Origin: Limnomonas spitsbergensis
Taxonomy: Eukaryota > Chlorophyta > Chlorophyceae > Chlamydomonadales
Direction: 5' to 3'
DNA length: 64,000 nt
Assembly: GCA_037349105.1 (NCBI GenBank)
Contig: JAYJMM010000026.1
Location: forward strand, 124,001-188,000
Numbering within the stretch: position 1 is the stretch's first letter; every line of letters starts with the position of its first letter. Shown here one piece after another: positions 1 to 64,000 of this stretch. Position numbers and translations under genes: made by a program. Below the pieces are notes generated by a model. That model was not told the DNA's origin, searched no databases, and was given only the letters and a program-made list of their open reading frames with translations.

Positions 1-348
1 CCATTTCCCGCAGAGCCTTTTTAACCTTTCTCCATCACGAGTAAGCTAGTTACTCGTGTAGCTTTCAATGAACGTTGTAACAAGCAGCAGCAAGCTGGTA
101 ACAATCACCAAAGAGCTTTGATGCAACGTACGTCTTAACGACCGACATCTCCGTCTCCGATGCTCCGCGATTCGCCCCGACGCATCCCGATGACTCCCCG
201 AGCAACAACGTCGCTTCCAAGGCAACGCTCGCTCGAGTCACGAGTCCATCGTCAACGGCATCTTAAGAGACAGAAGTCGATACTTCGTAAGCTAAAAACA
301 CTACCTTGCGTGCTCCAATGAAGCCCCAGATTAAGATTAAGGCCAAAG

Positions 349-609
349 TTGATAGATGGTGCAATCACTACTCCAATTAGCAACAACTTCACGACTCGCC
401 ATGCCATCACTGTATCCGAACGAAAGAACACGCTGAAATGGCGGCATGGGTGTCTATCGAACAACAAGCTGGCGCACATGTACGGTAAAAGCAACACATA
501 CAAGTGTCCTATGTGTGGACATCCGGACAGTGCATGCCATATAACCGGGGGATGCCAACACACAGAAATGGGGATGCCATCTAGCCACCCTAGGCTTCAC
601 CCAACCCAC
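349..609 (+). pseudogene. LINE fragment: C-terminal zinc-binding region
   Basis: A short reading frame carries CPMCGHPDSACHITGGC, a CX2CX7HX4C motif of the kind that precedes the restriction-like endonuclease in R2-type and Dualen LINEs. The segment before it (SERKNTLKWRHGCL) matches the same region of the LINE copies at 16.1-16.5, 27.8-28.4 and 59.5-60.4 kb. Homology stops just after the motif, where unrelated sequence begins. The C-terminal end of the same type of protein reappears on the same strand near 2.96 kb. This is a broken copy and no complete protein is possible. Confidence 0.75.
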
Positions 610-2950
610 TTGCACGAGTAACTGAACTCGCAGTAGTCGTCATTACCGTAGGACTTGATCTCTCATATGGCCTTTTCACTGCAAACCGAAGTGCTAGGAT
701 CACATAAATCGAAGCCGGACGCTGGGGCTGTGTGGATACCCAATAGGTAGCAGCATGTGAATTTGCGAAAGTGCATGACGCTGCAATTAACTGGATAGGC
801 GGACCTGGTGATCTTAACAAGAGCCATGTGCCTTGGATGAGCATGTGCCTGCTAGGATCAACGACCTTGGACAGGGTTACCCAATACGACCGTTTCGGTC
901 GAAATCCCGTATCATTTACCGTATGTCCGTATCGTATCACACCGTTTACCAAAGCTGTAACGTTTTGAATCACCGTGGTGGCCAATTTCTTACTTGTCTG
1001 GCCATTTTGGTTAACATCCGTACTGTTCCGTCTCACCGCACTGTATTTCCGTCCATGGTGACCCTTCTCCTGGCTACAGATGAAAGCTCCCTCGCCCGCG
1101 GTGAACCCGTTGAAGCGGGTCTGCTGGTACCTAGTGTCGGCCCAAGGCAGAGACCAGAACAACCGCGCTGCGATATAAAGAAGACGGAGGTGGTCGCTGA
1201 ACATGCCCCGGTATGTTGGGCGAGACAGTGCCGCTGCCCCGAGTGGCTGCGCCTTTGGTGTATGCTGACGCTGTTGTTGCTCCTCCTGAGCCTCACGCTT
1301 GCCTTTTGCCGCCACCGTTGGCTATGGTGGTGCCTGGGGCGACGACAAGGCTGGAATGCTCCGAGGCTATGGCGTACGACCTTCGTTGGTAAGACGGGGG
1401 GGGTGCTCGGTCTGTGCATGAAGGGCGAGAAGGTCCGACATGGCGACCCAAGCACGGCTGTGCTTGCTGGCACATCAGGTGCGACACTGAAGGTCCCCAT
1501 GCGCGGTGGGAAGTCCAGATACCGCCCTTGCATGCTGGTGCATGGTTGTACTCCTTGCTTCGGTGAGCCGTTGGCTCCGCTGCCTTGGAGGCCACCAAGT
1601 CTTCCTACTGCTCGAGCTGTTGCACGGCCACTGTGATGGGGTTGAACCAGGCGAACCTTGGCCAGGAGGTTAGGATTTGGTGGCGGTACAAGGTGAACAT
1701 GCGATCGGCCATGGAATACGCCTGCTTGTCCAAGATGTCGTGCACATGGGTGCCCTCCAAGTGGAGCACCGCGAGGTACTTGGGGAGCCAGCGCCATTTG
1801 ATGTCGCCATGTGCCTGGTTGTGCCAGTAGCGGGGTGGGGCGGTCGCCGATGCGGCAATCCTGAGCTCTCCATGCGACTCCTTGCCATATGTGGCACTAA
1901 GCAGCACCGGTCGGATAAGCGACATGGGTCGGCACTCGACGCCCCTGTACTCCTCATCGCACCTTCTAGACTCCGGCCACGTCATTCCCATTCACTGCCG
2001 TAGCTGCGCACACACCTCTCGGCAGAGCTCCTCCACGTGGGCTCCAAGCCAGCGTCAGTTGGGGCGAGCTTCCACCCATGCCTGTCAGGCACCCATCTCG
2101 AACGTCCAGGCCCTTTGGCCGTGGTATTCCCTACCGCAAAGGTCGCCACTGGCTGGGGCCGGACATGCCCCACGGAGGGGCGACGTACATGGCGAAGTAC
2201 GGGTAGGCCCACATTTGGAGGAGCCGCCCATGGAAGGAGAATGAATCAACGTATGTGGCGCTGTAGGCCTCGGAGCACATGTACCACTGCCTATCGCCTG
2301 GGTATGTGGCGCACACCTCCTTGAAGCATCACTTGCAAGGTTGTAGAGTTTCTCCGAGATGCGCTGGCTAAACGTGCATAAAAAGGCGCCATGTAGCCTG
2401 CTGAACTCTCCATGGCAACGCCATTGCCATGGCACCCTGCATGTGCTGCACTCAACGGCTTGCTCCCCATGTATACACCTTGCGCAAACTAGCCCCTCAA
2501 TGGTATGCCACCCCAGCGGACGGCATCCAAAGCATGGTCTGAACAAAGCCGCAATGGGGTGGGGGGGCATTCTTTTTGTTGGATGCCGTATGGCTACCAC
2601 AACCATTGCCACCCTGAGAGCCCCTCAGAGCCGGGGCAGAGTCGAGGGTTACACATGTGATGTGTGAGGGAGGCAGAAGGAAATGCACGGGCGTAGTTGC
2701 CCACCCAATCGTGGACGGGACAACCCCCCCCACACTGGTGACGGCGGGGTGAAAGAATCCAGGTCAATCAATGGTGGGGGACCCGCTGATGAGGTCCCAC
2801 TCTTATACAAAAACCCGTCGGACCATCACTTCCGGGAACACAGATCGGTTCAGTGATCATAACCGCACGTGCTCCTGAGAAGATGGTGTCCCAACCCACG
2901 GGTGTAGTGCCTTCGGGTTCATAGGGGCCGGGCCTAGCCAAGGGATATGG
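610..2950. other. Degenerate retroelement debris, mostly unreadable
   Basis: This stretch separates two plus-strand LINE fragments. Overlapping open frames exist on both strands, but none runs long or resembles a family I recognise. GC content and codon texture on the minus strand look like decayed coding sequence. Only the 1000-1320 segment can be tied to the gypsy family. It may be a nested, diverged retroelement. Confidence 0.4.
1000..1320 (-). pseudogene. Gypsy pol pre-RT fragment (diverged)
   Basis: The minus-strand frame contains FNGFTAGEGAFICSQE, closely resembling GGFTAGQGAFVSGQE of the large Pol protein, where it lies just after a hydrophobic segment and before the reverse transcriptase. 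Flanking residues are only loosely similar and the frame does not continue into RT. I read it as a small relic of a related element, in the opposite orientation to the LINE pieces on either side. Confidence 0.45.
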
Positions 2951-2954
2951 TGGC

Positions 2955-3134
2955 AAAAACCAGCATGCCCTCCTCATTGAGAAACTCATGCAACGTGGAT
3001 ATGAACAATGCAACATTAAGCTTGTACCCGTCTTAATCGGGACGTCTGGAACCGTCTATCTTAAGCACACCCTTCAGATCATGCGGCAATTGGGCTTGTC
3101 TACCTACCATGCGAAAAATGTGCACACCTATTAA
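2955..3134 (+). pseudogene. LINE fragment: end of restriction-like endonuclease region
   Basis: The frame reads QCNIKLVPVLIGTSGTVYLKH and continues to a stop near 3134. It matches NNIKIIPILIGTSGTIYNKH near the C-terminus of the LINE protein at 59.5-60.2 kb, including the following QLGLSTYHAKN versus SLGISAVHAKK. It lies on the same strand as the fragment at 0.35 kb, so both probably derive from one LINE interrupted or partly replaced by the intervening sequence. Confidence 0.75.
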
Positions 3135-4060
3135 ATACCTACGTAGCATCGTGCAAACAAGGCGACGAATTGAATACTGCCCCACTAGACATGCCAAACC
3201 GGTGAAAAAACAAATCAGAACCGCAAGCCGCCGTAATGAACTATGATGTGTCTTTTTCTCACGGTAGCGGCGCGGATGTGGCTTCGGCCCAGGCGGCTTT
3301 GTTCATACCCTACGGGCTTATATGCGTTCGCTCTATTAACTCGCAACAATGCAAAGTGTGAACCCGTTGATGCACGTAAAAGGTTGATTTGCTGGACCTT
3401 GTATTCCTATTGTGAACCGGCATCTTTCTGACATCGTGTTGCTGAACGAAGCCTTGCTCCTTCGTCGCCGAACCCTGACTATGATTAGTAAATCTTGAAA
3501 ACCCTCGCTGTCATCGGAAAACGTGTTCGAATCTGCGATTTGTCATCTCCGAACCCTAATCTCCGTACTGCAAGCGCGCTTAAAGGAAGAGGTCCTTCTG
3601 GATTATTCCTTCTCATTTGCCTTGAAACCTGATTTGCCATTGACATTCAAATTCTTAATGTGTTTTGTTGCTTAAATTCTAATTACCTAGCAGTGACACA
3701 GCAACTTTGGGGGTACAAAACGTTGGTTTTATCTTGCTTTCAAGTTTTCTCTCGTTTATCAGTTTCATCATGATAAATAAGTACATAATAACCATACTTC
3801 ATGTTCAGACCGGGTCCAGCAAGTCTCCTATGCACGAGCGTTGTTCAGGGCTACTTAGCGGGCCTTGCTGCTGTTGGCGAACTCGCAGCTAGTCTCACGC
3901 TATCTCTATATTATTATATACAAATTGCGCATACAAGCGCGCATGTGCACCTGGTCATAAATAGGAATCCATGGTCATAATTCACACATGTGCCATGCAT
4001 GCCTGACACAGTACACTGCACAGTGTGACGATGCAAAGAAGGCACAAACAGTCATATTTT
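3135..4060. other. AT-richer intergenic stretch, no gene seen
   Basis: Open frames here are short and resemble nothing recognised. Base composition is visibly more AT-rich than the gypsy sequence that follows. Gypsy Gag similarity starts shortly after 4.1 kb. No terminal repeat like those at 15.5, 27.1 or 46.7 kb is visible at this edge, so the element fragment to the right is truncated on its 5' side. Confidence 0.4.
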
Positions 4061-4163
4061 CGACGCACGTCATATTTCCTGCCGCGGGAGAGCCGCAGAT
4101 GCAGGTAGAAGCAGCCGTGGGGGTCCATAGGAGGTCCATTCAAGGCCACACCAGCACAATCAG

Positions 4164-4910
4164 GTGCAGGCTGGGGCCGCAACAGCCGCGCATATGGAAG
4201 GCAAGGAGGCAGCAAAGGCTGCTGCATCACAGCAGAGCCGAGCAGCAGCAAGGGCAGTGACCGCTGCTGCAGTATCAGAGGATACGCACAGGGCACGCCA
4301 GGCAGCGGCAATGCCCAAGGCAGAGAAGGAGGTTATCAGGAGATGCTTGGCAGCAAGCCCAGGCCACCCATGCGTCTTGTGCGAGACGCCATGCCAGCAC
4401 TCACCAGAAGAGTGCGAGCTGAGAATACTAGCACTGACTCAGCACATGGACCATGCGGAAGCCCCGGTGGCCTCGCCAGCAGCAACGCCGAGGGTGGCCT
4501 TCGGCGCGGCTGCAGCAGGGAGAGCTGCCATCTCGGGACCAACGCTGCGCTCGGAGGTGCGAGTGCCCAGCAGAGGCGAGAGGGCCAATGAGGAGCAGCT
4601 GCCCAGGCCGCAGCAAGAAGGGAGCCAAAGCAGGCGCATTGCGGAGACACCGCCAGCTGTGGCTGGATCGAGCGCACAAACGCAAGAGGCCAAGGGTGGC
4701 GATGGGGGAGTCACCCCAGAAGCAGGAGGCGAAGGGCGGGGAGCAACAGGGCAGTGCGGTAACGCGGACCGCGGCCAGGGAGAGCCTGGCAGCGAGGACG
4801 AGGAGGAAGAGGAAAGCGATGAGGAGAGGGCCCAGGAGGCAAAGCCTAGCAGAAAATCCAGGGAAACGGACAGGCTGTGCAGCCAGGTGCAGACCTGCAG
4901 AAAGATCTAA
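4164..4910 (+). pseudogene. gag: Gypsy gag fragment with variant zinc knuckle
   Basis: The frame contains EKEVIRRCLAASPGHPCVLC followed by CX5HX4C spacing (CVLCETPCQHSPEEC). This matches the middle zinc motif of the large Gag (CVLCGEPGPHSPEAC, around residue 1310). Acidic, low-complexity sequence follows, as in the large element. Upstream Gag domains (capsid-like region, first knuckle, protease) are missing at this position, so the copy is 5' truncated. The frame is lost near 4.9 kb and continues in another frame in the next entry. Confidence 0.7.
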
Positions 4911-5731
4911 AATGGAAGGAAGAGCAATTGTACCGCCAGGCGGTGGCCTCAGTTGAATACCTGCGCCTGCAGCAGGCCAGGTGGACAAGCATCCAGGATG
5001 CCAATGAGCGGCTCACCGAGGTGCAGCAGCAGTACGTCTTGCGCGCAGATCAGCTGCGAGAGCTGTACAAGGTTATCGGAGATCAGCAAGCGGGGCAGCC
5101 GCTGAACCAAGGGAACCCACTCCCGGTCCCTGTAGACCAGGAGTTTGCAGCATGTATCCAAGAAATATTCCGTCATGCATCTCCTTGGGAGAACACGGAC
5201 GAGGAAAGCGATCATCCCTGTCAAGGTGAGCAGCAAGGAGCAGAGGAAAAGGACCCTGGTCAGAAAGGACCAGTGGACGATGACATGGCCAGGGGGGGCA
5301 GTGAGGAGGCGCGCGCGCAGCGAATGGGGACAGCTCTCGCGGCTGCAAAAAGGGGCCAGGAGCCCAGAGAGCGCAGCAGGAGCGCGCAGAGGACCCACGG
5401 TGGGGAGCGCCACGGGGTGGTACCTACGCCCGAGGCTACGACCCAGCGGTCATACCACGCTGCCAGATCACACAACATGCCTGACGAACAGGGCAGGGGC
5501 AGGAGGCAGCGGTCGGCCAGCAGGGAGCGCAGGAGCCAGCCCAGAGGCAGGTCCCAGGAGCGAGGCCCTGGGGGCCAAGCCAAGGCACACAGGCGAGAAG
5601 AGAAAGAGCAGGACAGGAGGAGGGCCTCCGGCCAGAGTCCGCCGGGCAGGGCCCAGACATGGCGAGGCTGGACTGGAGGACGACAGAGCGTCCTCGGACC
5701 CCACGATGGGGAGTATGATTCAAGTGCTTGA
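4877..5731 (+). pseudogene. gag: Gypsy gag fragment: coiled coil and RS-rich region
   Basis: It opens with a predicted coiled coil (EYLRLQQARWTSIQDANERL, then VQQQYVLRADQLRELY) that aligns to residues 1430-1510 of the large Gag. A long Arg/Ser-rich tail with repeated RSQER-like blocks follows, probably RNA-binding. The frame ends one base out of register with the following CX2CX4HX4C knuckle, so a single-base indel near 5.73 kb separates it from the next entry. This is a decayed copy, not a working gene. Confidence 0.7.
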
Positions 5732-6723
5732 AGCCGGGGCACTACGCAAATGCGTGCCCAGAGCAAGGGGATGCCTTGCAGGCAGGCGAGAGCAGCCGCC
5801 TTGATCGGCTGCGAGCACCAGCAGGCCCAGAACGGGGCTTGGGGGCCAGGGGGCCTGGCAGCAGCCAGGAAGCCTCAGAAGAGCGCATGCGGCATGTCTA
5901 TGAGGCGGCCCATGGGATCTCGTACGCAGACTGGAGGGAGCAGCATGCTGCAGCTGGACCAAGCACGATGCCGGGCCCGCCAGGATGGCCGGGGCCAGCA
6001 GAGCAGTCAGAGGGTCCCAGGTGGGCAGGTCAAGGGGGGCACATTTGCCTGATGTCTATCCACGGGGGATATGACCAGGACGCATGCACGGCCCAGGTTG
6101 AGAGAAACCAGGTGGCAGAAGTGTATGTGGCCTTCCAGGGGGTGCCAGAGGGGCAGGTGGCCCAGCAAAAGCACCACTGGAAGATGGCGGTTGAATCACT
6201 GGCAATGAACCATTACGGTACTGTGCCAGCAGGGTCAACCAGACATATAGAACATGCAGTTGGGTTCCTGAGGGACCTCCAGCATAGGGGGTGCCCGGTC
6301 CCGTGTGAGGGGTGGCCCAACATGTTCCAGATATTCTTGGAAAACGAGTGGGCGGACTACCATGTCCAGATGGATGAGATTGATAGAATGGCGTGGGAGG
6401 AAATGCACCCGCACGAAGTAGAAGAGTGGGAAGCCAGTTCCAATGGGAACAGCTCCGATTCCGCGGATAGAGACTCAGAGCCTTGGGGCGATACGCCAGT
6501 GCAAAAGGAGGAGTCTGCCTTGATCTGTCCAGGTACCCCGGAGGGTCAAAGCGACACAGAAAGCGGGGCAGCGGGAGCAGCCGTCAAGACCCTGGATCCA
6601 CTCAGCGTGCAGGTTCGCCGCCCAAGGGTCAGGGGGGCCGCAGCTAGTCCGAGAGGAGGATACAGCGGGGCCCGTCAGGACAGATTGCAGCGATCAAGGG
6701 GTACATCCGGCCCGACACGGTGA
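5728..6723 (+). pseudogene. gag-pol: Gypsy gag-pol junction fragment, continuous through a Trp codon
   Basis: The frame begins inside the last Gag zinc knuckle (KPGHYANACPEQG), passes the conserved Gag end (GQVAQQKHH) and continues without a stop into the start of Pol (ESLAMNHYGTVPAGS, then EGWPNMFQIFLENEW). At the point where the large element has a TGA stop, this copy has TGG. That makes it informative about the ancestral arrangement: here Gag and Pol were one open frame. It ends at 6723, where homology to Pol continues in the next frame. Confidence 0.75.
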
Positions 6724-7148
6724 TGGCAGAATACATGCAGAGGGAGTGGGCACACCCCATCTATGCATACTGCGCTCATGAGCTGGTGGGCCTTGTGATC
6801 AGAGAAGGCATCACAGCAGTTGATGCAACCGACAGGGCACGCCCAGAAGTACCTGACAGCGCGCGCACAAAGGGAGTGTGGCAAGGCGCGCTGCCAGGGT
6901 TCATGTGCACGCCGTGGGCGGAGGACTGCGTCCATCAGTTGATGGAGCACCCCGGCCTGAGAGACCACGCCTTCTACGTACCCGTGCAAGCCATAGCCAC
7001 AGGATGGCACGGGATGGGCGATGGGTCGGCGGTAGGAAGCTATGGCGGTGCATGGCTGTGCCACTACGGCATGCCCAGGCGATGCGAGGTCACAATTGAG
7101 GCGGCAATCCTCATTCCCAGGGTGGTCGCGGGCCAAGCTGTACCATGA
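6720..7148 (+). pseudogene. pol: Gypsy pol N-terminal fragment
   Basis: It matches the unrecognised N-terminal region of the large Pol: EYMQREWAHPIYAYC against VYMQRGWSRHPIYAYC, and PWAEDCVHQLMEH is identical. Similarity continues past the stop (PGEARAAIPVQQLV) to about 7.2 kb and then breaks off. Next comes sequence resembling an early Gag segment (SNEPSLR), then the Gag capsid-like region. The element has therefore lost nearly all of Pol and has been joined to a second gag-bearing piece. No reverse transcriptase remains. Confidence 0.7.
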
Positions 7149-7352
7149 GGAGTGGCTCCTGGGGAGGCCAGAGCAGCCATCCCGGTGCAGCAGCTGGTAT
7201 CGTACTGGAAGCAAGCAACGAGCCTAGCCTCAGGAGCCAGCGGGGAGATGCAGGGCGCAGGCCCATGCCAAGCAGCCCAGCGGCCAGCGAGCAGCCAAGG
7301 CCAACCAGGAGTCTAGATCCAGGAGTCTAGCCAGAGGAGACAGTGGAGGCGT

Positions 7353-8621
7353 TTGCCCACAGGGTCCTATCCACAGGAGATGCTGCAGATCTCCAAGGAT
7401 GCAGTGGACCACTTCGGCAGTAGGCACTCGGTGGCGCACATGTTCTACGAAGGGCTGTCAGGGGACATCAGGACCAAGCTGAGCGCGTTTGTCATCACAA
7501 TGCCAGACTACCTGAGCATGACGGATGAGGAGCAGTTTGTAGTGCTGACGCGGCATGTGCTGCTGTGGGAAAGGTTTGCCCTGGAGATGGGGGATCTGAC
7601 TACCATGGACGCCAGGCAGGGGCCAGGGGAACACCCGTACAGAGGCCAGGCGGAGCAGCCAGCGGGGCGAGACAGGCCAGGCCAGTGGAAGGCCAGGTCG
7701 AGGCCGGAGGGGCCGACAACCTCAGCAGGCCAAGTCGTCACCCAGCCAGCCAGACAGGAAGGCAAGGCCAAGGGGGTCACATGGGCAGATCAAACAGCCG
7801 CGCTAACCACCAGCACACAAGGAGCTGGGGGCGCGCCCAAGGCGTGCTTCATGTGCGGTAGCCTGGAGCACCTGGCCAGGGACTGTAGGACGCCTTGGGC
7901 CAGAGACGAACGCAGACCAGCGCCGCTGGCCACGGATATCGCTACGGGGCAGGCTGCCAGGCCGCCGCCACAGCAGTACCCGCAGCCGCCACAGCCATAC
8001 CCGCAGCCACCAAGGCCACAGGGGCAGCCAGCAGGCAGGCCCTATGACAGGAACCAGAGCAGCCGGCAGTTCCCAAGGCAGAGACAAGGTCAGGCAGGGC
8101 ATAGCCAGCAGGCGGCACACCTGTCTCACCTGACTGGTCCTTCAGCGCAGTATGAGCCAGGGGGATGGCACCAGACGGTTGCAGAAATGCTGAGCGAGTC
8201 AGTGGCATTGATGACACAAGTAGGGCTGGCGCCCAGGCCAGAGGATTACAAACAAGCAGCACACAACGCTAGGCCCAAGTCTTTCCAACCCGCGTCTAGC
8301 AGTGAGGAGGAACCCGGACAGCTCATTGTCGAGCACACCTCAAGAAAGGGAGCTAACAGACTTGCTCTGCGTAAACTGGCTGACGGATTGTGTGATGTCC
8401 GCGCGCATGTGCTGCACTTGAACGAAAGGATCACGGCGCTGGCATACACCACCATGCCAATGGGACCAACGGAAGCCCACGGTGAGGCCAACAGGGGCAG
8501 CAGAGGGCGAACGGTGCTGGTCAGGCCCATGCTGCAGTACTTCAGAAACGACAGGAGTAACATTCGGCATTGTGTGGGGCTCATGGTCAAAGGACAGGTG
8601 CTGGTGCCAAGATGGCACTAA
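7353..8621 (+). pseudogene. gag: Gypsy gag fragment: capsid-like region and first zinc knuckle
   Basis: The frame carries the conserved capsid-like block (DAVDHFGSRHSVAHMFYEGL, then TMPDYLSMTDEEQFVVLT), the zinc knuckle CFMCGSLEHLARDC (CX2CX4HX4C), a Gln/Pro-rich linker, and the block before the protease (LNERITALAYTTMPMG). All appear in the same order in the large Gag (residues 620-1000). The frame is lost at the protease start by a one-base shift near 8.59 kb. The region from 7670 onward is the left end of the tandem-duplicated unit and is nearly identical to 19315 onward. Confidence 0.75.
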
Positions 8622-8797
8622 TGGACACGGCATGCTCCTGCCACGTCATCACAGTGAACATCGCTGAGCAGCTGGTGGCCATGGGGGCCGAGCTAGTCCT
8701 GACAGATGAAAAGATCAGGACCACTGACAATGCGGGTGCGGATCAAAGGTTTGGAGCAAAGAGGACCAGGAACTGGCACCCCAGTGTGCCATGGTGA
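8570..8797 (+). pseudogene. Retropepsin-like fragment with D-T-A active-site variant
   Basis: This frame reads ALMDTACSCHVITVNIAEQL, the flap-proximal active-site region of a retroviral-type aspartic protease. The usual D-[ST]-G is D-T-A, as in every copy in this window. The downstream half (IYVVYGYG, LVGNPE.LKY) is missing, and sequence switches to the next Gag region within about 100 bases. It is a non-functional fragment. Confidence 0.65.
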
Positions 8798-9492
8798 CCC
8801 ACGCAGATGCAGCCCATGGGCAGTCAACGGTGGTGGCCGCAACACGCGTCACGCGCCTGCCAGAAGCAAAGGAGCCAGCAGAGGACCTGCGGGGTGCCGC
8901 CCAGACAAAGGCGGCAGACAACCGCGGGGCAAGACCCGTCGGAGCGCTGCCGTGGGAGAGAAGGGAGGAGGCTACCCCACCAGCGAATCCAGGTACTGGG
9001 CAAGCAGGCTGGGCCGCTGCCCAGCACCACCCAGCGACAGTCAGCCATGACGGTACCAAGGACGCTGGGAGCCGGCCCGACCACCTGGAGGAGGGCGACG
9101 CCAGCCCAGTGGTGCCCAAGGTGATGGCAGAGGAGAAGGCACGGGCAGCCACGGGTCAGGAGCCGGGCATCAGAAGGGAGGTCAGGCGACTCCTAAGGAA
9201 ATTCCCCAACACCCCGTGCACGTACTGCGACAGGCTCAGCGACCACACGGAAAAGGAATGCGAGGAGCGGCTAGGGGCCCTGCTCGCCGCAAGCAGGGCA
9301 AGCATGAAGGCAGAGTGTGCTTACGGCGCGGCCAGAACAAGAGGATCGGCGGGCTGGAACGCCGGGTGCTGGTGCTCACCAGGGCTCGCCAACACAGGGA
9401 CAAGCAACAGATCTTGCACCTGGAGGCATCCATTGCCTTCCTCAAGATGCAGCAGGCCAAGTGGCGCGCAAGCGGGGCAGACGAAAAGATGA
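8791..9492 (+). pseudogene. gag: Gypsy gag fragment: middle zinc motif
   Basis: It contains REVRRLLRKFPNTPCTYC followed by DX4HX4C spacing (CTYCDRLSDHTEKEC), the CX2CX5HX4C variant knuckle found in the middle of Gag, with low-complexity sequence before it. The true frame shifts near 9.3 kb into the coiled-coil frame that follows. It belongs to the duplicated unit; the second copy is at 20436-21137. Confidence 0.65.
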
Positions 9493-10112
9493 CCAGCATG
9501 GTGTGGATCGAGTGTGATGCACTGATCAAGGAGGTCAATGGGCTCAAGCTCAGGTACACCAAGACGTGGAGGAGTGCGGAAGAGACCGGAGAGCAGCACC
9601 AGACGGGCCCTAGCAGCGATCGACATCATCCATGGAGCGGGGCAAGCAGCCCGGCCAGAGGGGCTGCCCAGCTGCAGCTGGACGAACATCAGGAGGAAGA
9701 GGCGACCGGAGCCGCGCCAAACACCGGCGAAGGAACACTCAGCACCAGGCCAAAGGACGACACAGTGCAGCAGCTCCTGGACACACTTGAATACCCCAAC
9801 ATGTGGGAGGCACTGGAGGACCACAGGCTCGGCCAGAAAGACAGCGGCGACAGAATCAGCGGGAGGTGGCTGATTGCCCCAAGGTCCCCGCCAGAGGCAG
9901 CCCCAGCCCAGCAGCAAGGAGACCAGGCCGCAGCCCGGACAACTCCAGCAGAAAGGACAGGAGCAGACCAACCAGCGCCGAGGGGGGACGCCGCTCCAGG
10001 GAGTGGAGCCCCGAGCGCCGCGACGGCTGCCAAGAAGGAAGGGCCGCCAGCGCAGAGGTGCAGCGCCGCGGGACCCAGAAGGAGAAGGCGCCGGAGGTCA
10101 GACAGGGCATAG
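9216..10112 (+). pseudogene. gag: Gypsy gag fragment: coiled coil and RS-rich tail
   Basis: After the zinc motif region the frame has a coiled-coil segment (HRDKQQILHLEASIAFLKMQ) corresponding to the Gag segment before the last knuckle. A charged region and an Arg-rich end follow. It is more divergent from the large Gag than the 4.9-kb copy, so at least two gypsy subfamilies contribute to this plus-strand block. The frame breaks before the knuckle at 10.31 kb. Confidence 0.6.
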
Positions 10113-10261
10113 GCCAAGGGACCCGGCCCACAGCCCGAGTGGCGAGCGCAGGCCACAGGGCAGGCCCCAGAGCACCAGCAGAGAGCGCAGGATGCCAGGC
10201 AGGCCCCAGAGCCCCAGCAGGGAGCACATGACCTAGGAGCGCAGGATCCAGTGGAGGCCAC

Positions 10262-10520
10262 ATGACGGACAAGCCCAGGGCAGGGGCGAGGCTGCAGCTT
10301 ATCAGACGGGCTCATGCTACACCTGTGGAGAGAAGGGGCGCTTTGCCCACGAGTGCAGCCGAGGCCAGGGGAGGACCCGACAGCAGGTCAGCAGAGGAGG
10401 CGACTGGCCGCAAGCCCATGAGGCAGAAAGGCCGAGCAATGCCAGACCAGGGGAGGCAGTCGGCGGCTGCGATCACCGTAACCTCCGCGACATGTTCGAG
10501 GGTCAGCCCGTCAGTCCCTC
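10262..10520 (+). pseudogene. gag: Gypsy gag fragment: last zinc knuckle, ending at an inversion junction
   Basis: CYTCGEKGRFAHEC (10315-10356) is a CX2CX4HX4C knuckle equivalent to the last knuckle of the large Gag (CFNCQKPGHFASAC). Plus-strand Gag similarity ends within the next 150 bases. From about 10.54 kb the opposite strand encodes the protease C-terminal half of another copy. The exact junction cannot be placed by eye. Confidence 0.55.
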
Positions 10521-10706
10521 CATGGGGGAACAAGGATAGCCGACCTGCGGCCTCCAGGACCCCCCGTATTTTAGGTACTCAGGGTTCCCGACCAGGTGCT
10601 CGTATGCGTCTGGGGGCGTCTTGACCACCCTGACCACCGGCTTTTCTATTACTGCGTTCGGGCTTCCGTACCCGTACACCACGTAGATGAACATGATCCC
10701 ATGCAA
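10503..10706 (-). pseudogene. Retropepsin C-terminal half (minus-strand element)
   Basis: The frame reads FIYVVYGYGSPNAVIEKPVV and then AYEHLVGNPEYLKYGG, matching the second half of the protease in the large Gag (FIYVVYGYGG and LVGNPEFLKYNG). It is separated from the active-site half by an in-frame TAA at 10740 (after KLVLTN) that replaces the usual Asp-Glu codons. The stop is shared with the duplicate near 22.39 kb, so it predates the duplication. Confidence 0.65.
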
Positions 10707-10739
10707 GACTGCGCCCGCATTGTCGGTGGTCCTGATTTT

Positions 10740-11741
10740 TTAATTGGTCAGAACCAGCTTGGCCCCCATGGCCACTAGCTGTTCGGCAATATTGACAGTA
10801 ATGACATGAGAGGAGCAGGCAGTGTCTATAAGCGCCTTTTGGGCCACTAGCACCCTGCCCTTGACCACGAGCCTTACACATGGCCCGTGGTTACTCCTGT
10901 CATTCCTTAAATATTGCAGCCTGGGGGTGATGGTCACCGTGCGCCCCCGACCACTCATGCTGGGCTCACCGCGGTCTTCAGTTGGTCCCATAGGCATGGT
11001 AGTGTGTGCCAAAGCCGTGATCCTCTCGTTCAGATACAGCAACTGCGTGCGGACATCACACAACCCGGCAGCCAGCCGGCGTAAGGCAAGTCTCTTGGCC
11101 CCCTTCCTGGAAGCGTGTTCAATAACGAGTGGTTCGGGTTCCTCTTCGCTGCTAGACGAGGGTCTGAAGGACCGGGGTCTGGCGTTGTGCGCCGCCTGCT
11201 TGTATGCCTCTGGCCTGGATGCCAACCCAACTTGCGTCATCAATGTGACCGACTCGCTTAGCATCTCGACAACCGTCTGGTGCCACCCTTCCGGTTCCGC
11301 TAGTTCTGAAGGGCCGGTGAGCTGGGACATGTGGGCCGCTTGCAGGCCATGCCCCGCCTGTCCCTGCCGCTGTCTTGGGAACTGCCTGCTGCCTTGATTC
11401 TTGTCATAGGGTCTGCCTGCTGCCTGTCCTTGCGGCTTCGGCGGCAGCGGGTACGGCTGCTGTGGTGGCTTGGCCTGTCCCGTAGCGATGTCCGTAGCTA
11501 GGGGTGCTGGGCGGCGCTCATCCCTGGCCATGGGCGTCATGTAGTCCTTGCCAGGTGTTCCAGGCTGCCACATTGGAAGCACGCCTTGGGAGCGCCCCCA
11601 GTTCCATGGGTGCTGGTGGTCAGAGCGGCTGCTTGGTCCGCCCATGTGACTCCCTTGGCTCTTCCTTCCTGCCTGGCAGGCTGGGTGCTGTTCTGGCCGG
11701 TGGCGACTCCTGGCCCGTCCGGCCTCAACCTGGCCTCCCAC
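10740..11741 (-). pseudogene. gag: Gypsy gag: Gln/Pro-rich linker to protease active site
   Basis: The frame covers the knuckle-flanking region, the linker (QWEGWHQT-like block, MLSESVTLMTQVGL), the LNERITALAHTTMPMG block and the protease active site ALIDTACSSHVITVN, then stops at KLVLTN. It overlaps the preceding capsid frame in another register: the knuckle CFQCGSLEHLARTT straddles the frame change near 11.55 kb and has lost its last Cys in that frame. It belongs to a 3'-truncated minus-strand element whose 5' terminal repeat is at 15.5-16.1 kb. Confidence 0.7.
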
Positions 11742-12430
11742 TGGCCTGGCCTATCCCTTCTGCCACGCCCTGCCTGCAGCTCCCCCTGGCTCCTCTGCTG
11801 TTGCTCTCCTGGCCCTTGCCTGGAGTCCATGGCGGTCAGGTCCCCCATTTCCAAGGCGAACATTCCCCACAGTAGCACCTGCCGCGTCAGCACTGCAACC
11901 TGCTCCTCATCCGTCATGCTCAGGTAGTCCGGCACAGTGATGACAAACGCGCGCATCTTGGCCCTGACGGCTCCATGCAGCCCCTCATAGAACATGTGCG
12001 CCACCGAGTGCCGTCTGCCGAAGTGGTCAACGGTATCTCTGGAGATCTGCAGCAGCTCTGCCGTGGACTGGACACTATGGGCAAACGCCTCCACTGTCTC
12101 TTCTTGCTTGACTTCAGGGTCCAGGGTGGTCCTGACTCCTAGCTTGAGGTTGGAGACCGCTGCTCTCTCGTCTGAGGTTGGTTTGCCCACCTTCTTCTTC
12201 ACCACCCTGATCCACAGGGTAAACACGGACACCTCGCACGGCGGTCCTACTTCCGGGGGCGACCACGCCCTCTTGATCATCTCGACCTCCCGGGTGGCCC
12301 TGTCACCCTGAGGCGCTGACCTTATGGCGACCACCAGCGGGTCCATGCTGGCTGGCTTGTCGTTCCCCATGTCGATCAGGGACCGCACCAGCAGGGCCAT
12401 GGCTGAGGGGGGACTGGCATGACCCTGCAA
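11537..12430 (-). pseudogene. gag: Gypsy gag: capsid-like region
   Basis: It contains DTVDHFGRRHSVAHMFYEGL, TVPDYLSMTDEEQVAVLTRQ and LWGMFALEMGDL in the order seen in the large Gag (residues 560-720), preceded by a TLWIRVVKKKVGKPTSDERA block also found there. It ends in the first zinc knuckle, where the frame is lost. In the large element this region is continuous with what follows, so this copy cannot make a full Gag. Confidence 0.7.
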
Positions 12431-12439
12431 TCTCCCCGG

Positions 12440-13181
12440 CTACCACTGCCAGCGCTGGCGGCTCGTCGGATAATGCCAGCCGGTTGTGCGAGCCCCATGA
12501 GCTACAAGCTTGGCAGTATTGCCTGGCTGCGACCGCCCCAGGCTGCCGGTCATATCCAGCACCGGCACGTTGTCTTGGATGGATGGGATCTTGGTAAACC
12601 TGGTCCCCCCAGCCAGCTGCAGGATCATCTGCTTCTGCAGCTGCAAGTGCGCCTCCGCCTGCTCCAGGGCAATCCTCTCCCTTTTTAGCCTCATGGATTC
12701 CCTGCTGGAGCCCGGGCCGCGCTCCTCTGTGTCTTCAGAGTCCGACTTGCTGGGGTCAGAGCCTAACCCGCCGCCTCCGTCCCTGGCTGGGTTCCGGCTT
12801 CGCTGGCCCCGGCTGTCTCTGTGGTATGCACTTCTCTGGGACTGCCCGCCCTTGGTGTCCCATTTATCCTCCTGATCCCGCTTGTCTTCCGGGCTGGTTA
12901 CTGATGAACCTGCTTGACTGCGTTCCGCCGGTGTACTCCCTTGCCTCGGGAATTGACAGCTCATCCTCCCTGTTTCCATGTCCTTGCGGGTCGCCTCTCC
13001 CGGTATTCCCTGCCGGCTCGATTTCCTGCATGACTCGCCTCCCTTGGCCTGGGCAGTGGCTCCTTCTTTCCGCCTTGCCTCCTGCCTGGGCCGCCTGGGC
13101 CCGCAGGAACTCCGCGATGTTTGTCCACCTGGCCTTCATGGTTGCTGTTTTCCTTGTTGTCCACGATGCGCAGCATAGCAC
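12440..13181 (-). pseudogene. gag: Gypsy gag: N-terminal middle region, two overlapping broken frames
   Basis: Frames at 12440-12979 and 12864-13181 together match large-Gag residues 150-480, including RIALEQAEAHLQLQKQMILQ and FTKIPSIQDNVPVLDMT. A one- or two-base indel near 12.9 kb puts the two halves in different registers. The second duplicated copy (24088-24828) has these halves joined in one frame, because it lacks the small indel near 13.12 kb. That is one of the few differences between the duplicates. Confidence 0.6.
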
Positions 13182-13376
13182 ATGACTCCTGCTTGTTTGC
13201 CCTTCTTGGCTCCGAGTTCTGCTCCGTTAGCCTGGCTAGGGACAGGCTGGTCGCCCTTAGTTGTTCGCTGGCCGTTGGGATGCTTGGCCTGGGTCTGCAC
13301 CCTTTGTCCCTCCTTTGGCTCCTGAGACTGGGCTCACTGCTGGCCTCCTGGCGTTCCCGCCTGGCCTGGCTTGCAG

Positions 13377-13653
13377 CTAGAACAGCTCCCCCCGTCTGCT
13401 CCTGCCACCTCTAGACCTCCCTGAGGTCATCGGGCTGCAGCCTGGCCGCCTCGAATCCTTCCCACTCATGGAGCTCTCCCTCCCCCTCTGGCTCAGATCC
13501 GGGCTTCTCCTCATCTCCGACCACGCTGGTGCACCACTCATCTGCAAAGGCCTTGACATCCAGGGCCGCCTCTTGTCCCGCTGTTCCCTTGGACACACTG
13601 CCAAGGGCTGCCATCAGCGTTGCCCTGTCATGCCCCGTGTGAGGGATTCCCAT
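13377..13653 (-). pseudogene. gag: Gypsy gag: ADEWC block, in-frame reference for the large element
   Basis: One frame (13411-13653) reads GIPHTGHDRATLMAALGSVS and continues through AALDVKAFADEWC without a break. In the large element the same two blocks lie in different frames (around 44.66 kb). This copy therefore shows which reading is ancestral, even though it is itself broken on both sides. Confidence 0.65.
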
Positions 13654-13827
13654 AATGGCTTTTGTTTCCCACTCCGCCAGATGGTGGCTCCTGAATTCCT
13701 CGATGGCTCTTGCCTGATCGTTGAGGTGGGGGAAATACCTGGAGCACTGCAGGATCCCCGTCCATCCTATCGGCTGTGGCTCGTCCGCCGATCGCCCTGC
13801 TGGTTCCAGCAGCCAGCTTCCTCCTGA

Positions 13828-14829
13828 CTACTCGGCTTCTCTGGGTACAGGCGTCCACGCCGGGTTGTTAAAGTACCCGTACAGGCTGTCCCTCCGACTG
13901 CCGCTCCCCATTTCCTTACCGGCAGATCCGGCCCCGGCCTCTTGCCTTTGCCCGCCGAGGCTGGAGGGGAATCTGGACATGGGTGTGCCGTATGCCGAGG
14001 CTCCGGCCGACTCCTCGACCGGGCCGCGCAGCGGCCTTGCCTGCTTCCGCCGGTGCAAGACAGGCCTTGGCGGTATTCCCCTTGGAAGCTGCATCTCGTG
14101 CTTGGAATCTGGCAGCTCGTCCTCAAAGACCAGATCCGCCCACGGCTGTCCTACAGGCGCGGGCTGCCGTTGGGACCTTGGGTCACTGCATTTCTGCAAG
14201 TCCCGTTGGACCACCGCTGGCCCGGCTGACTCCCTTTGGACCTGCGGCTCACGGTACCTCTGCAAGTCCAGCTGGGTCGCCACTGGCTGGACCGTCTCCT
14301 TTTCCACCCTGGCCACTGCGGGCTCAGGCCTGGGCTCGGGTCCGGGTTCCTTCTTGATCAACACTTGGAGCTCTGGCTCAGTCCCGCCTGCCCGCGTTCC
14401 TGCCCCTCCAGGCAGGTCCTGCGTCGAGGTTCCTTCTGACATGCTGCCCTCCCCCGCCACACAGGTCTGCGACCTCTCAGTGGGCGGCCGTGATGTCGGG
14501 TCAACGGTTCCTTCCTCAGGGACTGGCCACTGCTCCACTTCTTGGCTCAGTCTGGGGGTGTCCAGGACTGGGCTGCCTCGTCCGATCCCTCTGCGAGTCA
14601 CTGTTACATGCACAGTGACATCATCCAAGGGTGCTCCTGACAGTCCTAGGGAAATCTGCATCGCCTCTTCGGCTATCGCAGCATCAATCGGTGTCACTGG
14701 ATCCAACCCTCTTAGCATGCTGCTACGCCTGGACGCTTCAGGGTGCTGGTGGCGGTCGGGATCTATGATTGGGTCCTGCATTTCTGCTAGATTTCTGAAC
14801 AACTCGCCCGTTCGTCTGTGTTGGCACAC
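13828..14829 (-). pseudogene. gag: Gypsy gag N-terminal domain
   Basis: 333 codons, Pro/Glu/Arg-rich, containing DPDRHQHPEASRR near the start (DLNPDRHQHPDAQRR in the large element), RRGIGRGSPV and GTPMSRFPSSLGG. The conserved start suggests the Met at about codon 17 (EMQDP) is the real initiator rather than the first Met. It ends at a stop before the DPSGAQ-like and GWTGILQ-like blocks found in the large element. No known domain was recognised; by position it would be the matrix-like part of Gag. Confidence 0.65.
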
Positions 14830-15469
14830 AGCAACCTTTGACGCATCTTACAGCACGCTTCTGCTCCCTCTACCGTCTGCAGCTTGGTGAGGACTTGTTA
14901 GACCGGCCACGAAGACAGGCAATTTAAATTAATTTGTCGGAATGACCACTCGCCCTATTGTATAATCCGGTGATCTGGCAAAATCCTTGCCTCCACCCAC
15001 TTTTCCCACCTTTCGACTCGCTGGGACGTCATGCTGATCCCTGCGTTGTCAGGTGCGCGGCTTCCTGCTCAGACTTTGCCGCTCCAGGTCGCGATGTTTG
15101 CTTCCTGCACACAGTCTTGGGTTGCCGCTTTTTAAACTTGGATCCCAGATCCACAGCTCACTTCTGTCAACACTTGGGTAATTTGCACTTCACCACAAGA
15201 GCAGACTAGGTGCACAAGCACTAATCAGCTGGGTTTATAACTCCACAGCCTGATTCTTCAAGCTCCTTCTGCTTCTAGGTTTCCACGCCCAGCGCAAGCA
15301 GGTATTGACTTGGAATTATCTATGACGAATTCTCTGCTCAGTGATTTCTAGCTGTCCAAGGCAGATCCGATTGTCATGAAGAAAAAATTCCAGGCTTCAC
15401 ACTTCACAGCACAATAGCACATACACCTTTAGCATGATTCGTTGGGTCAGGCTGATCAGGCTAGATCCA
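14830..15469 (-). other. 5' leader of minus-strand gypsy element
   Basis: About 640 bases lie between the gag start and the inner end of the terminal repeat. There is no open frame of note. It is alignable by eye, with gaps, to the leader at 45.95-46.64 kb of the large element: both carry a CTGATCAGGCTA(G/A)ATCCA block adjacent to the complementary arm at the repeat boundary. Confidence 0.5.
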
Positions 15470-15490
15470 CTTCGTCCCTTTTAGGTGGAC
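15470..15490 (-). promoter_or_regulatory. Putative self-priming primer-binding arm
   Basis: This 21-nt segment sits immediately inside the terminal repeat, where a primer-binding site is expected. It is complementary, with one mismatch, to 15909-15929 within the repeat. The two arms differ from those of the large element at about five positions, yet pairing is kept at most of them. That is covariation consistent with a self-priming fold-back as in Tf1/sushi elements. A conventional tRNA primer starting at the adjacent TGG has not been excluded. Confidence 0.5.
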
Positions 15491-16111
15491 ACGTGATGTT
15501 TGCTTTAGGTCCGTGGCGGACTTCTTCCCCACAGAGTGGCGGACGCCTACGGGCGGACTCAGTGTCTACACACTGGCCGCGGATGCGCGGCGCGTTAATC
15601 CGTGGCTGGAACTTCTAGATGACAAACACGGAGCAAGTTACTTGTAGAGCTAGACTTCTGGCCTGTCTGGTAGCGAACCGGGCAGGTCGATATGAGTCAC
15701 TTACTGCGTATAGCGGGGGTTGCCGTAGACGTAGACTGCGGACGTTGTCCTAGGTTGGGCTGGGCAACTCGCAGGGAAGTCTCGGGCTTGCTATATCGGC
15801 TGGGTAGCTGATCTAGGCTCGAATAACTATGTGGTAACCGTGGCTTTAATGCTTCTCACTGGACATATCAAGGGATATTAGCCGGTGCAGTTTTACAAAT
15901 AGAGGCCTGTCCACTTAAAAGGGACGAAGCTGGGATTGAAGGGTCCTGGCAAGCCCTATTTACTAAGTACGGGAAATCCTGCCTCAGATCTTCCCGAAAG
16001 TGGGAAGCTCCTAACCTACAAAAGTGGGCTCCGCAGAGAAGCTGCGGAGCCTCCGTGACCGCGGCGGCGGATAATACGGTTCTGGCACGTTTACTGCATT
16101 ATACCGTGACA
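15491..16111 (-). repeat. 5' terminal repeat (a-type) of truncated gypsy element
   Basis: Read on the minus strand it begins TGTCACGG at the junction with LINE sequence and shares blocks with a1 and a2 of the large element, such as GGTCCGTGGCGGACTTCTT and the hairpin at 16027-16051. It is clearly diverged, so it marks a second subfamily. No matching 3' repeat exists because the element is cut off near 10.5 kb. Confidence 0.7.
16027..16051. other. Conserved hairpin in a-type repeat
   Basis: A 10-bp perfect stem around a 5-nt loop (GGCTCCGCAG, AGAAG, CTGCGGAGCC). The equivalent in the large element has GA...TC instead of GG...CC at the second stem position, a compensated change. It lies in what would be the 5' part of the repeat. 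Confidence 0.55.
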
Positions 16112-16460
16112 GTTGGCATCCCCCGGTGATATGTCTAGCACTGTCCGGATGTCCACGCAGAGGGCACTTGTCTGTGTTCCTTTTGCCGTACATGTACGCC
16201 AGCTTCTTATTCCATAGACACCCATGCCGCCACTTCAGCGTGATCTTCCATTCGGATAGAGTGATGGCAGGATGAGTCAGGAAGCTTTTGCTGATTGCAT
16301 CATCAGCTTTGGCCTTTCTCGTTTGCCAGCCCTTGCCAGCCAGTCGTGTCGGACTGCCCCTGTATGCGCCTCTTATGCAAGTGAGTGTGGAGTGTTATGT
16401 TTTCAAGGCTATGGGGCATTGTATTAGGTATTTCGGCCAGTACGAGGTCTCCCCCATGCT
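16112..16460 (-). pseudogene. LINE fragment interrupted by the gypsy element
   Basis: Minus-strand sequence reads HSLENITLHTH-like residues in other registers, then LTHPAITLSEWK, LKWRHGCLWNKKLAYMYGK and CPLRGHPDSARHITGGC (CX2CX7HX4C). It stops exactly where the terminal repeat begins (16111). The gypsy element therefore inserted into this LINE. The LINE continuation beyond the other end of the element is not seen, consistent with the truncation near 10.5 kb. Confidence 0.7.
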
Positions 16461-16719
16461 GGCGGGGTACACGTACGAAACTGCCCTATTGCGGGTGCAA
16501 CAACACTTGTGGAGGTCCCACTGAAGCAGCTGGTACCACAGGTACCGACAGTCAACCGGTTAACCTGATGCCACGAACTGGTCCAATGAGGGGAAGGTCA
16601 GTGGCAAATGAGGAGCTTCATTTGAGGGAGGACTGGTCACAATTAATCGGCACGGACCAGAGACTCCTTGCAACCACCACACCCCTGAGGTTCCTCCCCC
16701 TACCTAACTATAGCACCTC

Positions 16720-16977
16720 TTAAAAAATAGGTGCGGTGAGCGGTTCAGAAGATATGTACCGCTCGCTTACTGACATCCGGCGCACCCCTCCTCCGTGGCC
16801 CTCACCCGCCATGTTGAGCCCAGTGAGCAGAATGATGCGGCCAAGCACGAGGTCGTAGCGCACGGTGCCCGGCTCGACCTCAGGGTTCTTCCAGTACGGC
16901 CACATGCCAGCCACCTCGAGCCGGGGGGGTCCCACAGGAGCCTGCTCATCAGGCACGCTGGCCAGCACTGAGCCCAC
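16720..16977 (-). pseudogene. Possible MutS-family ATPase remnant (weak)
   Basis: The frame reads RLEVAGMWPYWKNPEVEPG and then RIILLTGLNMAGEGHGGG. Order and spacing recall the segment before and including the Walker A loop of MutS homologues (TGPNMGGKS), but Pro is Leu and the Lys-Ser of the P-loop is absent. It would not bind ATP in the normal way. The same frame occurs at 47749-48027. It is divergently oriented to the oxygenase exons. Resemblance by eye only. Confidence 0.25.
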
Positions 16978-17348
16978 GGGGACCCAACCTTGACCTACGG
17001 CCTACAGCCCAAGGGGCACGGCTTGCTGCATTACGCCACCAGGCCGTGATGCAACTGAATTGTGGCAGAAGCACCCCAAAATTGGCAGTGGTGCACACAT
17101 AAAAGAAAACCTCACCTCGTATGTTGCAGCATCGGTGGCATTGCGGTACTGCTCCAGCAAATCGTCCAAGAGCTGCGTGCTCAAAGCGGAGGTGGTGCAT
17201 ATATAGGTTGACGACATACGTGCTCTGCACTGGATGGTAAACATGATATAAACGACATTAAGCTAGGAAGTTTAGAACGGTGCATACCCTACATTAAGCT
17301 AGGAAGTGCGACATTCACTTCACGAACTGGAGTGCAGCAAGACAATAT

Positions 17349-17403
17349 GCGGGTGGGACACTTTTACGATAAAAATATCGTAAAACGAGGTCATACCACC
17401 CGC
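17349..17403. other. Long nested palindrome upstream of the oxygenase copy
   Basis: An inner stem of 10 bp around AAAA (TTTTACGATA / TATCGTAAAA, 17362-17385) is nested in an outer 8-bp stem (GCGGGTGG 17349-17356 / CCACCCGC 17396-17403). The same structure is at 48398-48452 in copy 2. It could be a small inverted-repeat element or a promoter-region palindrome. Confidence 0.6.
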
Positions 17404-17959
17404 TGAGTGCTTCATTCATATTTTCATCAGAGACTGACTGGTTCGGAACAAGGCGGTTCTACCTTCGGCTTAAAATACAGGGCTCCACAGCTACAAATGG
17501 GTACGTTTGCATGATGTACCCATGGTTCAGCCAATATCACGTAAATTTGCTAGATCTAGCAAGCCCTTTTTCAAGTGTGATTTTCGAGTGTGACTTTCGT
17601 TCGTGACGTGACGCACGCACACCGCACAATCTTGCAATCTTGTCACGTCATCTCACGTCCCAAGGCATCAATCAATACGAACGGGTTTGCGCGTCGCGTG
17701 GGTACGACTGGGGGGTGAACCAAGGAGCTGCCTCGATATCTTCAAAAACACCTGGTTTGTGAAAAAGCCTTATCCGAAACTTCTGTCACCTCCGGTACAC
17801 ATGCAATGCAATAGACGGCAGCAATCGTTTTTAGCGATAAACCCACTTTCCGACTGAATTACGTTCGTGGCTGCGTCAGCGTGATTTAGAGATAAAACAG
17901 TATCATCAGGCCAACCTGGTCAAACAGCGCGAACCGTAGGCGACGGCGGTAGAGCAAAG

Positions 17960-19297
17960 ATGAGGCCAATACGGGTACCTGGTCGCTGTCGCTTTTACGG
18001 GACCGTAGTCACTAGTATTCGGTCGCACAGTTTTGCAGCTAGAGGTGTTCATTCAAGCTGTCCTGCTTTATTCGTCACGTCACATCAAGGGGCAAGGTTT
18101 GGCAGGGCTAGCGTTTTCAGAAGGAGGAGCATCCGAGGAGGGGCGTACCGAGAAGCGGCCTCGTGAGCCCTTCATTTTCGAGCAGGCCGCTCTCGAGGCA
18201 GCCCTTGCTGCCCCAGATCCGTCTCCTAGAAAGCAAGCAAATGTTTGCAGACGTGTTCGACGCATTTAAGCGCGACGGCCACTGCACCGTGAGGCCCCGG
18301 TCTGCAGGACCCAATAACATCAGATATACATCACAGTGGGGGACATTGGCAACCCACTCGGCGATCCTGGCCTGTCGGCCGATATCGGAGAAGAGGAAGG
18401 CAAGCGACCCAGAGGCTCGTTACCATTTGGGTAAGTGAAAATGTATCAGGGTAGGGGAAGCTGGGCTGACTGAAGACTCTGGTTGGCATATGGTATGGGA
18501 GGTGTGCTTGCTTGGCTCTAAGAAAGATCTTTCAGATTTCAGATTGTGTTTGGTTGCGATGAGGCCGGTTTAACTGTGTAGGGACTGCTGAGAACTACTG
18601 AGCTAGTGAGATTTTGGAAACAATTTGTTTTTGCATTCAGGCTGGAGCCAGCAGCAAGCCTCACGCTCGTTTGAGAAACCTGGCAACGGACAAGACTCTG
18701 TCTACTATGTCAATCCCGCGAGAGAGGAAGGCGGCTTTTCAACACTCCAGGTGGCGCCACTGAAGATCAAAATTTGCTCCTTTCCTTCCGAACACCATTT
18801 TGAATTCTAGTTTTGCAAATTTCATACTGGTAGCATAAACTGCCTGCTACCTCCTCCTTCGATAGTCCTCCCATGGCAAGTTCACCTTCCTCCCATCTTC
18901 CCCGCCACCTCGACCCTCACATCTTCAATTGCCCCCCCATGGCAAGTTCACCTTCCTCCCATCTTCCCCAGCACCCCCTCGACCCTCACACCTTCAATTG
19001 TCCTCCCATGGCAAGTTCACCCTCCTCCTAGTTCCCCCTCTTTTCACCCTGAATATGGGGTGTAATGTTGCGCTGAAGGGGATGACGGTTTGAGTTCCCA
19101 ACCTGGCCCCCTCCTGATTACTGAACACCGCTGCTACCCGCTCCTGCCCTCTTGCAAAATAGGTATGCGTTGAGTCTCTTTACAACAACCCTACGGTGTC
19201 GGACGCTACAGAGGCGGCGAACATTCCCATGCCTCCACACCTCATCGGCAACATGCTGTCCTTCACCCACCCAAATCTCTGGCCAGCTAGACCCAAA
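17960..19297 (+). pseudogene. Truncated copy of the 2OG-Fe(II) oxygenase gene (first three exons)
   Basis: It corresponds to the first three exons of the gene at 49006-53962: exon-like blocks at 17960-18430, 18641-18750 and 19163-19297, each with the same GT donors and AG acceptors. Relative to the intact copy, the first exon carries two 4-bp insertions (TTCA duplicated at 18048-18055, and 4 bases near 18219), which break the frame. All later exons, including the iron-binding residues, are missing because the duplication ends in the third intron at 19314. It is a 5' gene fragment left by the tandem duplication. Confidence 0.75.
18880..19032. repeat. Intronic minisatellite (about 65-70 bp unit)
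   Basis: Two and a half units beginning CCCATGGCAAGTTCACC and including CTCGACCCTCACATCTTCAATTG lie between the second and third exon-like blocks. The intact gene has the same array at 49911-50070. Confidence 0.65.
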
Positions 19298-20266
19298 GTA
19301 GGTTTACTTGAGCGAGACAGGCCAGGCCAGTGGAAGGCCAGGTCGAGGCCGGAGGGGCCGACAACCTCAGCAGGCCAAGTCGTCACCCAGCCAGCCAGAC
19401 AGGAAGGCAAGGCCAAGGGGGTCACATGGGCAGATCAAACAGCCGCGCTAACCACCAGCACACAAGGAGCTGGGGGCGCGCCCAAGGCGTGCTTCATGTG
19501 CGGTAGCCTGGAGCACCTGGCCAGGGACTGTAGGACGCCTTGGGCCAGAGACGAACGCAGACCAGCGCCGCTGGCCACGGATATCGCTACGGGGCAGGCT
19601 GCCAGGCCGCCGCCACAGCAGTACCCGCAGCCGCCACAGCCATACCCGCAGCCACCAAGGCCACAGGGGCAGCCAGCAGGCAGGCCCTATGACAGGAACC
19701 AGAGCAGCCGGCAGTTCCCAAGGCAGAGACAAGGTCAGGCAGGGCATAGCCAGCAGGCGGCACACCTGTCTCACCTGACTGGTCCTTCAGCGCAGTATGA
19801 GCCAGGGGGATGGCACCAGACGGTTGCAGAAATGCTGAGCGAGTCAGTGGCATTGATGACCCAAGTAGGGCTGGCGCCCAGGCCAGAGGATTACAAACAA
19901 GCAGCACACAACGCTAGGCCCAAGTCTTTCCAACCCGCGTCTAGCAGTGAGGAGGAACCCGGACAGCTCATTGTCGAGCACACCTCAAGAAAGGGAGCTA
20001 ACAGACTTGCTCTGCGTAAACTGGCTGACGGATTGTGTGATGTCCGCGCGCAGGTGCTGCACTTGAACGAAAGGATCACGGCGCTGGCATACACCACCAT
20101 GCCAATGGGACCAACGGAAGCCCACGGTGAGGCCAACAGGGGCAGCAGAGGGCGAACGGTGCTGGTCAGGCCCAGGCTGCAGTACTTCAGAAACGACAGG
20201 AGTAACATTCGGCAGTGTGTGGGGCTCATGGTCAAAGGACAGGTGCTGGTGCCAAGATGGCACTAA
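19196..20266 (+). pseudogene. Chimeric ORF: oxygenase exon fused to gypsy gag
   Basis: The frame starts in the third oxygenase exon (SDATEAANIPMPPHLIG, NLWPARPK), runs through the former splice donor and crosses the duplication breakpoint at 19314/19315. It then continues in the Gag frame through the CFMCGSLEHLARDC knuckle to the block before the protease. It exists only because the tandem duplication joined the two in register. No promoter is evident, and the natural donor GTAGGT after PARPK would probably still be used. Otherwise it is the duplicate of the gag fragment at 7670-8621. Confidence 0.65.
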
Positions 20267-20442
20267 TGGACACGGCATGCTCCTGCCACGTCATCACAGT
20301 GAACATCGCTGAGCAGCTGGTGGCCATGGGGGCCGAGCTAGTCCTGACAGATGAAAAGATCAGGACCACTGACAATGCGGGTGCGGATCAAAGGTTTGGA
20401 GCAAAGAGGACCAGGAACTGGCACCCCAGTGTGCCATGGTGA
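20215..20442 (+). pseudogene. Retropepsin-like fragment, copy 2
   Basis: Duplicate of 8570-8797 with the same ALMDTACSCHVI active-site block and the same truncation after NAGAD. It differs from copy 1 by few substitutions upstream. Confidence 0.65.
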
Positions 20443-21137
20443 CCCACGCAGATGCAGCCCATGGGCAGTCAACGGTGGTGGCCGCAACACGCGTCACGCG
20501 CCTGCCAGAAGCAAAGGAGCCAGCAGAGGACCTGCGGGGTGCCGCCCAGACAAAGGCGGCAGACAACCGCGGGGCAAGACCCGTCGGAGCGCTGCCGTGG
20601 AAGAGAAGGGAGGAGGCTACCCCACCAGCGAATCCAGGTACTGGGCAAGCAGGCTGGGCCGCTGCCCAGCACCACCCAGCGACAGTCAGCCATGACGGTA
20701 CCAAGGACGCTGGGAGCCGGCCCGACCACCTGGAGGAGGGCGACGCCAGCCCAGTGGTGCCCAAGGTGATGGCAGAGGAGAAGGCACGGGCAGCCACGGG
20801 TCAGGAGCCGGGCATCAGAAGGGAGGTCAGGCGACTCCTAAGGAAATTCCCCAACACCCCGTGCACGTACTGCGACAGGCTCAGCGACCACACGGAAAAG
20901 GAATGCGAGGAGCGGCTAGGGGCCCTGCTCGCCGCAAGCAGGGCAAGCATGAAGGCAGAGTGTGCTTACGGCGCGGCCAGGACAAGAGGATCGGCGGGCT
21001 GGAACGCCGGGTGCTGGTGCTCACCATGGCTCGCCAACACAGGGACAAGCAACAGATCTTGCACCTGGAGGCATCCGTTGCCTTCCTCAAGATGCAGCAG
21101 GCCAAGTGGCGCGCAAGCGGGGCAGACGAAAAGATGA
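20436..21137 (+). pseudogene. gag: Gypsy gag fragment with middle zinc motif, copy 2
   Basis: Duplicate of 8791-9492, with the CTYCDRLSDHTEKEC motif intact. Small substitutions (for example Lys for Glu after ALPW) distinguish the copies. Confidence 0.65.
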
Positions 21138-21757
21138 CCAGCATGGTGTGGATCGAGTGTGATGCACTGATCAAGGAGGTCAATGGGCTCAAGCTCAGGT
21201 ACACCAAGACGTGGAGGAGTGCGGAAGAGACCGGAGAGCAGCACCAGACGGGCCCTAGCAGCGATCGACATCATCCATGGAGCGGGGCAAGCAGCCCGGC
21301 CAGAGGGGCTGCCCAGCTGCAGCTGGACGAACATCAGGAGGAAGAGGCGACCGGAGCCGCGCCAAACACCGGCGAAGGAACACTCAGCACCAGGCCAAAG
21401 GACGACACAGTGCAGCAGCTCCTGGACACACTTGAATACCCCAACATGTGGGAGGCACTGGAGGACCACAGGCTCGGCCAGAAAGACAGCGGCGACAGAG
21501 TCAGCGGGAGGTGGCTGATTGCCCCAAGGTCCCCGCCAGAGGCAGCCCCAGCCCAGCAGCAAGGAGACCAGGCCGCAGCCCGGACAACTCCAGCGGAAAG
21601 TACAGGAGCAGACCAACCAGCGCCGAGGGGGGACGCCGCTCCAGGGAGTGGAGCCCCGAGCGCCGCGACGGCTGCCAAGAAGGAAGGGCCGCCAGCGCAG
21701 AGGTGCAGCGCCGCGGGACCCAGAAGGAGAAGGCGCCGGAGGTCAGACAGGGCATAG
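20861..21757 (+). pseudogene. gag: Gypsy gag coiled-coil and RS-rich fragment, copy 2
   Basis: Duplicate of 9216-10112, including the HRDKQQILHLEAS coiled-coil segment. A few residues differ (Ile to Val after LEAS, Arg to Ser near TTPAE). Confidence 0.6.
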
Positions 21758-21906
21758 GCCAAGGGACCCGGCCCACAGCCCGAGTGGCGAGCGCAGGCCA
21801 CAGGGCAGGCCCCAGAGCACCAGCAGAGAGCGCAGGATGCCAGGCAGGCCCCAGAGCCCCAGCAGGGAGCACATGACCTAGGAGCGCAGGATCCAGTGGA
21901 GGCCAC

Positions 21907-22165
21907 ATGACGGACAAGCCCAGGGCAGGGGCGAGGCTGCAGCTTACCAGACGGGCTCATGCTACACCTGTGGAGAGAAGGGGCGCTTTGCCCACGAGTG
22001 CAGCCGAGGCCAGGGGAGGACCCGACAGCAGGTCAGCAGAGGAGGCGACTGGCCGCAAGCCCATGAGGCAGAAAGGCCGAGCAATGCCAGACCAGGGGAG
22101 GCAGTCGGCGGCTGCGATCACCGTAACCTCCGCGACATGTTCGAGGGTCAGCCCGTCAGTCCCTC
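21907..22165 (+). pseudogene. gag: Gypsy gag last zinc knuckle, copy 2
   Basis: Duplicate of 10262-10520, with CYTCGEKGRFAHEC retained in the frame at about 21960-22001. It again abuts a minus-strand protease fragment, so the inversion junction is older than the tandem duplication. Confidence 0.55.
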
Positions 22166-22351
22166 CATGGGGGAACAAGGATAGCCGACCTGCGGCCTCC
22201 AGGACCCCCCGTACTTTAGGTACTCAGGGTTCCCGACCAGGTGCTCGTATGCGTCTGGGGGCGTCTTGACCACCCTGACCACCGGCTTTTCTATTACTGC
22301 GTTCGGGCTTCCGTACCCGTACACCACGTAGATGAACAGGATCCCATGCAA
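22148..22351 (-). pseudogene. Retropepsin C-terminal half, copy 2
   Basis: Duplicate of 10503-10706. It reads ILFIYVVYGYG where copy 1 has IMFIYVVYGYG. Confidence 0.65.
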
Positions 22352-22384
22352 GACTGCGCCCGCATTGTCGGTGGTCCTGATTTT

Positions 22385-23386
22385 TTAATTGGTCAGAACC
22401 AGCTTGGCCCCCATGGCCACTAGCTGTTCGGCAATATTGACAGTAATGACATGAGAGGAGCAGGCAGTGTCTATAAGCGCCTTTTGGGCCACTAGCACCC
22501 TGCCCTTGACCATGAGCCTTACACATGGCCCGTGGTTATTCCTGTCATTCCTTAAATACTGCAGCCTGGGGGTGATGGTCACCGTGCGCCCCCGACCACT
22601 CATGCTGGGCTCACCGCGGTCTTCAGTTGGTCCCATAGGCATGGTAGTGTGTGCCAAAGCCGTGATCCTCTCGTTCAGATACAGCAACTGCGTGCGGACA
22701 TCACACAACCCGGCAGCCAGCCGGCGTAAGGCAAGTCTCTTGGCCCCCTTCCTGGAAGCGTGTTCAATAACGAGTGGTTCGGGTTCCTCTTCGCTGCTAG
22801 ACGAGGGTCTGAAGGACCGGGGTCTGGCGTTGTGCGCCGCCTGCTTGTATGCCTCTGGCCTGGATGCCAACCCAACTTGCGTCATCAATGTGACCGACTC
22901 GCTCAGCATCTCGACAACCGTCTGGTGCCACCCTTCCGGTTCCGCTAGTTCTGAAGGGCCGGTGAGCTGGGACATGTGGGCCGCTTGCAGGCCATGCCCC
23001 GCCTGTCCCTGCCGCTGTCTTGGGAACTGCCTGCTGCCTTGATTCTTGTCATAGGGTCTGCCTGCTGCCTGTCCTTGCGGCTTCGGCGGCAGCGGGTACG
23101 GCTGCTGTGGTGGCTTGGCCTGTCCCGTAGCGATGTCCGTAGCTAGGGGTGCTGGGCGGCGCTCATCCCTGGCCATGGGCGTCATGTAGTCCTTGCCAGG
23201 TGTTCCAGGCTGCCACATTGGAAGCACGCCTTGGGAGCGCCCCCAGTTCCATGGGTGCTGGTGGTCAGAGCGGCTGCTTGGTCCGCCCATGTGACTCCCT
23301 TGGCTCTTCCTTCCTGCCTGGCAGGCTGGGTGCTGTTCTGGCCGGTGGCGACTCCTGGCCCGTCCGGCCTCGACCTGGCCTCCCAC
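22385..23386 (-). pseudogene. gag: Gypsy gag linker and protease active site, copy 2
   Basis: Duplicate of 10740-11741, with the same premature TAA after KLVLTN and the same ALIDTACSSHVITVN active-site block. Confidence 0.7.
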
Positions 23387-24078
23387 TGGCCTGGCCTAGT
23401 ATCCCTTCTGCCACGCCCTGCCTGCAGCTCCCCCTGACTCCTCTGCTGTTGCTCTCCTGGCCCTTGCCTGGAGTCCATGGCGGTCAGGTCCCCCATTTCC
23501 AAGGCGAACATTCCCCACAGTAGCACCTGCCGCGTCAGCACTGCAACCTGCTCCTCATCCGTCATGCTCAGGTAGTCCGGCACAGTGATGACAAACGCGC
23601 TCATCTTGGCCCTGACGGCCCCATGCAGCCCCTCATAGAACATGTGCGCCACCGAGTGCCGTCTGCCGAAGTGGTCAACGGTATCTCTGGAGATCTGCAG
23701 CAGCTCTGCCGTGGACTGGACACTATGGGCAAACGCCTCCACTGTCTCTTCTTGCTTGACCTCAGGGTCCAGGGTGGTCCTGACTCCTAGCTTGAGGTTG
23801 GAGACCGCTGCTCTCTCGTCTGAGGTTGGTTTGCCCACCTTCTTCTTCACCACCCTGATCCACAGGGTAAACAAGGACACCTCGCACGGCGGTCCTACCT
23901 CCGGGGGCGACCACGCCCTCTTGATCATCTCGACCTCCCGGGTGGCCCTGTCACCCTGAGGCGCTGACCTTATGGCGACCACCAGCGGGTCCATGCTGGC
24001 TGGCTTGTCGTTCCCCATGTCGATCAGGGACCGCACCAGCAGGGCCATGGCTGAGGGGGGACTGGCATGACCCTGCAA
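23182..24078 (-). pseudogene. gag: Gypsy gag capsid-like region, copy 2
   Basis: Duplicate of 11537-12430, one codon longer because of a 3-bp insertion near 23.4 kb. Other differences are single substitutions (for example KMSAFVITV against KMRAFVITV). Confidence 0.7.
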
Positions 24079-24087
24079 TCTCCCCGG

Positions 24088-24828
24088 CTACCACTGCCAG
24101 CGCTGGCGGCTCGTCGGATAATGCCAGCCGGTTGTGCGAGCCCCATGAGCTACAAGCTTGGCAGTATTGCCTGGCTGCGACCGCCCCAGGCTGCCGGTCA
24201 TATCCAGCACCGGCACGTTGTCTTGGATGGATGGGATCTTGGTAAACCTGGTCCCCCCAGCCAGCTGCAGGATCATCTGCTTCTGCAGCTGCAAGTGCGC
24301 CTCCGCCTGCTCCAGGGCAATCCTCTCCCTTTTTAGCCTCATGGATTCCCTGCTGGAGCCCGGGCCGCGCTCCTCTGTGTCTTCAGAGTCCGACTTGCTG
24401 GGGTCAGAGCCTAACCCGCCGCCTCCGTCCCTGGCTGGGTTCCGGCTTCGCTGGCCCCGGCTGTCTCTGTGGTATGCACTTCTCTGGGACTGCCCGCCCT
24501 TGGTGTCCCATTTATCCTCCTGATCCCGCTTGTCTTCCGGGCTGGTTACTGATGAACCTGCTTGACTGCGTTCCGCCGGTGTACTCCCTTGCCTCGGGAA
24601 TTGACAGCTCATCCTCCCTGTTTCCATGTCCTTGCGGGTCGCCTCTCCCGGTATTCCCTGCCGGCTCGATTTCCTGCATGACTCGCCTCCCTTGGCCTGG
24701 GCAGTGGCTCCTTCTTTCCGCCTTGCCTCCTGCCTGGGCCGCCTGGGCCCGCAGGAACTCCGCGATGTGGTCCACCTGGCCTTCATGGTTGCTGTTTTCC
24801 TTGTTGTCCACGATGCGCAGCATAGCAC
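24088..24828 (-). pseudogene. gag: Gypsy gag N-terminal middle region, copy 2 (one continuous frame)
   Basis: Duplicate of 12440-13181, but here open as a single 246-codon frame because the small indel near 13.12 kb of copy 1 is not present. It begins MLCCASWTTRKTATMK, which is probably out of the true register. The recognisable Gag homology is RIALEQAEAHLQLQKQ and FTKIPSIQDNVPVLDM. Confidence 0.6.
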
Positions 24829-24903
24829 ATGACTCCTGCTTGTTTGCCCTTCTTGGCTCCGAGTTATGCTCCGTTAGCCTGGCTAGGGACAGGCTGGTCG
24901 CCC

Positions 24904-25300
24904 TTAGCTGTTCGCTGGCCGTTGGGATGCTTGGCCTGGGTCTGCACCCTTTGTCCCTCCTTTGGCTCCTGAGACTGGGCTCACTGCTGGCCTCCTGGCG
25001 TTCCCGCCTGGCCTGGCTTGCAGCTGGAACAGCTCCTCCCGTCTGCTCCTGCCACCTCTAGACCTCCCTGAGGTCATCGGGCTGCAGCCTGGCCGCCTCG
25101 AATCCTTCCCACTCATGGAGCTCTCCCTCCCCCTCTGGCTCAGATCCGGGCTCCTCCTCATCTCCGACCACGCTGGTGCACCACTCATCTGCAAAGGCCT
25201 TGACATCCAGGGCCGCCTCTTGTCCCGCTGTTCCCTTGGACACACTGCCAAGGGCTGCCATCAGCGTTGCCCTGTCATGCCCCGTGTGAGGGATTCCCAT
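24904..25300 (-). pseudogene. gag: Gypsy gag ADEWC block, copy 2
   Basis: Duplicate of 13377-13653. The 25058-25300 frame reads GIPHTGHDRATLMAALGSVS through AFADEWC without a shift. An overlapping frame (24904-25251) is an alternative register. Confidence 0.6.
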
Positions 25301-25474
25301 AATGGCTTTTGTTGCCCACTCCGCCAGATGGTGGCTCCTGAATTCCTCGATGGCTCTTGCCTGATCGTTGAGGTGGGGGAAATACCTGGAGCACTGCAGG
25401 ATCCCCGTCCATCCTATCGGCTGTGGCTCGTCCGCCGATCGCCCTGCTGGTTCCAGCAGCCAGCTTCATCCTGA

Positions 25475-26476
25475 CTACTCGGCTTCTCTGGGTACAGGCG
25501 TCCACGCCGGGTTGTTAAAGTACCCGTACAGGCTGTCCCTCCGACTGCCGCTCCCCATTTCCTTACCGGCAGATCCGGCCCCGGCCTCTTGCCTTTTCCC
25601 GCCGAGGCTGGAGGGGAATCTGGACATGGGTGTGCCGTATGCCGAGGCTCCGGCCGACTCCTCGACCGGGCCGCGCAGCGGCCTTGCCTGCTTCCGCCGG
25701 TGCAAGACAGGCCTTGGCGGTATTCCCCTTGGAAGCTGCATCTCGTGCTTGGAATCTGGCAGCTCGTCCTCAAAGACCAGATCCGCCCACGGCTGTCCTA
25801 CAGGCGCGGGCTGCCGTTGGGACCTTGGGTCACTGCATTTCTGCAAGTCCCGTTGGACCACCGCTGGCCCGGCTGACTCCCTTTGGACCTGCGGCTCACG
25901 ATACCTCTGCAAGTCCAGCTGGGTCGCCACTGGCTGGACCGTCTCCTTTTCCACCCTGACCACTGCGGGCTCAGGCCTGGGCTCGGGTCCGGGTTCCTTC
26001 TTGATCAACACTTGGAGCTCTGGCTCAGTCCCGCCTGCCCGCGTTCCTGCCCCTCCAGGCAGGTCCTGCGTCGAGGTTCCTTCTGACATGCTGCCCTCCC
26101 CCGCCACACAGGTCTGCGACCTCTCAGTGGGCGGCCGTGATGTCGGGTCAACGGTTCCTTCCTCAGGGACTGGCCACTGCTCCACTTCTTGGCTCAGTCT
26201 GGGGGTGTCCAGGACTGGGCTGCCTCGTCCGATCCCTCTGCGAGTCACTGTTACATGCACAGTGACATCATCCAAGGGTGCTCCTGACAGTCCTAGGGAA
26301 ATCTGCATCGCCTCTTCGGCTATCGCAGCATCAATCGGTGTCACTGGATCCAACCCTCTTAGCATGCTGCTACGCCTGGACGCTTCAGGGTGCTGGTGGC
26401 GGTCGGGATCTATGATTGGGTCCTGCATTTCTGCTAGATTTCTGAACAACTCGCCCGTTCGTCTGTGTTGGCACAC
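25475..26476 (-). pseudogene. gag: Gypsy gag N-terminal domain, copy 2
   Basis: Duplicate of 13828-14829, 333 codons, differing by a couple of residues (VVRVEKE for VARVEKE, GGKRQE for GGQRQE). It is intact over the same extent as copy 1. Confidence 0.65.
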
Positions 26477-27120
26477 AGCAACCTTTGACGCATCTTACAG
26501 CACGCTTCTGCTCCCTCTATCTACCGTCTGCAGCTTGGTGAGGACTTGTTAGACCGGCCACGAAGACAGGCAATTTAAATTAATCTGTCGGAATGACCAC
26601 TCGCCCTATTGTATAATCCGGTGATCTGGCAAAATCCTTGCCTCCACCCACTTTTCCCACCTTTCGACTCGCTGGGACGTCATGCTGATCCCTGCGTTGT
26701 CAGGTGCGCGGCTTCCTGCTCAGACTTTGCCGCTCCAGGTCGCGATGTTTGCTTCCTGCACACAGTCTTGGGTTGCCGCTTTTTAAACTTGGATCCCAGA
26801 TCCACAGCTCACTTCTGTCAACACTTGGGCAATTTGCACTTCACCACAAGAGCAGACTAGGTGCACAAGCACTAATCAGCTGGGTTTATAACTCCACAGC
26901 CTGATTCTTCAAGCTCCTTCTGCTTCTAGGTTTCCACGCCCAGCGCAAGCAGGTATTGACTTGGAATTATCTATGACGAATTCTCTGCTCAGTGATTTCT
27001 AGCTGTCCAAGGCAGATCCGATTGTCATGAAGAAAAAATTCCAGGCTTCACACTTCACAGCACAATAGCACATACACCTTTAGCATGATTCGTTGGGTCA
27101 GGCTGATCAGGCTAGATCCA
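26477..27120 (-). other. 5' leader of minus-strand gypsy element, copy 2
   Basis: Duplicate of 14830-15469. It carries an exact TCTA tandem duplication (26516-26523) where copy 1 has one TCTA (14869-14872). Confidence 0.55.
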
Positions 27121-27141
27121 CTTCGTCCCTTTTAGGTGGAC
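27121..27141 (-). promoter_or_regulatory. Putative self-priming arm, copy 2
   Basis: Same 21-nt arm as 15470-15490. Its partner within the repeat is 27560-27580, again with one mismatch. Confidence 0.5.
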
Positions 27142-27762
27142 ACGTGATGTTTGCTTTAGGTCCGTGGCGGACTTCTTCCCCACAGAGTGGCGGACGCCTA
27201 CGGGCGGACTCAGTGTCTACACACTGGCCGCGGATGCGCGGCGCGTTAATCTGTGGCTGGAACTTCTAGATGACAAACACGGAGCAAGTTACTTGTAGAG
27301 CTAGACTTCTGGCCTGTCTGGTAGCGAACCGGGCAGGTCGATATGAGTCCCTTACTGCGTATAGCGGGGGTTGCCGTAGACGTAGACTGCGGACGTTGTC
27401 CTAGGCTGGGCTGGGCAACTCGCAGGGAAGTCTCGGGCTTGCTATATCGGCTGGGTAGCTGATCTAGGCTCGAATAACTATGTGGTAACCGTGGCTTTAA
27501 TGCTTCTCACTGGACATATCAAGGGATATTAGCCGGTGCAGTTTTACAAATAGAGGCCTGTCCACTTAAAAGGGACGAAGCTGGGATTGAAGGGTCCTGG
27601 CAAGCCCTATTTACTAAGTACGGGAAATCCTGCCTCAGATCTTCCCGAAAGTGGAAAGCTCCTAACCTACAAAAGTGGGCTCCGCAGAGAAGCTGCGGAG
27701 CCTCCGTGACCGCGGCGGCGGCTAATACGGTTCTGGCACGTTTACTGCATTATACCGTGACA
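27142..27762 (-). repeat. 5' terminal repeat (a-type), copy 2
   Basis: Duplicate of 15491-16111, with the conserved hairpin at 27678-27702. It starts TGTCACGG on the minus strand at the LINE junction. Confidence 0.7.
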
Positions 27763-28116
27763 GTTGGCATCCCCCGGTGATATGTCTAGCACTGTCCGGA
27801 TGTCCACGCAGAGGGCACTTGTCTGTGTTCCTTTTGCCGTACATGTACGCCAGCTTCTTATTCCATAGACACCCATGCCGCCACTTCAGCGTGATCTTCC
27901 ATTCGGATAGAGTGATGGCAGGATGAGTCAGGAAGCTTTTGCTGATTGCATCATCAGCTTTGGCCTTTCTCGTTTGCCAGCCCTGGAAATACACGCCAGT
28001 CGTGTCGGACTGCCCCAGTATGCGCCTCTTATGCAAGTGAGTGTGGAGTGTTATGTTTTCAAGGCTATGGGGCATTGTATTAGGTATTTCGGCCAGTACG
28101 AGGTCTCCCCCATGCT
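27763..28116 (-). pseudogene. LINE fragment next to the truncated gypsy element, copy 2
   Basis: Duplicate of 16112-16460 (PAITLSEWKITLKWRHGC, CPLRGHPDSARHITGGC). Copy 2 has a short region near 28.0 kb (CCTGGAAATACACGCCAGTCG) that is altered in copy 1, and it keeps the VYFQGWQ reading that copy 1 has lost. Confidence 0.65.
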
Positions 28117-28371
28117 ACTCTTCGAAATGGCCCTTAGCAATATCCGTCCCGTGTGGTGGTGCCGTTCAGTGTACATTTTCCCCATTTTTTGGTGTTCGCA
28201 TCCCCCGGTGATATGTCCAGCACTGTCCGGATGTCCACACAGAGGGCACTTGTCTGTGTTGCTTTTGCCGTACATGTACGCCAGCTTCTTATTCCATAGA
28301 CACCCATGCCGCCACTTCAGCGTGTTCTTCCGTTCGGATAGAGTGATGGCAGGATGAGTCAGGAAGCGTTT
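28117..28371 (-). pseudogene. LINE fragment, left (3') half flanking the large element
   Basis: The minus strand reads FLTHPAITLSERK, LKWRHGCLWNKKLAYMYGK, CPLCGHPDSAGHITGGC and MYTERHHHTGRILLRAISK, ending towards 28117. The other half of the same LINE (YFRGWQKGKAKADGAISK) lies at 47295-47460. Together they make one continuous LINE segment split by the gypsy insertion, with GTTT duplicated at the two edges. Confidence 0.75.
28368..28371. repeat. Target-site duplication GTTT, left copy
   Basis: GTTT precedes the element start TGTCGCACC at 28372. The same GTTT follows the other end (47295-47298). LINE reading resumes correctly if one copy and the element are removed. Confidence 0.75.
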
Positions 28372-28602
28372 TGTCGCACCATAAAGCAGTAACTGCAATA
28401 CTATGGTAAATACCGTAAACTCCGGTCAGGACACCTTAGAGAGGTGTCCTCTACTCACAAACACGGTACATCACCGTACATTCATGCTCCTTGTACTTCA
28501 GACAAGAGCTTGTTAACAAGATAACTGTAACTGGAAGTCCCTAACTGGATATCTCTGTCTGGAAGTCTCCGTCTCGTGGGTACCGCCCCTACTACTTTAC
28601 TC
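28372..28602 (-). repeat. Terminal repeat segment b2 (outer 3' end)
   Basis: 231 bp that appear identical to b1 (29234-29464). Its outer end reads GGTGCGACA on the minus strand, giving the CA terminus next to the target duplication. No copy of b is found at the 5' end of the element. Confidence 0.75.
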
Positions 28603-29231
28603 ACGCGATGTGCGCTTCAGGTCCGTGGCGGACTTCTTTCCTCACGGCAGTGATGGACGCCTACGGGCAGGCTCAGTGACTATTCACTGGCTGCGAGTGC
28701 TTTTCGAGTTAAGCAGCTGGCTGGTTATTTGTGTATATAGCAATTGACTTAGGGGCATAGGCCTTCTGGCCGTCTGGTCGCGAACCAGCTGGGCTATGTT
28801 AAGGGCACTTACCGCGTATCACGCGGAGAGATGGACGGGACGTAGACTGCGTACTTCTTCTTATGCAGGGTCTCGTTCTCTTACTGGGTACTCGTCTCCA
28901 GCTAGTTCAGCGGAGGCTGAGCTAGGCTTGACTCGAATTAAGGTACTGACTTATGTGTAAGCTGTAGGTCTCGAAGACGTCCGGTGCTTGTTACAAATAG
29001 AGGTCTGTCCTTTAGAAAGGGACGAAGTAACTAGCCAAGGCAATTGCCGGGATACAGGGACCCGGCAGGCCCAATACAGAGTACGGTAGAACCTGTCAAA
29101 CTTATCCTGCGTAAGCGGGTTTCTAGGTCTCAGCTCAAATCCGAAGACTCCGCAGAGAAGCTGCGGAGTCACCGATGACGCTAACTGCGGTCTAAACGGT
29201 TCTGTCACGTATACTGTAATATACTGTGACA
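28602..29231 (-). repeat. Terminal repeat segment a2
   Basis: About 630 bp matching a1 (46664-47294), with one single-base indel and two substitutions seen by eye. It contains the partner of the self-priming arm (CTTTAGAAAGGGACG core near 29.01 kb) and the hairpin at 29146-29170. It is flanked by b on both sides, which no ordinary LTR arrangement explains. Confidence 0.75.
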
Positions 29232-29233
29232 GC
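29232..29233. other. Two-base spacer between b1 and a2
   Basis: On the minus strand the join reads GCGACA-GC-TGTCAC: the two termini of the element placed end to end with two bases between. This is what a circle junction, or the B1-A2 join of a split-direct-repeat element, would look like. Confidence 0.6.
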
Positions 29234-29464
29234 TGTCGCACCATAAAGCAGTAACTGCAATACTATGGTAAATACCGTAAACTCCGGTCAGGACACCTTA
29301 GAGAGGTGTCCTCTACTCACAAACACGGTACATCACCGTACATTCATGCTCCTTGTACTTCAGACAAGAGCTTGTTAACAAGATAACTGTAACTGGAAGT
29401 CCCTAACTGGATATCTCTGTCTGGAAGTCTCCGTCTCGTGGGTACCGCCCCTACTACTTTACTC
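29234..29464 (-). repeat. Internal repeat segment b1
   Basis: 231 bp, apparently identical to b2, lying between the purine-rich tract and a2. Confidence 0.75.
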
Positions 29465-29482
29465 GCCCCCCGCTCCCCAGCG
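29465..29482 (-). promoter_or_regulatory. Putative polypurine tract
   Basis: GCTGGGGAGCGGGGGGC on the minus strand, directly upstream of b1. It is the best candidate for plus-strand DNA priming. No comparable purine tract abuts a2. Confidence 0.5.
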
Positions 29483-29569
29483 TTAAGCCCTCCAGGCATG
29501 CGCGGGGAGCCGGAAAAAGGGGTGGTACTGAAAAACCTTCTTTGAAAAATATGTACGTAGAAGCTCAAA

Positions 29570-29697
29570 TCATCATCTGCAAATATGCCTGGTTCCTTCC
29601 TTCTACAAATTTGCCTGGTTCAGGCCTTTTCAAATTTTGCCTGGTTCAGGCCGTCTACAAATCTGCCTGGTTCAGGCCTTCTGCAAATCTGGAAATA
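29570..29697. repeat. Palindromic tandem repeat in the element's 3' region
   Basis: Four units of roughly 25-30 bp, three carrying the palindrome GCCTGGTTCAGGC, separated by CAAAT-containing spacers. It lies between the pol stop and the purine tract and could form serial hairpins in the 3' part of the transcript. Confidence 0.6.
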
Positions 29698-30194
29698 AAA
29701 ATTAACCGAGTTTCAGCTGAAGCGCAATGCGCAGAACCCTACAAACTCAAGCTGTTCAGCCCACTACTGGCTAGCAAACAGAGAAATTTCAAAGTCATCA
29801 GGTCAAGCTAAGAACAACCGCTGCTCTCGCCCCACTGCGCCATAGCCGCCTGGTTTTTAATGGCCACAGGATTTGTGCGCCGTAGCAACGTGATCCGCCT
29901 CCTACCGTGCTATCATTGCCCGAGTTGACTAATTCTCCTCGCTCATCATCCTTATAACATATGTACTACCGTAGCCCTGCTGCTATGGTGTTTGAGAAAC
30001 AAATTTTCATTAAGCTGCCGTAACTCTACTCCTGCATCTTCCGTCTTCGGTCCGCTGGCTGTCGGCCCACTGCCTACCGGGTACTAGGACAAGCCGCGCT
30101 GCATCTGCACTTCTGCTCTGTAGGCGCCTGCCCGCTCCTTGCCAGTTACGGCGTGGGTGACGTCACGTGCTCAGCGGCCTTGCCGCTCCGGGCT
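29698..30194 (-). other. 3' noncoding region of the large element
   Basis: No open frame of note lies between the pol stop and the palindromic repeats. Composition is mixed, and no polyadenylation signal could be assigned. Confidence 0.4.
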
Positions 30195-33100
30195 TCAGGT
30201 CCCGGTAAGATCCTCAAAGGCTGACTCTTCTTCCTCCCTTGCTGCTTCTTTGGCCACCTTGGCCCTTCTTGTAACTGCTCTCGGGGTGACATTGGCCTCT
30301 CCCCGGCCAGTGGTGTACGAGATGTCATACAACCCGTTCGCCATTGGTCTTGCGATGCCCCGCTCCATTTGCCTTGTTGCTGGGTTGGTGGCCATGACTT
30401 CCACCTCAGGCCTGTCCAAGACGTCGGCCTCCTGGGCTGTCCTGGCAGCCGCTGTGGCTGCTGGGCTCGGTCGCCCCTGGACCTGTAAACTGCGCTCTTC
30501 TGTGGTGGGCCCTGCTACAGCAGCGGGCCCAGCTCCCTTGTCTTCCGGCGTGCAGTGTGGGCACAACCACTCGCCCTCAGGCACCTCCTCGAGTACTGGT
30601 ACCAAGCAGTCCATGTGCCAACCTGTATTGCAGGCATCACACAAAAGCATCACCTCTCCGCGATCGGGCAGCTGGCACACCTCGCATGACAGGCTGTTAT
30701 TGGGTCTGGTTCCACTGAAATCAACCACTCCCCTGAGGTTGGGCAAGTGGCATGGAGAACAATTGACTGCATTCTCTGTAACTGTGAGGCCATCTGCCCC
30801 TTCCAACACCAAAGTTCCCGTCGCCCCCAGTGTTTTGACCCTGAGGATCTCAGGCCTGGCCTTGGGATCGAGGCTGCGTCGCTCTGATGAATACTTCACA
30901 TACACGTAATCTCCCTCTGCAAAACGCCTGACCTGGGGGACATACCCTCCCCCACGGATGCGTGCATATCGCAGCTTGTCGCGGTGCTGCGCAATTTTTA
31001 GATGCTCACCCGCGACTGGCAGTGCTTCTTTGATCCTGGCCACTCTGGCCAAGAGCAGGTCTGCTGCCTCCTCTGCCGTTGCCACCTTGGCTGTGCTCCA
31101 GAGGTCCGCTCCCACTCTGGAGGGGAAGGTGGGTCTCTGTCCGAACAGCACCTCGTACGGCGCCATGCGCGTGGCCTGCTGCGGCGAGCATCGGAAGCCT
31201 AGGGCTACCCAGGGCACCATCTTGTCCCAGGACTCGTCGCTGCTGCCCTCCTCGCAGCACTTGCGCAGGCCTGCTTTGAGGGTCTGGACAGCCCTCTCTG
31301 AAAGCCCGTCTGCCTGGGGGTGGTTGGCAGAAGTGGTGCGATGGTCAATGAAGCAGTCCAACAACATGTCCTGAAATTCACCCTGGAACTCTGTTCCCTG
31401 GTCTGTCACCACCTCTGCGCATCCCCCGAATCGTGCAACAACATTTTGAAAGAATGCCAAGGCCGTCACATCAGACGCCTTGCTTGGAATGGGGATTAAC
31501 TCCACCCATTTGGAGTAATGCTCCACACACACCATCACGAACCGATTTCCCCTGGACGTGGTCGTGAATGGACCACACAGGTCCACTCCCCACCGGAAAA
31601 ACAACCCCTCAATGGGTAGCGGGTGCAGGTTGGGCTGTATGTGATTGAACGTGGACGCCCTGGCCCTGTCACACACACCGCATTCCTGCACCGCCTTCTT
31701 GACTGCTGCTCGAAGCCCCCGCCACCAATGCTGCTGCATGACCATGAAAGCCGTGCGGTGGCTGCCAAAATGGCCCGTACATGCATGCGCTGTCTGGATC
31801 ACTGCTAGCCTGTCTTCTGGCCTGGGCACCACACAACGTCTACCATCAGGCATGAGTCTCATCAGGACTCCTCCCCTCTCTGATTCCCACTGGAATGGCG
31901 CTGCTCTGCGCTGTATTCTAGTCTGTTCTCCTAGCTCTGTTCCCTGGACATAAGTCTTTTCACGGAGAAACCTCAAGACGGGCTCATCTGCCCACACATC
32001 GACCCTAGCCGACGGTCCTGCAGGACAACCTGGCTGGTCCTTCTCACTCTCTGTTTCCCTGGGTACTTTGATTCCAACATCAACTTGTTCTGCAGACGCG
32101 TTCCCACCTGGCTCCTGTGCCGCGTCGGCCCAGTCTGCCGCGGCCGATTCCCCCAGGCACTGTCTGTATGACGCGGCCGCTTCTCCGCTGCCGGAGCATG
32201 CGTTTCCTGCAGTAGCAAGGGCATAGTGGCTGGACATTAAAGTCGCCCCCAGAGCTGGGTCCCTGTCCTGGCCTGGCAGCTTTGCCCTGCGTGTCAATTC
32301 TGCTGGCATGATCTTAGCACACTCGAGTGCCACACTGAGCCATGCACTTAGTGCCCATGAATCCATGCTCCTGCCCAAGGCTGCCCGTCTGGCTGCCTCT
32401 GGGAAGTCTGGGCGCGGCAATGTGGACCCCACAGCGTACCCCATGGCGCGCTCACGCTCGTTTGCATTGGGCTCCTGCAAGTCCCACATGGGCCTGTACA
32501 CCATCCCATTTTGCCCGTTCCGGAAAGCATATGATGAGGGCGTGGCCATCAAACACGGCAGCACTTTTTTGGGCTGCCCTGTTACATTGATGCGGTACCC
32601 CCCATTGTCCGGACATGATACTACTTGGGCCTTGCTGCCCTTGTCCAGAATGTCGTCTACAATCCCCTCGTGGGGTCTGGTCGACGCACGAATCACAAAT
32701 TCAATATCTGCTGCAGGGGCAATATTCCCCCAATAGTTGCGGGTGCGGTGGGCGTAAGACCCCACCTGCGCTGCGTCAAACAGCGCCGGTGTTCCCAGAA
32801 TCCGGCACACCTCCTGAAAAGCCTCAACACTGGCCTTCACACTCTTCTGATTCAACTGCATTGCCACATTCTCAATCAGGTACGCTGGCGGCCTAGGCCC
32901 CTGCAGGAACTGTAGTGTACCCAACAGCTTGACTAACGGGAAGAAAGACTTGCTTCTCTCTCCCTCGAGCCCACGCCCCTTGCCTGCTGACGAAAGGTCC
33001 TGGCATTCCCAGCCTGCTACCATGAACCACTGGCGCCCCTCCTGGGCGCCCGCCCCCTGGAGGTGCTTTGCCGTAATGGCATACACATCCTGGGGCAACG

Positions 33101-36100
33101 CTCTGAACGCCTTATCAAACGCTTTGACCGGAAACAACTGAGGGTATCTCCTGTGCAACTGCACCAGGCGCCCCCCTGCGATCTCTCTGACTTCCTCACT
33201 GATATCAGCATACAGGTACTGCACCACTGGGATACCCGCCCTGAGCACCATCTCCAACCCTGAACACATACCTCCAAAGGGCTCGAAAAGGACGACTCCC
33301 TCGGTCTCCATGGCCCGCACCGCCCCACCCGACAGGCAAGCTGTGTCCAGGCCTGCATGTGAATGAGGGGGCGTCACCCGGGGCAGGTCAGCTAGAACAT
33401 CACTGATCATTGTCCTGGCCCGCTCCCTGTTGCTGAGTGCCTGTTCTGCTGTACTGACAGGCTGCGCCTGCTCATCATCGTCAGTGGCGGCTGAGGATAT
33501 CTCCTGCCCTACCGGCGCTGTCACGTAAGCTGCCTCTGCAGCTCGCAGTTTCTGTACTCTTCTTCTGCCTTCTTGTGCCATGCGCACCATCTGGTCTGCA
33601 TGCCACTGGTTCACTCTGCCCAACCCCGTGAGCAAAGCTACCTGCTTCCCCCCTGCCCCCTCCTGGGCTGCCGGCTCGGGAGCGGCTGTATCAAGCCTGG
33701 CCCCCGTGCGGTCAGCTGAGGATGGGAGTGGTGATCTGGACGGGATGTCCGCATTCTGATGGCATGCCCCTGAGCGGTGGACAATGGTAATGTCCAGCTC
33801 TTGAAGCATGAGGGCCCACCTAGCATGCTGGCCTACCAACGTCTGATTGTCCATGAGGTAAGTGAGCGGCTCATGGTCGGTGATGAGATGCACCTTGCAC
33901 CCGAACAGCATGTGACGGTATGTGCGTGCTGCATACACTGCGGCCAGCATCTCCCCCTGGAACGAGGAATAGTTCCTCTCGCTCTTGTTCAGGGATCTGG
34001 ACGTGCACGCCACCATATACTCCCGCCCGCTGTCGTCACACTGTCCTAGCACGGCACCTATGCCCTGCTTAGAGAAATCTGTGTACAGCAAGAATGGTCT
34101 CGGCGGCCCCTTGCCGTCTGGCCCTGTCCCACTGTAATCTGGCCTGCGCAGAACTCTTCCTCCCTCGCACATCTCTGTTTTGATCAACTGGAACGCCTGC
34201 GACTGCTCTGGCCCCCACACAAACGGGACCCCCTTGACCAGCAATGCGTTGATGCATGCCGCCTTTTTCGAGAAATCCGGGATGTAGCACCGGTAGAAAT
34301 TCAAGAATCCCATGACCTCCTGAATGTTTTTCACCGATGTGGGCTCTGGCAGCGCCATAACCGCTGCTATCTTGGCTGCGTGTGGCGTGAGCCCCTGGGC
34401 CGACACATTGTGACCCAGGTACTCTACCGTTGCACACCCAAACAGGGACTTGTCGGGGTGCGCCCTTAATCCTACACTGTGGAGCATGTCTAACATCAGC
34501 TCCACATGCCTGATGTGTTCTGCCGGTGTGTCACTGTACACTAGCAGATCATCAATGAATGCCACGCAGAACGCACTCAGGCCTGCCCTGGCAATCTCCT
34601 CTTCCATCATACGCTGAAAGAAGGGAGGTCCATTGCGCAGACCGAAGTTGAGCTTTGTGTACATCCAAAGCTCAGGGCCCATCCAGAAAGCTGTCTTAGG
34701 CTGGTCCTCGACCTTTATAGGGATCTGCATGAACCCCGACCGGAGATCAACCTTGCTGAATATCTTGGCAGTTCCCAGGTTCTCCATCCTGGGGATTGCA
34801 AACTCCTGCTTAGCCGTACGCAGGTTTAATTTGCGCATATCGTGCGCTATCCGGTGGTCAGTCCACTCCCCAGTCTCAGCACTCTTCTTGGCTGCTACTA
34901 CTGAGTTGGCCGCAAACTTGATAGGCCCCCCCTGGGGTACTTTGACGATAATACCTGCCTGTATCATTGGCTGGCACTTTTCTTTAAAAATGGCTGCTTT
35001 GGGCGGCGGCATATCCCTGGACTTCTGAAAGCACGAACTGACCTCGTCTTCTAAAGCCAGTGTAAACTCACCCTGCGTGCCGCAGTAGCCAGGCAGATCC
35101 TCCATGGAGTAAGCGAACGCTCCTTGGCGATCCCTGAGGCTTTGCTCCAGGCTCTCCTGCTGTGCCGCAGTGAAGTCGGGGTGCTGGCCCAGCAGCCACC
35201 CCTCCTTGGTTTTGACGTACTCCGCGGGCGGCTCCACGACTCCCCCCGGCTGGAACATGTCGATCATCTCAGCCGCCTGCGGGTCGTCCTCCGCGGGCGG
35301 CTCTTCCCTGCCAGTGTCGTTGCCACTTTGCCAGCTCTCCTGCTGGCTGCAGGCACCCCTCCTGCTGGCACCCCCCATGGGAATGACTGCTGGCGGGCGC
35401 AACCATCCAGACGACAGCTTTGCTGCTGCCTCTTGTCCAGACACAAAAGCCCCTTGGCCTGCTGTAAATCCTCCTCCTCGCACGCCCTGCCCGGTGGCTC
35501 GCGCCCCTGGCACACACACCGACAGCAGGAGCCACACCAGTATCAGCTGGAGCGCCCCCGTAAGGATCCCCTTAAATGCTGTACAGGTGAGAAGTCCTCT
35601 GCAAGCTGGTATCTGCCTCGTGGGTTTCTGCGGTAGGTGTTCTGCGGGCTGTGCGCCTGGCTCTGCGCTCTGCGCCGGCCTCTGCTGCCCACTGGCCCAT
35701 GTGATCTCCAGATCCACCTGGCTGATCCTGAGTGGCAGGACTGGGCAGTCCATTCCTGGTCTGCTGCCACGGTTCCTGTCCTCGGCTGCCCTCTGCGCCT
35801 TTCCCGCGCGCCGCCTAGCCTTTTTGGACTTTTTCCCCCGCAACTCGGCAGCGTCAGTCCAAGCCGCACCAGCCCTTTCTGGCCATGCTCTTGGTATCTG
35901 ACCTGTGCTGCCCTGTGCCAGCCGCTCCTGCCTGTGAATGGCGCGCTGCACAGTCGTGCTGCTGCCGGCACCCGCGGGCTCCTCAGGCCCACAGCCCTGT
36001 CGCAAGGTTGCCCGAGCGCTGGCAGCCCTCCTTGCAAGGGCCTCCCCCCTGCCGGTGCAAGCCTGGCTGCTGCGGCTGTCCGACGGCTGTTGGGTGTCCA

Positions 36101-39100
36101 CTCCCTTTGCCCCCATCCTGTTGAGGGCTGATATTCTCTCCGTCAGCTCCTCCTGTAGCTCCCTGACCGCCCTGCTGTAACCTCCCATCCTGGGGTTCGG
36201 ATCGGGCTGTGGCAGCATTCTGAGCCGGAAAACTAGGCTAGCCTCCTGGCTTGCCTCTTGCTGCCCCATTTCCTGCCTTCTTAGCACGTCTAGCTCATCC
36301 ACGAAGTGTCTGAGCACTGCCACCCAGCGTTCCGTGCTGTATGCTGCTGGATCGCCCCAAGGCTCCCTTGCTGCTGCCTGTGCTGGCGGGCTGATTTGTG
36401 CGTCCCCTGGGCTCCTGCCGTTCGCCTTGCCTGCTGCTGCCCCCTTAGGCTCGCCAGCGCACTGGTCTGCTGCCTGCTGCGGTTTCACCCCTACTGTGAC
36501 CTTGTGTGCCGTCTCCTCTAGCGCGGCCTTGCTGCTGCGTTCTATCTCGGCTCTCCTGGTTCTGCGCTCTTCCATGGCTGCTTGCTCCTGAGCAACCTCG
36601 CGCATCCATTCCTGTCGTAGTTGTACCAAGTCCTCCTCGCGGCCCCACACTGGACTCCCTGGTCCAGGGCCTGCGCTGGCTGGCTCTTCCATCCCATCTG
36701 CAACCCCGGTATCAGCTCTTGTGAGGCTGATCCTTGCTGGGCACGGGCTTCTGTCAGCGCCCCACTCATCCTCCGATTCTGAATCCTGCACCAGTGATGG
36801 TGGCCCTTCCGAAGGGTCTTCATTCTCCTCTTCCAGCAGCCCCCTGTCCTCATGGCTGGCACTGTCCGGGACTGTCTGGGGCTCCGCCCAATCCCCGGTC
36901 TCAGCCTCCAGGGCTGACACCTCCATGTCCTCCATGGGCTCCAGCCACTCCCAAGAGGATGCTGTTGCCCCGAGAGTGGTGACAAAGGCGACATGGCCCT
37001 GCTCTGTTGGCTCCTGGTATGTGTCCTGGATTGGCCCGTCAGTGATGGAAGCGGGGTCCCAATGGTGGGAACCCCATCTGCCCACCATCCAGCGCCCCGG
37101 CACAGGCTGAGTCCTCAGCTCCTCCAGCTCCTCCATGTAGGTATCCGCCCCTGCTCCTCTGAACAGGGGGTGCAGAGTGCGCACCCCTGCCGGGTGCGCC
37201 TGCCTCCACAGCTGTACTGTCATGCCGTTTGCCTGCCAATACGGGACCACGCTGCTGGCCCTGTTGTCGCGCCACGCTCTTCTCTCCCAGCGCACCCACT
37301 GGTGCACGCACGCTGCTAACCGTTCCACTGCGAACGGCGAGCGCGCGAACTCCTCTTCGTCTTCCCACATGGGTCCATCCGCTGGCGACCTCTGGGCCCC
37401 GTATGGCCATGTGGGGCAGTCTGTCATTTCCAGCGGCGCCCACTGATCATCCACGCCCCAGACGTGCCGCATGGCTGCTGACAGCTGTCCCGGGAGCAGA
37501 ACCCGTTGCAATGCCATGAGCATGACTGCCCATGTTGCTGGGTCTGCTCCCCTGGCGTGCGTGTGCGCGTGGAATTCTGCCTCGTCGACTGATGCACACC
37601 TGGTGATCGCCACGTTCCCTTCGCACCTGGCGAACAGGAAGACTGGCATATCATCCCGCGACGCATGCATGTGGATCCATGCTGCTGACACCGGCATCTC
37701 TCCCTCTTCCAGCTCCTCGTAGTAGTAAGTTACCAGCTGCTGAACTGGGATGGCTGCCCTGGCCTCCCCAGGGTCCATTCCCCATGGTACAGCTTGCCCT
37801 GCGACCATCCTGGGGATGGTGACCGATGCCTCAACTGTGGCCTCACACCGCCGTGGCCTATCGGCATGGCACAGCCCTGCCCCGCTGTGGGCTCCATCCT
37901 CGGGCCTGTCACCCCGTCCGTGCTCTCTTAAGGCCTGCACTGGCACATATAAGGCGCGGTCTCTGAGGGCGGAATGCTCCATCAACTGGTGGACGCAGTC
38001 TTCCGCCCATGGCGTGCGCATGAACCCGGGCTGTGCACCCTGCCACGCCCCCTCGGTGCGCGCGCTATCCGGCACGTCTGGGTGCGCCCTGTCGGCTGCG
38101 GCTACTGCTGTGATGCCTTCTTTGACGGCTAGCTCCACCATCTCGCTGACGCAGTATGCGTAGATGGGGTGCCGTGACCATCCCCTCTGCATATAAACCT
38201 CCATCCTTGTGCTGGGCTGGATGAACCCCTTGAGTGCTGCACCCAGCAGGACTGCTGTCACCGCGTCCCATGGAAAGATCAGTCTGGCCACTGCCTGCAT
38301 GGCTGCCGCTATGTTGACGCACGTGTGCGACCTGTCCTCCAGGAGCCTGTGGTTCTGCAACCTACAAAGCCCATCCTTGGACTGCGCTGGCAGAGTGATC
38401 ATAGCTTCTGAAGACGATGCCTCTGGCATTTCTTCCCCCAGGCGGTACCATTGTACGAAGCACTTGCTTTCTGGCAATCTCGGCAGGTCTGGCTCAGGGC
38501 GAGCCCGCCCTCTGCTGCCCGACCGGCCCCGGCGCCCTGTACCGGCCTGGATGAACTGGGAATCCTCATTCCCTGCAGCGGGCCTCTCGCCCCTGCTGCG
38601 GCTGCTCTGCAGCCCTCTGTCCTCTTCCTCCCATCTGGCCGCGCTGGACCGAGAGGTGGTACTGTGATGGGTCCTAACGGCCCCCGCCGTAGTGTCCTCT
38701 GGACTCATAGCTGCCGCTCCCTTGGCCCCTGGGTGGTGATCCTGCCTGCTGAGCCCATTCCCGGTCCCGGCGGCTGCTACCGCTACCCCGACGCCTGTGT
38801 CCGCGTTGCCCTCCGGGGTACCTGGGCAGGGCATGGCAGCTTCTTCCTCACGCACTGCCACAGGAGCTTGAGGCTCATGGCCTTCCTCTGAGTCGTTGGT
38901 GCCGTCCTCACTGGAACTGGTTTCCCACCCGTCTACCCTGTGCTGGAGTCCTGCCTCTTGCTCTATCCTCTCAAACTCATCCATCTGGGCATTGTAGATG
39001 TCCCATTCTTTGTCGAGAAACTGCTGGAGAATGCCAGGCCATCCCTCACATGGGGCCGGGCATCCCCTTTGCTGGAGGTTCCTGAGAAACTCCACGGCAT

Positions 39101-39170
39101 GTGCCATAGACCTGGCTGACCCTGCGGGTCGTGTACCATAGTGATTCATGGCTAGGGCCTCTACCACCAT
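30195..39170 (-). CDS. pol: Pol polyprotein: RT, RNase H, DNA cytosine methyltransferase, integrase, PHD
   Basis: 2991 codons. Approximate residues: 1-1190 unrecognised, Glu/Ala-rich, containing PWAEDCVHQLMEH; 1190-1215 hydrophobic, membrane-like; 1290-1640 reverse transcriptase (KVDLRSGFMQIPI, catalytic AFIDDLLVYSD near 1540, YLGHNVSAQGL); 1690-1810 RNase H (LYTDFSKQGIGAVLG, ITDHEPLTYL); 1950-2290 DNMT3/DRM-like C5 methyltransferase (EPFGGMCSGLE, catalytic Cys in GWECQDLS near 2054, ENVAMQ near 2099, AHRTRNYWGN near 2145, ALGRSMDSW near 2266); 2460-2500 HHCC zinc domain; 2525-2640 DDE integrase core (GVDLCGPF, VVTDQGTEF, SERAVQTLK); 2827-2873 PHD finger (CEVCQLPDRGE...CDACNTGWHMDC...CPHC). 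Every catalytic block of RT, RNase H and integrase is present. In the methyltransferase the usual Pro before the catalytic Cys is Glu. The start Met follows the gag UGA in the same frame with one intervening codon, so readthrough would give a fusion. A chromodomain, common at this position in chromoviruses, is absent and replaced by the PHD. Confidence 0.9.
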   Translation of the reverse strand: MVVEALAMNHYGTRPAGSARSMAHAVEFLRNLQQRGCPAPCEGWPGILQQFLDKEWDIYNAQMDEFERIEQEAGLQHRVDGWETSSSEDGTNDSEEGHEPQAPVAVREEEAAMPCPGTPEGNADTGVGVAVAAAGTGNGLSRQDHHPGAKGAAAMSPEDTTAGAVRTHHSTTSRSSAARWEEEDRGLQSSRSRGERPAAGNEDSQFIQAGTGRRGRSGSRGRARPEPDLPRLPESKCFVQWYRLGEEMPEASSSEAMITLPAQSKDGLCRLQNHRLLEDRSHTCVNIAAAMQAVARLIFPWDAVTAVLLGAALKGFIQPSTRMEVYMQRGWSRHPIYAYCVSEMVELAVKEGITAVAAADRAHPDVPDSARTEGAWQGAQPGFMRTPWAEDCVHQLMEHSALRDRALYVPVQALREHGRGDRPEDGAHSGAGLCHADRPRRCEATVEASVTIPRMVAGQAVPWGMDPGEARAAIPVQQLVTYYYEELEEGEMPVSAAWIHMHASRDDMPVFLFARCEGNVAITRCASVDEAEFHAHTHARGADPATWAVMLMALQRVLLPGQLSAAMRHVWGVDDQWAPLEMTDCPTWPYGAQRSPADGPMWEDEEEFARSPFAVERLAACVHQWVRWERRAWRDNRASSVVPYWQANGMTVQLWRQAHPAGVRTLHPLFRGAGADTYMEELEELRTQPVPGRWMVGRWGSHHWDPASITDGPIQDTYQEPTEQGHVAFVTTLGATASSWEWLEPMEDMEVSALEAETGDWAEPQTVPDSASHEDRGLLEEENEDPSEGPPSLVQDSESEDEWGADRSPCPARISLTRADTGVADGMEEPASAGPGPGSPVWGREEDLVQLRQEWMREVAQEQAAMEERRTRRAEIERSSKAALEETAHKVTVGVKPQQAADQCAGEPKGAAAGKANGRSPGDAQISPPAQAAAREPWGDPAAYSTERWVAVLRHFVDELDVLRRQEMGQQEASQEASLVFRLRMLPQPDPNPRMGGYSRAVRELQEELTERISALNRMGAKGVDTQQPSDSRSSQACTGRGEALARRAASARATLRQGCGPEEPAGAGSSTTVQRAIHRQERLAQGSTGQIPRAWPERAGAAWTDAAELRGKKSKKARRRAGKAQRAAEDRNRGSRPGMDCPVLPLRISQVDLEITWASGQQRPAQSAEPGAQPAEHLPQKPTRQIPACRGLLTCTAFKGILTGALQLILVWLLLSVCVPGARATGQGVRGGGFTAGQGAFVSGQEAAAKLSSGWLRPPAVIPMGGASRRGACSQQESWQSGNDTGREEPPAEDDPQAAEMIDMFQPGGVVEPPAEYVKTKEGWLLGQHPDFTAAQQESLEQSLRDRQGAFAYSMEDLPGYCGTQGEFTLALEDEVSSCFQKSRDMPPPKAAIFKEKCQPMIQAGIIVKVPQGGPIKFAANSVVAAKKSAETGEWTDHRIAHDMRKLNLRTAKQEFAIPRMENLGTAKIFSKVDLRSGFMQIPIKVEDQPKTAFWMGPELWMYTKLNFGLRNGPPFFQRMMEEEIARAGLSAFCVAFIDDLLVYSDTPAEHIRHVELMLDMLHSVGLRAHPDKSLFGCATVEYLGHNVSAQGLTPHAAKIAAVMALPEPTSVKNIQEVMGFLNFYRCYIPDFSKKAACINALLVKGVPFVWGPEQSQAFQLIKTEMCEGGRVLRRPDYSGTGPDGKGPPRPFLLYTDFSKQGIGAVLGQCDDSGREYMVACTSRSLNKSERNYSSFQGEMLAAVYAARTYRHMLFGCKVHLITDHEPLTYLMDNQTLVGQHARWALMLQELDITIVHRSGACHQNADIPSRSPLPSSADRTGARLDTAAPEPAAQEGAGGKQVALLTGLGRVNQWHADQMVRMAQEGRRRVQKLRAAEAAYVTAPVGQEISSAATDDDEQAQPVSTAEQALSNRERARTMISDVLADLPRVTPPHSHAGLDTACLSGGAVRAMETEGVVLFEPFGGMCSGLEMVLRAGIPVVQYLYADISEEVREIAGGRLVQLHRRYPQLFPVKAFDKAFRALPQDVYAITAKHLQGAGAQEGRQWFMVAGWECQDLSSAGKGRGLEGERSKSFFPLVKLLGTLQFLQGPRPPAYLIENVAMQLNQKSVKASVEAFQEVCRILGTPALFDAAQVGSYAHRTRNYWGNIAPAADIEFVIRASTRPHEGIVDDILDKGSKAQVVSCPDNGGYRINVTGQPKKVLPCLMATPSSYAFRNGQNGMVYRPMWDLQEPNANERERAMGYAVGSTLPRPDFPEAARRAALGRSMDSWALSAWLSVALECAKIMPAELTRRAKLPGQDRDPALGATLMSSHYALATAGNACSGSGEAAASYRQCLGESAAADWADAAQEPGGNASAEQVDVGIKVPRETESEKDQPGCPAGPSARVDVWADEPVLRFLREKTYVQGTELGEQTRIQRRAAPFQWESERGGVLMRLMPDGRRCVVPRPEDRLAVIQTAHACTGHFGSHRTAFMVMQQHWWRGLRAAVKKAVQECGVCDRARASTFNHIQPNLHPLPIEGLFFRWGVDLCGPFTTTSRGNRFVMVCVEHYSKWVELIPIPSKASDVTALAFFQNVVARFGGCAEVVTDQGTEFQGEFQDMLLDCFIDHRTTSANHPQADGLSERAVQTLKAGLRKCCEEGSSDESWDKMVPWVALGFRCSPQQATRMAPYEVLFGQRPTFPSRVGADLWSTAKVATAEEAADLLLARVARIKEALPVAGEHLKIAQHRDKLRYARIRGGGYVPQVRRFAEGDYVYVKYSSERRSLDPKARPEILRVKTLGATGTLVLEGADGLTVTENAVNCSPCHLPNLRGVVDFSGTRPNNSLSCEVCQLPDRGEVMLLCDACNTGWHMDCLVPVLEEVPEGEWLCPHCTPEDKGAGPAAVAGPTTEERSLQVQGRPSPAATAAARTAQEADVLDRPEVEVMATNPATRQMERGIARPMANGLYDISYTTGRGEANVTPRAVTRRAKVAKEAAREEEESAFEDLTGT

Positions 39171-39173
39171 CTG

Positions 39174-42100
39174 TCAGTGGTGCCTTTGCTGGGCCACCTG
39201 CCCCTCTGGCACCACCTGGAATGTTACCGGCATTGCTGCGGCATGGTAGCTCACACCCCGAGCTGCTGCGTTCTGCCCAAACCCTTCATGGACCGACATC
39301 ATGCACGTGTGCCTCTCCTGGCTGACCCACCTGGAGTTGTAAGACTGCCCCGCTGGTCCCGGCCGTCCTGGCGGGCCTGGCAGCTCACTTGGTCCAGCTG
39401 TCTCCTGCTGCCTTTTCCACTCTTCAAAGGAGACCTCCTTGGCGGCCTCGTAAGCTCGCCTCATGCTGTCTTCTGACGCCTCCTGGCTCCTGCCTGGTCC
39501 TCTGACTCCCCAGCTCCTTTCCGGGCCTCCTGCTGCCCGTGATCGGTCAAACCGGCTGCTGTCGCCAGGCTGCGAGGCCTCTCCCTGCTCTGGGCACGCG
39601 CTAGCGAAGTGCCCTGGCTTTTGACAGTTGAAGCACACCCCCCCATAGCGGGGTCCGAGGACATTCCTTTGTCCCCCCATCACGCTGCGCCCTGCCTGGG
39701 CCCTGCCCGGCGGGCTCTGGCCGGAGGTTCCCCCTCTATCCTGCATTCTCTGTTCTAGCTGGTATGGCCTGGCGTGGCTACCTGTGCCTCGCTCTTGCGA
39801 CCTGCCCCTGGGCTGGCTCCCACGATTCCCGCTGGGTGACTGCTGCCTCCTGCCGCTAGGCCTGTCGAAGCTATCATCGCGGTCTGGCCGCTGGGTTCGC
39901 GCCTCCGGTGTAGGCACCGCCCCGCGGCGTTCTGCACTGCGAGCCCTCTGCGCGCTCCTGCTGCGCTCCCTGGCTACTGTATGCACGGCGTCATCTGGGG
40001 TTGCCCCCCTGTGCCGCACTCGCGTTTCCCCGCTGGCCTGCCTGGCCCCACCACTGCCCCCTGGTTCTTGCTGACCGGTGGCTTGCTGCTCCTGGTCCTG
40101 CAGCTTCTCCTGGCTCAGGCTCTCGTCCTCCTCCGCGAACTCCTCCGCGGTTTGAAACATGGCTGCCATATGCTCTGCCAGCGTCGGGTCACCTGGGATT
40201 GTGGACTGCAGCGGCTCTCCTGCCTGCTGGTTCCCAAGGTTGGCATACAGCGCTCGCAGCTGGTCTGCACGCAAGATGTACTGCTGTTGTACCTCCGTGA
40301 GCCGTACATTGGCGTCCTGGAGGCCTGTCCACCTGACCTGCTGCAACCTCAGGTATTCAATTGTTGCAGCCGCTTGGCGATACAGCAGCTCTTCCCTTGC
40401 CTTGACGTCATGCTGCAGCAACTCTACTGTTTGATGCAGCCGCAGCAGACGCATGTACTTTGGGCTGGTCCTTCCACGGACATATTCCTCCTCTGACTCC
40501 TCTGATTCTTCACTCTCCTCTTTGCTGACAAGCTCCCTCTGATCGCGGTTTGCTGCTTCTGGGGCGTCTTCCCTAACGCCCTCATCAGCCGCACCGGCCA
40601 TCTCGCCTTTGCCAGGCACTCGCACCTCCGAGCGCCTGACTGATCCTGCTGGAGCAGCTCTTGCTGCTGCGGCTCCTCCAAAGTCCACCCGCTTCCTGGC
40701 TCCTGGTGATGTCCCCTGGGTTGTGGGAACTGCCGCAGTCCTCTGCAGTATCCTCCGGATTCTCTGGTCACACGCCTCTGGTGAGTGCGGGCCAGGTTCG
40801 CCGCACAAGACACATGGGTAGCGTGGGCTCGCATCTAGGCACCTCCTGATGACCTCCTTTTGGTATGGCGACTTCGCATTTGCCTTGAGTGCCATTGCAA
40901 CCCCAGCAGCGGCCTCTGCCTGTGCTGCTGCCTGGCTTGGCTGTGACGCAGCGGCCTTGGCGTCCACCTTGCTCTCCCTGGGCACTGCAGCCTGCGCTTG
41001 CCCGCACTGGCGCGGCCTGGAAGCGGTTTCCTGTGGTTCCTCACGGCTGCTCCTGCTCGCATCTGCGGTGCTTCTGCCTGCACCTGCGGCTGTTCCGCGA
41101 CTCTGTCCCGCCTTCTGGTCTGTCCTCATGGCGGCACCTGCGTGTGTGGCCATGGCGTGCTGTAAGAGCGGCTCGTGTTCTTCCTCTACCCTGGCCGCGG
41201 GCCACCCTTCACGTTCTGCAAATCCACACCGGATTCCTGCCCATGCTACTGCTGCTGCCTGGTACCCCCCTGCTGGGGATGCTAGGACCAGCGGCAGCGT
41301 CAGGTCCCTGACCCTTCGCACTGTCTGGGGCCCATCTCTGGGGCGTAAGGTCAGCCTTCCTGCTGCCTCTAAAACCCCATTGTACTTGAGAAACTCTGGG
41401 TTCCCCACCAAGTGTTCGTATGCATCGGGCGGTGTTTTTATGACCCTGACCACCGTGGGTTCCATAATAGCATTGGGCCCCCCATATCCGTACACCACAT
41501 AAATGAACAGCACCCCATATAGATCTGCCCCTGCATTGTCTGTCGTGCGGATCTTCTCATCCGTCCTGATCAGCTCTGCCCCCATGGCGACTAACTGTTC
41601 TGCAATGTTGACTGTGATCACATGACAGGAGCACGCTGAGTCCATGAGGGCCTTCTGAGCCACCAGGACCTTTCCTTTGACCATTAGGCCCACACATTGC
41701 TCCAGGTTGCTTCTGTCGTTCTTAAAATACTGCAGCCTTGGTGCAGCTGTGACCACCTTGCTTTCCTGCCTGCCCTTACTGGCCTTACCCCTGTGGTCTT
41801 CTGAACACATGGGCATATTGGTGAATGACAGTGCCGTCAGCCTCTCGTTCAACTTGAACACCTGCAGTCGGATGTCGGACATATCGTCAGCTAATTTGCT
41901 CAAAACCAGTCTCTTTGCTCCCTTCCTGGAGGCAGGTTCCACGAGCCTTTGCTCAGGTTCCTCCTCCGGACAGGGTTCTGGCAAGAATGACCTAGGACGA
42001 GCGTTGTGAGCCGCCTGCTTGAATCCTGCGGATTTGGGCACTAGCCCAACCTGCGTCATGAGTGCTACAGACTCGCTGAGCATCTCTGCCATAGTCTGTT

Positions 42101-44750
42101 GCCAGCCCTCTGGCTCGGCTTGCCCCGTTGGGCTGCTTAGGTGAGACACGTGTGCCGATTGCTGAGCCTGACCCCCCTGGCCAGGCCCCGGCCGTTGGTA
42201 CTGCCTGTTGTTCTGATTCCGCTCGTACGGTCTGCCTGCAGGCTGACCCTGCTGCGGCCTTGGTGGGAGCGGGTACTGCTGCTGCTGCGGCCTGGACTGC
42301 CCAGCTGTAATGTCAGCAGCAAGTGGCGTCGGCCTGCGCTCATCCCTGGGTCTGGGCGCCCTGCAATCCCTGGCCAGGTGCGCCGTGCTACCACACTGGT
42401 AGCATGCCTTGACTGCCCCTGCAGCGCCTTCTGCGCTGTAATATGGTGCTCCTGATTGATCTGCCCAGGCAACTCCTCTGGGTTTGTCACTCCGCTGCTG
42501 CTGGGCAGCTGCTGTTCCTGCGGGGTTCCCTGCCCCTTCAAGGCGTGTCCGCATCTCCCACTGTCCTGTTCTCTCCTTCCTTGTTCTGTTGGACTGTGCC
42601 TCCCCCTGGCCAGGCCCACTGGCCATCTGTTTGAGGCTTGCGCCTCCTAGATCCCCCATTTCCAGGGCAAACTTCTCCCACAGCACCACCTGCTGTGTGA
42701 GTACTGCAATCTGATCTTCGTCTGTCATGCCGAGGTACCCTGGGACGGTCATAACAAACTTGCTCAGTTTGGCCTTAGCGAGCGCTGGAAGTCCATCATG
42801 GAACAGATGCGAGACCGAGTGCCTTCTGCCAAAGTGGTCCACTGCATCCCTTGAGATCTGCAGCAACTCTGCTGTCGACAGCACTCTGTGAGCAAATGCT
42901 TCCACCGTCTCCTCTGGCTTGACGTCAGGGTCGAGAGTGGTCTTCACCCCTAGCCTGAGGTTGGAAATGGCTGTCCTCTCATCCGAGGTTGGCTTTCCCA
43001 CTTCTGCTTGAACCACTTTGATCCACAAGGTTAGCAGTGAGGCCTCACAACACTGCTCCTCTGCTGGGGCAACCCACATCCCCCTTATCCTTTCTGCTTC
43101 TCTGGCAGCCCTGTCTCCTGCATGGGGCGCCGCCCTGATGGCTACCATCAGTGGCCCCACGCTGGCCGGCTTGCTGTCCCATAGCTTGACCAGTGATTTC
43201 ACCAACATCGTCATGGCTGATGGCGACTGGCACGACCCAGCTATTTCTCCGGCCACCACAGCCAGCGCTGGCGGGTCATCTGACAGCGCCAGCCTGTTGT
43301 GCGATCCCCAATATCCACATGCCTGGCAATATTTCCTGGCTGCAACCGCGCCTGGGTGCGACATATCCAACACTGGCACGTTGCCTTGGATGGCTGGGAT
43401 TTTGGTGAATTTGGCTACCCCTGCCAGCTGCAGGACCATCTGCTGCTGCAGCTGCAGGTTCACCCTTGCCTGCTCCCTCTCGAGCCTCTTCATTTCCTGG
43501 TCGCTGGACTCCTGCCTGGCTTCTGGCCTGCGTCTGTCCGATCCTCCTGGTCCCGAATCAACTGATTCTGACCGCGACCTAGATCCTCCACCACCGCCCC
43601 TCGATGGGCTGCGACCTGAATGGTATCTGTTGTGTCTGTAATAATCCTCCTCCTGATCATGATCTTCTCGTGATGGCTGCCTGCCTGCCCTTCCTGCAGA
43701 GCTTCTACTTCCCTCGGGTGGCAGCCGTTCTGATTCGCCTCTGCCTGGTCTGCTGTCAGAGCCAGGCCTCCAAGACTGCGCTCTGCCCGGCTCTGCCTGT
43801 CCCCTGGGCAGCTCCTGGTCTTGCTCATGCCTTACCCCTCTGCTGTGTTCCGCTGGTCCCCTGGGTTGCTCCTGGCTTTGCTGGCTTGGCTGTTCCCTGC
43901 CATCTGCCTGCTCTCTGGGCGGCTCCTGGCTATGCTGGCTTGGATGTTCCCTGCCGTCTGCCTGCCCTCTGGGCTGCTCCTGGCTATGCCGGTTTGGCTG
44001 TTCTCTGTTGTATGCCTGCCCCCTGGGCGGCTCCTGGCTCTGCCAACCTGGCTGCGTCCCGCCTGTGTAATTCCTGGCATATGAATCAGACTGCGTTTCC
44101 TCTCTAGCTTCCTGCATTCTTGGACCACTGCTCCGTGCGCTGCCTGCAGGCTCATTCCTCCTGGCTCCACTTGCTGTGCCCGCCTGCCTGTTCCTCAGGA
44201 ATTCCTTGATGTAATCCACCTGGGTTTCCTGGCATGTGTTCTCTTTGTCCTCGACTATGCGTAGCAACGCATAAGACTCTTGCCTGCTTGCTCTGCGTGT
44301 TGCTGTGCCTTGCTCTGCCATCCTGGCGAGTGATCGGCTAGTCAACTCCGCCCTTTCGCTGGCGGCTGGACTGCTGGCTCTGGGCGCTTCCTTGCCCCTT
44401 GGTCGCCCTCTGAGGCTTGGCTCGCTGCTGACCTCGAAGGCCTCTGATCTGAGTGCCGGGGTTGGCGCGGCTCTTGCCTGCTGCTGCCACCTTTGCACCT
44501 CCCTGAGCTCCTCCGGACGCTGCACTGCTGTTTCAAATCCTTCCCATGCCTGGTCCTCCTCCTCTTCCGGCTCGGATCCAGGTTCCACTTGATTTCCTGT
44601 TACCTCGTTGCACCACTCGTCTGCGAAGGCCTTAACAGCCAGTGCTGCTTCGCGTCCCGCCCTTCCTTGGACACCTGTCCAAGGGCGGCTAACAGCGTTG
44701 CCTTGTCCTGCCCTGTGTGGGGGATACCCAGCATGGCCTTTGTTGCCCAT
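39174..44750 (-). CDS. gag: Gag polyprotein with embedded retropepsin and three zinc knuckles
   Basis: 1858 codons; the first ~25 are probably in the wrong frame (see the upstream entry). Approximate residues: 30-470 charged, with several 18-residue RGQA/SQEP-type repeats around 230-320; 470-720 capsid-like region (YCQACGYWGSHNRLAL, DAVDHFGRRHSVSHLFHDGL); 782-795 knuckle CYQCGSTAHLARDC; 1033 retropepsin active site ALMDSACSCHVI, with LVGNPEFLKYNG some 80 residues later; 1310 variant knuckle CVLCGEPGPHSPEAC (CX2CX5HX4C); 1430-1510 coiled coil; 1560-1690 RS-rich; 1705-1718 knuckle CFNCQKPGHFASAC. The protease has D-S-A in place of D-[ST]-G and sits in the middle of Gag rather than next to RT. 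It ends GQVAQQRHH followed by UGA, with Pol in the same frame after one codon. All domains occur in the same order in the broken relatives here. Confidence 0.85.
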   Translation of the reverse strand: MGNKGHAGYPPHRAGQGNAVSRPWTGVQGRAGREAALAVKAFADEWCNEVTGNQVEPGSEPEEEEDQAWEGFETAVQRPEELREVQRWQQQARAAPTPALRSEAFEVSSEPSLRGRPRGKEAPRASSPAASERAELTSRSLARMAEQGTATRRASRQESYALLRIVEDKENTCQETQVDYIKEFLRNRQAGTASGARRNEPAGSARSSGPRMQEAREETQSDSYARNYTGGTQPGWQSQEPPRGQAYNREQPNRHSQEQPRGQADGREHPSQHSQEPPREQADGREQPSQQSQEQPRGPAEHSRGVRHEQDQELPRGQAEPGRAQSWRPGSDSRPGRGESERLPPEGSRSSAGRAGRQPSREDHDQEEDYYRHNRYHSGRSPSRGGGGGSRSRSESVDSGPGGSDRRRPEARQESSDQEMKRLEREQARVNLQLQQQMVLQLAGVAKFTKIPAIQGNVPVLDMSHPGAVAARKYCQACGYWGSHNRLALSDDPPALAVVAGEIAGSCQSPSAMTMLVKSLVKLWDSKPASVGPLMVAIRAAPHAGDRAAREAERIRGMWVAPAEEQCCEASLLTLWIKVVQAEVGKPTSDERTAISNLRLGVKTTLDPDVKPEETVEAFAHRVLSTAELLQISRDAVDHFGRRHSVSHLFHDGLPALAKAKLSKFVMTVPGYLGMTDEDQIAVLTQQVVLWEKFALEMGDLGGASLKQMASGPGQGEAQSNRTRKERTGQWEMRTRLEGAGNPAGTAAAQQQRSDKPRGVAWADQSGAPYYSAEGAAGAVKACYQCGSTAHLARDCRAPRPRDERRPTPLAADITAGQSRPQQQQYPLPPRPQQGQPAGRPYERNQNNRQYQRPGPGQGGQAQQSAHVSHLSSPTGQAEPEGWQQTMAEMLSESVALMTQVGLVPKSAGFKQAAHNARPRSFLPEPCPEEEPEQRLVEPASRKGAKRLVLSKLADDMSDIRLQVFKLNERLTALSFTNMPMCSEDHRGKASKGRQESKVVTAAPRLQYFKNDRSNLEQCVGLMVKGKVLVAQKALMDSACSCHVITVNIAEQLVAMGAELIRTDEKIRTTDNAGADLYGVLFIYVVYGYGGPNAIMEPTVVRVIKTPPDAYEHLVGNPEFLKYNGVLEAAGRLTLRPRDGPQTVRRVRDLTLPLVLASPAGGYQAAAVAWAGIRCGFAEREGWPAARVEEEHEPLLQHAMATHAGAAMRTDQKAGQSRGTAAGAGRSTADASRSSREEPQETASRPRQCGQAQAAVPRESKVDAKAAASQPSQAAAQAEAAAGVAMALKANAKSPYQKEVIRRCLDASPRYPCVLCGEPGPHSPEACDQRIRRILQRTAAVPTTQGTSPGARKRVDFGGAAAARAAPAGSVRRSEVRVPGKGEMAGAADEGVREDAPEAANRDQRELVSKEESEESEESEEEYVRGRTSPKYMRLLRLHQTVELLQHDVKAREELLYRQAAATIEYLRLQQVRWTGLQDANVRLTEVQQQYILRADQLRALYANLGNQQAGEPLQSTIPGDPTLAEHMAAMFQTAEEFAEEDESLSQEKLQDQEQQATGQQEPGGSGGARQASGETRVRHRGATPDDAVHTVARERSRSAQRARSAERRGAVPTPEARTQRPDRDDSFDRPSGRRQQSPSGNRGSQPRGRSQERGTGSHARPYQLEQRMQDRGGTSGQSPPGRAQAGRSVMGGQRNVLGPRYGGVCFNCQKPGHFASACPEQGEASQPGDSSRFDRSRAAGGPERSWGVRGPGRSQEASEDSMRRAYEAAKEVSFEEWKRQQETAGPSELPGPPGRPGPAGQSYNSRWVSQERHTCMMSVHEGFGQNAAARGVSYHAAAMPVTFQVVPEGQVAQQRHH

Positions 44751-45808
44751 CCCCGCAGATGATGGGCCTTGAACTCCTCAATAGCTGTGACCTGGTCCTG
44801 GAAATGCAGGAACGTCCTGGAGCAAACTTGCTTCCACAGATCCGTTGCCCACTGCAAAATTCCTGTCCAACCGATCGGCTGCATATGTACTTCTGACTCC
44901 TTTTCGCCGCACACTGCTCCCCCAGCCCTGGGGCGCTCTGGCTCACTAGGGCTGGTATCCTGCGCTCCTGATGGATCGTGAAAAAATCCTCGCAGGATTT
45001 CCTTGTGGCTGTCGTCTCTCTGCGTCAGGCTGCTAGATCCCTCCTTGGATTTCTGCACAGGTCTGCCCACACTGGGCGGAAACCTGGACAGCGGCGTCCC
45101 ATAGACTGTGGATCCAGCTCCTCTTCTGACCAGCACCCTGCGCGGTCGCAGCTGCTGCCTTGGGCGCAGTCCTGTCTTAGACTGCTGCCCCTTCTCTTCT
45201 TGAACTGGGTCTGACAGTTCTTCCTCGGATATTTGGTCAGCCCAGGGATTTCCTACCGGCACAGCTGACTTTTCCCTTTCCTTGCCGACCTGCGAGCTCT
45301 GCCTGCCCGCTGCTGGCTGGGGCTCAGCTTCCTCGTGTTTGACCCCTGCAGGCATACTCCTGGCCTCCATTTCCTCTGCTTTCATTCGCTGTTTGTCTGG
45401 GCAGGCTTTATCACAGCCTGCAACCTCTCTTGGTGCTGCGGCTTCCTCGGCCCTTTGATCCGTCTGACTGGGTTCGTTGACCCGTTGCGCAACCCTGGCC
45501 ACCCTGGGCGGATTCTGCTGGGGCGTGGCCTTGGGCTCGCAGCTCTGCCGCGTGTCACAGCTCTGGGACACCTCTGTTGCTTGATCCAAAATCAGCTCTG
45601 GTGTTCCAGCCTGAGTCTGCCACTGCTCGAATTCCAGGCTGCCCCTGAAATCGGCGGGCACTGGACCCCCTCGGCCGATGCCTTTGCGCGTCACCAGCGC
45701 TGAGCCGTCTGCCTGCGCCCCTGCCTCTCTGGGCGGTACGCGACCCGGTTCTGGCACCTTGCAGTTTCCAGCGGGCGGTTCCACTGGCCCTGCCAGCTTC
45801 GCCGCCAT
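44600..45808 (-). CDS. gag: Gag N-terminal region, separate frame
   Basis: 402 codons, Pro/Glu/Arg-rich, with RKGIGRGGPV, SDPVQEEKGQ and YGTPLSRFPPSVGRP as in the relatives' N-terminal domain, then GWTGILQWATDLW and GIPHTGQDKATLLAALGQVS. It overlaps the next Gag frame by about 150 bases. In the relatives at 13.5 and 25.2 kb the equivalents of AALGQVS and AFADEWC are in one frame, so a one-base loss near 44.66-44.67 kb (AAGGAAGG on the minus strand) most simply explains the break. Programmed frameshifting is the alternative. Its ATG overlaps the stop of a 46-codon frame upstream (TAATG). Confidence 0.7.
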   Translation of the reverse strand: MAAKLAGPVEPPAGNCKVPEPGRVPPREAGAQADGSALVTRKGIGRGGPVPADFRGSLEFEQWQTQAGTPELILDQATEVSQSCDTRQSCEPKATPQQNPPRVARVAQRVNEPSQTDQRAEEAAAPREVAGCDKACPDKQRMKAEEMEARSMPAGVKHEEAEPQPAAGRQSSQVGKEREKSAVPVGNPWADQISEEELSDPVQEEKGQQSKTGLRPRQQLRPRRVLVRRGAGSTVYGTPLSRFPPSVGRPVQKSKEGSSSLTQRDDSHKEILRGFFHDPSGAQDTSPSEPERPRAGGAVCGEKESEVHMQPIGWTGILQWATDLWKQVCSRTFLHFQDQVTAIEEFKAHHLRGWATKAMLGIPHTGQDKATLLAALGQVSKEGRDAKQHWLLRPSQTSGATR

Positions 45809-45948
45809 TAAGAGGGCTTCTGCAGCTGAGCCAGCTCATCACTAGCCTCCATCAGGTTTACACCCGGCTCCAGCCCCCTCAGACGCCCACTTCTCCGTTG
45901 GGCGTCAGGGTGCTGGTGCCTATCGGGATTTAGATCTACGTCTGTCAT
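45808..45948 (-). CDS. gag: Short first gag frame ending at a TAATG overlap
   Basis: 46 codons starting MTDVDLNPDRHQHPDAQRR, clearly the counterpart of the start of the relatives' Gag (DPIIDPDRHQHPEASRR). It stops at TAA (45808-45810), whose last base begins the ATG of the next frame. Either a small indel broke the Gag start or translation reinitiates at TAATG. In the relatives this region is continuous. Confidence 0.55.
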   Translation of the reverse strand: MTDVDLNPDRHQHPDAQRRSGRLRGLEPGVNLMEASDELAQLQKPS

Positions 45949-46643
45949 TCTACAGGCAATTAACGAACCGCACGGTCCTGCAAGCGTGCTGGCGACACCC
46001 TCTACAAGATCTGCTAACGCTAGGCTTCTGCCCCCTTGTTCCTACTGCAATCTGGTGAGGACTTTGCAAGTCAAGATCGGATGGCAGGTACAGCACTATG
46101 CAGGAAAGGCCTCGCCTTCCCGCTTTTCTGCTCACTAGTTTCAATCTGGCGGAATCCTCCTTCGCCCTTTCAGTTCTTCCCACCTTGCTGGCAGGGCTGC
46201 TTCTAGATGTCTCACGTCCTGCGTGGATGTCACACGCCCTGCGTGGATGTTGCCTTTTGCGTAGTGTCCGCTCAGCTCTGCGTTCCTGCGGGGATCCTTT
46301 GGCACACCCACAAGATTTCAAACTTGGATGTTCTATCCACAAGTTTACTTCTGTCAATGATGAGAAATTGGATCCACCTGATCTCAATCCGCAGTCACAC
46401 AGGGAATTATCTGCTGGGTGTATAAATCCACAGCCAGATCTTCAAGCCACTTCTGGACTCAGCACTAAGCTGCCACGCTCAGTGATTCTCAGAGTTTAAC
46501 TTGGCAATCTCTCTCTGGAGATTACCACAGCAAAGTGCAGTTCAAATGCTGTCCAAGGTCGTTTGTATGCAAACAAATTTCCAATTCGCTGCACAAGCAC
46601 CTTTAGCAGGAATTGGCAAATTAAGCTGATCAGGCTAAATCCA
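45949..46643 (-). other. 5' leader of the large element
   Basis: Noncoding, about 700 bases, partly alignable with the leaders at 14.83-15.47 and 26.48-27.12 kb. Packaging and dimerisation signals would be expected here but cannot be recognised. Confidence 0.45.
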
Positions 46644-46664
46644 CTTCGTCCCTTTCTAAAGGAC
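46644..46664 (-). promoter_or_regulatory. Putative self-priming primer-binding arm, large element
   Basis: A 21-nt segment directly inside a1, perfectly complementary to 47070-47090 within a1, about 405 bases upstream in the transcript sense. TGGATTTAGCC follows, which could alternatively be a tRNA primer site beginning TGG. The relatives have a different arm sequence but keep the pairing. Confidence 0.6.
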
Positions 46665-47294
46665 ACGCGATGTGCGCTTCAGGTCCGTGGCGGACTTCTT
46701 TCCTCACGGCAGTGATGGACGCCTACGGGCAGGCTCAGTGACTATTCACTGGCTGCGAGTGCTCTTCGAGTTAAGCAGCTGGCTGGTTATTTGTGTATAT
46801 AGCAATTGACTTAGGGGCATAGGCCTTCTGGCCGTCTGGTCGCGAACCAGCTGGGCTATGTTAAGGGCACTTACCGCGTATCACGCGGAGAGATGGACGG
46901 GACGTAGACTGCGTACTTCTTCTTATGCAGGGTCTCGTTTCTCTTACTGGGTACTCGTCTCCAGCTAGTTCAGCGGAGGCTGAGCTAGGCTTGACTCGAA
47001 TTAAGGTACTGACTTATGTGTAAGCTGTAGGTCTCGAAGACGTCTGGTGCTTGTTACAAATAGAGGTCTGTCCTTTAGAAAGGGACGAAGTAACTAGCCA
47101 AGGCAATTGCCGGGATACAGGGACCCGGCAGGCCCAATACAGAGTACGGTAGAACCTGTCAAACTTATCCTGCGTAAGCGGGTTTCTAGGTCTCAGCTCA
47201 AATCCGAAGACTCCGCAGAGAAGCTGCGGAGTCACCGATGACGCTAACTGCGGTCTAAACGGTTCTGTCACGTATACTGTAATATACTGTGACA
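46664..47294 (-). repeat. 5' terminal repeat a1
   Basis: 631 bp, begins TGTCACAG on the minus strand beside the GTTT target duplication. It matches a2 nearly perfectly but is followed by the priming arm and leader instead of by b. A 10-bp perfect hairpin lies at 47209-47233, and a CTGTCAC...GTGACAG inverted repeat lies at the outer end. Confidence 0.8.
47209..47233. other. Conserved hairpin in a1
   Basis: GACTCCGCAG, AGAAG, CTGCGGAGTC. The relatives have GGCTCCGCAG with CTGCGGAGCC: both partners of the changed pair differ, keeping the stem. The same hairpin is in a2 at 29146-29170. Confidence 0.6.
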
Positions 47295-47298
47295 GTTT
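47295..47298. repeat. Target-site duplication GTTT, right copy
   Basis: Matches 28368-28371. LINE sequence (GCTGATTGCACC) follows. Confidence 0.75.
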
Positions 47299-47513
47299 GC
47301 TGATTGCACCATCAGCTTTGGCCTTTCCCTTCTGCCAGCCCCGGAAATACACGCCAGTCGTGTCGGACTGCCCTAGTCTGCGCCTCTCATGTGTGTGAGT
47401 GTGGAGTGCCCCCCTTAGGTTTTCAAGGCTATGGGGCATTGTATTAGGGATTTCGGCGGTTATATATCACGGGCATGGCAATCCGCATCTGCCGGCGCAC
47501 ATGTGAACATGGT
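47299..47513 (-). pseudogene. LINE fragment, right (5') half flanking the large element
   Basis: The minus strand reads PHSLENLRGALHTHTHERRRL and then GVYFRGWQKGKAKADGAISK up to the insertion point; similarity to the 60.4-kb LINE (LEDLKGALKTHIHERQKLG) starts near 47.45 kb. The last ~50 bases to 47513 are unassigned. The CATGGT at 47508-47513 is the short match with CATGCT at 28111-28116 that brackets the stretch missing from copy 1. Confidence 0.7.
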
Positions 47514-47748
47514 GGCGGGGTACACGTACGAAACTGCCCTATTGCGGGTGCAACAACACCTGTGGAGGTCCCACTGAAGCAGCTGGTACCACAGGTACAG
47601 TCAACCGGTTAACCTGATGCCACGAACTGGTCCAATGAGGGGAAGGTCAGTGGCAAATGAGGAGCTTCATTTGAGGGAGGACTGGTCACAATTAATTGGC
47701 ACGGACCAGAGACTCCTTGCAACCACCACACCCCTGAGGTTCCTCCCC

Positions 47749-48027
47749 CTACCTAACTATAGCACCTCTTAAAAATATAGGTGCGGTGAGCGGTTCAGAA
47801 GATATGTACCGCTCGCTTACTGACATCCGGCGCACCCCTCCTCCGTGGCCCTCACCCGCCATGTTGAGCCCAGTGAGCAGAATGATGCGGCCAAGCACGA
47901 GGTCGTAGCGCACGGTGCCCGGCTCGACCTCAGGGTTCTTCCAGTACGGCCACATGCCAGCCACCTCGAGCCGGGGGGGTCCCACAGGAGCCTGCTCATC
48001 AGGCACGCCGGCCAGCACTGAGCCCAC
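47749..48027 (-). pseudogene. Possible MutS-family ATPase remnant, copy 2 (weak)
   Basis: Counterpart of 16720-16977, with the same degenerate TGLNMAGE loop. It differs by one residue (AGVPDE for ASVPDE) and lacks an early stop, extending slightly at the C-terminal end. Also divergent from the oxygenase gene that starts 1 kb to the right. Confidence 0.25.
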
Positions 48028-48397
48028 GGGGACCCAACCTTGACCTACGGCCTACAGCCCAAGGGGCACGGCTTGCTGCATTACGCCACCAGGCCGTGAT
48101 GCAACTGAATTGTGGCAGAAGCACCCCAAAATTGGCAGTGGTGCACACATAAAAGAAAACCTCGTATGTTGCAGCATCGGTGGCATTGCGGTACTGCTCC
48201 AGCAAGTCGTCCAAGAGCTGCGTGCTCAAAGCGGAGGTGGTGCCTGCATATATAGGTTGACGACATACGTGCTCTGCACTGGATGGTAAACATGATATGA
48301 ACGAAATTAAGCTAGGAAGTTTAGAACGGTGCATACCCTACATTAAGCTAGGAAGTGCGACATTCACTTCACGAACTGGAGTGCAGCAAGACAATAT

Positions 48398-48452
48398 GCG
48401 GGTGGGACACTTTTACGATAAAAATATCGTAAAACGAGGTCATACCACCCGC
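48398..48452. other. Nested palindrome upstream of the oxygenase gene
   Basis: Same structure as 17349-17403: inner stem TTTTACGATA / TATCGTAAAA (48411-48434) within GCGGGTGG / CCACCCGC. It lies about 550 bases before the gene start. Confidence 0.6.
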
Positions 48453-49005
48453 TGAGTGCTTCATTCATATTTTCATCAGAGACTGACTGGTTCGGAACAA
48501 GGCGGTTCTACCTTCGGCTTAAAATACAGGGCTCCACAGCTACAAATGGGTACGTTTGCATGATGTACCCATGGTTCAGCCAATATCACGTAAATTTGCT
48601 AGATCTAGCAAGCCCTTTTTCAAGTGTGATTTTCGAGTGTGACTTTCGTTCGTGACGTGACGCACGCACACCGCACAATCTTGCAATCTTGTCACGTCAT
48701 CTCACGTCCCAAGGCATCAATCAATACGAACGGGTTTGCGCGTCGCGTGGGTACGACTGGGGGGTGAACCAAGGAGCTGCCTCGATATCTTCAAAAACAC
48801 CTGGTTTGTGAAAAAGCCTTATCCGAAACTTCTGTCACCTCCGTTACACATGCAATGCAATAGACGGCAGCAATCGTTTTTAGCGATAAACCCACTTTCC
48901 GACTGAATTACGTTCGTGGCTGCGTCAGCGTGATTTAGAGATAAAACAGTATCATCAGGCCAACCTGGTCAAACAGCGCGAACCGTAGGCGACGGCGGTA
49001 GAGCA

Positions 49006-52000
49006 ATGATGAGGCCAATACGGGTACCTGGTCGCTGTCGCTTTTACGGGACCGTAGTCACTAGTATTCGGTCGCACAGTTTTGCAGCTAGAGGTGTTCA
49101 AGCTGTCCTGCTTTATTCGTCACGTCACGTCAAGGGGCAAGGTTTGGCAGGGCTAGCGTTTTCAGAAGGAGGAGCATCCGAGGAGGGGCGTACCGAGAAG
49201 CGGCCTCGTGAGCCCTTCATTTTCGAGCAGGCCGCTCTCGAGGCAGCCCTTGCTGCCCCAGATCTCCTAGAAAGCAAGCAAATGTTTGCAGACGTGTTCG
49301 ACGCATTTAAGCGCGACGGCCACTGCACCGTGAGGCCCCGGTCTGCAGGACCCAATAACATCAGCTATACATCCCAGTGGGGGACATTGGCAACCCACTC
49401 GGCGATCCTGGCCTGTCGGCCGATATCGGAGAAGAGGAAGGCAAGCGACCCAGAGGCTCGTTACCATTTGGGTAAGTGAAGTTGTATCAGGGTAGGGGAA
49501 GCTGGGCTGACTGAAGACTCTGGTTGGCATATGGTATGGGAGGTGTGCTTGCTTGGCTCTAAGAAAGATCTTTCAGATTTCAGATTGTGTTTGGTTGCGA
49601 TGAGGCCGGTTTAACTGTGTAGGGACTGCTGAGAACTACTGAGCTAGTGAGATTTTGGAAACAATTTGTTTTTGCATTCAGGCTGGAGCCAGCAGCAAGC
49701 CTCACGCTCGTTTGAGAAACCTGGCAACGGACAAGACTCTGTCTACTATGTCAATCCCGCGAGAGAGGAAGGCGGCTTTTCAACACTCCAGGTGGCGCCA
49801 CTGAAGATCAAAATTGGCTCCTTTCCTTCCGAACACCATTTTGAATTCTAGTTTTGCAAATTTCATACTGGTAGCATAAACTGCCTGCTACCTCCTCCTT
49901 CGATAGTCCTCCCATGGCAAGTTCACCTTCCTCCCATCTTCCCGCCACCTCGACCCTCACATCTTCAATTGCCCCCCCATGGCAAGTTTACCTTCCTCCC
50001 ATCTTCCCCAGCACCCCCTCGACCCTCACACCTTCAATTGTCCTCCCATGGCAAGTTCACCCTCCTCCTAGTTCCCCCTCTTTTCACCCTGAATATGGGG
50101 TGCAATGTTGCGCTGAAGGGGATGACGGTTTGAGTTCCCAACCTGGCCCCCTCCTGATTACTGAACACCGCTGCTACCCGCTCCTGCCCTCTTGCAAAAT
50201 AGGTATGCGTTGAGTCTCTTTACAACAACCCTACGGTGTCGGACGCTACAGAGGCGGCGAACATTCCCATGCCTCCACACCTCATCGGCAACATGCTGTC
50301 CTTCACCCACCCAAATCTCTGGCCAGCTAGACCCAAAGTAGGTTTACTTGAGCGGTTTACTTGAGCGGTTTGCTTCAGCTCCCATTCAGCTAAAACGCGG
50401 CATGTGGCCATTAAGGACTGGTGCAAAAAACCCTGGCGCTCAGTAGGCTACCAGCCGTAGGCCGGTCAACTAATGTCTAGTCCCACTTGGCCCAGTAGTG
50501 GCCTCATGGCAGCCCCTCAAAGGCGGTCTGGAGTGCGGTAATAACTAAAGATTGTTGCACCATCCAGACAGAATGCACCATTATTGCCAACATTGAACAC
50601 GGTAATTCTTCATTGGAAATAGGGTATATTCAGAGCTTGGGCTCGCACCAATGTTGGGGCAGAGGGTCGATAATTCAGTTGTTTCAGTCTAGCGTAAGTG
50701 TTCTCAGCTAAATCACGAAGAGGATTGCATCTCGGGCAGCCCAAACTTATTTCCTGGCCGGGCAAGCTTGCTTGCATGCAGCTCCACAGTTGAATCCTTC
50801 TGCAAAACATAATTCAGTGAAATAGATACCCCGCCCTCTCAACGGCTGCTTTCGAAAGACGTGTATGTATGCCCCCTGTCCCCTGATGCCCAGGGCCTGG
50901 AACCTGCCTTCATGCGCCTGGGTGGCGGGCAAGTGGAGCTGGGCCTCGTCACCATCGGCGCTTTGGATCAGCATTTGAGCGGCCTGTATGACCTTGCTGT
51001 CAGCACAAATGGATGCTCAACCGTCCAGATGTCCGGCACCAACCAGCAGGGGGCATGCGCGGCCAGAGCATCATGCCCAAAAGCACCGTCCACACCCTCA
51101 GGCTGCAAGCCCGCTCTTGGGCGGTCTGGGTGTCAAGGTGCCAGTACAGGCCCCCTGCTGGCCGGTTTCAAGGACAGCCAGACGCACAAGTGTAGGCTGG
51201 CTCACTACTTGCCCGTTGTGGAAGCTCCAAACTGCGGAACAAAAGAGCCAAGCGACAGTGAAGGGATTCTGGTTTGGAGAAAGTGGTAAGCCATTACTGA
51301 TGTGAGCGTGCTGCCTAACCTTGTTGGATGTTCTGATCCCTCTAAGTACCTACCTCATGGAACACTGCACTGTTACAAATCATACTCTGCAGCATCGATT
51401 GCTTTTAAGCGGTGTCATCATTCCCGATTTGGGCCACGAGTCCTCAGTCCAGCTTGCTTAAGGCCTGCTGAGGGGCACACATGACACGGTCCCGGACACA
51501 GGGTTAAACAGTATCTCTGGGTACACATGGGGCCTGTGGCCTACAGGAGGCTGAACTCACTATCATGACACTCATCTGCAAGGTCCCTCCTTCTCCAACA
51601 TGCATGCCCACTAGTGAGCTCCCCTCTCTCCTTCTCTGACAGGCACACCGACCTTTCAGGTCTGACGCTGGTCACGAGGGCCGTGCACTGTCCTCTCAAG
51701 CCGCAGCCTACGGGCGCGCATGGCATCCACGAGGTATGTACCATGTACCTTGCGAACACATGTCTTCTGCACCTTTTAGCACTTCGACGTCGGGCATGAG
51801 CGCCGCTAGGAGATTCATACGCTGGCAGCCCAGGCTTCCTAGATTCCTTTGTGTGCTGGTTGTGGTGCCCCCTGTTGCCATGTGTCCGAGCGCCACTATG
51901 TTAATCATACAGCGCTTTCAATGCGTCATGGCCTACGACCGAAGGGCCTGGTACAGTACCTCCTTCTGACTGGGCCACCGGCAACAGACAGATTTTGGTC

Positions 52001-53962
52001 GTCCCAATGGGCCATTAGTGGTCAACCGACAGCCTCCCATCGGTAGTTGAGTGCACGCTAAAAGACAGAGTGGTGCTTTGCTGATTCAAATTCCAGCAAA
52101 AGGGAGCACAGGCGGCTCAGCCTTCCCCGCATGGGGGTCGGGTTCGTTGAAGGCTTTCCTTTTTTGTTTTGCCACTCCTCTTGCGTTACCACTCTCATGC
52201 CTCACAATCTCGTTCATGGCCTCTGTCAAGATAACACCAGTGTTCTTTTAGTGCGCACCATGCCACATTTTGGAAGGCGGCTCGAAGCCACCACTGTGCC
52301 CATGGGAATTAAGTCTTAAACGGCCTTAGCCAGAGAACCAAGCAGCAGGGCGAGCTGCATCATGCCCCCAGGGCAGTAGGCTGTGAGGTAGCTGAGATGT
52401 TGCTCAAGCTCATAAGACATCAGGGGCTTGAGCAACAACTGGGGGGCTTAAGCAACAAGTATCTACAGTACATCTTTGACACCCCACACCCAAGACAACT
52501 CTCTCATGCCATGTTTTTTTTGATGTCTCAGGTGAAAAACCCAGACCCCTACGCCGGACTTTACATCCGCACACCGTCTGGGAAGGAGTTCAAACCCCAG
52601 ATTCCAGATGACGCAGTGCTGATTTTCGTCGGCAAAGCCATTGAGGTGGGCTGAAATGAGGGCGGCATGCCACCCCTACCATTAGGGATCACGGTGATGT
52701 CATTATTTGATTGTGCAATTAACTACTCTATCTCTTCGTTGAACCCCAGTTCTCCCCGAGGGAGGGGGGGGGGGCACTGTGGGGCTATATTTTAGGTAGA
52801 ACTAGGCAACATGAGAAGGGGCCTGTCACCTAGGGGGTTAGACGAGTCCCCCCAAACAAGGGGTTTCGGCCGGGACGGAGACTCTCCGCGCAAAAAGTTC
52901 GACAGGAGAAAAAGAACATTTCCTTCTGTTTTGAAAAGCGTAAGTCCTAGATACCAGTAAGAAAAATTTCGCTCGTAAAGACCCCATCCCAAGGGTCGAC
53001 GGCGGTTGTCAGGGGTCTTGTCCGAACCCTAAGTGACAGGCCCCCTAACATGGGTTTGATTCATTTTGTCTTGTTTTACCGTTTGAAATCTGTACACCAG
53101 CTGCTGTAATTGATTCCAGTTGATGTGCTCTGTTGAGCCGATTGGATAAAGCCCCCCTCCAAAGATGCAGTTGCTTGCCTAAACAATAGTGGTGTTACTG
53201 GGTTCTGAAGGCAATCAAGAGGTGGGGCAGGACACAAAAAAGCCGTTTCATGCGAATTTGTGGGAAAAAGTTGCTTTAATCCCTCCCCTCTCTCATCAGT
53301 CGGTCCTCCCCTATGGAAATGTTTATGGCTGGGTCAAGCTGGTGAAAAGCGCTGACGCATAATGGTCTTGGCACGGACATTGCCGCTGATGTTGCGACGG
53401 AGGTGCCTTCATCCTCCAGAGCCCCTGCCCTGTGTACTCCCCTTTTTGAATCCATTTAAGGTAGCATTTAGCCGTGAGTAGTAATGTAATATGGGGATCG
53501 AAGCGGAGCCGATGGGCCAATACCACAATGGGTGAATGAGGTTGCGCTCATGTGATTTGCTTAAGGGGTGAGCGGGCCTGCTTACTTAGGGATGGCCACA
53601 GGATGTGCTAGCTTCCACGGGTATGGCATATGTGCCTCTAGCAGCCTGTTGTCGCTCCAAAGCATTTGTATCTCCTTGTCAATGCCCAGGAGCTGACCGG
53701 AGGCTTGCTGAAGGCGACTCCTCATATGGTGCGCGCTGCACGTGGCCCGGACGCTGCTGACATCAGCCGCCACACCTTCATCACCTTCGTCCAGCCAATG
53801 CTAGCAATGCCACTGCAGCCTCTCTGGAATGTGGGGCAGGAGGAGCAGCATGGACAGGGCCTGAACCAGCCCGATGGATCTGTTCTGACATTCGGAGACA
53901 AAGCTCTCCAGACGTTCAAGAAGATGGATTCAAAGCTGAAGAAAGGAGACATTATCGTCTAG
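49006..53962 (+). CDS. Isopenicillin-N-synthase-like 2OG-Fe(II) oxygenase, seven exons
   Basis: Exons inferred from splice sites and phase: 49006-49471, 49682-49791, 50203-50337, 50894-51285, 51643-51733, 52532-52645 and 53690-53962. All introns are GT-AG, and the phases join cleanly (HLG|GWS, WRK-W-HTD). The protein resembles plant 2OG-Fe(II) oxygenases of the At3g63290 type: SFTHPNLWPARPK then GLEPAFMRLGG, KCRLAHYLPVV, WHTDLSGLT (first two iron ligands, His and Asp), DPYAGLYIRTPSG, LTGGLLKATPHMVRAARG (third ligand His) and a DGSVLTFGDKAL end. The members of this family generally oxidise small molecules; the substrate here is unknown. The first exon (FADVFDAFKRDGHCTV) fits the usual N-terminus, but earlier exons and the true start are not excluded. 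The first three exons are also present as a broken copy at 17960-19297. Confidence in the family is good from the last four exons, moderate for the first two. Confidence 0.7.
49911..50070. repeat. Minisatellite in the second intron of the oxygenase gene
   Basis: Two and a half units of about 65-70 bp starting CCCATGGCAAGTT. Units differ by small gaps and substitutions. Same array as at 18880-19032. Confidence 0.65.
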
Positions 53963-55480
53963 ATGTTCCTCGTCATGACTTTTTGTCAGTGACGCCATGG
54001 ACGTGGACTTACATGAGGATGGAACTCGAGCGAGAGTGTCAGGCGGTCTGCCTTTCCTTTTATTTTGGGGATGTTTTTTTCGTCTTTTATCTCTTTTGCT
54101 TTCCCTTACTTCCTTGGGTTTCCAAGGAGAAGAGTTAGACGCCGGCGAAAGCAATGCCTTTGCCTCATCTGGGCCCATAGGTGTGATGTCTTTGGCATGA
54201 GGGTGGCATGCCATGACAATCACTAGAAGGACTCAAGCTTTTGCCAATCAAGGACGCATTTACCCGGGGGAGGGGGGGGGGCAAATAGGGAAGCTACGTA
54301 TAAACCCCGTGTCTTAAGTCATAGTATATGTTCCTCGTTGTCTGCGTCCCTGGGTTTCTAGGTTTGGGCGGCCAGCCTTTTACTTCTAGGTTTGGGCACC
54401 CAACTCATCCCTTTCACTATGTAAATGACCATCAGCGCTGCCCTAAGTGCCTGGCCGCAAGGTTACCTACCACATGGCCGTGGTGGCAGCAAGGTTAATG
54501 ATGTATCATCACCTATGGGCCATGCTGAAATGAAGCTATGCCACGTCGGCAAACAAAAAATAGCTATGGAAGCAGTCAGGTCTCCCATAACTACTAGGGC
54601 TGGTTTCATTTATTTTGGCCGCTTGGTGCCGCTCCGATTCCAAAAGTGAAACCTCACTACCGTATAACCACCAGACTCCGCACACCCCAAAGACAAAGAA
54701 TTTGTTTTTTCGTCGCGCAGCTAAAAAGAATTAAAAAACGGTCGCGCAGCGTCGAAATTTGGGGAATTAATCTAATTTCTGGCCAGGCAGGAGTTCTTAC
54801 ATGCACCTGACCGACTCTTCGCGCACCAATTAGGGTGGAAATCTGCGTTCAACTCCGCGCACCGCTGGTTTATTGATTAATTATTAGCGCGCAGCATGTC
54901 CGCGCACCCCAGTAATTATTTATTTACGAGCGGAGTCAAAGAAGTTCTACGGTATACCGGATCCCTCCTTTTCATACGATCCCTCCAGAGGCCCCGAATT
55001 TGTAAGCGCTACATCGCATTATAAATTTATAATCGCCTATTCGCCTTGATTCATTAACGCGCTGGAGTGGCCTTTGCAGAAGCTCTTCAGCGGTGAGGCA
55101 GTCGTTGTTAAGCATCCCCCTCCTAAATTGTTTTCTTGTCGCGTAGCCAAAACACATTTAAGAAACGGCCGAGTAACGGCGGAAATTTGCAGATGATGTA
55201 AGTTAACGCCGCGCATCAGGTACAATCATGTTAATTCAAGTCGGCTGTTTCAGCTAGGTGCCCAACTGTTTGGGCACCTGGCTGACACTCCTTGCAACAG
55301 CAATATTTGAATGAATATCAGCGCGCATCCAAGTCTGTGCATCCAATCATTACTTAATTTTGAACGAAGTCTACCGAGTTTTACGGTAGGATAAGTTTCT
55401 GCCGTAAAATACTTGGCCATTATTATACTACCAATCGCTACAGATTCCAAACTTGACATTACAGACTCAACGTAATTAGT
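53963..55480. other. Intergenic region with a diverged direct repeat
   Basis: No convincing gene. Two similar stretches, near 54.70-54.78 and 55.13-55.21 kb, share a GTCGCG(C/T)AGC block, then AAACGG and GAAATTTG at similar spacing. They may be remains of a short interspersed or solo terminal repeat. A G-rich run lies at about 54.26-54.28 kb. Confidence 0.35.
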
Positions 55481-55535
55481 AACCTATAATGGACGCAGCA
55501 TCCAGCCACACACATATTCACATCCACGCAAGCCA

Positions 55536-56840
55536 TTACCCCGCCGTGTCACCTGCCATCCCCTCCTCGGCATCAGTATCCTCATCCCCAGTCTTTTTGG
55601 CTGCCTTTTCGCTAATCGCACTCGGAGCTTTTGGGCTGCCAAAGCTCGTGTGGCTGGCATCCGCATCTGACACCAGGGGGAAGCCTTTAGACCTCAGGGC
55701 TAGGATGCAGGCTATCTCCACCTTCCTAGCCTGGTTCTTGGCCCCGGAGTCCATGAGCACGTAAGCCAGCTCCAACCTGGGACCTGACGAAACACGAACA
55801 CAACATAAATATTAGGCATTGAAAGATGACGCGATCTTAGCATGGTTTATATCGAAGTTGCCGAACCTATGCTGCCTTCGCTTCTGCCCCTACTCCTGCC
55901 CTTGATGACTTGTATAGTATGCATACACAACCAGCGTGTCCAACCCCGCTGACCTCTGTGCTTGCACTTGCGCGGAGCTCTGGTGCTATGGTGCCTGTTC
56001 CAGGAAAAGAGATACAAGCAAGAGTGCTTAGAGCAGAACAAATAAACATGGTTACTTCCCCTCGTGATGACCATTCAGGAAATAGCAATGGCCTTCCAAT
56101 TCTGAGAAGAGGGGGTGCTTCATCTGTCAACATGTGTGAACAATCTGTGAACAACAACTGCCAACATCAGCGTTTTCTCTCACTTGTTCCGGGCCTTGAG
56201 GTTGTCTGTTTCACCACCATATAGAAAGCCCGTCGCGTACCTGTCATCAGGGGACAATCCTGATTCATGCAAGGAACTCGAAACATTGCTAGGGCAAACA
56301 GGGACATGGGCATCCATGCGCCCGATCAATCCATGGACTACAATGATTGTAATGTACAATGGTCAGGAACCGGTCGGCACTCTCCCACCTGACAATGTAT
56401 ACCACGGAGTGCTGCAAGTGTGCAGACGGCACCCTCATTCCTGCCCCCATGATGTGGACGACCGGGTCTGAGGCAGCAGGCCAGGGGATCACATCCTCCC
56501 CAAAATCGAACTTCCTTTCCACCACGCCTTTCAGGATCTCTGCAACATCTTGTATGGTGAAGCCTCCTGTGACCTCAGCCGCCTCAGCAGCTGGGAAGGC
56601 TGTGTCCAGGTCATCACTGCTCTGGTCCGGGCCTCCATAGCTGCTCTGGTCTGGGGTCTGGCAGGTCTGGGCAACGCGAATTCCAGACCCTGCCGTATCC
56701 TCCGCCTTTCCCAGCTCCTCTGGGTCAGCTGCAGCGTTGCCGGCAGCCCCGGGCTTCAAGTGCTTCCCGGCCTGGAGGATCTGATGCAGCTCGACCGCCC
56801 TGGCCACCACATTGGCTCCCATGCCGTTGGCCCGCGCCAC
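55536..56840 (-). CDS. Possible two-exon fragment of an unrecognised gene
   Basis: A minus-strand open block begins at 56840 right after a CCTTCAG acceptor. It reads VARANGMGANVVARAVELHQ, an acidic linker, then GFTIQDVAEILKGVVERKFD and DPVVHIMGAGMRVP, with a possible GTATAC donor near 56.40 kb. A second block starts at 55776 after a TCCCAG acceptor, LELAYVLMDSGAKNQARKVE to a Lys/Glu-rich end at 55536. Whether they belong to one transcript is uncertain, and upstream exons must lie beyond 56.85 kb. I do not recognise the family. The GMGANVVARAVELHQIL stretch is faintly like an Alba-type helix, too weak to assign. Confidence 0.35.
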
Positions 56841-56979
56841 CTGAAGGCAACAGATCAGGTTGATACCCTTATGATACCCCGATGGCCAAGCACTTGGCTC
56901 CCTGACATCCTCGCCAAGGCATATGAATCGTATTTATTTAGTCGTGGTACTCAGAACCAGTTTCCGCACGTGTCGTAAT

Positions 56980-58520
56980 GTAGTCAATATTTTATGTCAC
57001 ATGCAGATTTCATGGCCAACAAAAAGTGTCTCTTCCTGGATAAAGTTTCAGGAGCAAAAATCAACGTATTCAATGTTTTAGGATACCGTGTTTAAGTTTC
57101 AAGATCAAGGGATCCTGTTAGAAGATGAAGTCTGCCATTTCTAGTTGTAGTAGGATTTCCCATGAGAATGTCTGAAGTCGGAACATTTCGAGGCCATTCA
57201 AAATTCACCGTTCTCAGCGCAAATATAGAGGATCTGGATAGCGGATCTACTCAGCCTCAAACCAATCTTCTGCAAAGAGTCCTGGAGAGTGGGCTGCAGA
57301 GACTGCTGTTCCACACACACACTTAAAGCTGGCATTCTAAATGCCAAACCATCAGAATGCTCAAAATTGACAACCTCCACCGCTTGATCCGTTATCAGCA
57401 CACCTTGAAGGCCAAGCTCTCAAAGCAAGTCCCAAATACGATGCGCCATGTAGCGGCAGCTTCTTCCAACCCTAGGCGTGAACCTGATGCACACACGGGA
57501 AGCCATCCATTGGGGAGCTGGGGAGCAAGCAGGCAAGGTTTTAGCAGGGTTAAGCAGGTTTTAGCAGGTCAAGGTTAAGGTCAGCTTTTAGCAGGTTCTA
57601 GCAAGTTTTAGCAGATATTAGCAGGTCAAGGTTAAGGTCAGGTTTTAGCAGGTCTAGGTCTTAAGAGGTTCTACAATCAGCAGGTTAGCCTTTTTAGTGC
57701 CTAGATTGGCCTATTGACTGCATGCCCCGATAAGCTTGGGAAGGAAGAGAGGAGGCCACACGTCACACTACATGTGGCTTTAGTCAAATGACGCAGGAAT
57801 GCAATGTTTGCCAGCGTTTTTTCATCAGACAGGCAACAACCGGCATTTTCTTCAGTCTACACTAGAACCCCATCCCCGCGTGGCCCGGCAATATGTTCAG
57901 CTTAGGTTCAGCAACTTCCTGGCCTTTGGCTTGAGGTCCCATGCATATTCCGCCATGCAGCTTGGACCTGTACCTCTGGTGGGTCCCAAGTTAAGCACAA
58001 ATTTGACAGTTGAAACCGGCAAAGCTAGGAACACAAGAAGCACTGGCCTTTCCAGACCCCAAATCAACATTGGCAAGGATAAATGTTCAAGCTCACCTCC
58101 TGCTCTCCTATGACCGCTCTTCTCCTTCACCTCCATGCACATGTTGACAACCTGACCGCTGGCCTCCCTTTCCTTCATTAAACCCACCTGTCGGCACAAA
58201 CAGGTTGGATGCGTTTGAATAGGTTAAGCAAAGCCATGACCAGTAAGGCGCCGTGCAGAGCTTTTGAGAAACGCATTTGTCTCTGGGGTGGGACAGAGCA
58301 TTGCTAAGATTTTGTATGAGGGTGAAAATGGCTTGTTCATTGTGTCCTCGGTCATGAAGATCCCACAAAATGCCTTGAGGCATCGAAGCGAAGGAAGTCC
58401 TTGCGTGTGGATTGTGGGAGCGTTTGTAGGACTCAGGGGCCACTCACTCAAAAGCTTGACATCCAAACGGGCAACTGGGGAGCACTGGAACAGTGATGCC
58501 AACTACACATATTACAGCAG
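56980..58520. other. Unassigned, probably intergenic or intronic
   Basis: Only short open frames, no recognised domain. It contains the TTTTAGCAGG tandem repeat described separately. Gypsy Gag similarity begins abruptly near 58.53 kb. Confidence 0.4.
57535..57690. repeat. TTTTAGCAGG-type short tandem repeat
   Basis: About ten degenerate units of roughly 10-12 bp (AGGTTTTAGCAGG and variants). The longer motif AGCAGGTCAAGGTTAAGGTCAG occurs twice with small changes, so there is higher-order structure. Superficially telomere-like in its TTTTAG core, but not a clean telomeric array. Confidence 0.65.
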
Positions 58521-58527
58521 GCGTCGG

Positions 58528-58887
58528 CTGGAAGAGGAGACAGTGGAAGCGTTTGCTCACAGATTGCTGTCAACAGCAGAGTTGCTGCAGATCTCAAGGG
58601 ATGCAGTGGACCACTTCGGCAGGCGGCACTCTGTCTCGCACATGTTCCATGACGGACTGCAAGCTGCTGCTAAAGCAAAGCTGAGCAAGTTCGTTATGAC
58701 AGTGCCCGGGTACCTCAACATGACGGATGAAGATCAGATCGCCGTACTGACACAGCAAGTGGTGTTGTGGGAGAAGTTTGCCCTGGAAATGGGGGACCTG
58801 GGAGGTGCAAGCCTCCAGCAGATGGCCAACAGCGGGCCTAGCCAGGGGGAGGCGCAGTCCAACAGGGGAAGAAGAGAGAGAACATGA
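58528..58887 (+). pseudogene. gag: Gypsy gag fragment: capsid-like region
   Basis: EETVEAFAHRLLSTAELLQI, HFGRRHSVSHMFHDGL and MGDLGGASLQQMA closely match the large Gag (residues 610-730). It is closer to that subfamily than to the plus-strand fragments at 7-10 kb. It starts abruptly at EEETVEAF, the same Gag position at which similarity resumes at 7.33 kb, and ends at an early TGA where the large Gag has a Gly-Gln codon pair. Confidence 0.7.
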
Positions 58888-59022
58888 CAGTGGGAGATGC
58901 GGACGCGCCTTGAAGGGGCAGTGATCCCCGCAGGCTCAGCCGCTGTCCAGCAACTGCGGATTGACAAAGGACTTACATAGGCAGACCAATCTGGGGCACC
59001 AAATTACAGCGCGCGAGGCGCT

Positions 59023-59333
59023 ATGGGGGCAGTCAAGGCATACTACCAGTGTGGCAGCACGGCGCACCTAGCCAGGGACTGCAGGGTGCCCAGGGCCAGG
59101 GATGAGCGCATGCCTGCGCCACTGGCTACTGACATAACACCTGGGCAGGCCAGGCCGCCGCCGCAGCAGTACCCTCTACCGCCGAGGCCGCAGCAGGGAC
59201 AGACTGCAGGCAGGCCGTACGAGCGGAATCAGAATAACAGGCAGTACCAAAGGCCTGGGCCTGGCAAGGGGGGTCAGGCCCAGCAGGCGGCACACGTGTC
59301 GCACCCAAGCAGCCCAACGGGGCAGGCTGAGCC
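59023..59333 (+). pseudogene. gag: Gypsy gag fragment: first zinc knuckle and linker
   Basis: YYQCGSTAHLARDC has lost the first Cys of the CX2CX4HX4C knuckle (Cys to Tyr). The Gln/Pro-rich linker and AAHVSHPSSPTGQAEPE follow, continuing the large-Gag order from the previous entry. It is cut at 59334 by the 3' tail of a minus-strand LINE. Confidence 0.7.
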
Positions 59334-59351
59334 AGAAAGAAAGAAAGAAAG
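59334..59351 (-). repeat. (CTTT)n 3' tail of LINE copy 1
   Basis: AGAAAG repeats on the plus strand, CTTT on the minus strand, at the junction between gag debris and the LINE 3' end. A small hairpin (ACGCCCCA/TGGGGCGT) lies just inside. Simple-repeat tails are common at LINE 3' ends. Confidence 0.6.
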
Positions 59352-60434
59352 CTACGCCCCATTGGGGCGTGGATGTTAAGGAAACAACGCAGCTTGGGGC
59401 CGTAGCCACATCCGCGCCGTTACCATGAGGCAAGAAGAAAGAGGCAACTTCCTCACGGTGGTTTTCTCTTATGGGTGTGTTTAGTTGGCCCAATGTCAGG
59501 CTTCGTGACGGAAAAATATTCGAGTCTACGTCTGGTTTACACTGGTTATGCTTTGCAAGAGTTTTATCGAATGGACATGCATTTTCTGGGCGCATTTCTT
59601 AGCATGGACCGCGGAGATCCCAAGAGACATCATGGCTTCAATTGTGTGCTTATTATAAATAGTGCCCGATGTGCCGATCAAGATTGGGATAATTTTTATG
59701 TTGTTTCGCTGGTGCCCGTTCAAGATTAGTAGGTCAACAAGGTCGGTGTGCTGGTTTAAGCAAGCTTTTAATTGGTCCCCATGCTCGGTGTCTTTACAAT
59801 ACTTGAATTCCCCAATGTGGACTACAGCGTCCTTCTTTTGTCCTGTCGTTTGCATCAACAACATGTCAGGCTGCATTTTTATTTTCCTTTGGACGGCTCC
59901 AAGTGCTGGTGCCTCAGCATTGGGGATTAAGTATGAGGGGACTTTATTCATTAGCATGGCTGGTGCTCCTGCTCTCTCACACTTCTCGGCCGTTCCCAGG
60001 TCTGCCATGACGATGTCCCCTCCCATGCTGCCTTTCGATACAGCCCTCAGCAAAATCCTTCCTGTGCCATGGTGGCGCTCTATGTACATCTTTTGCATTT
60101 CGGGGTGCCTGCATGCGCCTGTGATATGGCCTGCACTGTCATGCTCTCCACACAAGGGGCATTTGTCGGTGGTACTTTTGCCCCACCTGAGCGCCACCTT
60201 GTTATTCCAAAGGCATCCATGTCGCCATCGAAGGGCTGTTTTCTTCTCGGCCAGAGTGACTCTCGGGTGGTTAAAGAAACTGTTGCTGAGGGCCCCATTA
60301 GCAATCGATTGAAACCGTTGCCACCCTTGGAAGTATACGCTATCGATGTTGGATCGGCCAAGCTTTTGGCGCTCGTGAATGTGTGTCTTTAGGGCACCCT
60401 TCAGATCTTCTAATCCTTGCGGCTCTACCTGGTT
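59352..60434 (-). pseudogene. 5'-truncated LINE copy: zinc motif and restriction-like endonuclease
   Basis: The open frame 59526-60197 has CPLCGEHDSAGHITGAC (CX2CX7HX4C), then QPDMLLMQTTG and VVHIGEFKYC, a PD...ExK arrangement typical of the restriction-like endonuclease of R2-type LINEs, then IIPILIGTSGTIYNKHT. Sequence upstream to 60.42 kb (GLEDLKGALKTHIHERQKLG, KKTALRWRHGCLWNNK) belongs to the same protein in another register. RT and RNase H are missing: it is 5' truncated where the tail of the next LINE begins. 3' noncoding sequence runs from 59525 to the tail. Confidence 0.7.
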
Positions 60435-60450
60435 AGAAAGAAAGAAAGAA
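60435..60450 (-). repeat. (CTTT)n 3' tail of LINE copy 2
   Basis: The same simple repeat as at 59334-59351, at the 3' end of the longer LINE copy and directly upstream of the truncated one. Confidence 0.55.
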
Positions 60451-60483
60451 ATCGCTTGAGCGTGGCTTGAGGAATACGGGATT

Positions 60484-61137
60484 TTAAATGCCGTACACCG
60501 GGAGACAAAAAACTTTGTGGTTAAGGAGGGTCGTCAAGGTGAGACGGCTGAGGACGGAGGAGATGTCGTGTTTGGAGATACCGAGCATGCTGAGGATTTT
60601 ATCGGCAGGACGAAAGAGGAAGCCTGCGGTTCCCAGAAGGATGATATGTGTATGAGAAGAAGGCGGGGAAGGATGAGGGGGGGGGATGGGCACGGTCGGC
60701 GAAGGATCAGGTGGAAGGGCAGGATGGAGAACGGGTGCCAAGGAAACTGTCCAACCATTATGTTTGAGGAGAAGGATAAGTTGTAAATGTTGTTCTGATT
60801 TACGGGCATGGCACTGTTCGAAAGACAATTCGGAGGTGTAACCGACTTCAACAACGTGTACAGTGCAAGTCCTCTTAGGGTCCTCTTCGTCAGGTTTTGT
60901 GAAAAGCCAGAAAGAGCCGTACTGCGAGGTTTCGGAGCTCACTGGAACGGTCAGATCGCATTCTCCCTTTTGAGTAGCTGCCCGTTTAGCGACACCGTCG
61001 GCTTTCTCGTTTCCGATATCTCCGTTATAGGCCTTCACCTCATGGAATTCGACTATTTTCCCTTGGGACGCCATGAGAAGGAGTTGGCCCACGATATGTT
61101 GGAGGAGGTCTCTGTGCTTGTGGTAGGTGAGAGACAT
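60484..61137 (-). CDS. LINE: second half of RNase H and C-terminal endonuclease-like region
   Basis: It continues the RNase H of the next entry after a one-base frame change in a GGGG/CCCC run near 61.14 kb: HKHRDLLQHIVGQLLL, then VKAYNGDIGNEKADGVAKRA with the final RNase H Asp. Downstream VVEVGYTSEL and HIILLGTAGFLFRPADKILS align with VVHIGEFKYC and IPILIGTSGTIYNKHT of the truncated LINE, so a restriction-like endonuclease follows. The CX2CX7HX4C motif between the two is not seen. The endonuclease Lys appears replaced (GYTS for EFKY), so it may be inactive. Confidence 0.6.
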   Translation of the reverse strand: MSLTYHKHRDLLQHIVGQLLLMASQGKIVEFHEVKAYNGDIGNEKADGVAKRAATQKGECDLTVPVSSETSQYGSFWLFTKPDEEDPKRTCTVHVVEVGYTSELSFEQCHARKSEQHLQLILLLKHNGWTVSLAPVLHPALPPDPSPTVPIPPPHPSPPSSHTHIILLGTAGFLFRPADKILSMLGISKHDISSVLSRLTLTTLLNHKVFCLPVYGI

Positions 61138-63892
61138 GGGGGATCGGATAAGCTTTACGGATTTGGTACAAGGATGTGGCGCTGTCCACAGCTATCTTGG
61201 TCTGTCTTTTCACTAGGGCTCCATAAATCCCTGCCAGTTCGGCTCTGTTTATGGTGTTTGTGGGACCTTCTCCAGCCGGGTTACTGGTGATGTCCTGTTG
61301 ATCGGGAGTGGCGCTCGGGATGTGGAGGCCAGCGCCAGTTAGCTGAACTTTCCTGCCTTCTTTGAGGCTGGTTTCAATACAGCTGCCATCAGTGTAGGCT
61401 ATCACCCTCCAATTGTGCTTCGGCGCGCTGTTTTCTTGGAACCACTGGAGGCAATTGCATGCGTCCACTGGGTCTACCTCCGTTGCTCTAGGGATGTCAG
61501 TGTCCCTTGGAGAACGTTGGAAGGAGCTTGATCCTATCATGGGCTGGGCATGGCTCAGCTCTCCTTGACCTTCTTCCACCCTATCCCCACATTGGGGAGG
61601 AGGCTGGGTCCATGTTGCGGTTAGCAGGGGGTTGGCCCTGGCTTGCGGGTGTTTTTCTACATGTGCGAGGGTTGTGCGGAGCAGTCTGATGAGGAGATCC
61701 TGTTTCCACCCGATTTGCTCGGACTGGGCTTCTTTGTTCCACACAACGATTATGTCCATGTGGCATTTGTGCATGGGAGGCGGGGTTGCTCCTTGCGTCC
61801 AACTCTCCTCTTTCCACAGGGGGAAAGGGGAGCTCTTGGTGCTAGCTATTCTTGTACAATATTTCGGGTATTTGTCCAACCACTTTTGGTATGAGGGTTT
61901 GCCTGACGACTTCATCCCCCTGGGCAGGTACAAGACAGTAGCTGTCGGTTCCCTGGTCATATCTGCAGACCATACTGCCCATCGGACTGCTTTCTCGAGG
62001 GATGGTTCGTCCCGGTTTGGGATGGCATGTGAGTACCCTGTCCACCTGTGTTGGAAGGCATTTGTTTGTGCTTGGAAGGCCTGGTCCCTCGGGTATATAC
62101 TCCAATAGGTGGTGGCGTGATCTCTAACTTGGAGGGGGCTAGAGAACCGTTCCTTGTAGACGCCAAAGTGCGTGTCTATCAACGCTCTGAATTGTGGTGG
62201 GATGCTGAAATTGTCCTGCATTTGTTTGGTCTGTGTCTTTGTCCCCTCCTTGTGTCTGATGATGAGGTCAACCATTTCCTCTTCAAAGGAGGATGGGGGA
62301 GGCGTCATTTTAGCATGGATGCCTTCATCTGCAGCCTGTTCATACAATCTTCTGAGGGTGATGAGTCTGTCTTTGGCGAGTGTCCCGACGCACCGGCCGT
62401 TCCCCTTGTACACGCATGCCATCTCTGTAGTCATGATTTGGGTGGTACTCTTAGGGTTCCATGTCTCAATCTCTCTCACTTCAATTTTACACTCTCCCCT
62501 TGGTGCATCGATGTCCAGTTGCGGGTTAATTGGCTCCATATCGAAGGTTATCATTTCCCGGATATTGTCTCCCAGGGTGGTATCCCAACTGCTGTGATTT
62601 TGGTGAAACCCTTGTTGGGCCATGTTAGACAAGTGCCTATCTAGCATGGTGCCTTCGGAGGTCCTCACTGTTGGCTGGTCATGGTTTTCAGACACCCATT
62701 GTCGTAGGAGGGCGGCCGTGTTTTCTTCGGTAAGGAGCATCTCTTCAGGTTCCCAGCTAGGCCTCCATGTGACTCTAACCAGCCCCTCCACTTGTGTGGT
62801 GCTAGTTGCATGTGTGCATGCCGGGCATGTCCATTTGTCTTGGGTGGGTCTCCAGTCCACTGGTTGGCCTAGGCATTGGACATGATAGTACTTGTAGCAT
62901 ACGTCGCATGTGATGATGTCATCATAACATCCCGATGCGTCATCGTACTGCAGGCTGTGTGGGTTCCAACAACCTTCGCATGCTGCAACACCTGCCCAAT
63001 CGTGGGCATGCAGGTCTTGACCAAGTCCTAGAGTCTTCCGGCAACAAGCCTCTATCTTCTCTGGTGTGTACCCTGCCATGCCATGGTATGGGATGGCCCA
63101 TTCATCAATGATGCTTGGGTGCCATGTGACTTGATATTGAATTTGCTTGATTCTGTCTTTCCCTTTTTGGTAGCGTCCTTTGCTTGGCTCTGTGACCATC
63201 CTCCAGCATGTGATGGCTGCTACTTGGTTGGTGTGCCCATACATCTCTTGTATGACTGTTGCCGCCCTTTCTCCTTCTGATATTTTGCTTTTGGCAAATG
63301 CAAAAATGTGCTCTGCCTCCTTCCTTTTGTAGTCATGTCTGGTACATAGGCATGTTCCTGTTGTCTGGCACTTTCTGCGTGGGGCCGCAATCTCTTTCCG
63401 TAGGCTCGTAATTGACGAGCATCCTTGTCTTTTCTTGTCTCTGTGGAGGGTAGGGTCCTTGCGCCAGTGTTGTTTCTTCTTGCTGCCTTGCTGTCCCGTC
63501 AGGTTTGCTCTGCCCTCTTGTTGTTGGGTGGGGTCTGAGATATCAGCGAGGTCTCCCGGTCTCTCTGTTTCTGTTGTTGTTGGAGTGCCAATGTCCTTGG
63601 TATTCAGGTACTGGGTGATCAATGTCTGGTCAGGGTGAAGGGAAGCCTGGAACATGGTTCCTGTCGGCATGGGGTTTCTTGCTATAGCAGTGATGTACAT
63701 GTTTCCCTCGTGTATCTCTCGTTGATCCTTTGGGAGGCTCAACGTCGTGTTTATTTTTCTTATCATGTCTCCTAGGTCTTTGTCTGCACCGGGCCCGTTG
63801 TTTGCCATGACTGAGAGTCTGTTTAAGGCTATGATGTGCTTGTCTTTGACATTTCTCCCGTATCTGTTTCTCAGGCCTCTCCCATCCATCAA
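61040..63892 (-). CDS. LINE polyprotein part: PHD finger, methyltransferase-like region, RNase H
   Basis: 950 codons, open from a TTG-initiated start defined only by a TAA at the left of the frame; similarity continues beyond the stop, so this is a piece of a larger protein whose RT should lie past the window edge. Residues ~303-357: PHD finger (CEGC...CDVCYKYYHVQCLG...WTCPAC). Residues ~570-720: FGVYKERFSSPLQV, TYWSIYPRDQAF, KAVRWAVWSA, TVLYLPRG, CHMDIIVVWNKEA, an order that recalls the PCIF1-type adenine methyltransferase core, with the expected NPPF-like motif degenerate (IPNRDEP). Residues 828-950: first half of RNase H (VIAYTDGSC, NRAELAGIYGAL). A Dualen/RandI-like LINE is the best guess. 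The last ~25 residues are out of frame. Confidence 0.65.
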   Translation of the reverse strand: MMDGRGLRNRYGRNVKDKHIIALNRLSVMANNGPGADKDLGDMIRKINTTLSLPKDQREIHEGNMYITAIARNPMPTGTMFQASLHPDQTLITQYLNTKDIGTPTTTETERPGDLADISDPTQQQEGRANLTGQQGSKKKQHWRKDPTLHRDKKRQGCSSITSLRKEIAAPRRKCQTTGTCLCTRHDYKRKEAEHIFAFAKSKISEGERAATVIQEMYGHTNQVAAITCWRMVTEPSKGRYQKGKDRIKQIQYQVTWHPSIIDEWAIPYHGMAGYTPEKIEACCRKTLGLGQDLHAHDWAGVAACEGCWNPHSLQYDDASGCYDDIITCDVCYKYYHVQCLGQPVDWRPTQDKWTCPACTHATSTTQVEGLVRVTWRPSWEPEEMLLTEENTAALLRQWVSENHDQPTVRTSEGTMLDRHLSNMAQQGFHQNHSSWDTTLGDNIREMITFDMEPINPQLDIDAPRGECKIEVREIETWNPKSTTQIMTTEMACVYKGNGRCVGTLAKDRLITLRRLYEQAADEGIHAKMTPPPSSFEEEMVDLIIRHKEGTKTQTKQMQDNFSIPPQFRALIDTHFGVYKERFSSPLQVRDHATTYWSIYPRDQAFQAQTNAFQHRWTGYSHAIPNRDEPSLEKAVRWAVWSADMTREPTATVLYLPRGMKSSGKPSYQKWLDKYPKYCTRIASTKSSPFPLWKEESWTQGATPPPMHKCHMDIIVVWNKEAQSEQIGWKQDLLIRLLRTTLAHVEKHPQARANPLLTATWTQPPPQCGDRVEEGQGELSHAQPMIGSSSFQRSPRDTDIPRATEVDPVDACNCLQWFQENSAPKHNWRVIAYTDGSCIETSLKEGRKVQLTGAGLHIPSATPDQQDITSNPAGEGPTNTINRAELAGIYGALVKRQTKIAVDSATSLYQIRKAYPIPHVSHLPQAQRPPPTYRGPTPSHGVPRENSRIP

Positions 63893-64000
63893 GTGCTTGC
63901 CTCCCTGTTATGTCAGGTCTGCTAGGTGAGTGATTCCTAGGTGAAACAAGGGTTGAAGCAGGGTGTACGCATTGAGGGGGTCTGTGGCAGGGAGGGTAGC
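63893..64000 (-). pseudogene. LINE continuation running off the right edge
   Basis: The minus strand reads NAYTLLQPLFHLGITHLADL and then an in-frame TAA just before the 950-codon frame. This is presumably the end of the RT/thumb region or linker. The stop shows the copy is probably dead, or that a sequencing error lies here. Confidence 0.5.

Follow-up and report, generated by a model that had tools for sequence, protein, structure and literature searches.

Split direct repeats on a DDE-integrase retrotransposon of Limnomonas spitsbergensis suggest insertion from joined cDNA ends

PAT-like, Ngaro and VIPER elements are described as carrying terminal repeats in the order A1, interior, B1, A2, B2 and as using a tyrosine recombinase (in the relevant parts of PMC6681497 and PMC3266345). 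The element at positions 28372..47294 of the window, the whole 64,000-nucleotide stretch of the Limnomonas spitsbergensis genome analysed here (contig JAYJMM010000026.1, positions 124,001 to 188,000), has the same repeat order but a DDE integrase and a 4-bp target duplication. How does such an element come by its repeats? The shuffled end repeats seem to arise because the two ends of each new DNA copy are joined before insertion, probably into a circle.

Anatomy of the element

The sense strand of the element is the minus strand, on which its parts follow in the order A(630)-interior-B(231)-GC-A-B. The 5′ terminal repeat A1 (630 nt; 46665..47294) begins TGTCACAG at 47294, and is followed by a putative 23-nt primer site (46643..46665). 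At the far end of the interior a purine-rich tract, GGGGAGCGGGGGGC (29465..29478), adjoins B1 (29234..29464). Joint J (29225..29240), a near-palindrome TGCGACA-GC-TGTCACA with its GC spacer at 29232-29233, leads into A2 (629 nt; 28603..29231). A2 meets B2 at junction X, here GCACATC-GCGTG-AGTAAAGTAG (28592..28613), one of the rarer X types, and B2, the 3′ terminal repeat (28372..28602), terminates in GCGACA at 28372. All of these features are on the minus strand. A1 and A2 differ by two substitutions and one indel and B1 and B2 are identical, so that the order a1 ... b1 GC a2 b2 with near-identical pairs, given by a sequence-only reading, is confirmed (a, 630/629 nt; b, 231 nt). These are the split direct repeats of PAT, Ngaro and VIPER; equal full LTRs at both ends, as in Ty3/Gypsy elements, are absent (5′ A; 3′ B-GC-A-B). 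Retroviral genomic copies, Tf1 copies and Ty3 of yeast have plain LTRs, and Ty3 of yeast is not known to carry a methylase or a PHD domain.

The coding frames are also on the minus strand. A Gag-like frame of 1867 aa with a zinc knuckle (39177..44777) is preceded by an open frame of 411 aa without a Pfam match (44603..45835) and followed by a Pol-like frame of 2992 aa (30198..39173), in which a Pfam search done in two pieces identified RT, RNase H, C5-methylase, H2C2, rve (DDE integrase) and PHD. The DDE integrase read earlier from the sequence is borne out by the rve and H2C2 matches and by a structure-sequence search with the integrase region (30753..31865, minus strand; also used for alignment), which gave the Ty3 (7q5b) and PFV integrases as solved relatives. 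RT, RNase H and then DDE integrase is the Pol order of Ty3/Gypsy elements, shared with Ty3 of yeast. A search of three sense and ten antisense frames turned up no tyrosine recombinase domain, the enzyme class that the earlier reading had tied to this repeat order.

The primer site is the exact reverse complement of a segment within A (sense A positions ~204–226). The relative at 27.1 kb carries four two-sided compensating changes in this 23-nt pairing, and the helix is also present in the RNA fold; this covariation supports the proposed primer pairing. As judged from the sequence, the element would thus be self-primed like Tf1 and Tj1, whose primer site is complementary to an upstream part of their own RNA, but with a pairing of 23 nt between partners ~430 nt apart (compared with the pertinent parts of PMC4600332). 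With a self-complementary primer site after A and a purine tract before B, ordinary reverse transcription should give an LTR of B-GC-A. We read the genomic copy as a circular permutation of that reverse-transcription product.

Repeat order and target duplications across the family

The split-repeat arrangement is common to the whole, large family. A scan of the L. spitsbergensis genome gave 512 exact matches to the joint TGCGACAGCTGTCACAG (reversed-pattern control, 4) and, with ≤3 mismatches allowed, 582 matches to the A|leader joint (control, 0). The B|leader joint of an ordinary 5′ end (A+B), the result that the sequence-only reading had named as fatal to its own interpretation, was sought at the same threshold and occurs 0 times. 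Among the A|leader matches listed, 44 of 45 leader starts picked independently of A have the exact joint (lists matched by eye). No B lies ahead of A in 29 of the 30 five-prime loci read, one of which (L027) has a shortened A; at the exception, L023, B-GC precedes A in a dimer-like composite. Within paired copies A1/A2 and B1/B2 are nearly identical, and other copies resemble those of the window at 74–99% (B) and 83–99% (A). A single-copy recombinant or assembly error was rejected on the joint counts, the five-prime loci, the paired copies and the lack of B|leader. On the strength of two diverged relatives at 15.5 and 27.1 kb, the sequence-only reading had taken the arrangement to be inherited. 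It is indeed found family-wide and both relatives begin with A and then leader, but they are 99.3% alike over 8.8 kb and count once, since one stretch was duplicated.

The outer ends are TGTCAC...GCGACA, i.e. TG...CA, and the element lies between copies of GTTT (28368..28371, left; 47295..47298, right; strandless) in an interrupted LINE, all as previously noted. When the flanks are joined with a single GTTT they align gap-free to LINE copies elsewhere: of 40 scored matches, three from a single contig are 100% identical across the full 240 bases, and the others are 90–94% identical. Matching 4-bp target duplications flank 22/22 testable copies, i.e. those with both outer ends intact (17 of 18 first pairs, 4/4 further pairs and the window copy; in the 18th pair, L027/L047, A is missing its outer end). 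Such short duplications with TG...CA ends are those of Ty3/Gypsy elements, not the absent duplications of DIRS1-like elements. Duplications are also found in 3/3 solo A-X-B copies with both ends.

An A-interior-B form was found at 11 of 39 fetched sites, chosen by eye from 100 listed purine-tract|B sites without a listed exact joint, with 4-bp duplications (AAAC, TATA, TAAC) in 3/3 copies with both ends read. We rejected these copies as proof of one-LTR circles and left them out of the circle evidence, because recombination between B1 and B2 would yield the same structure.

Outside the genome no relatives were found in viral contigs, and the three in bacterial or archaeal genome contigs, judged by their content, are eukaryotic sequence that ended up in metagenome bins. 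In L100 and L101, whose sequence stops ~0.6–0.7 kb past the integrase match, neither direct repeats nor a palindrome of this kind appeared; L099 has a single B-J-A, with no B1/B2 repeat by a repeat finder. A search of L141 for the 5′ end of L109 did not find it.

Junction X and joint J

X is formed anew in each insertion and J is copied, since X varies without phylogenetic signal while alignment columns carry signal. Among 100 listed of 235 X sites there are 70 GCG, 8 GCGA, 7 GCGTG, 4 GCGT, 8 ACG (all within two arrays of a single contig) and 3 others. Because the search pattern required GCACATC and AGTAAAGTAG within 20 bases of each other, larger losses at X would have escaped it, and the 18/49 in the X sample is not a frequency because rarer types of the listed sites were taken deliberately. 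Five X types have A extended by 0–3 primer-site bases or ending where the primer-site complement begins. Primer removal does not account for the extra A of GCGA, and one X carries 12 extra bases.

Mapped on a tree, X requires 15 changes versus 14.99 in shuffles (304 of 500 shuffles at or below), and on four part-alignment trees 14–16 changes versus 14.8–14.9. A first column control reused the tree-building columns and was repeated with held-out columns, of which 19/19, 26/28, 13/28 and 14/19 fell below all 60 shuffles and so carried signal. When one half of the alignment was set against the other, the signal of held-out columns was weaker. Copies may therefore recombine, and X might be blurred in the same way, although it is located at the end of the stretch tested for signal. 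The trees omit L001 and L004 (loci already represented by L039 and L056), L078 (an array piece) and L066 (0.3% from L065, ~6 kb away on the same contig), and loci without readable X, J or B1 were left out of the X analysis. X even differs among copies 99.0–99.7% alike (L060/L072/L080; L045/L075). The J spacer is GC in 31/31 loci, chosen by X with J readable and with spacers of 0–10 allowed. Exact J lies just upstream of A|leader at 1 of 78 places, and that one is a composite.

Probable insertion from joined ends and its alternatives

We think it probable that this Ty3/Gypsy-type element, with an LTR of B-GC-A, has its cDNA ends joined, and that a DDE integrase opens the product at J and inserts it with a 4-bp duplication. 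Ordinary reverse transcription would yield B-J-A, interior, B-J-A. Host repair, or the reverse transcriptase jumping from end to end, would then link the two ends, in the simplest case into a two-LTR circle, creating the new A|B junction X. The DDE integrase, presumably the element's own, would cut both strands of the palindromic J after CA, so that the ends become TG...CA; only one joint, that in the LTR ahead of the interior, would be opened. Insertion of the opened molecule with its target duplication would give A-interior-B-J-A-X-B. The fresh A|B junction in each insertion lends support to the unusual route, perhaps through a circle, proposed in the sequence-only reading, although we infer the closed circle itself. 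A two-LTR circle would contain J twice; opened at random, it should produce A-X-B-J-A-interior-B as well, and the near absence of J just upstream of A|leader counts against the model here. The one-sided opening is possibly due to the 5′ LTR being double-stranded long before the 3′ LTR, with plus-strand synthesis over 17 kb.

On balance we lean towards a broader proposal: that an old green-algal lineage of DDE-integrase retrotransposons normally integrates from a two-LTR circle by cutting a palindrome built into its LTR. Only the joint before the interior would be opened, and each genomic copy would be a circular permutation that preserves the junction of the circle from which it came.

Joined ends need not mean a closed circle: X could instead be made in head-to-tail concatemers, or by the reverse transcriptase jumping between cDNA ends, and the integrase would cut two J sites of a longer linear molecule. 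The outcome at X and J would be identical, and concatemers would explain the data as well as a circle. A polymerase could add the odd A of GCGA and the 12 extra bases, and tandem B-J-A-X arrays are present. We nevertheless regard this origin as rather unlikely: there are no dimeric insertions among the paired copies, with one composite (L023/L057), and equal-X tandem arrays look like later unequal exchange. A templated route, in which the RNA spans A1 to B2, the A2-B2 tail is copied and B1-A2 bridges the cDNA ends, has in its favour the repeat order of PAT, Ngaro and VIPER (as set out in part of PMC6681497). It predicts an inherited X, however, and is very improbable given an X that lacks phylogenetic signal and differs between nearly identical copies. 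A tyrosine recombinase acting in trans could insert a circle, and Chlamydomonas and Volvox do have PAT-like elements (sections of PMC3266345 and PMC8226300). We give this almost no weight, because the element encodes its own DDE integrase and has TG...CA ends and duplications in every testable copy, while DIRS1-like recombination is described, in the section of PMC3266345 concerned, as leaving none. Equally implausible is that an element with regular A+B LTRs at its two ends was rearranged after insertion or misassembled: recombination products do exist (solo A-X-B, A-interior-B, tandem arrays), but 22 copies share the order, each with its own duplication, and B|leader never occurs.

Insertion from joined ends has partial parallels. 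In vitro, PFV and HIV-1 integrases are reported to cut the palindromic junction of two-LTR circles, likewise a joint of two ends, and with PFV two bases are likewise lost between the CA positions; for HIV-1 the authors know of no such cut product in infected cells (relevant parts of PMC1180852 and PMC1905944). The retroviral palindrome is the LTR-LTR junction, whereas the palindrome of the present element is internal to the LTR, and its LTR-LTR junction is X. DIRS-type repeats on a Gypsy element are already noted, without a mechanism, for Klebsormidium: the Fig. 4 legend of a 2018 paper assigns them to KnitGypsy-Dnmt3 of Klebsormidium nitens (PMC5890265). By description that element resembles ours in its Gypsy domains, the methylase inside Pol and the repeats, a combination that the L. 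spitsbergensis element also has; integration mechanism, junction and duplication are not discussed in the part of PMC5890265 dealing with it. Klebsormidium was not named among the matches listed.

Retroviral two-LTR circles are reportedly regarded as a dead end (in a passage of PMC5314604). Here many genomic copies bear the mark one would expect if a retrovirus-type integrase normally used end-joined cDNA as its substrate, which makes that role directly testable. Split direct repeats are uncoupled from tyrosine recombinases; their order would mark insertion from a joined-end form, not an enzyme class, so that DIRS/PAT naming from repeats alone can misfile an element.

Split terminal repeats in the window and across the genome

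The element at window positions 28372..47294 lies on the minus strand and reads, in sense order, A1 (630 nt), an interior of ~17.2 kb, B1 (231 nt), GC, A2 (629 nt) and B2 (231 nt), with a joint B-GC-A (J) and a junction A2|B2 (X). Two substitutions and one indel separate A1 from A2, and B1 and B2 are the same. The sequence-only reading had the order and near-identity right and the lengths off by a base or two; the outer ends it gave, TGTCAC...GCGACA with GTTT at either side, are those of the window sequence. When the flanks were joined with GTTT kept once, three of 40 scored genome matches, on one contig, were 100% identical over all 240 bases and the remainder 90–94%; the empty site is thus seen in LINE copies. 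The interrupted LINE (28252-28371 and 47299-47418) is very numerous (40 scored matches, 90–100%). The Gag-like and Pol-like frames of the element are in the same frame with one stop codon between them (39174-39176), and short tandem repeats occur in the Gag-like frame (54-nt units, 43849-44063) and the 3' interior (26-nt units, 29581-29684).

The genome holding the window (260 Mb, 124 contigs) contains 512 occurrences of exact J (reversed-pattern control, 4), 582 of the joint between A and the leader, the start of the interior (A|leader, at most three mismatches; control, 0), and 878 of purine tract|B (at most two mismatches; control, 0). The B|leader joint expected of an ordinary A+B LTR, the alternative named in the sequence-only reading, had 0 matches genome-wide at up to three mismatches, and the arrangement stands. 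The leader pattern searched without A occurred exactly 156 times; where such places fell within range of listed A|leader sites, 44 of 45 had the exact A|leader joint. No B lies ahead of A at 29 of 30 five-prime loci; the exception is the composite L023, in which interior, B, GC and A come ahead of a leader stub. An exact J was found on the same strand 4–30 kb downstream at 43 of 78 sampled A|leader places (17 of them at 17.2–17.5 kb), and ~630 bases upstream at one, again L023. Equal 4-bp target duplications flank 17 of 18 copies with paired ends, the 18th being without the outer end of A; four further paired copies and the window also match (22/22 testable). The split-repeat arrangement belongs to the whole family.

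Across the 18 paired copies, B is 74–99% and A 83–99% identical to those of the window, whereas A1 and A2 of the same copy differ by 0–5 substitutions and B1 and B2 by 0–3, gaps aside. This low within-copy versus high between-copy divergence shows that A and B are renewed together within each copy, as LTRs are.

An 8.8-kb stretch with the 5' part of a related element is duplicated in the window at 99.3% (7667-16460 and 19312-28116), so the two diverged relatives described earlier are present but count as one. Tandem arrays of a B-J-A-X unit occur at L077 and L078 (contig C40, 594300-609800; 862 bp per unit) and L088 (C22), with X equal within each array. L057 (C9, 3185300-3190300), the other locus of the L023 composite, is dimer-like: interior-B-J-A, a 20-nt leader stub, interior end, B-J-A, B.

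Putative priming signals and the junction X

The 23 nt right after A1 exactly match the reverse complement of a segment within A. Among 30 five-prime loci this putative primer site and the A segment pair with no mismatch in 27, one in two and two in one; the loci were found via part of the primer site, and the A segment alone is independent in this count. Four pairs have changed on both sides yet still pair in the relative that lies at 27.1 kb; one other is now G-U and one is broken. The RNA fold from A segment to primer site contains the 23-nt helix (z = −5.95; 0/100 shuffles as good). A purine-rich tract, GGGGAGCGGGGGGC, adjoins B1. In standard LTR reverse transcription, the primer site and purine tract set the LTR limits of the cDNA; by this scheme the putative signals would yield a cDNA with B-GC-A as its LTR, and the genomic TG and CA ends would therefore fall inside it.

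The genomic order A-interior-B-J-A-X-B is (B-J-A)-interior-(B-J-A) circularly permuted, as if the cDNA ends had been joined at X and the molecule then opened at J. On this model X would come from ligation and be expected to vary, and J would be copied. Among 100 listed of 235 X sites (sites, not independent insertions), X was GCG in 70, GCGA in 8, ACG in 8 (all from two tandem arrays on one contig), GCGTG, the window's type, in 7, GCGT in 4, and GCGTGT, GTG and GCGT plus 12 bases once each. GCG, GCGT, GCGTG and GCGTGT are A plus 0–3 further bases from the primer site, the remnant expected if primer removal varied, and the GCG type stops exactly at the start of the 23-nt complement. The J spacer was GC in all 31 readable of 40 loci chosen by X (L059–L098; spacers of 0–10 allowed) and in 96 of 100 listed where the search fixed it at two bases.

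Three loci 99.0–99.7% identical over B-J-A (L072, L080, L060) have three different X, and X differs between L045 and L075 (99.7% identical). Scored as common versus rare on a 49-copy tree, X required 15 changes (mean of 500 shuffles 14.99; 304 at or below). On four half-column trees it required 16, 15, 14 and 15, versus shuffle means of 14.92, 14.86, 14.83 and 14.83 (425, 328, 197 and 319 of 500 at or below). Control columns of similar frequency, which had also built the full tree, were at or below all 60 shuffles in 47/47 cases (median ratio 0.41). Held-out columns were so in 19/19 and 26/28 cases for odd/even splits (medians 0.46, 0.48) and 13/28 and 14/19 for half against half (0.73, 0.63), the highest ratio being at most 0.91; the weaker half-against-half signal suggests that copies recombine to some degree. 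X showed no descent signal on the 49-copy tree, on the four half-column trees or among near-identical copies. Because X fails to follow descent while the control columns do, it arises afresh with every insertion, or very nearly. The unusual route, perhaps through a circle, proposed from sequence is thereby supported and sharpened.

Integrase and other copy forms

Pol contains RT, RNase H, C5-methylase, H2C2, rve and PHD domains, and its integrase region matches solved sequences of Ty3 (7q5b, 9.8e-20) and PFV integrase (3l2q, 6e-15). The D of GVDLCGPF, D of VTDQGTEF and E of SERAVQ, which we take to be the catalytic triad, are invariant in nine aligned sequences. Family-wide joints, the 22/22 duplications and these domains together confirm split direct repeats on a DDE-integrase element. 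The C5-cytosine methylase (residues 455–800 of the minus-strand frame at 30198-34502) lies between RNase H and integrase, a domain order shared by many homologues, both green algal ones and ones on unnamed metagenome contigs.

J reads CA-GC-TG on either strand, so a single cut after each CA would yield a pair of ends resembling 3'-processed ones. PFV integrase is reported to cut its own two-LTR junction with two bases lost (PMC1180852), like the cut proposed here; HIV-1 integrase is described as cutting its own junction symmetrically in vitro, leaving a four-base overhang, a cut whose product is not known in cells (PMC1905944).

A two-LTR circle would carry two J sites, and opening the other would give A-X-B-J-A-interior-B, a form not met among the 78 sampled A|leader places (exact J only). 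One guess at the reason for one-sided opening is timing: in an element of 17 kb, the 5' LTR would become double-stranded well ahead of the 3' LTR. At 39 purine-tract|B sites fetched for having no listed exact joint, J was present in 27 (related type, or a base changed further out), B ended at flank in 11 and one had no readable B end. The B|flank copies, of which the three readable at both ends all have duplications, may have arisen from one-LTR circles opened at J or by recombination between B1 and B2. Duplications flank the solo A-X-B copies in which both ends are present (3/3), a fourth such copy being truncated.

Relatives and overall reading

Named integrase homologues (120 listed of 289, most nameless) come from Haematococcus, Tetrabaena, Volvox, Pleodorina, Chlamydomonas and one bacterial metagenome bin; methylase-region matches listed also name Cymbomonas, Closterium and Monoraphidium. 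The host is probably a green alga. Three contigs of bacterial metagenome bins (L099, PUMO01000133.1; L100, PWFW01000202.1; L101, PUMO01000218.1) encode algal-type retrotransposon Pol, evidently contamination. L099, with integrase at 48% identity, has the Pol frame end at 3818, the run caggggggta (4550-4559), a perfect palindrome of 16 bp, CGTGACAGCTGTCACG (4608-4623), two inverted 16-nt segments that pair at 94% (4707-4722/5061-5076) and a further long frame from 6295. The core of the palindrome, GACAGCTGTC, arose in 0/300 shuffles of that stretch, though some palindrome of at least 14 did so in 90/300. The series resembles purine tract, B-J-A and primer site as they would stand in another species; the contig may merge copies.

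A figure legend in De Mendoza et al., 2018 describes the K. nitens Gypsy-Dnmt3 element as having repeats structured like those of a DIRS retrotransposon (PMC5890265), DIRS-like repeats on a Gypsy element as here; we found no further paper on that element under its name. The literature searched, mostly openly available papers other than the original TOC1 and PAT papers, yielded no account of DDE-integrase elements with split repeats inserting from joined ends. The evidence supports an element that combines Gypsy enzymes and a PAT-like repeat order with a junction newly formed each time a copy inserts.
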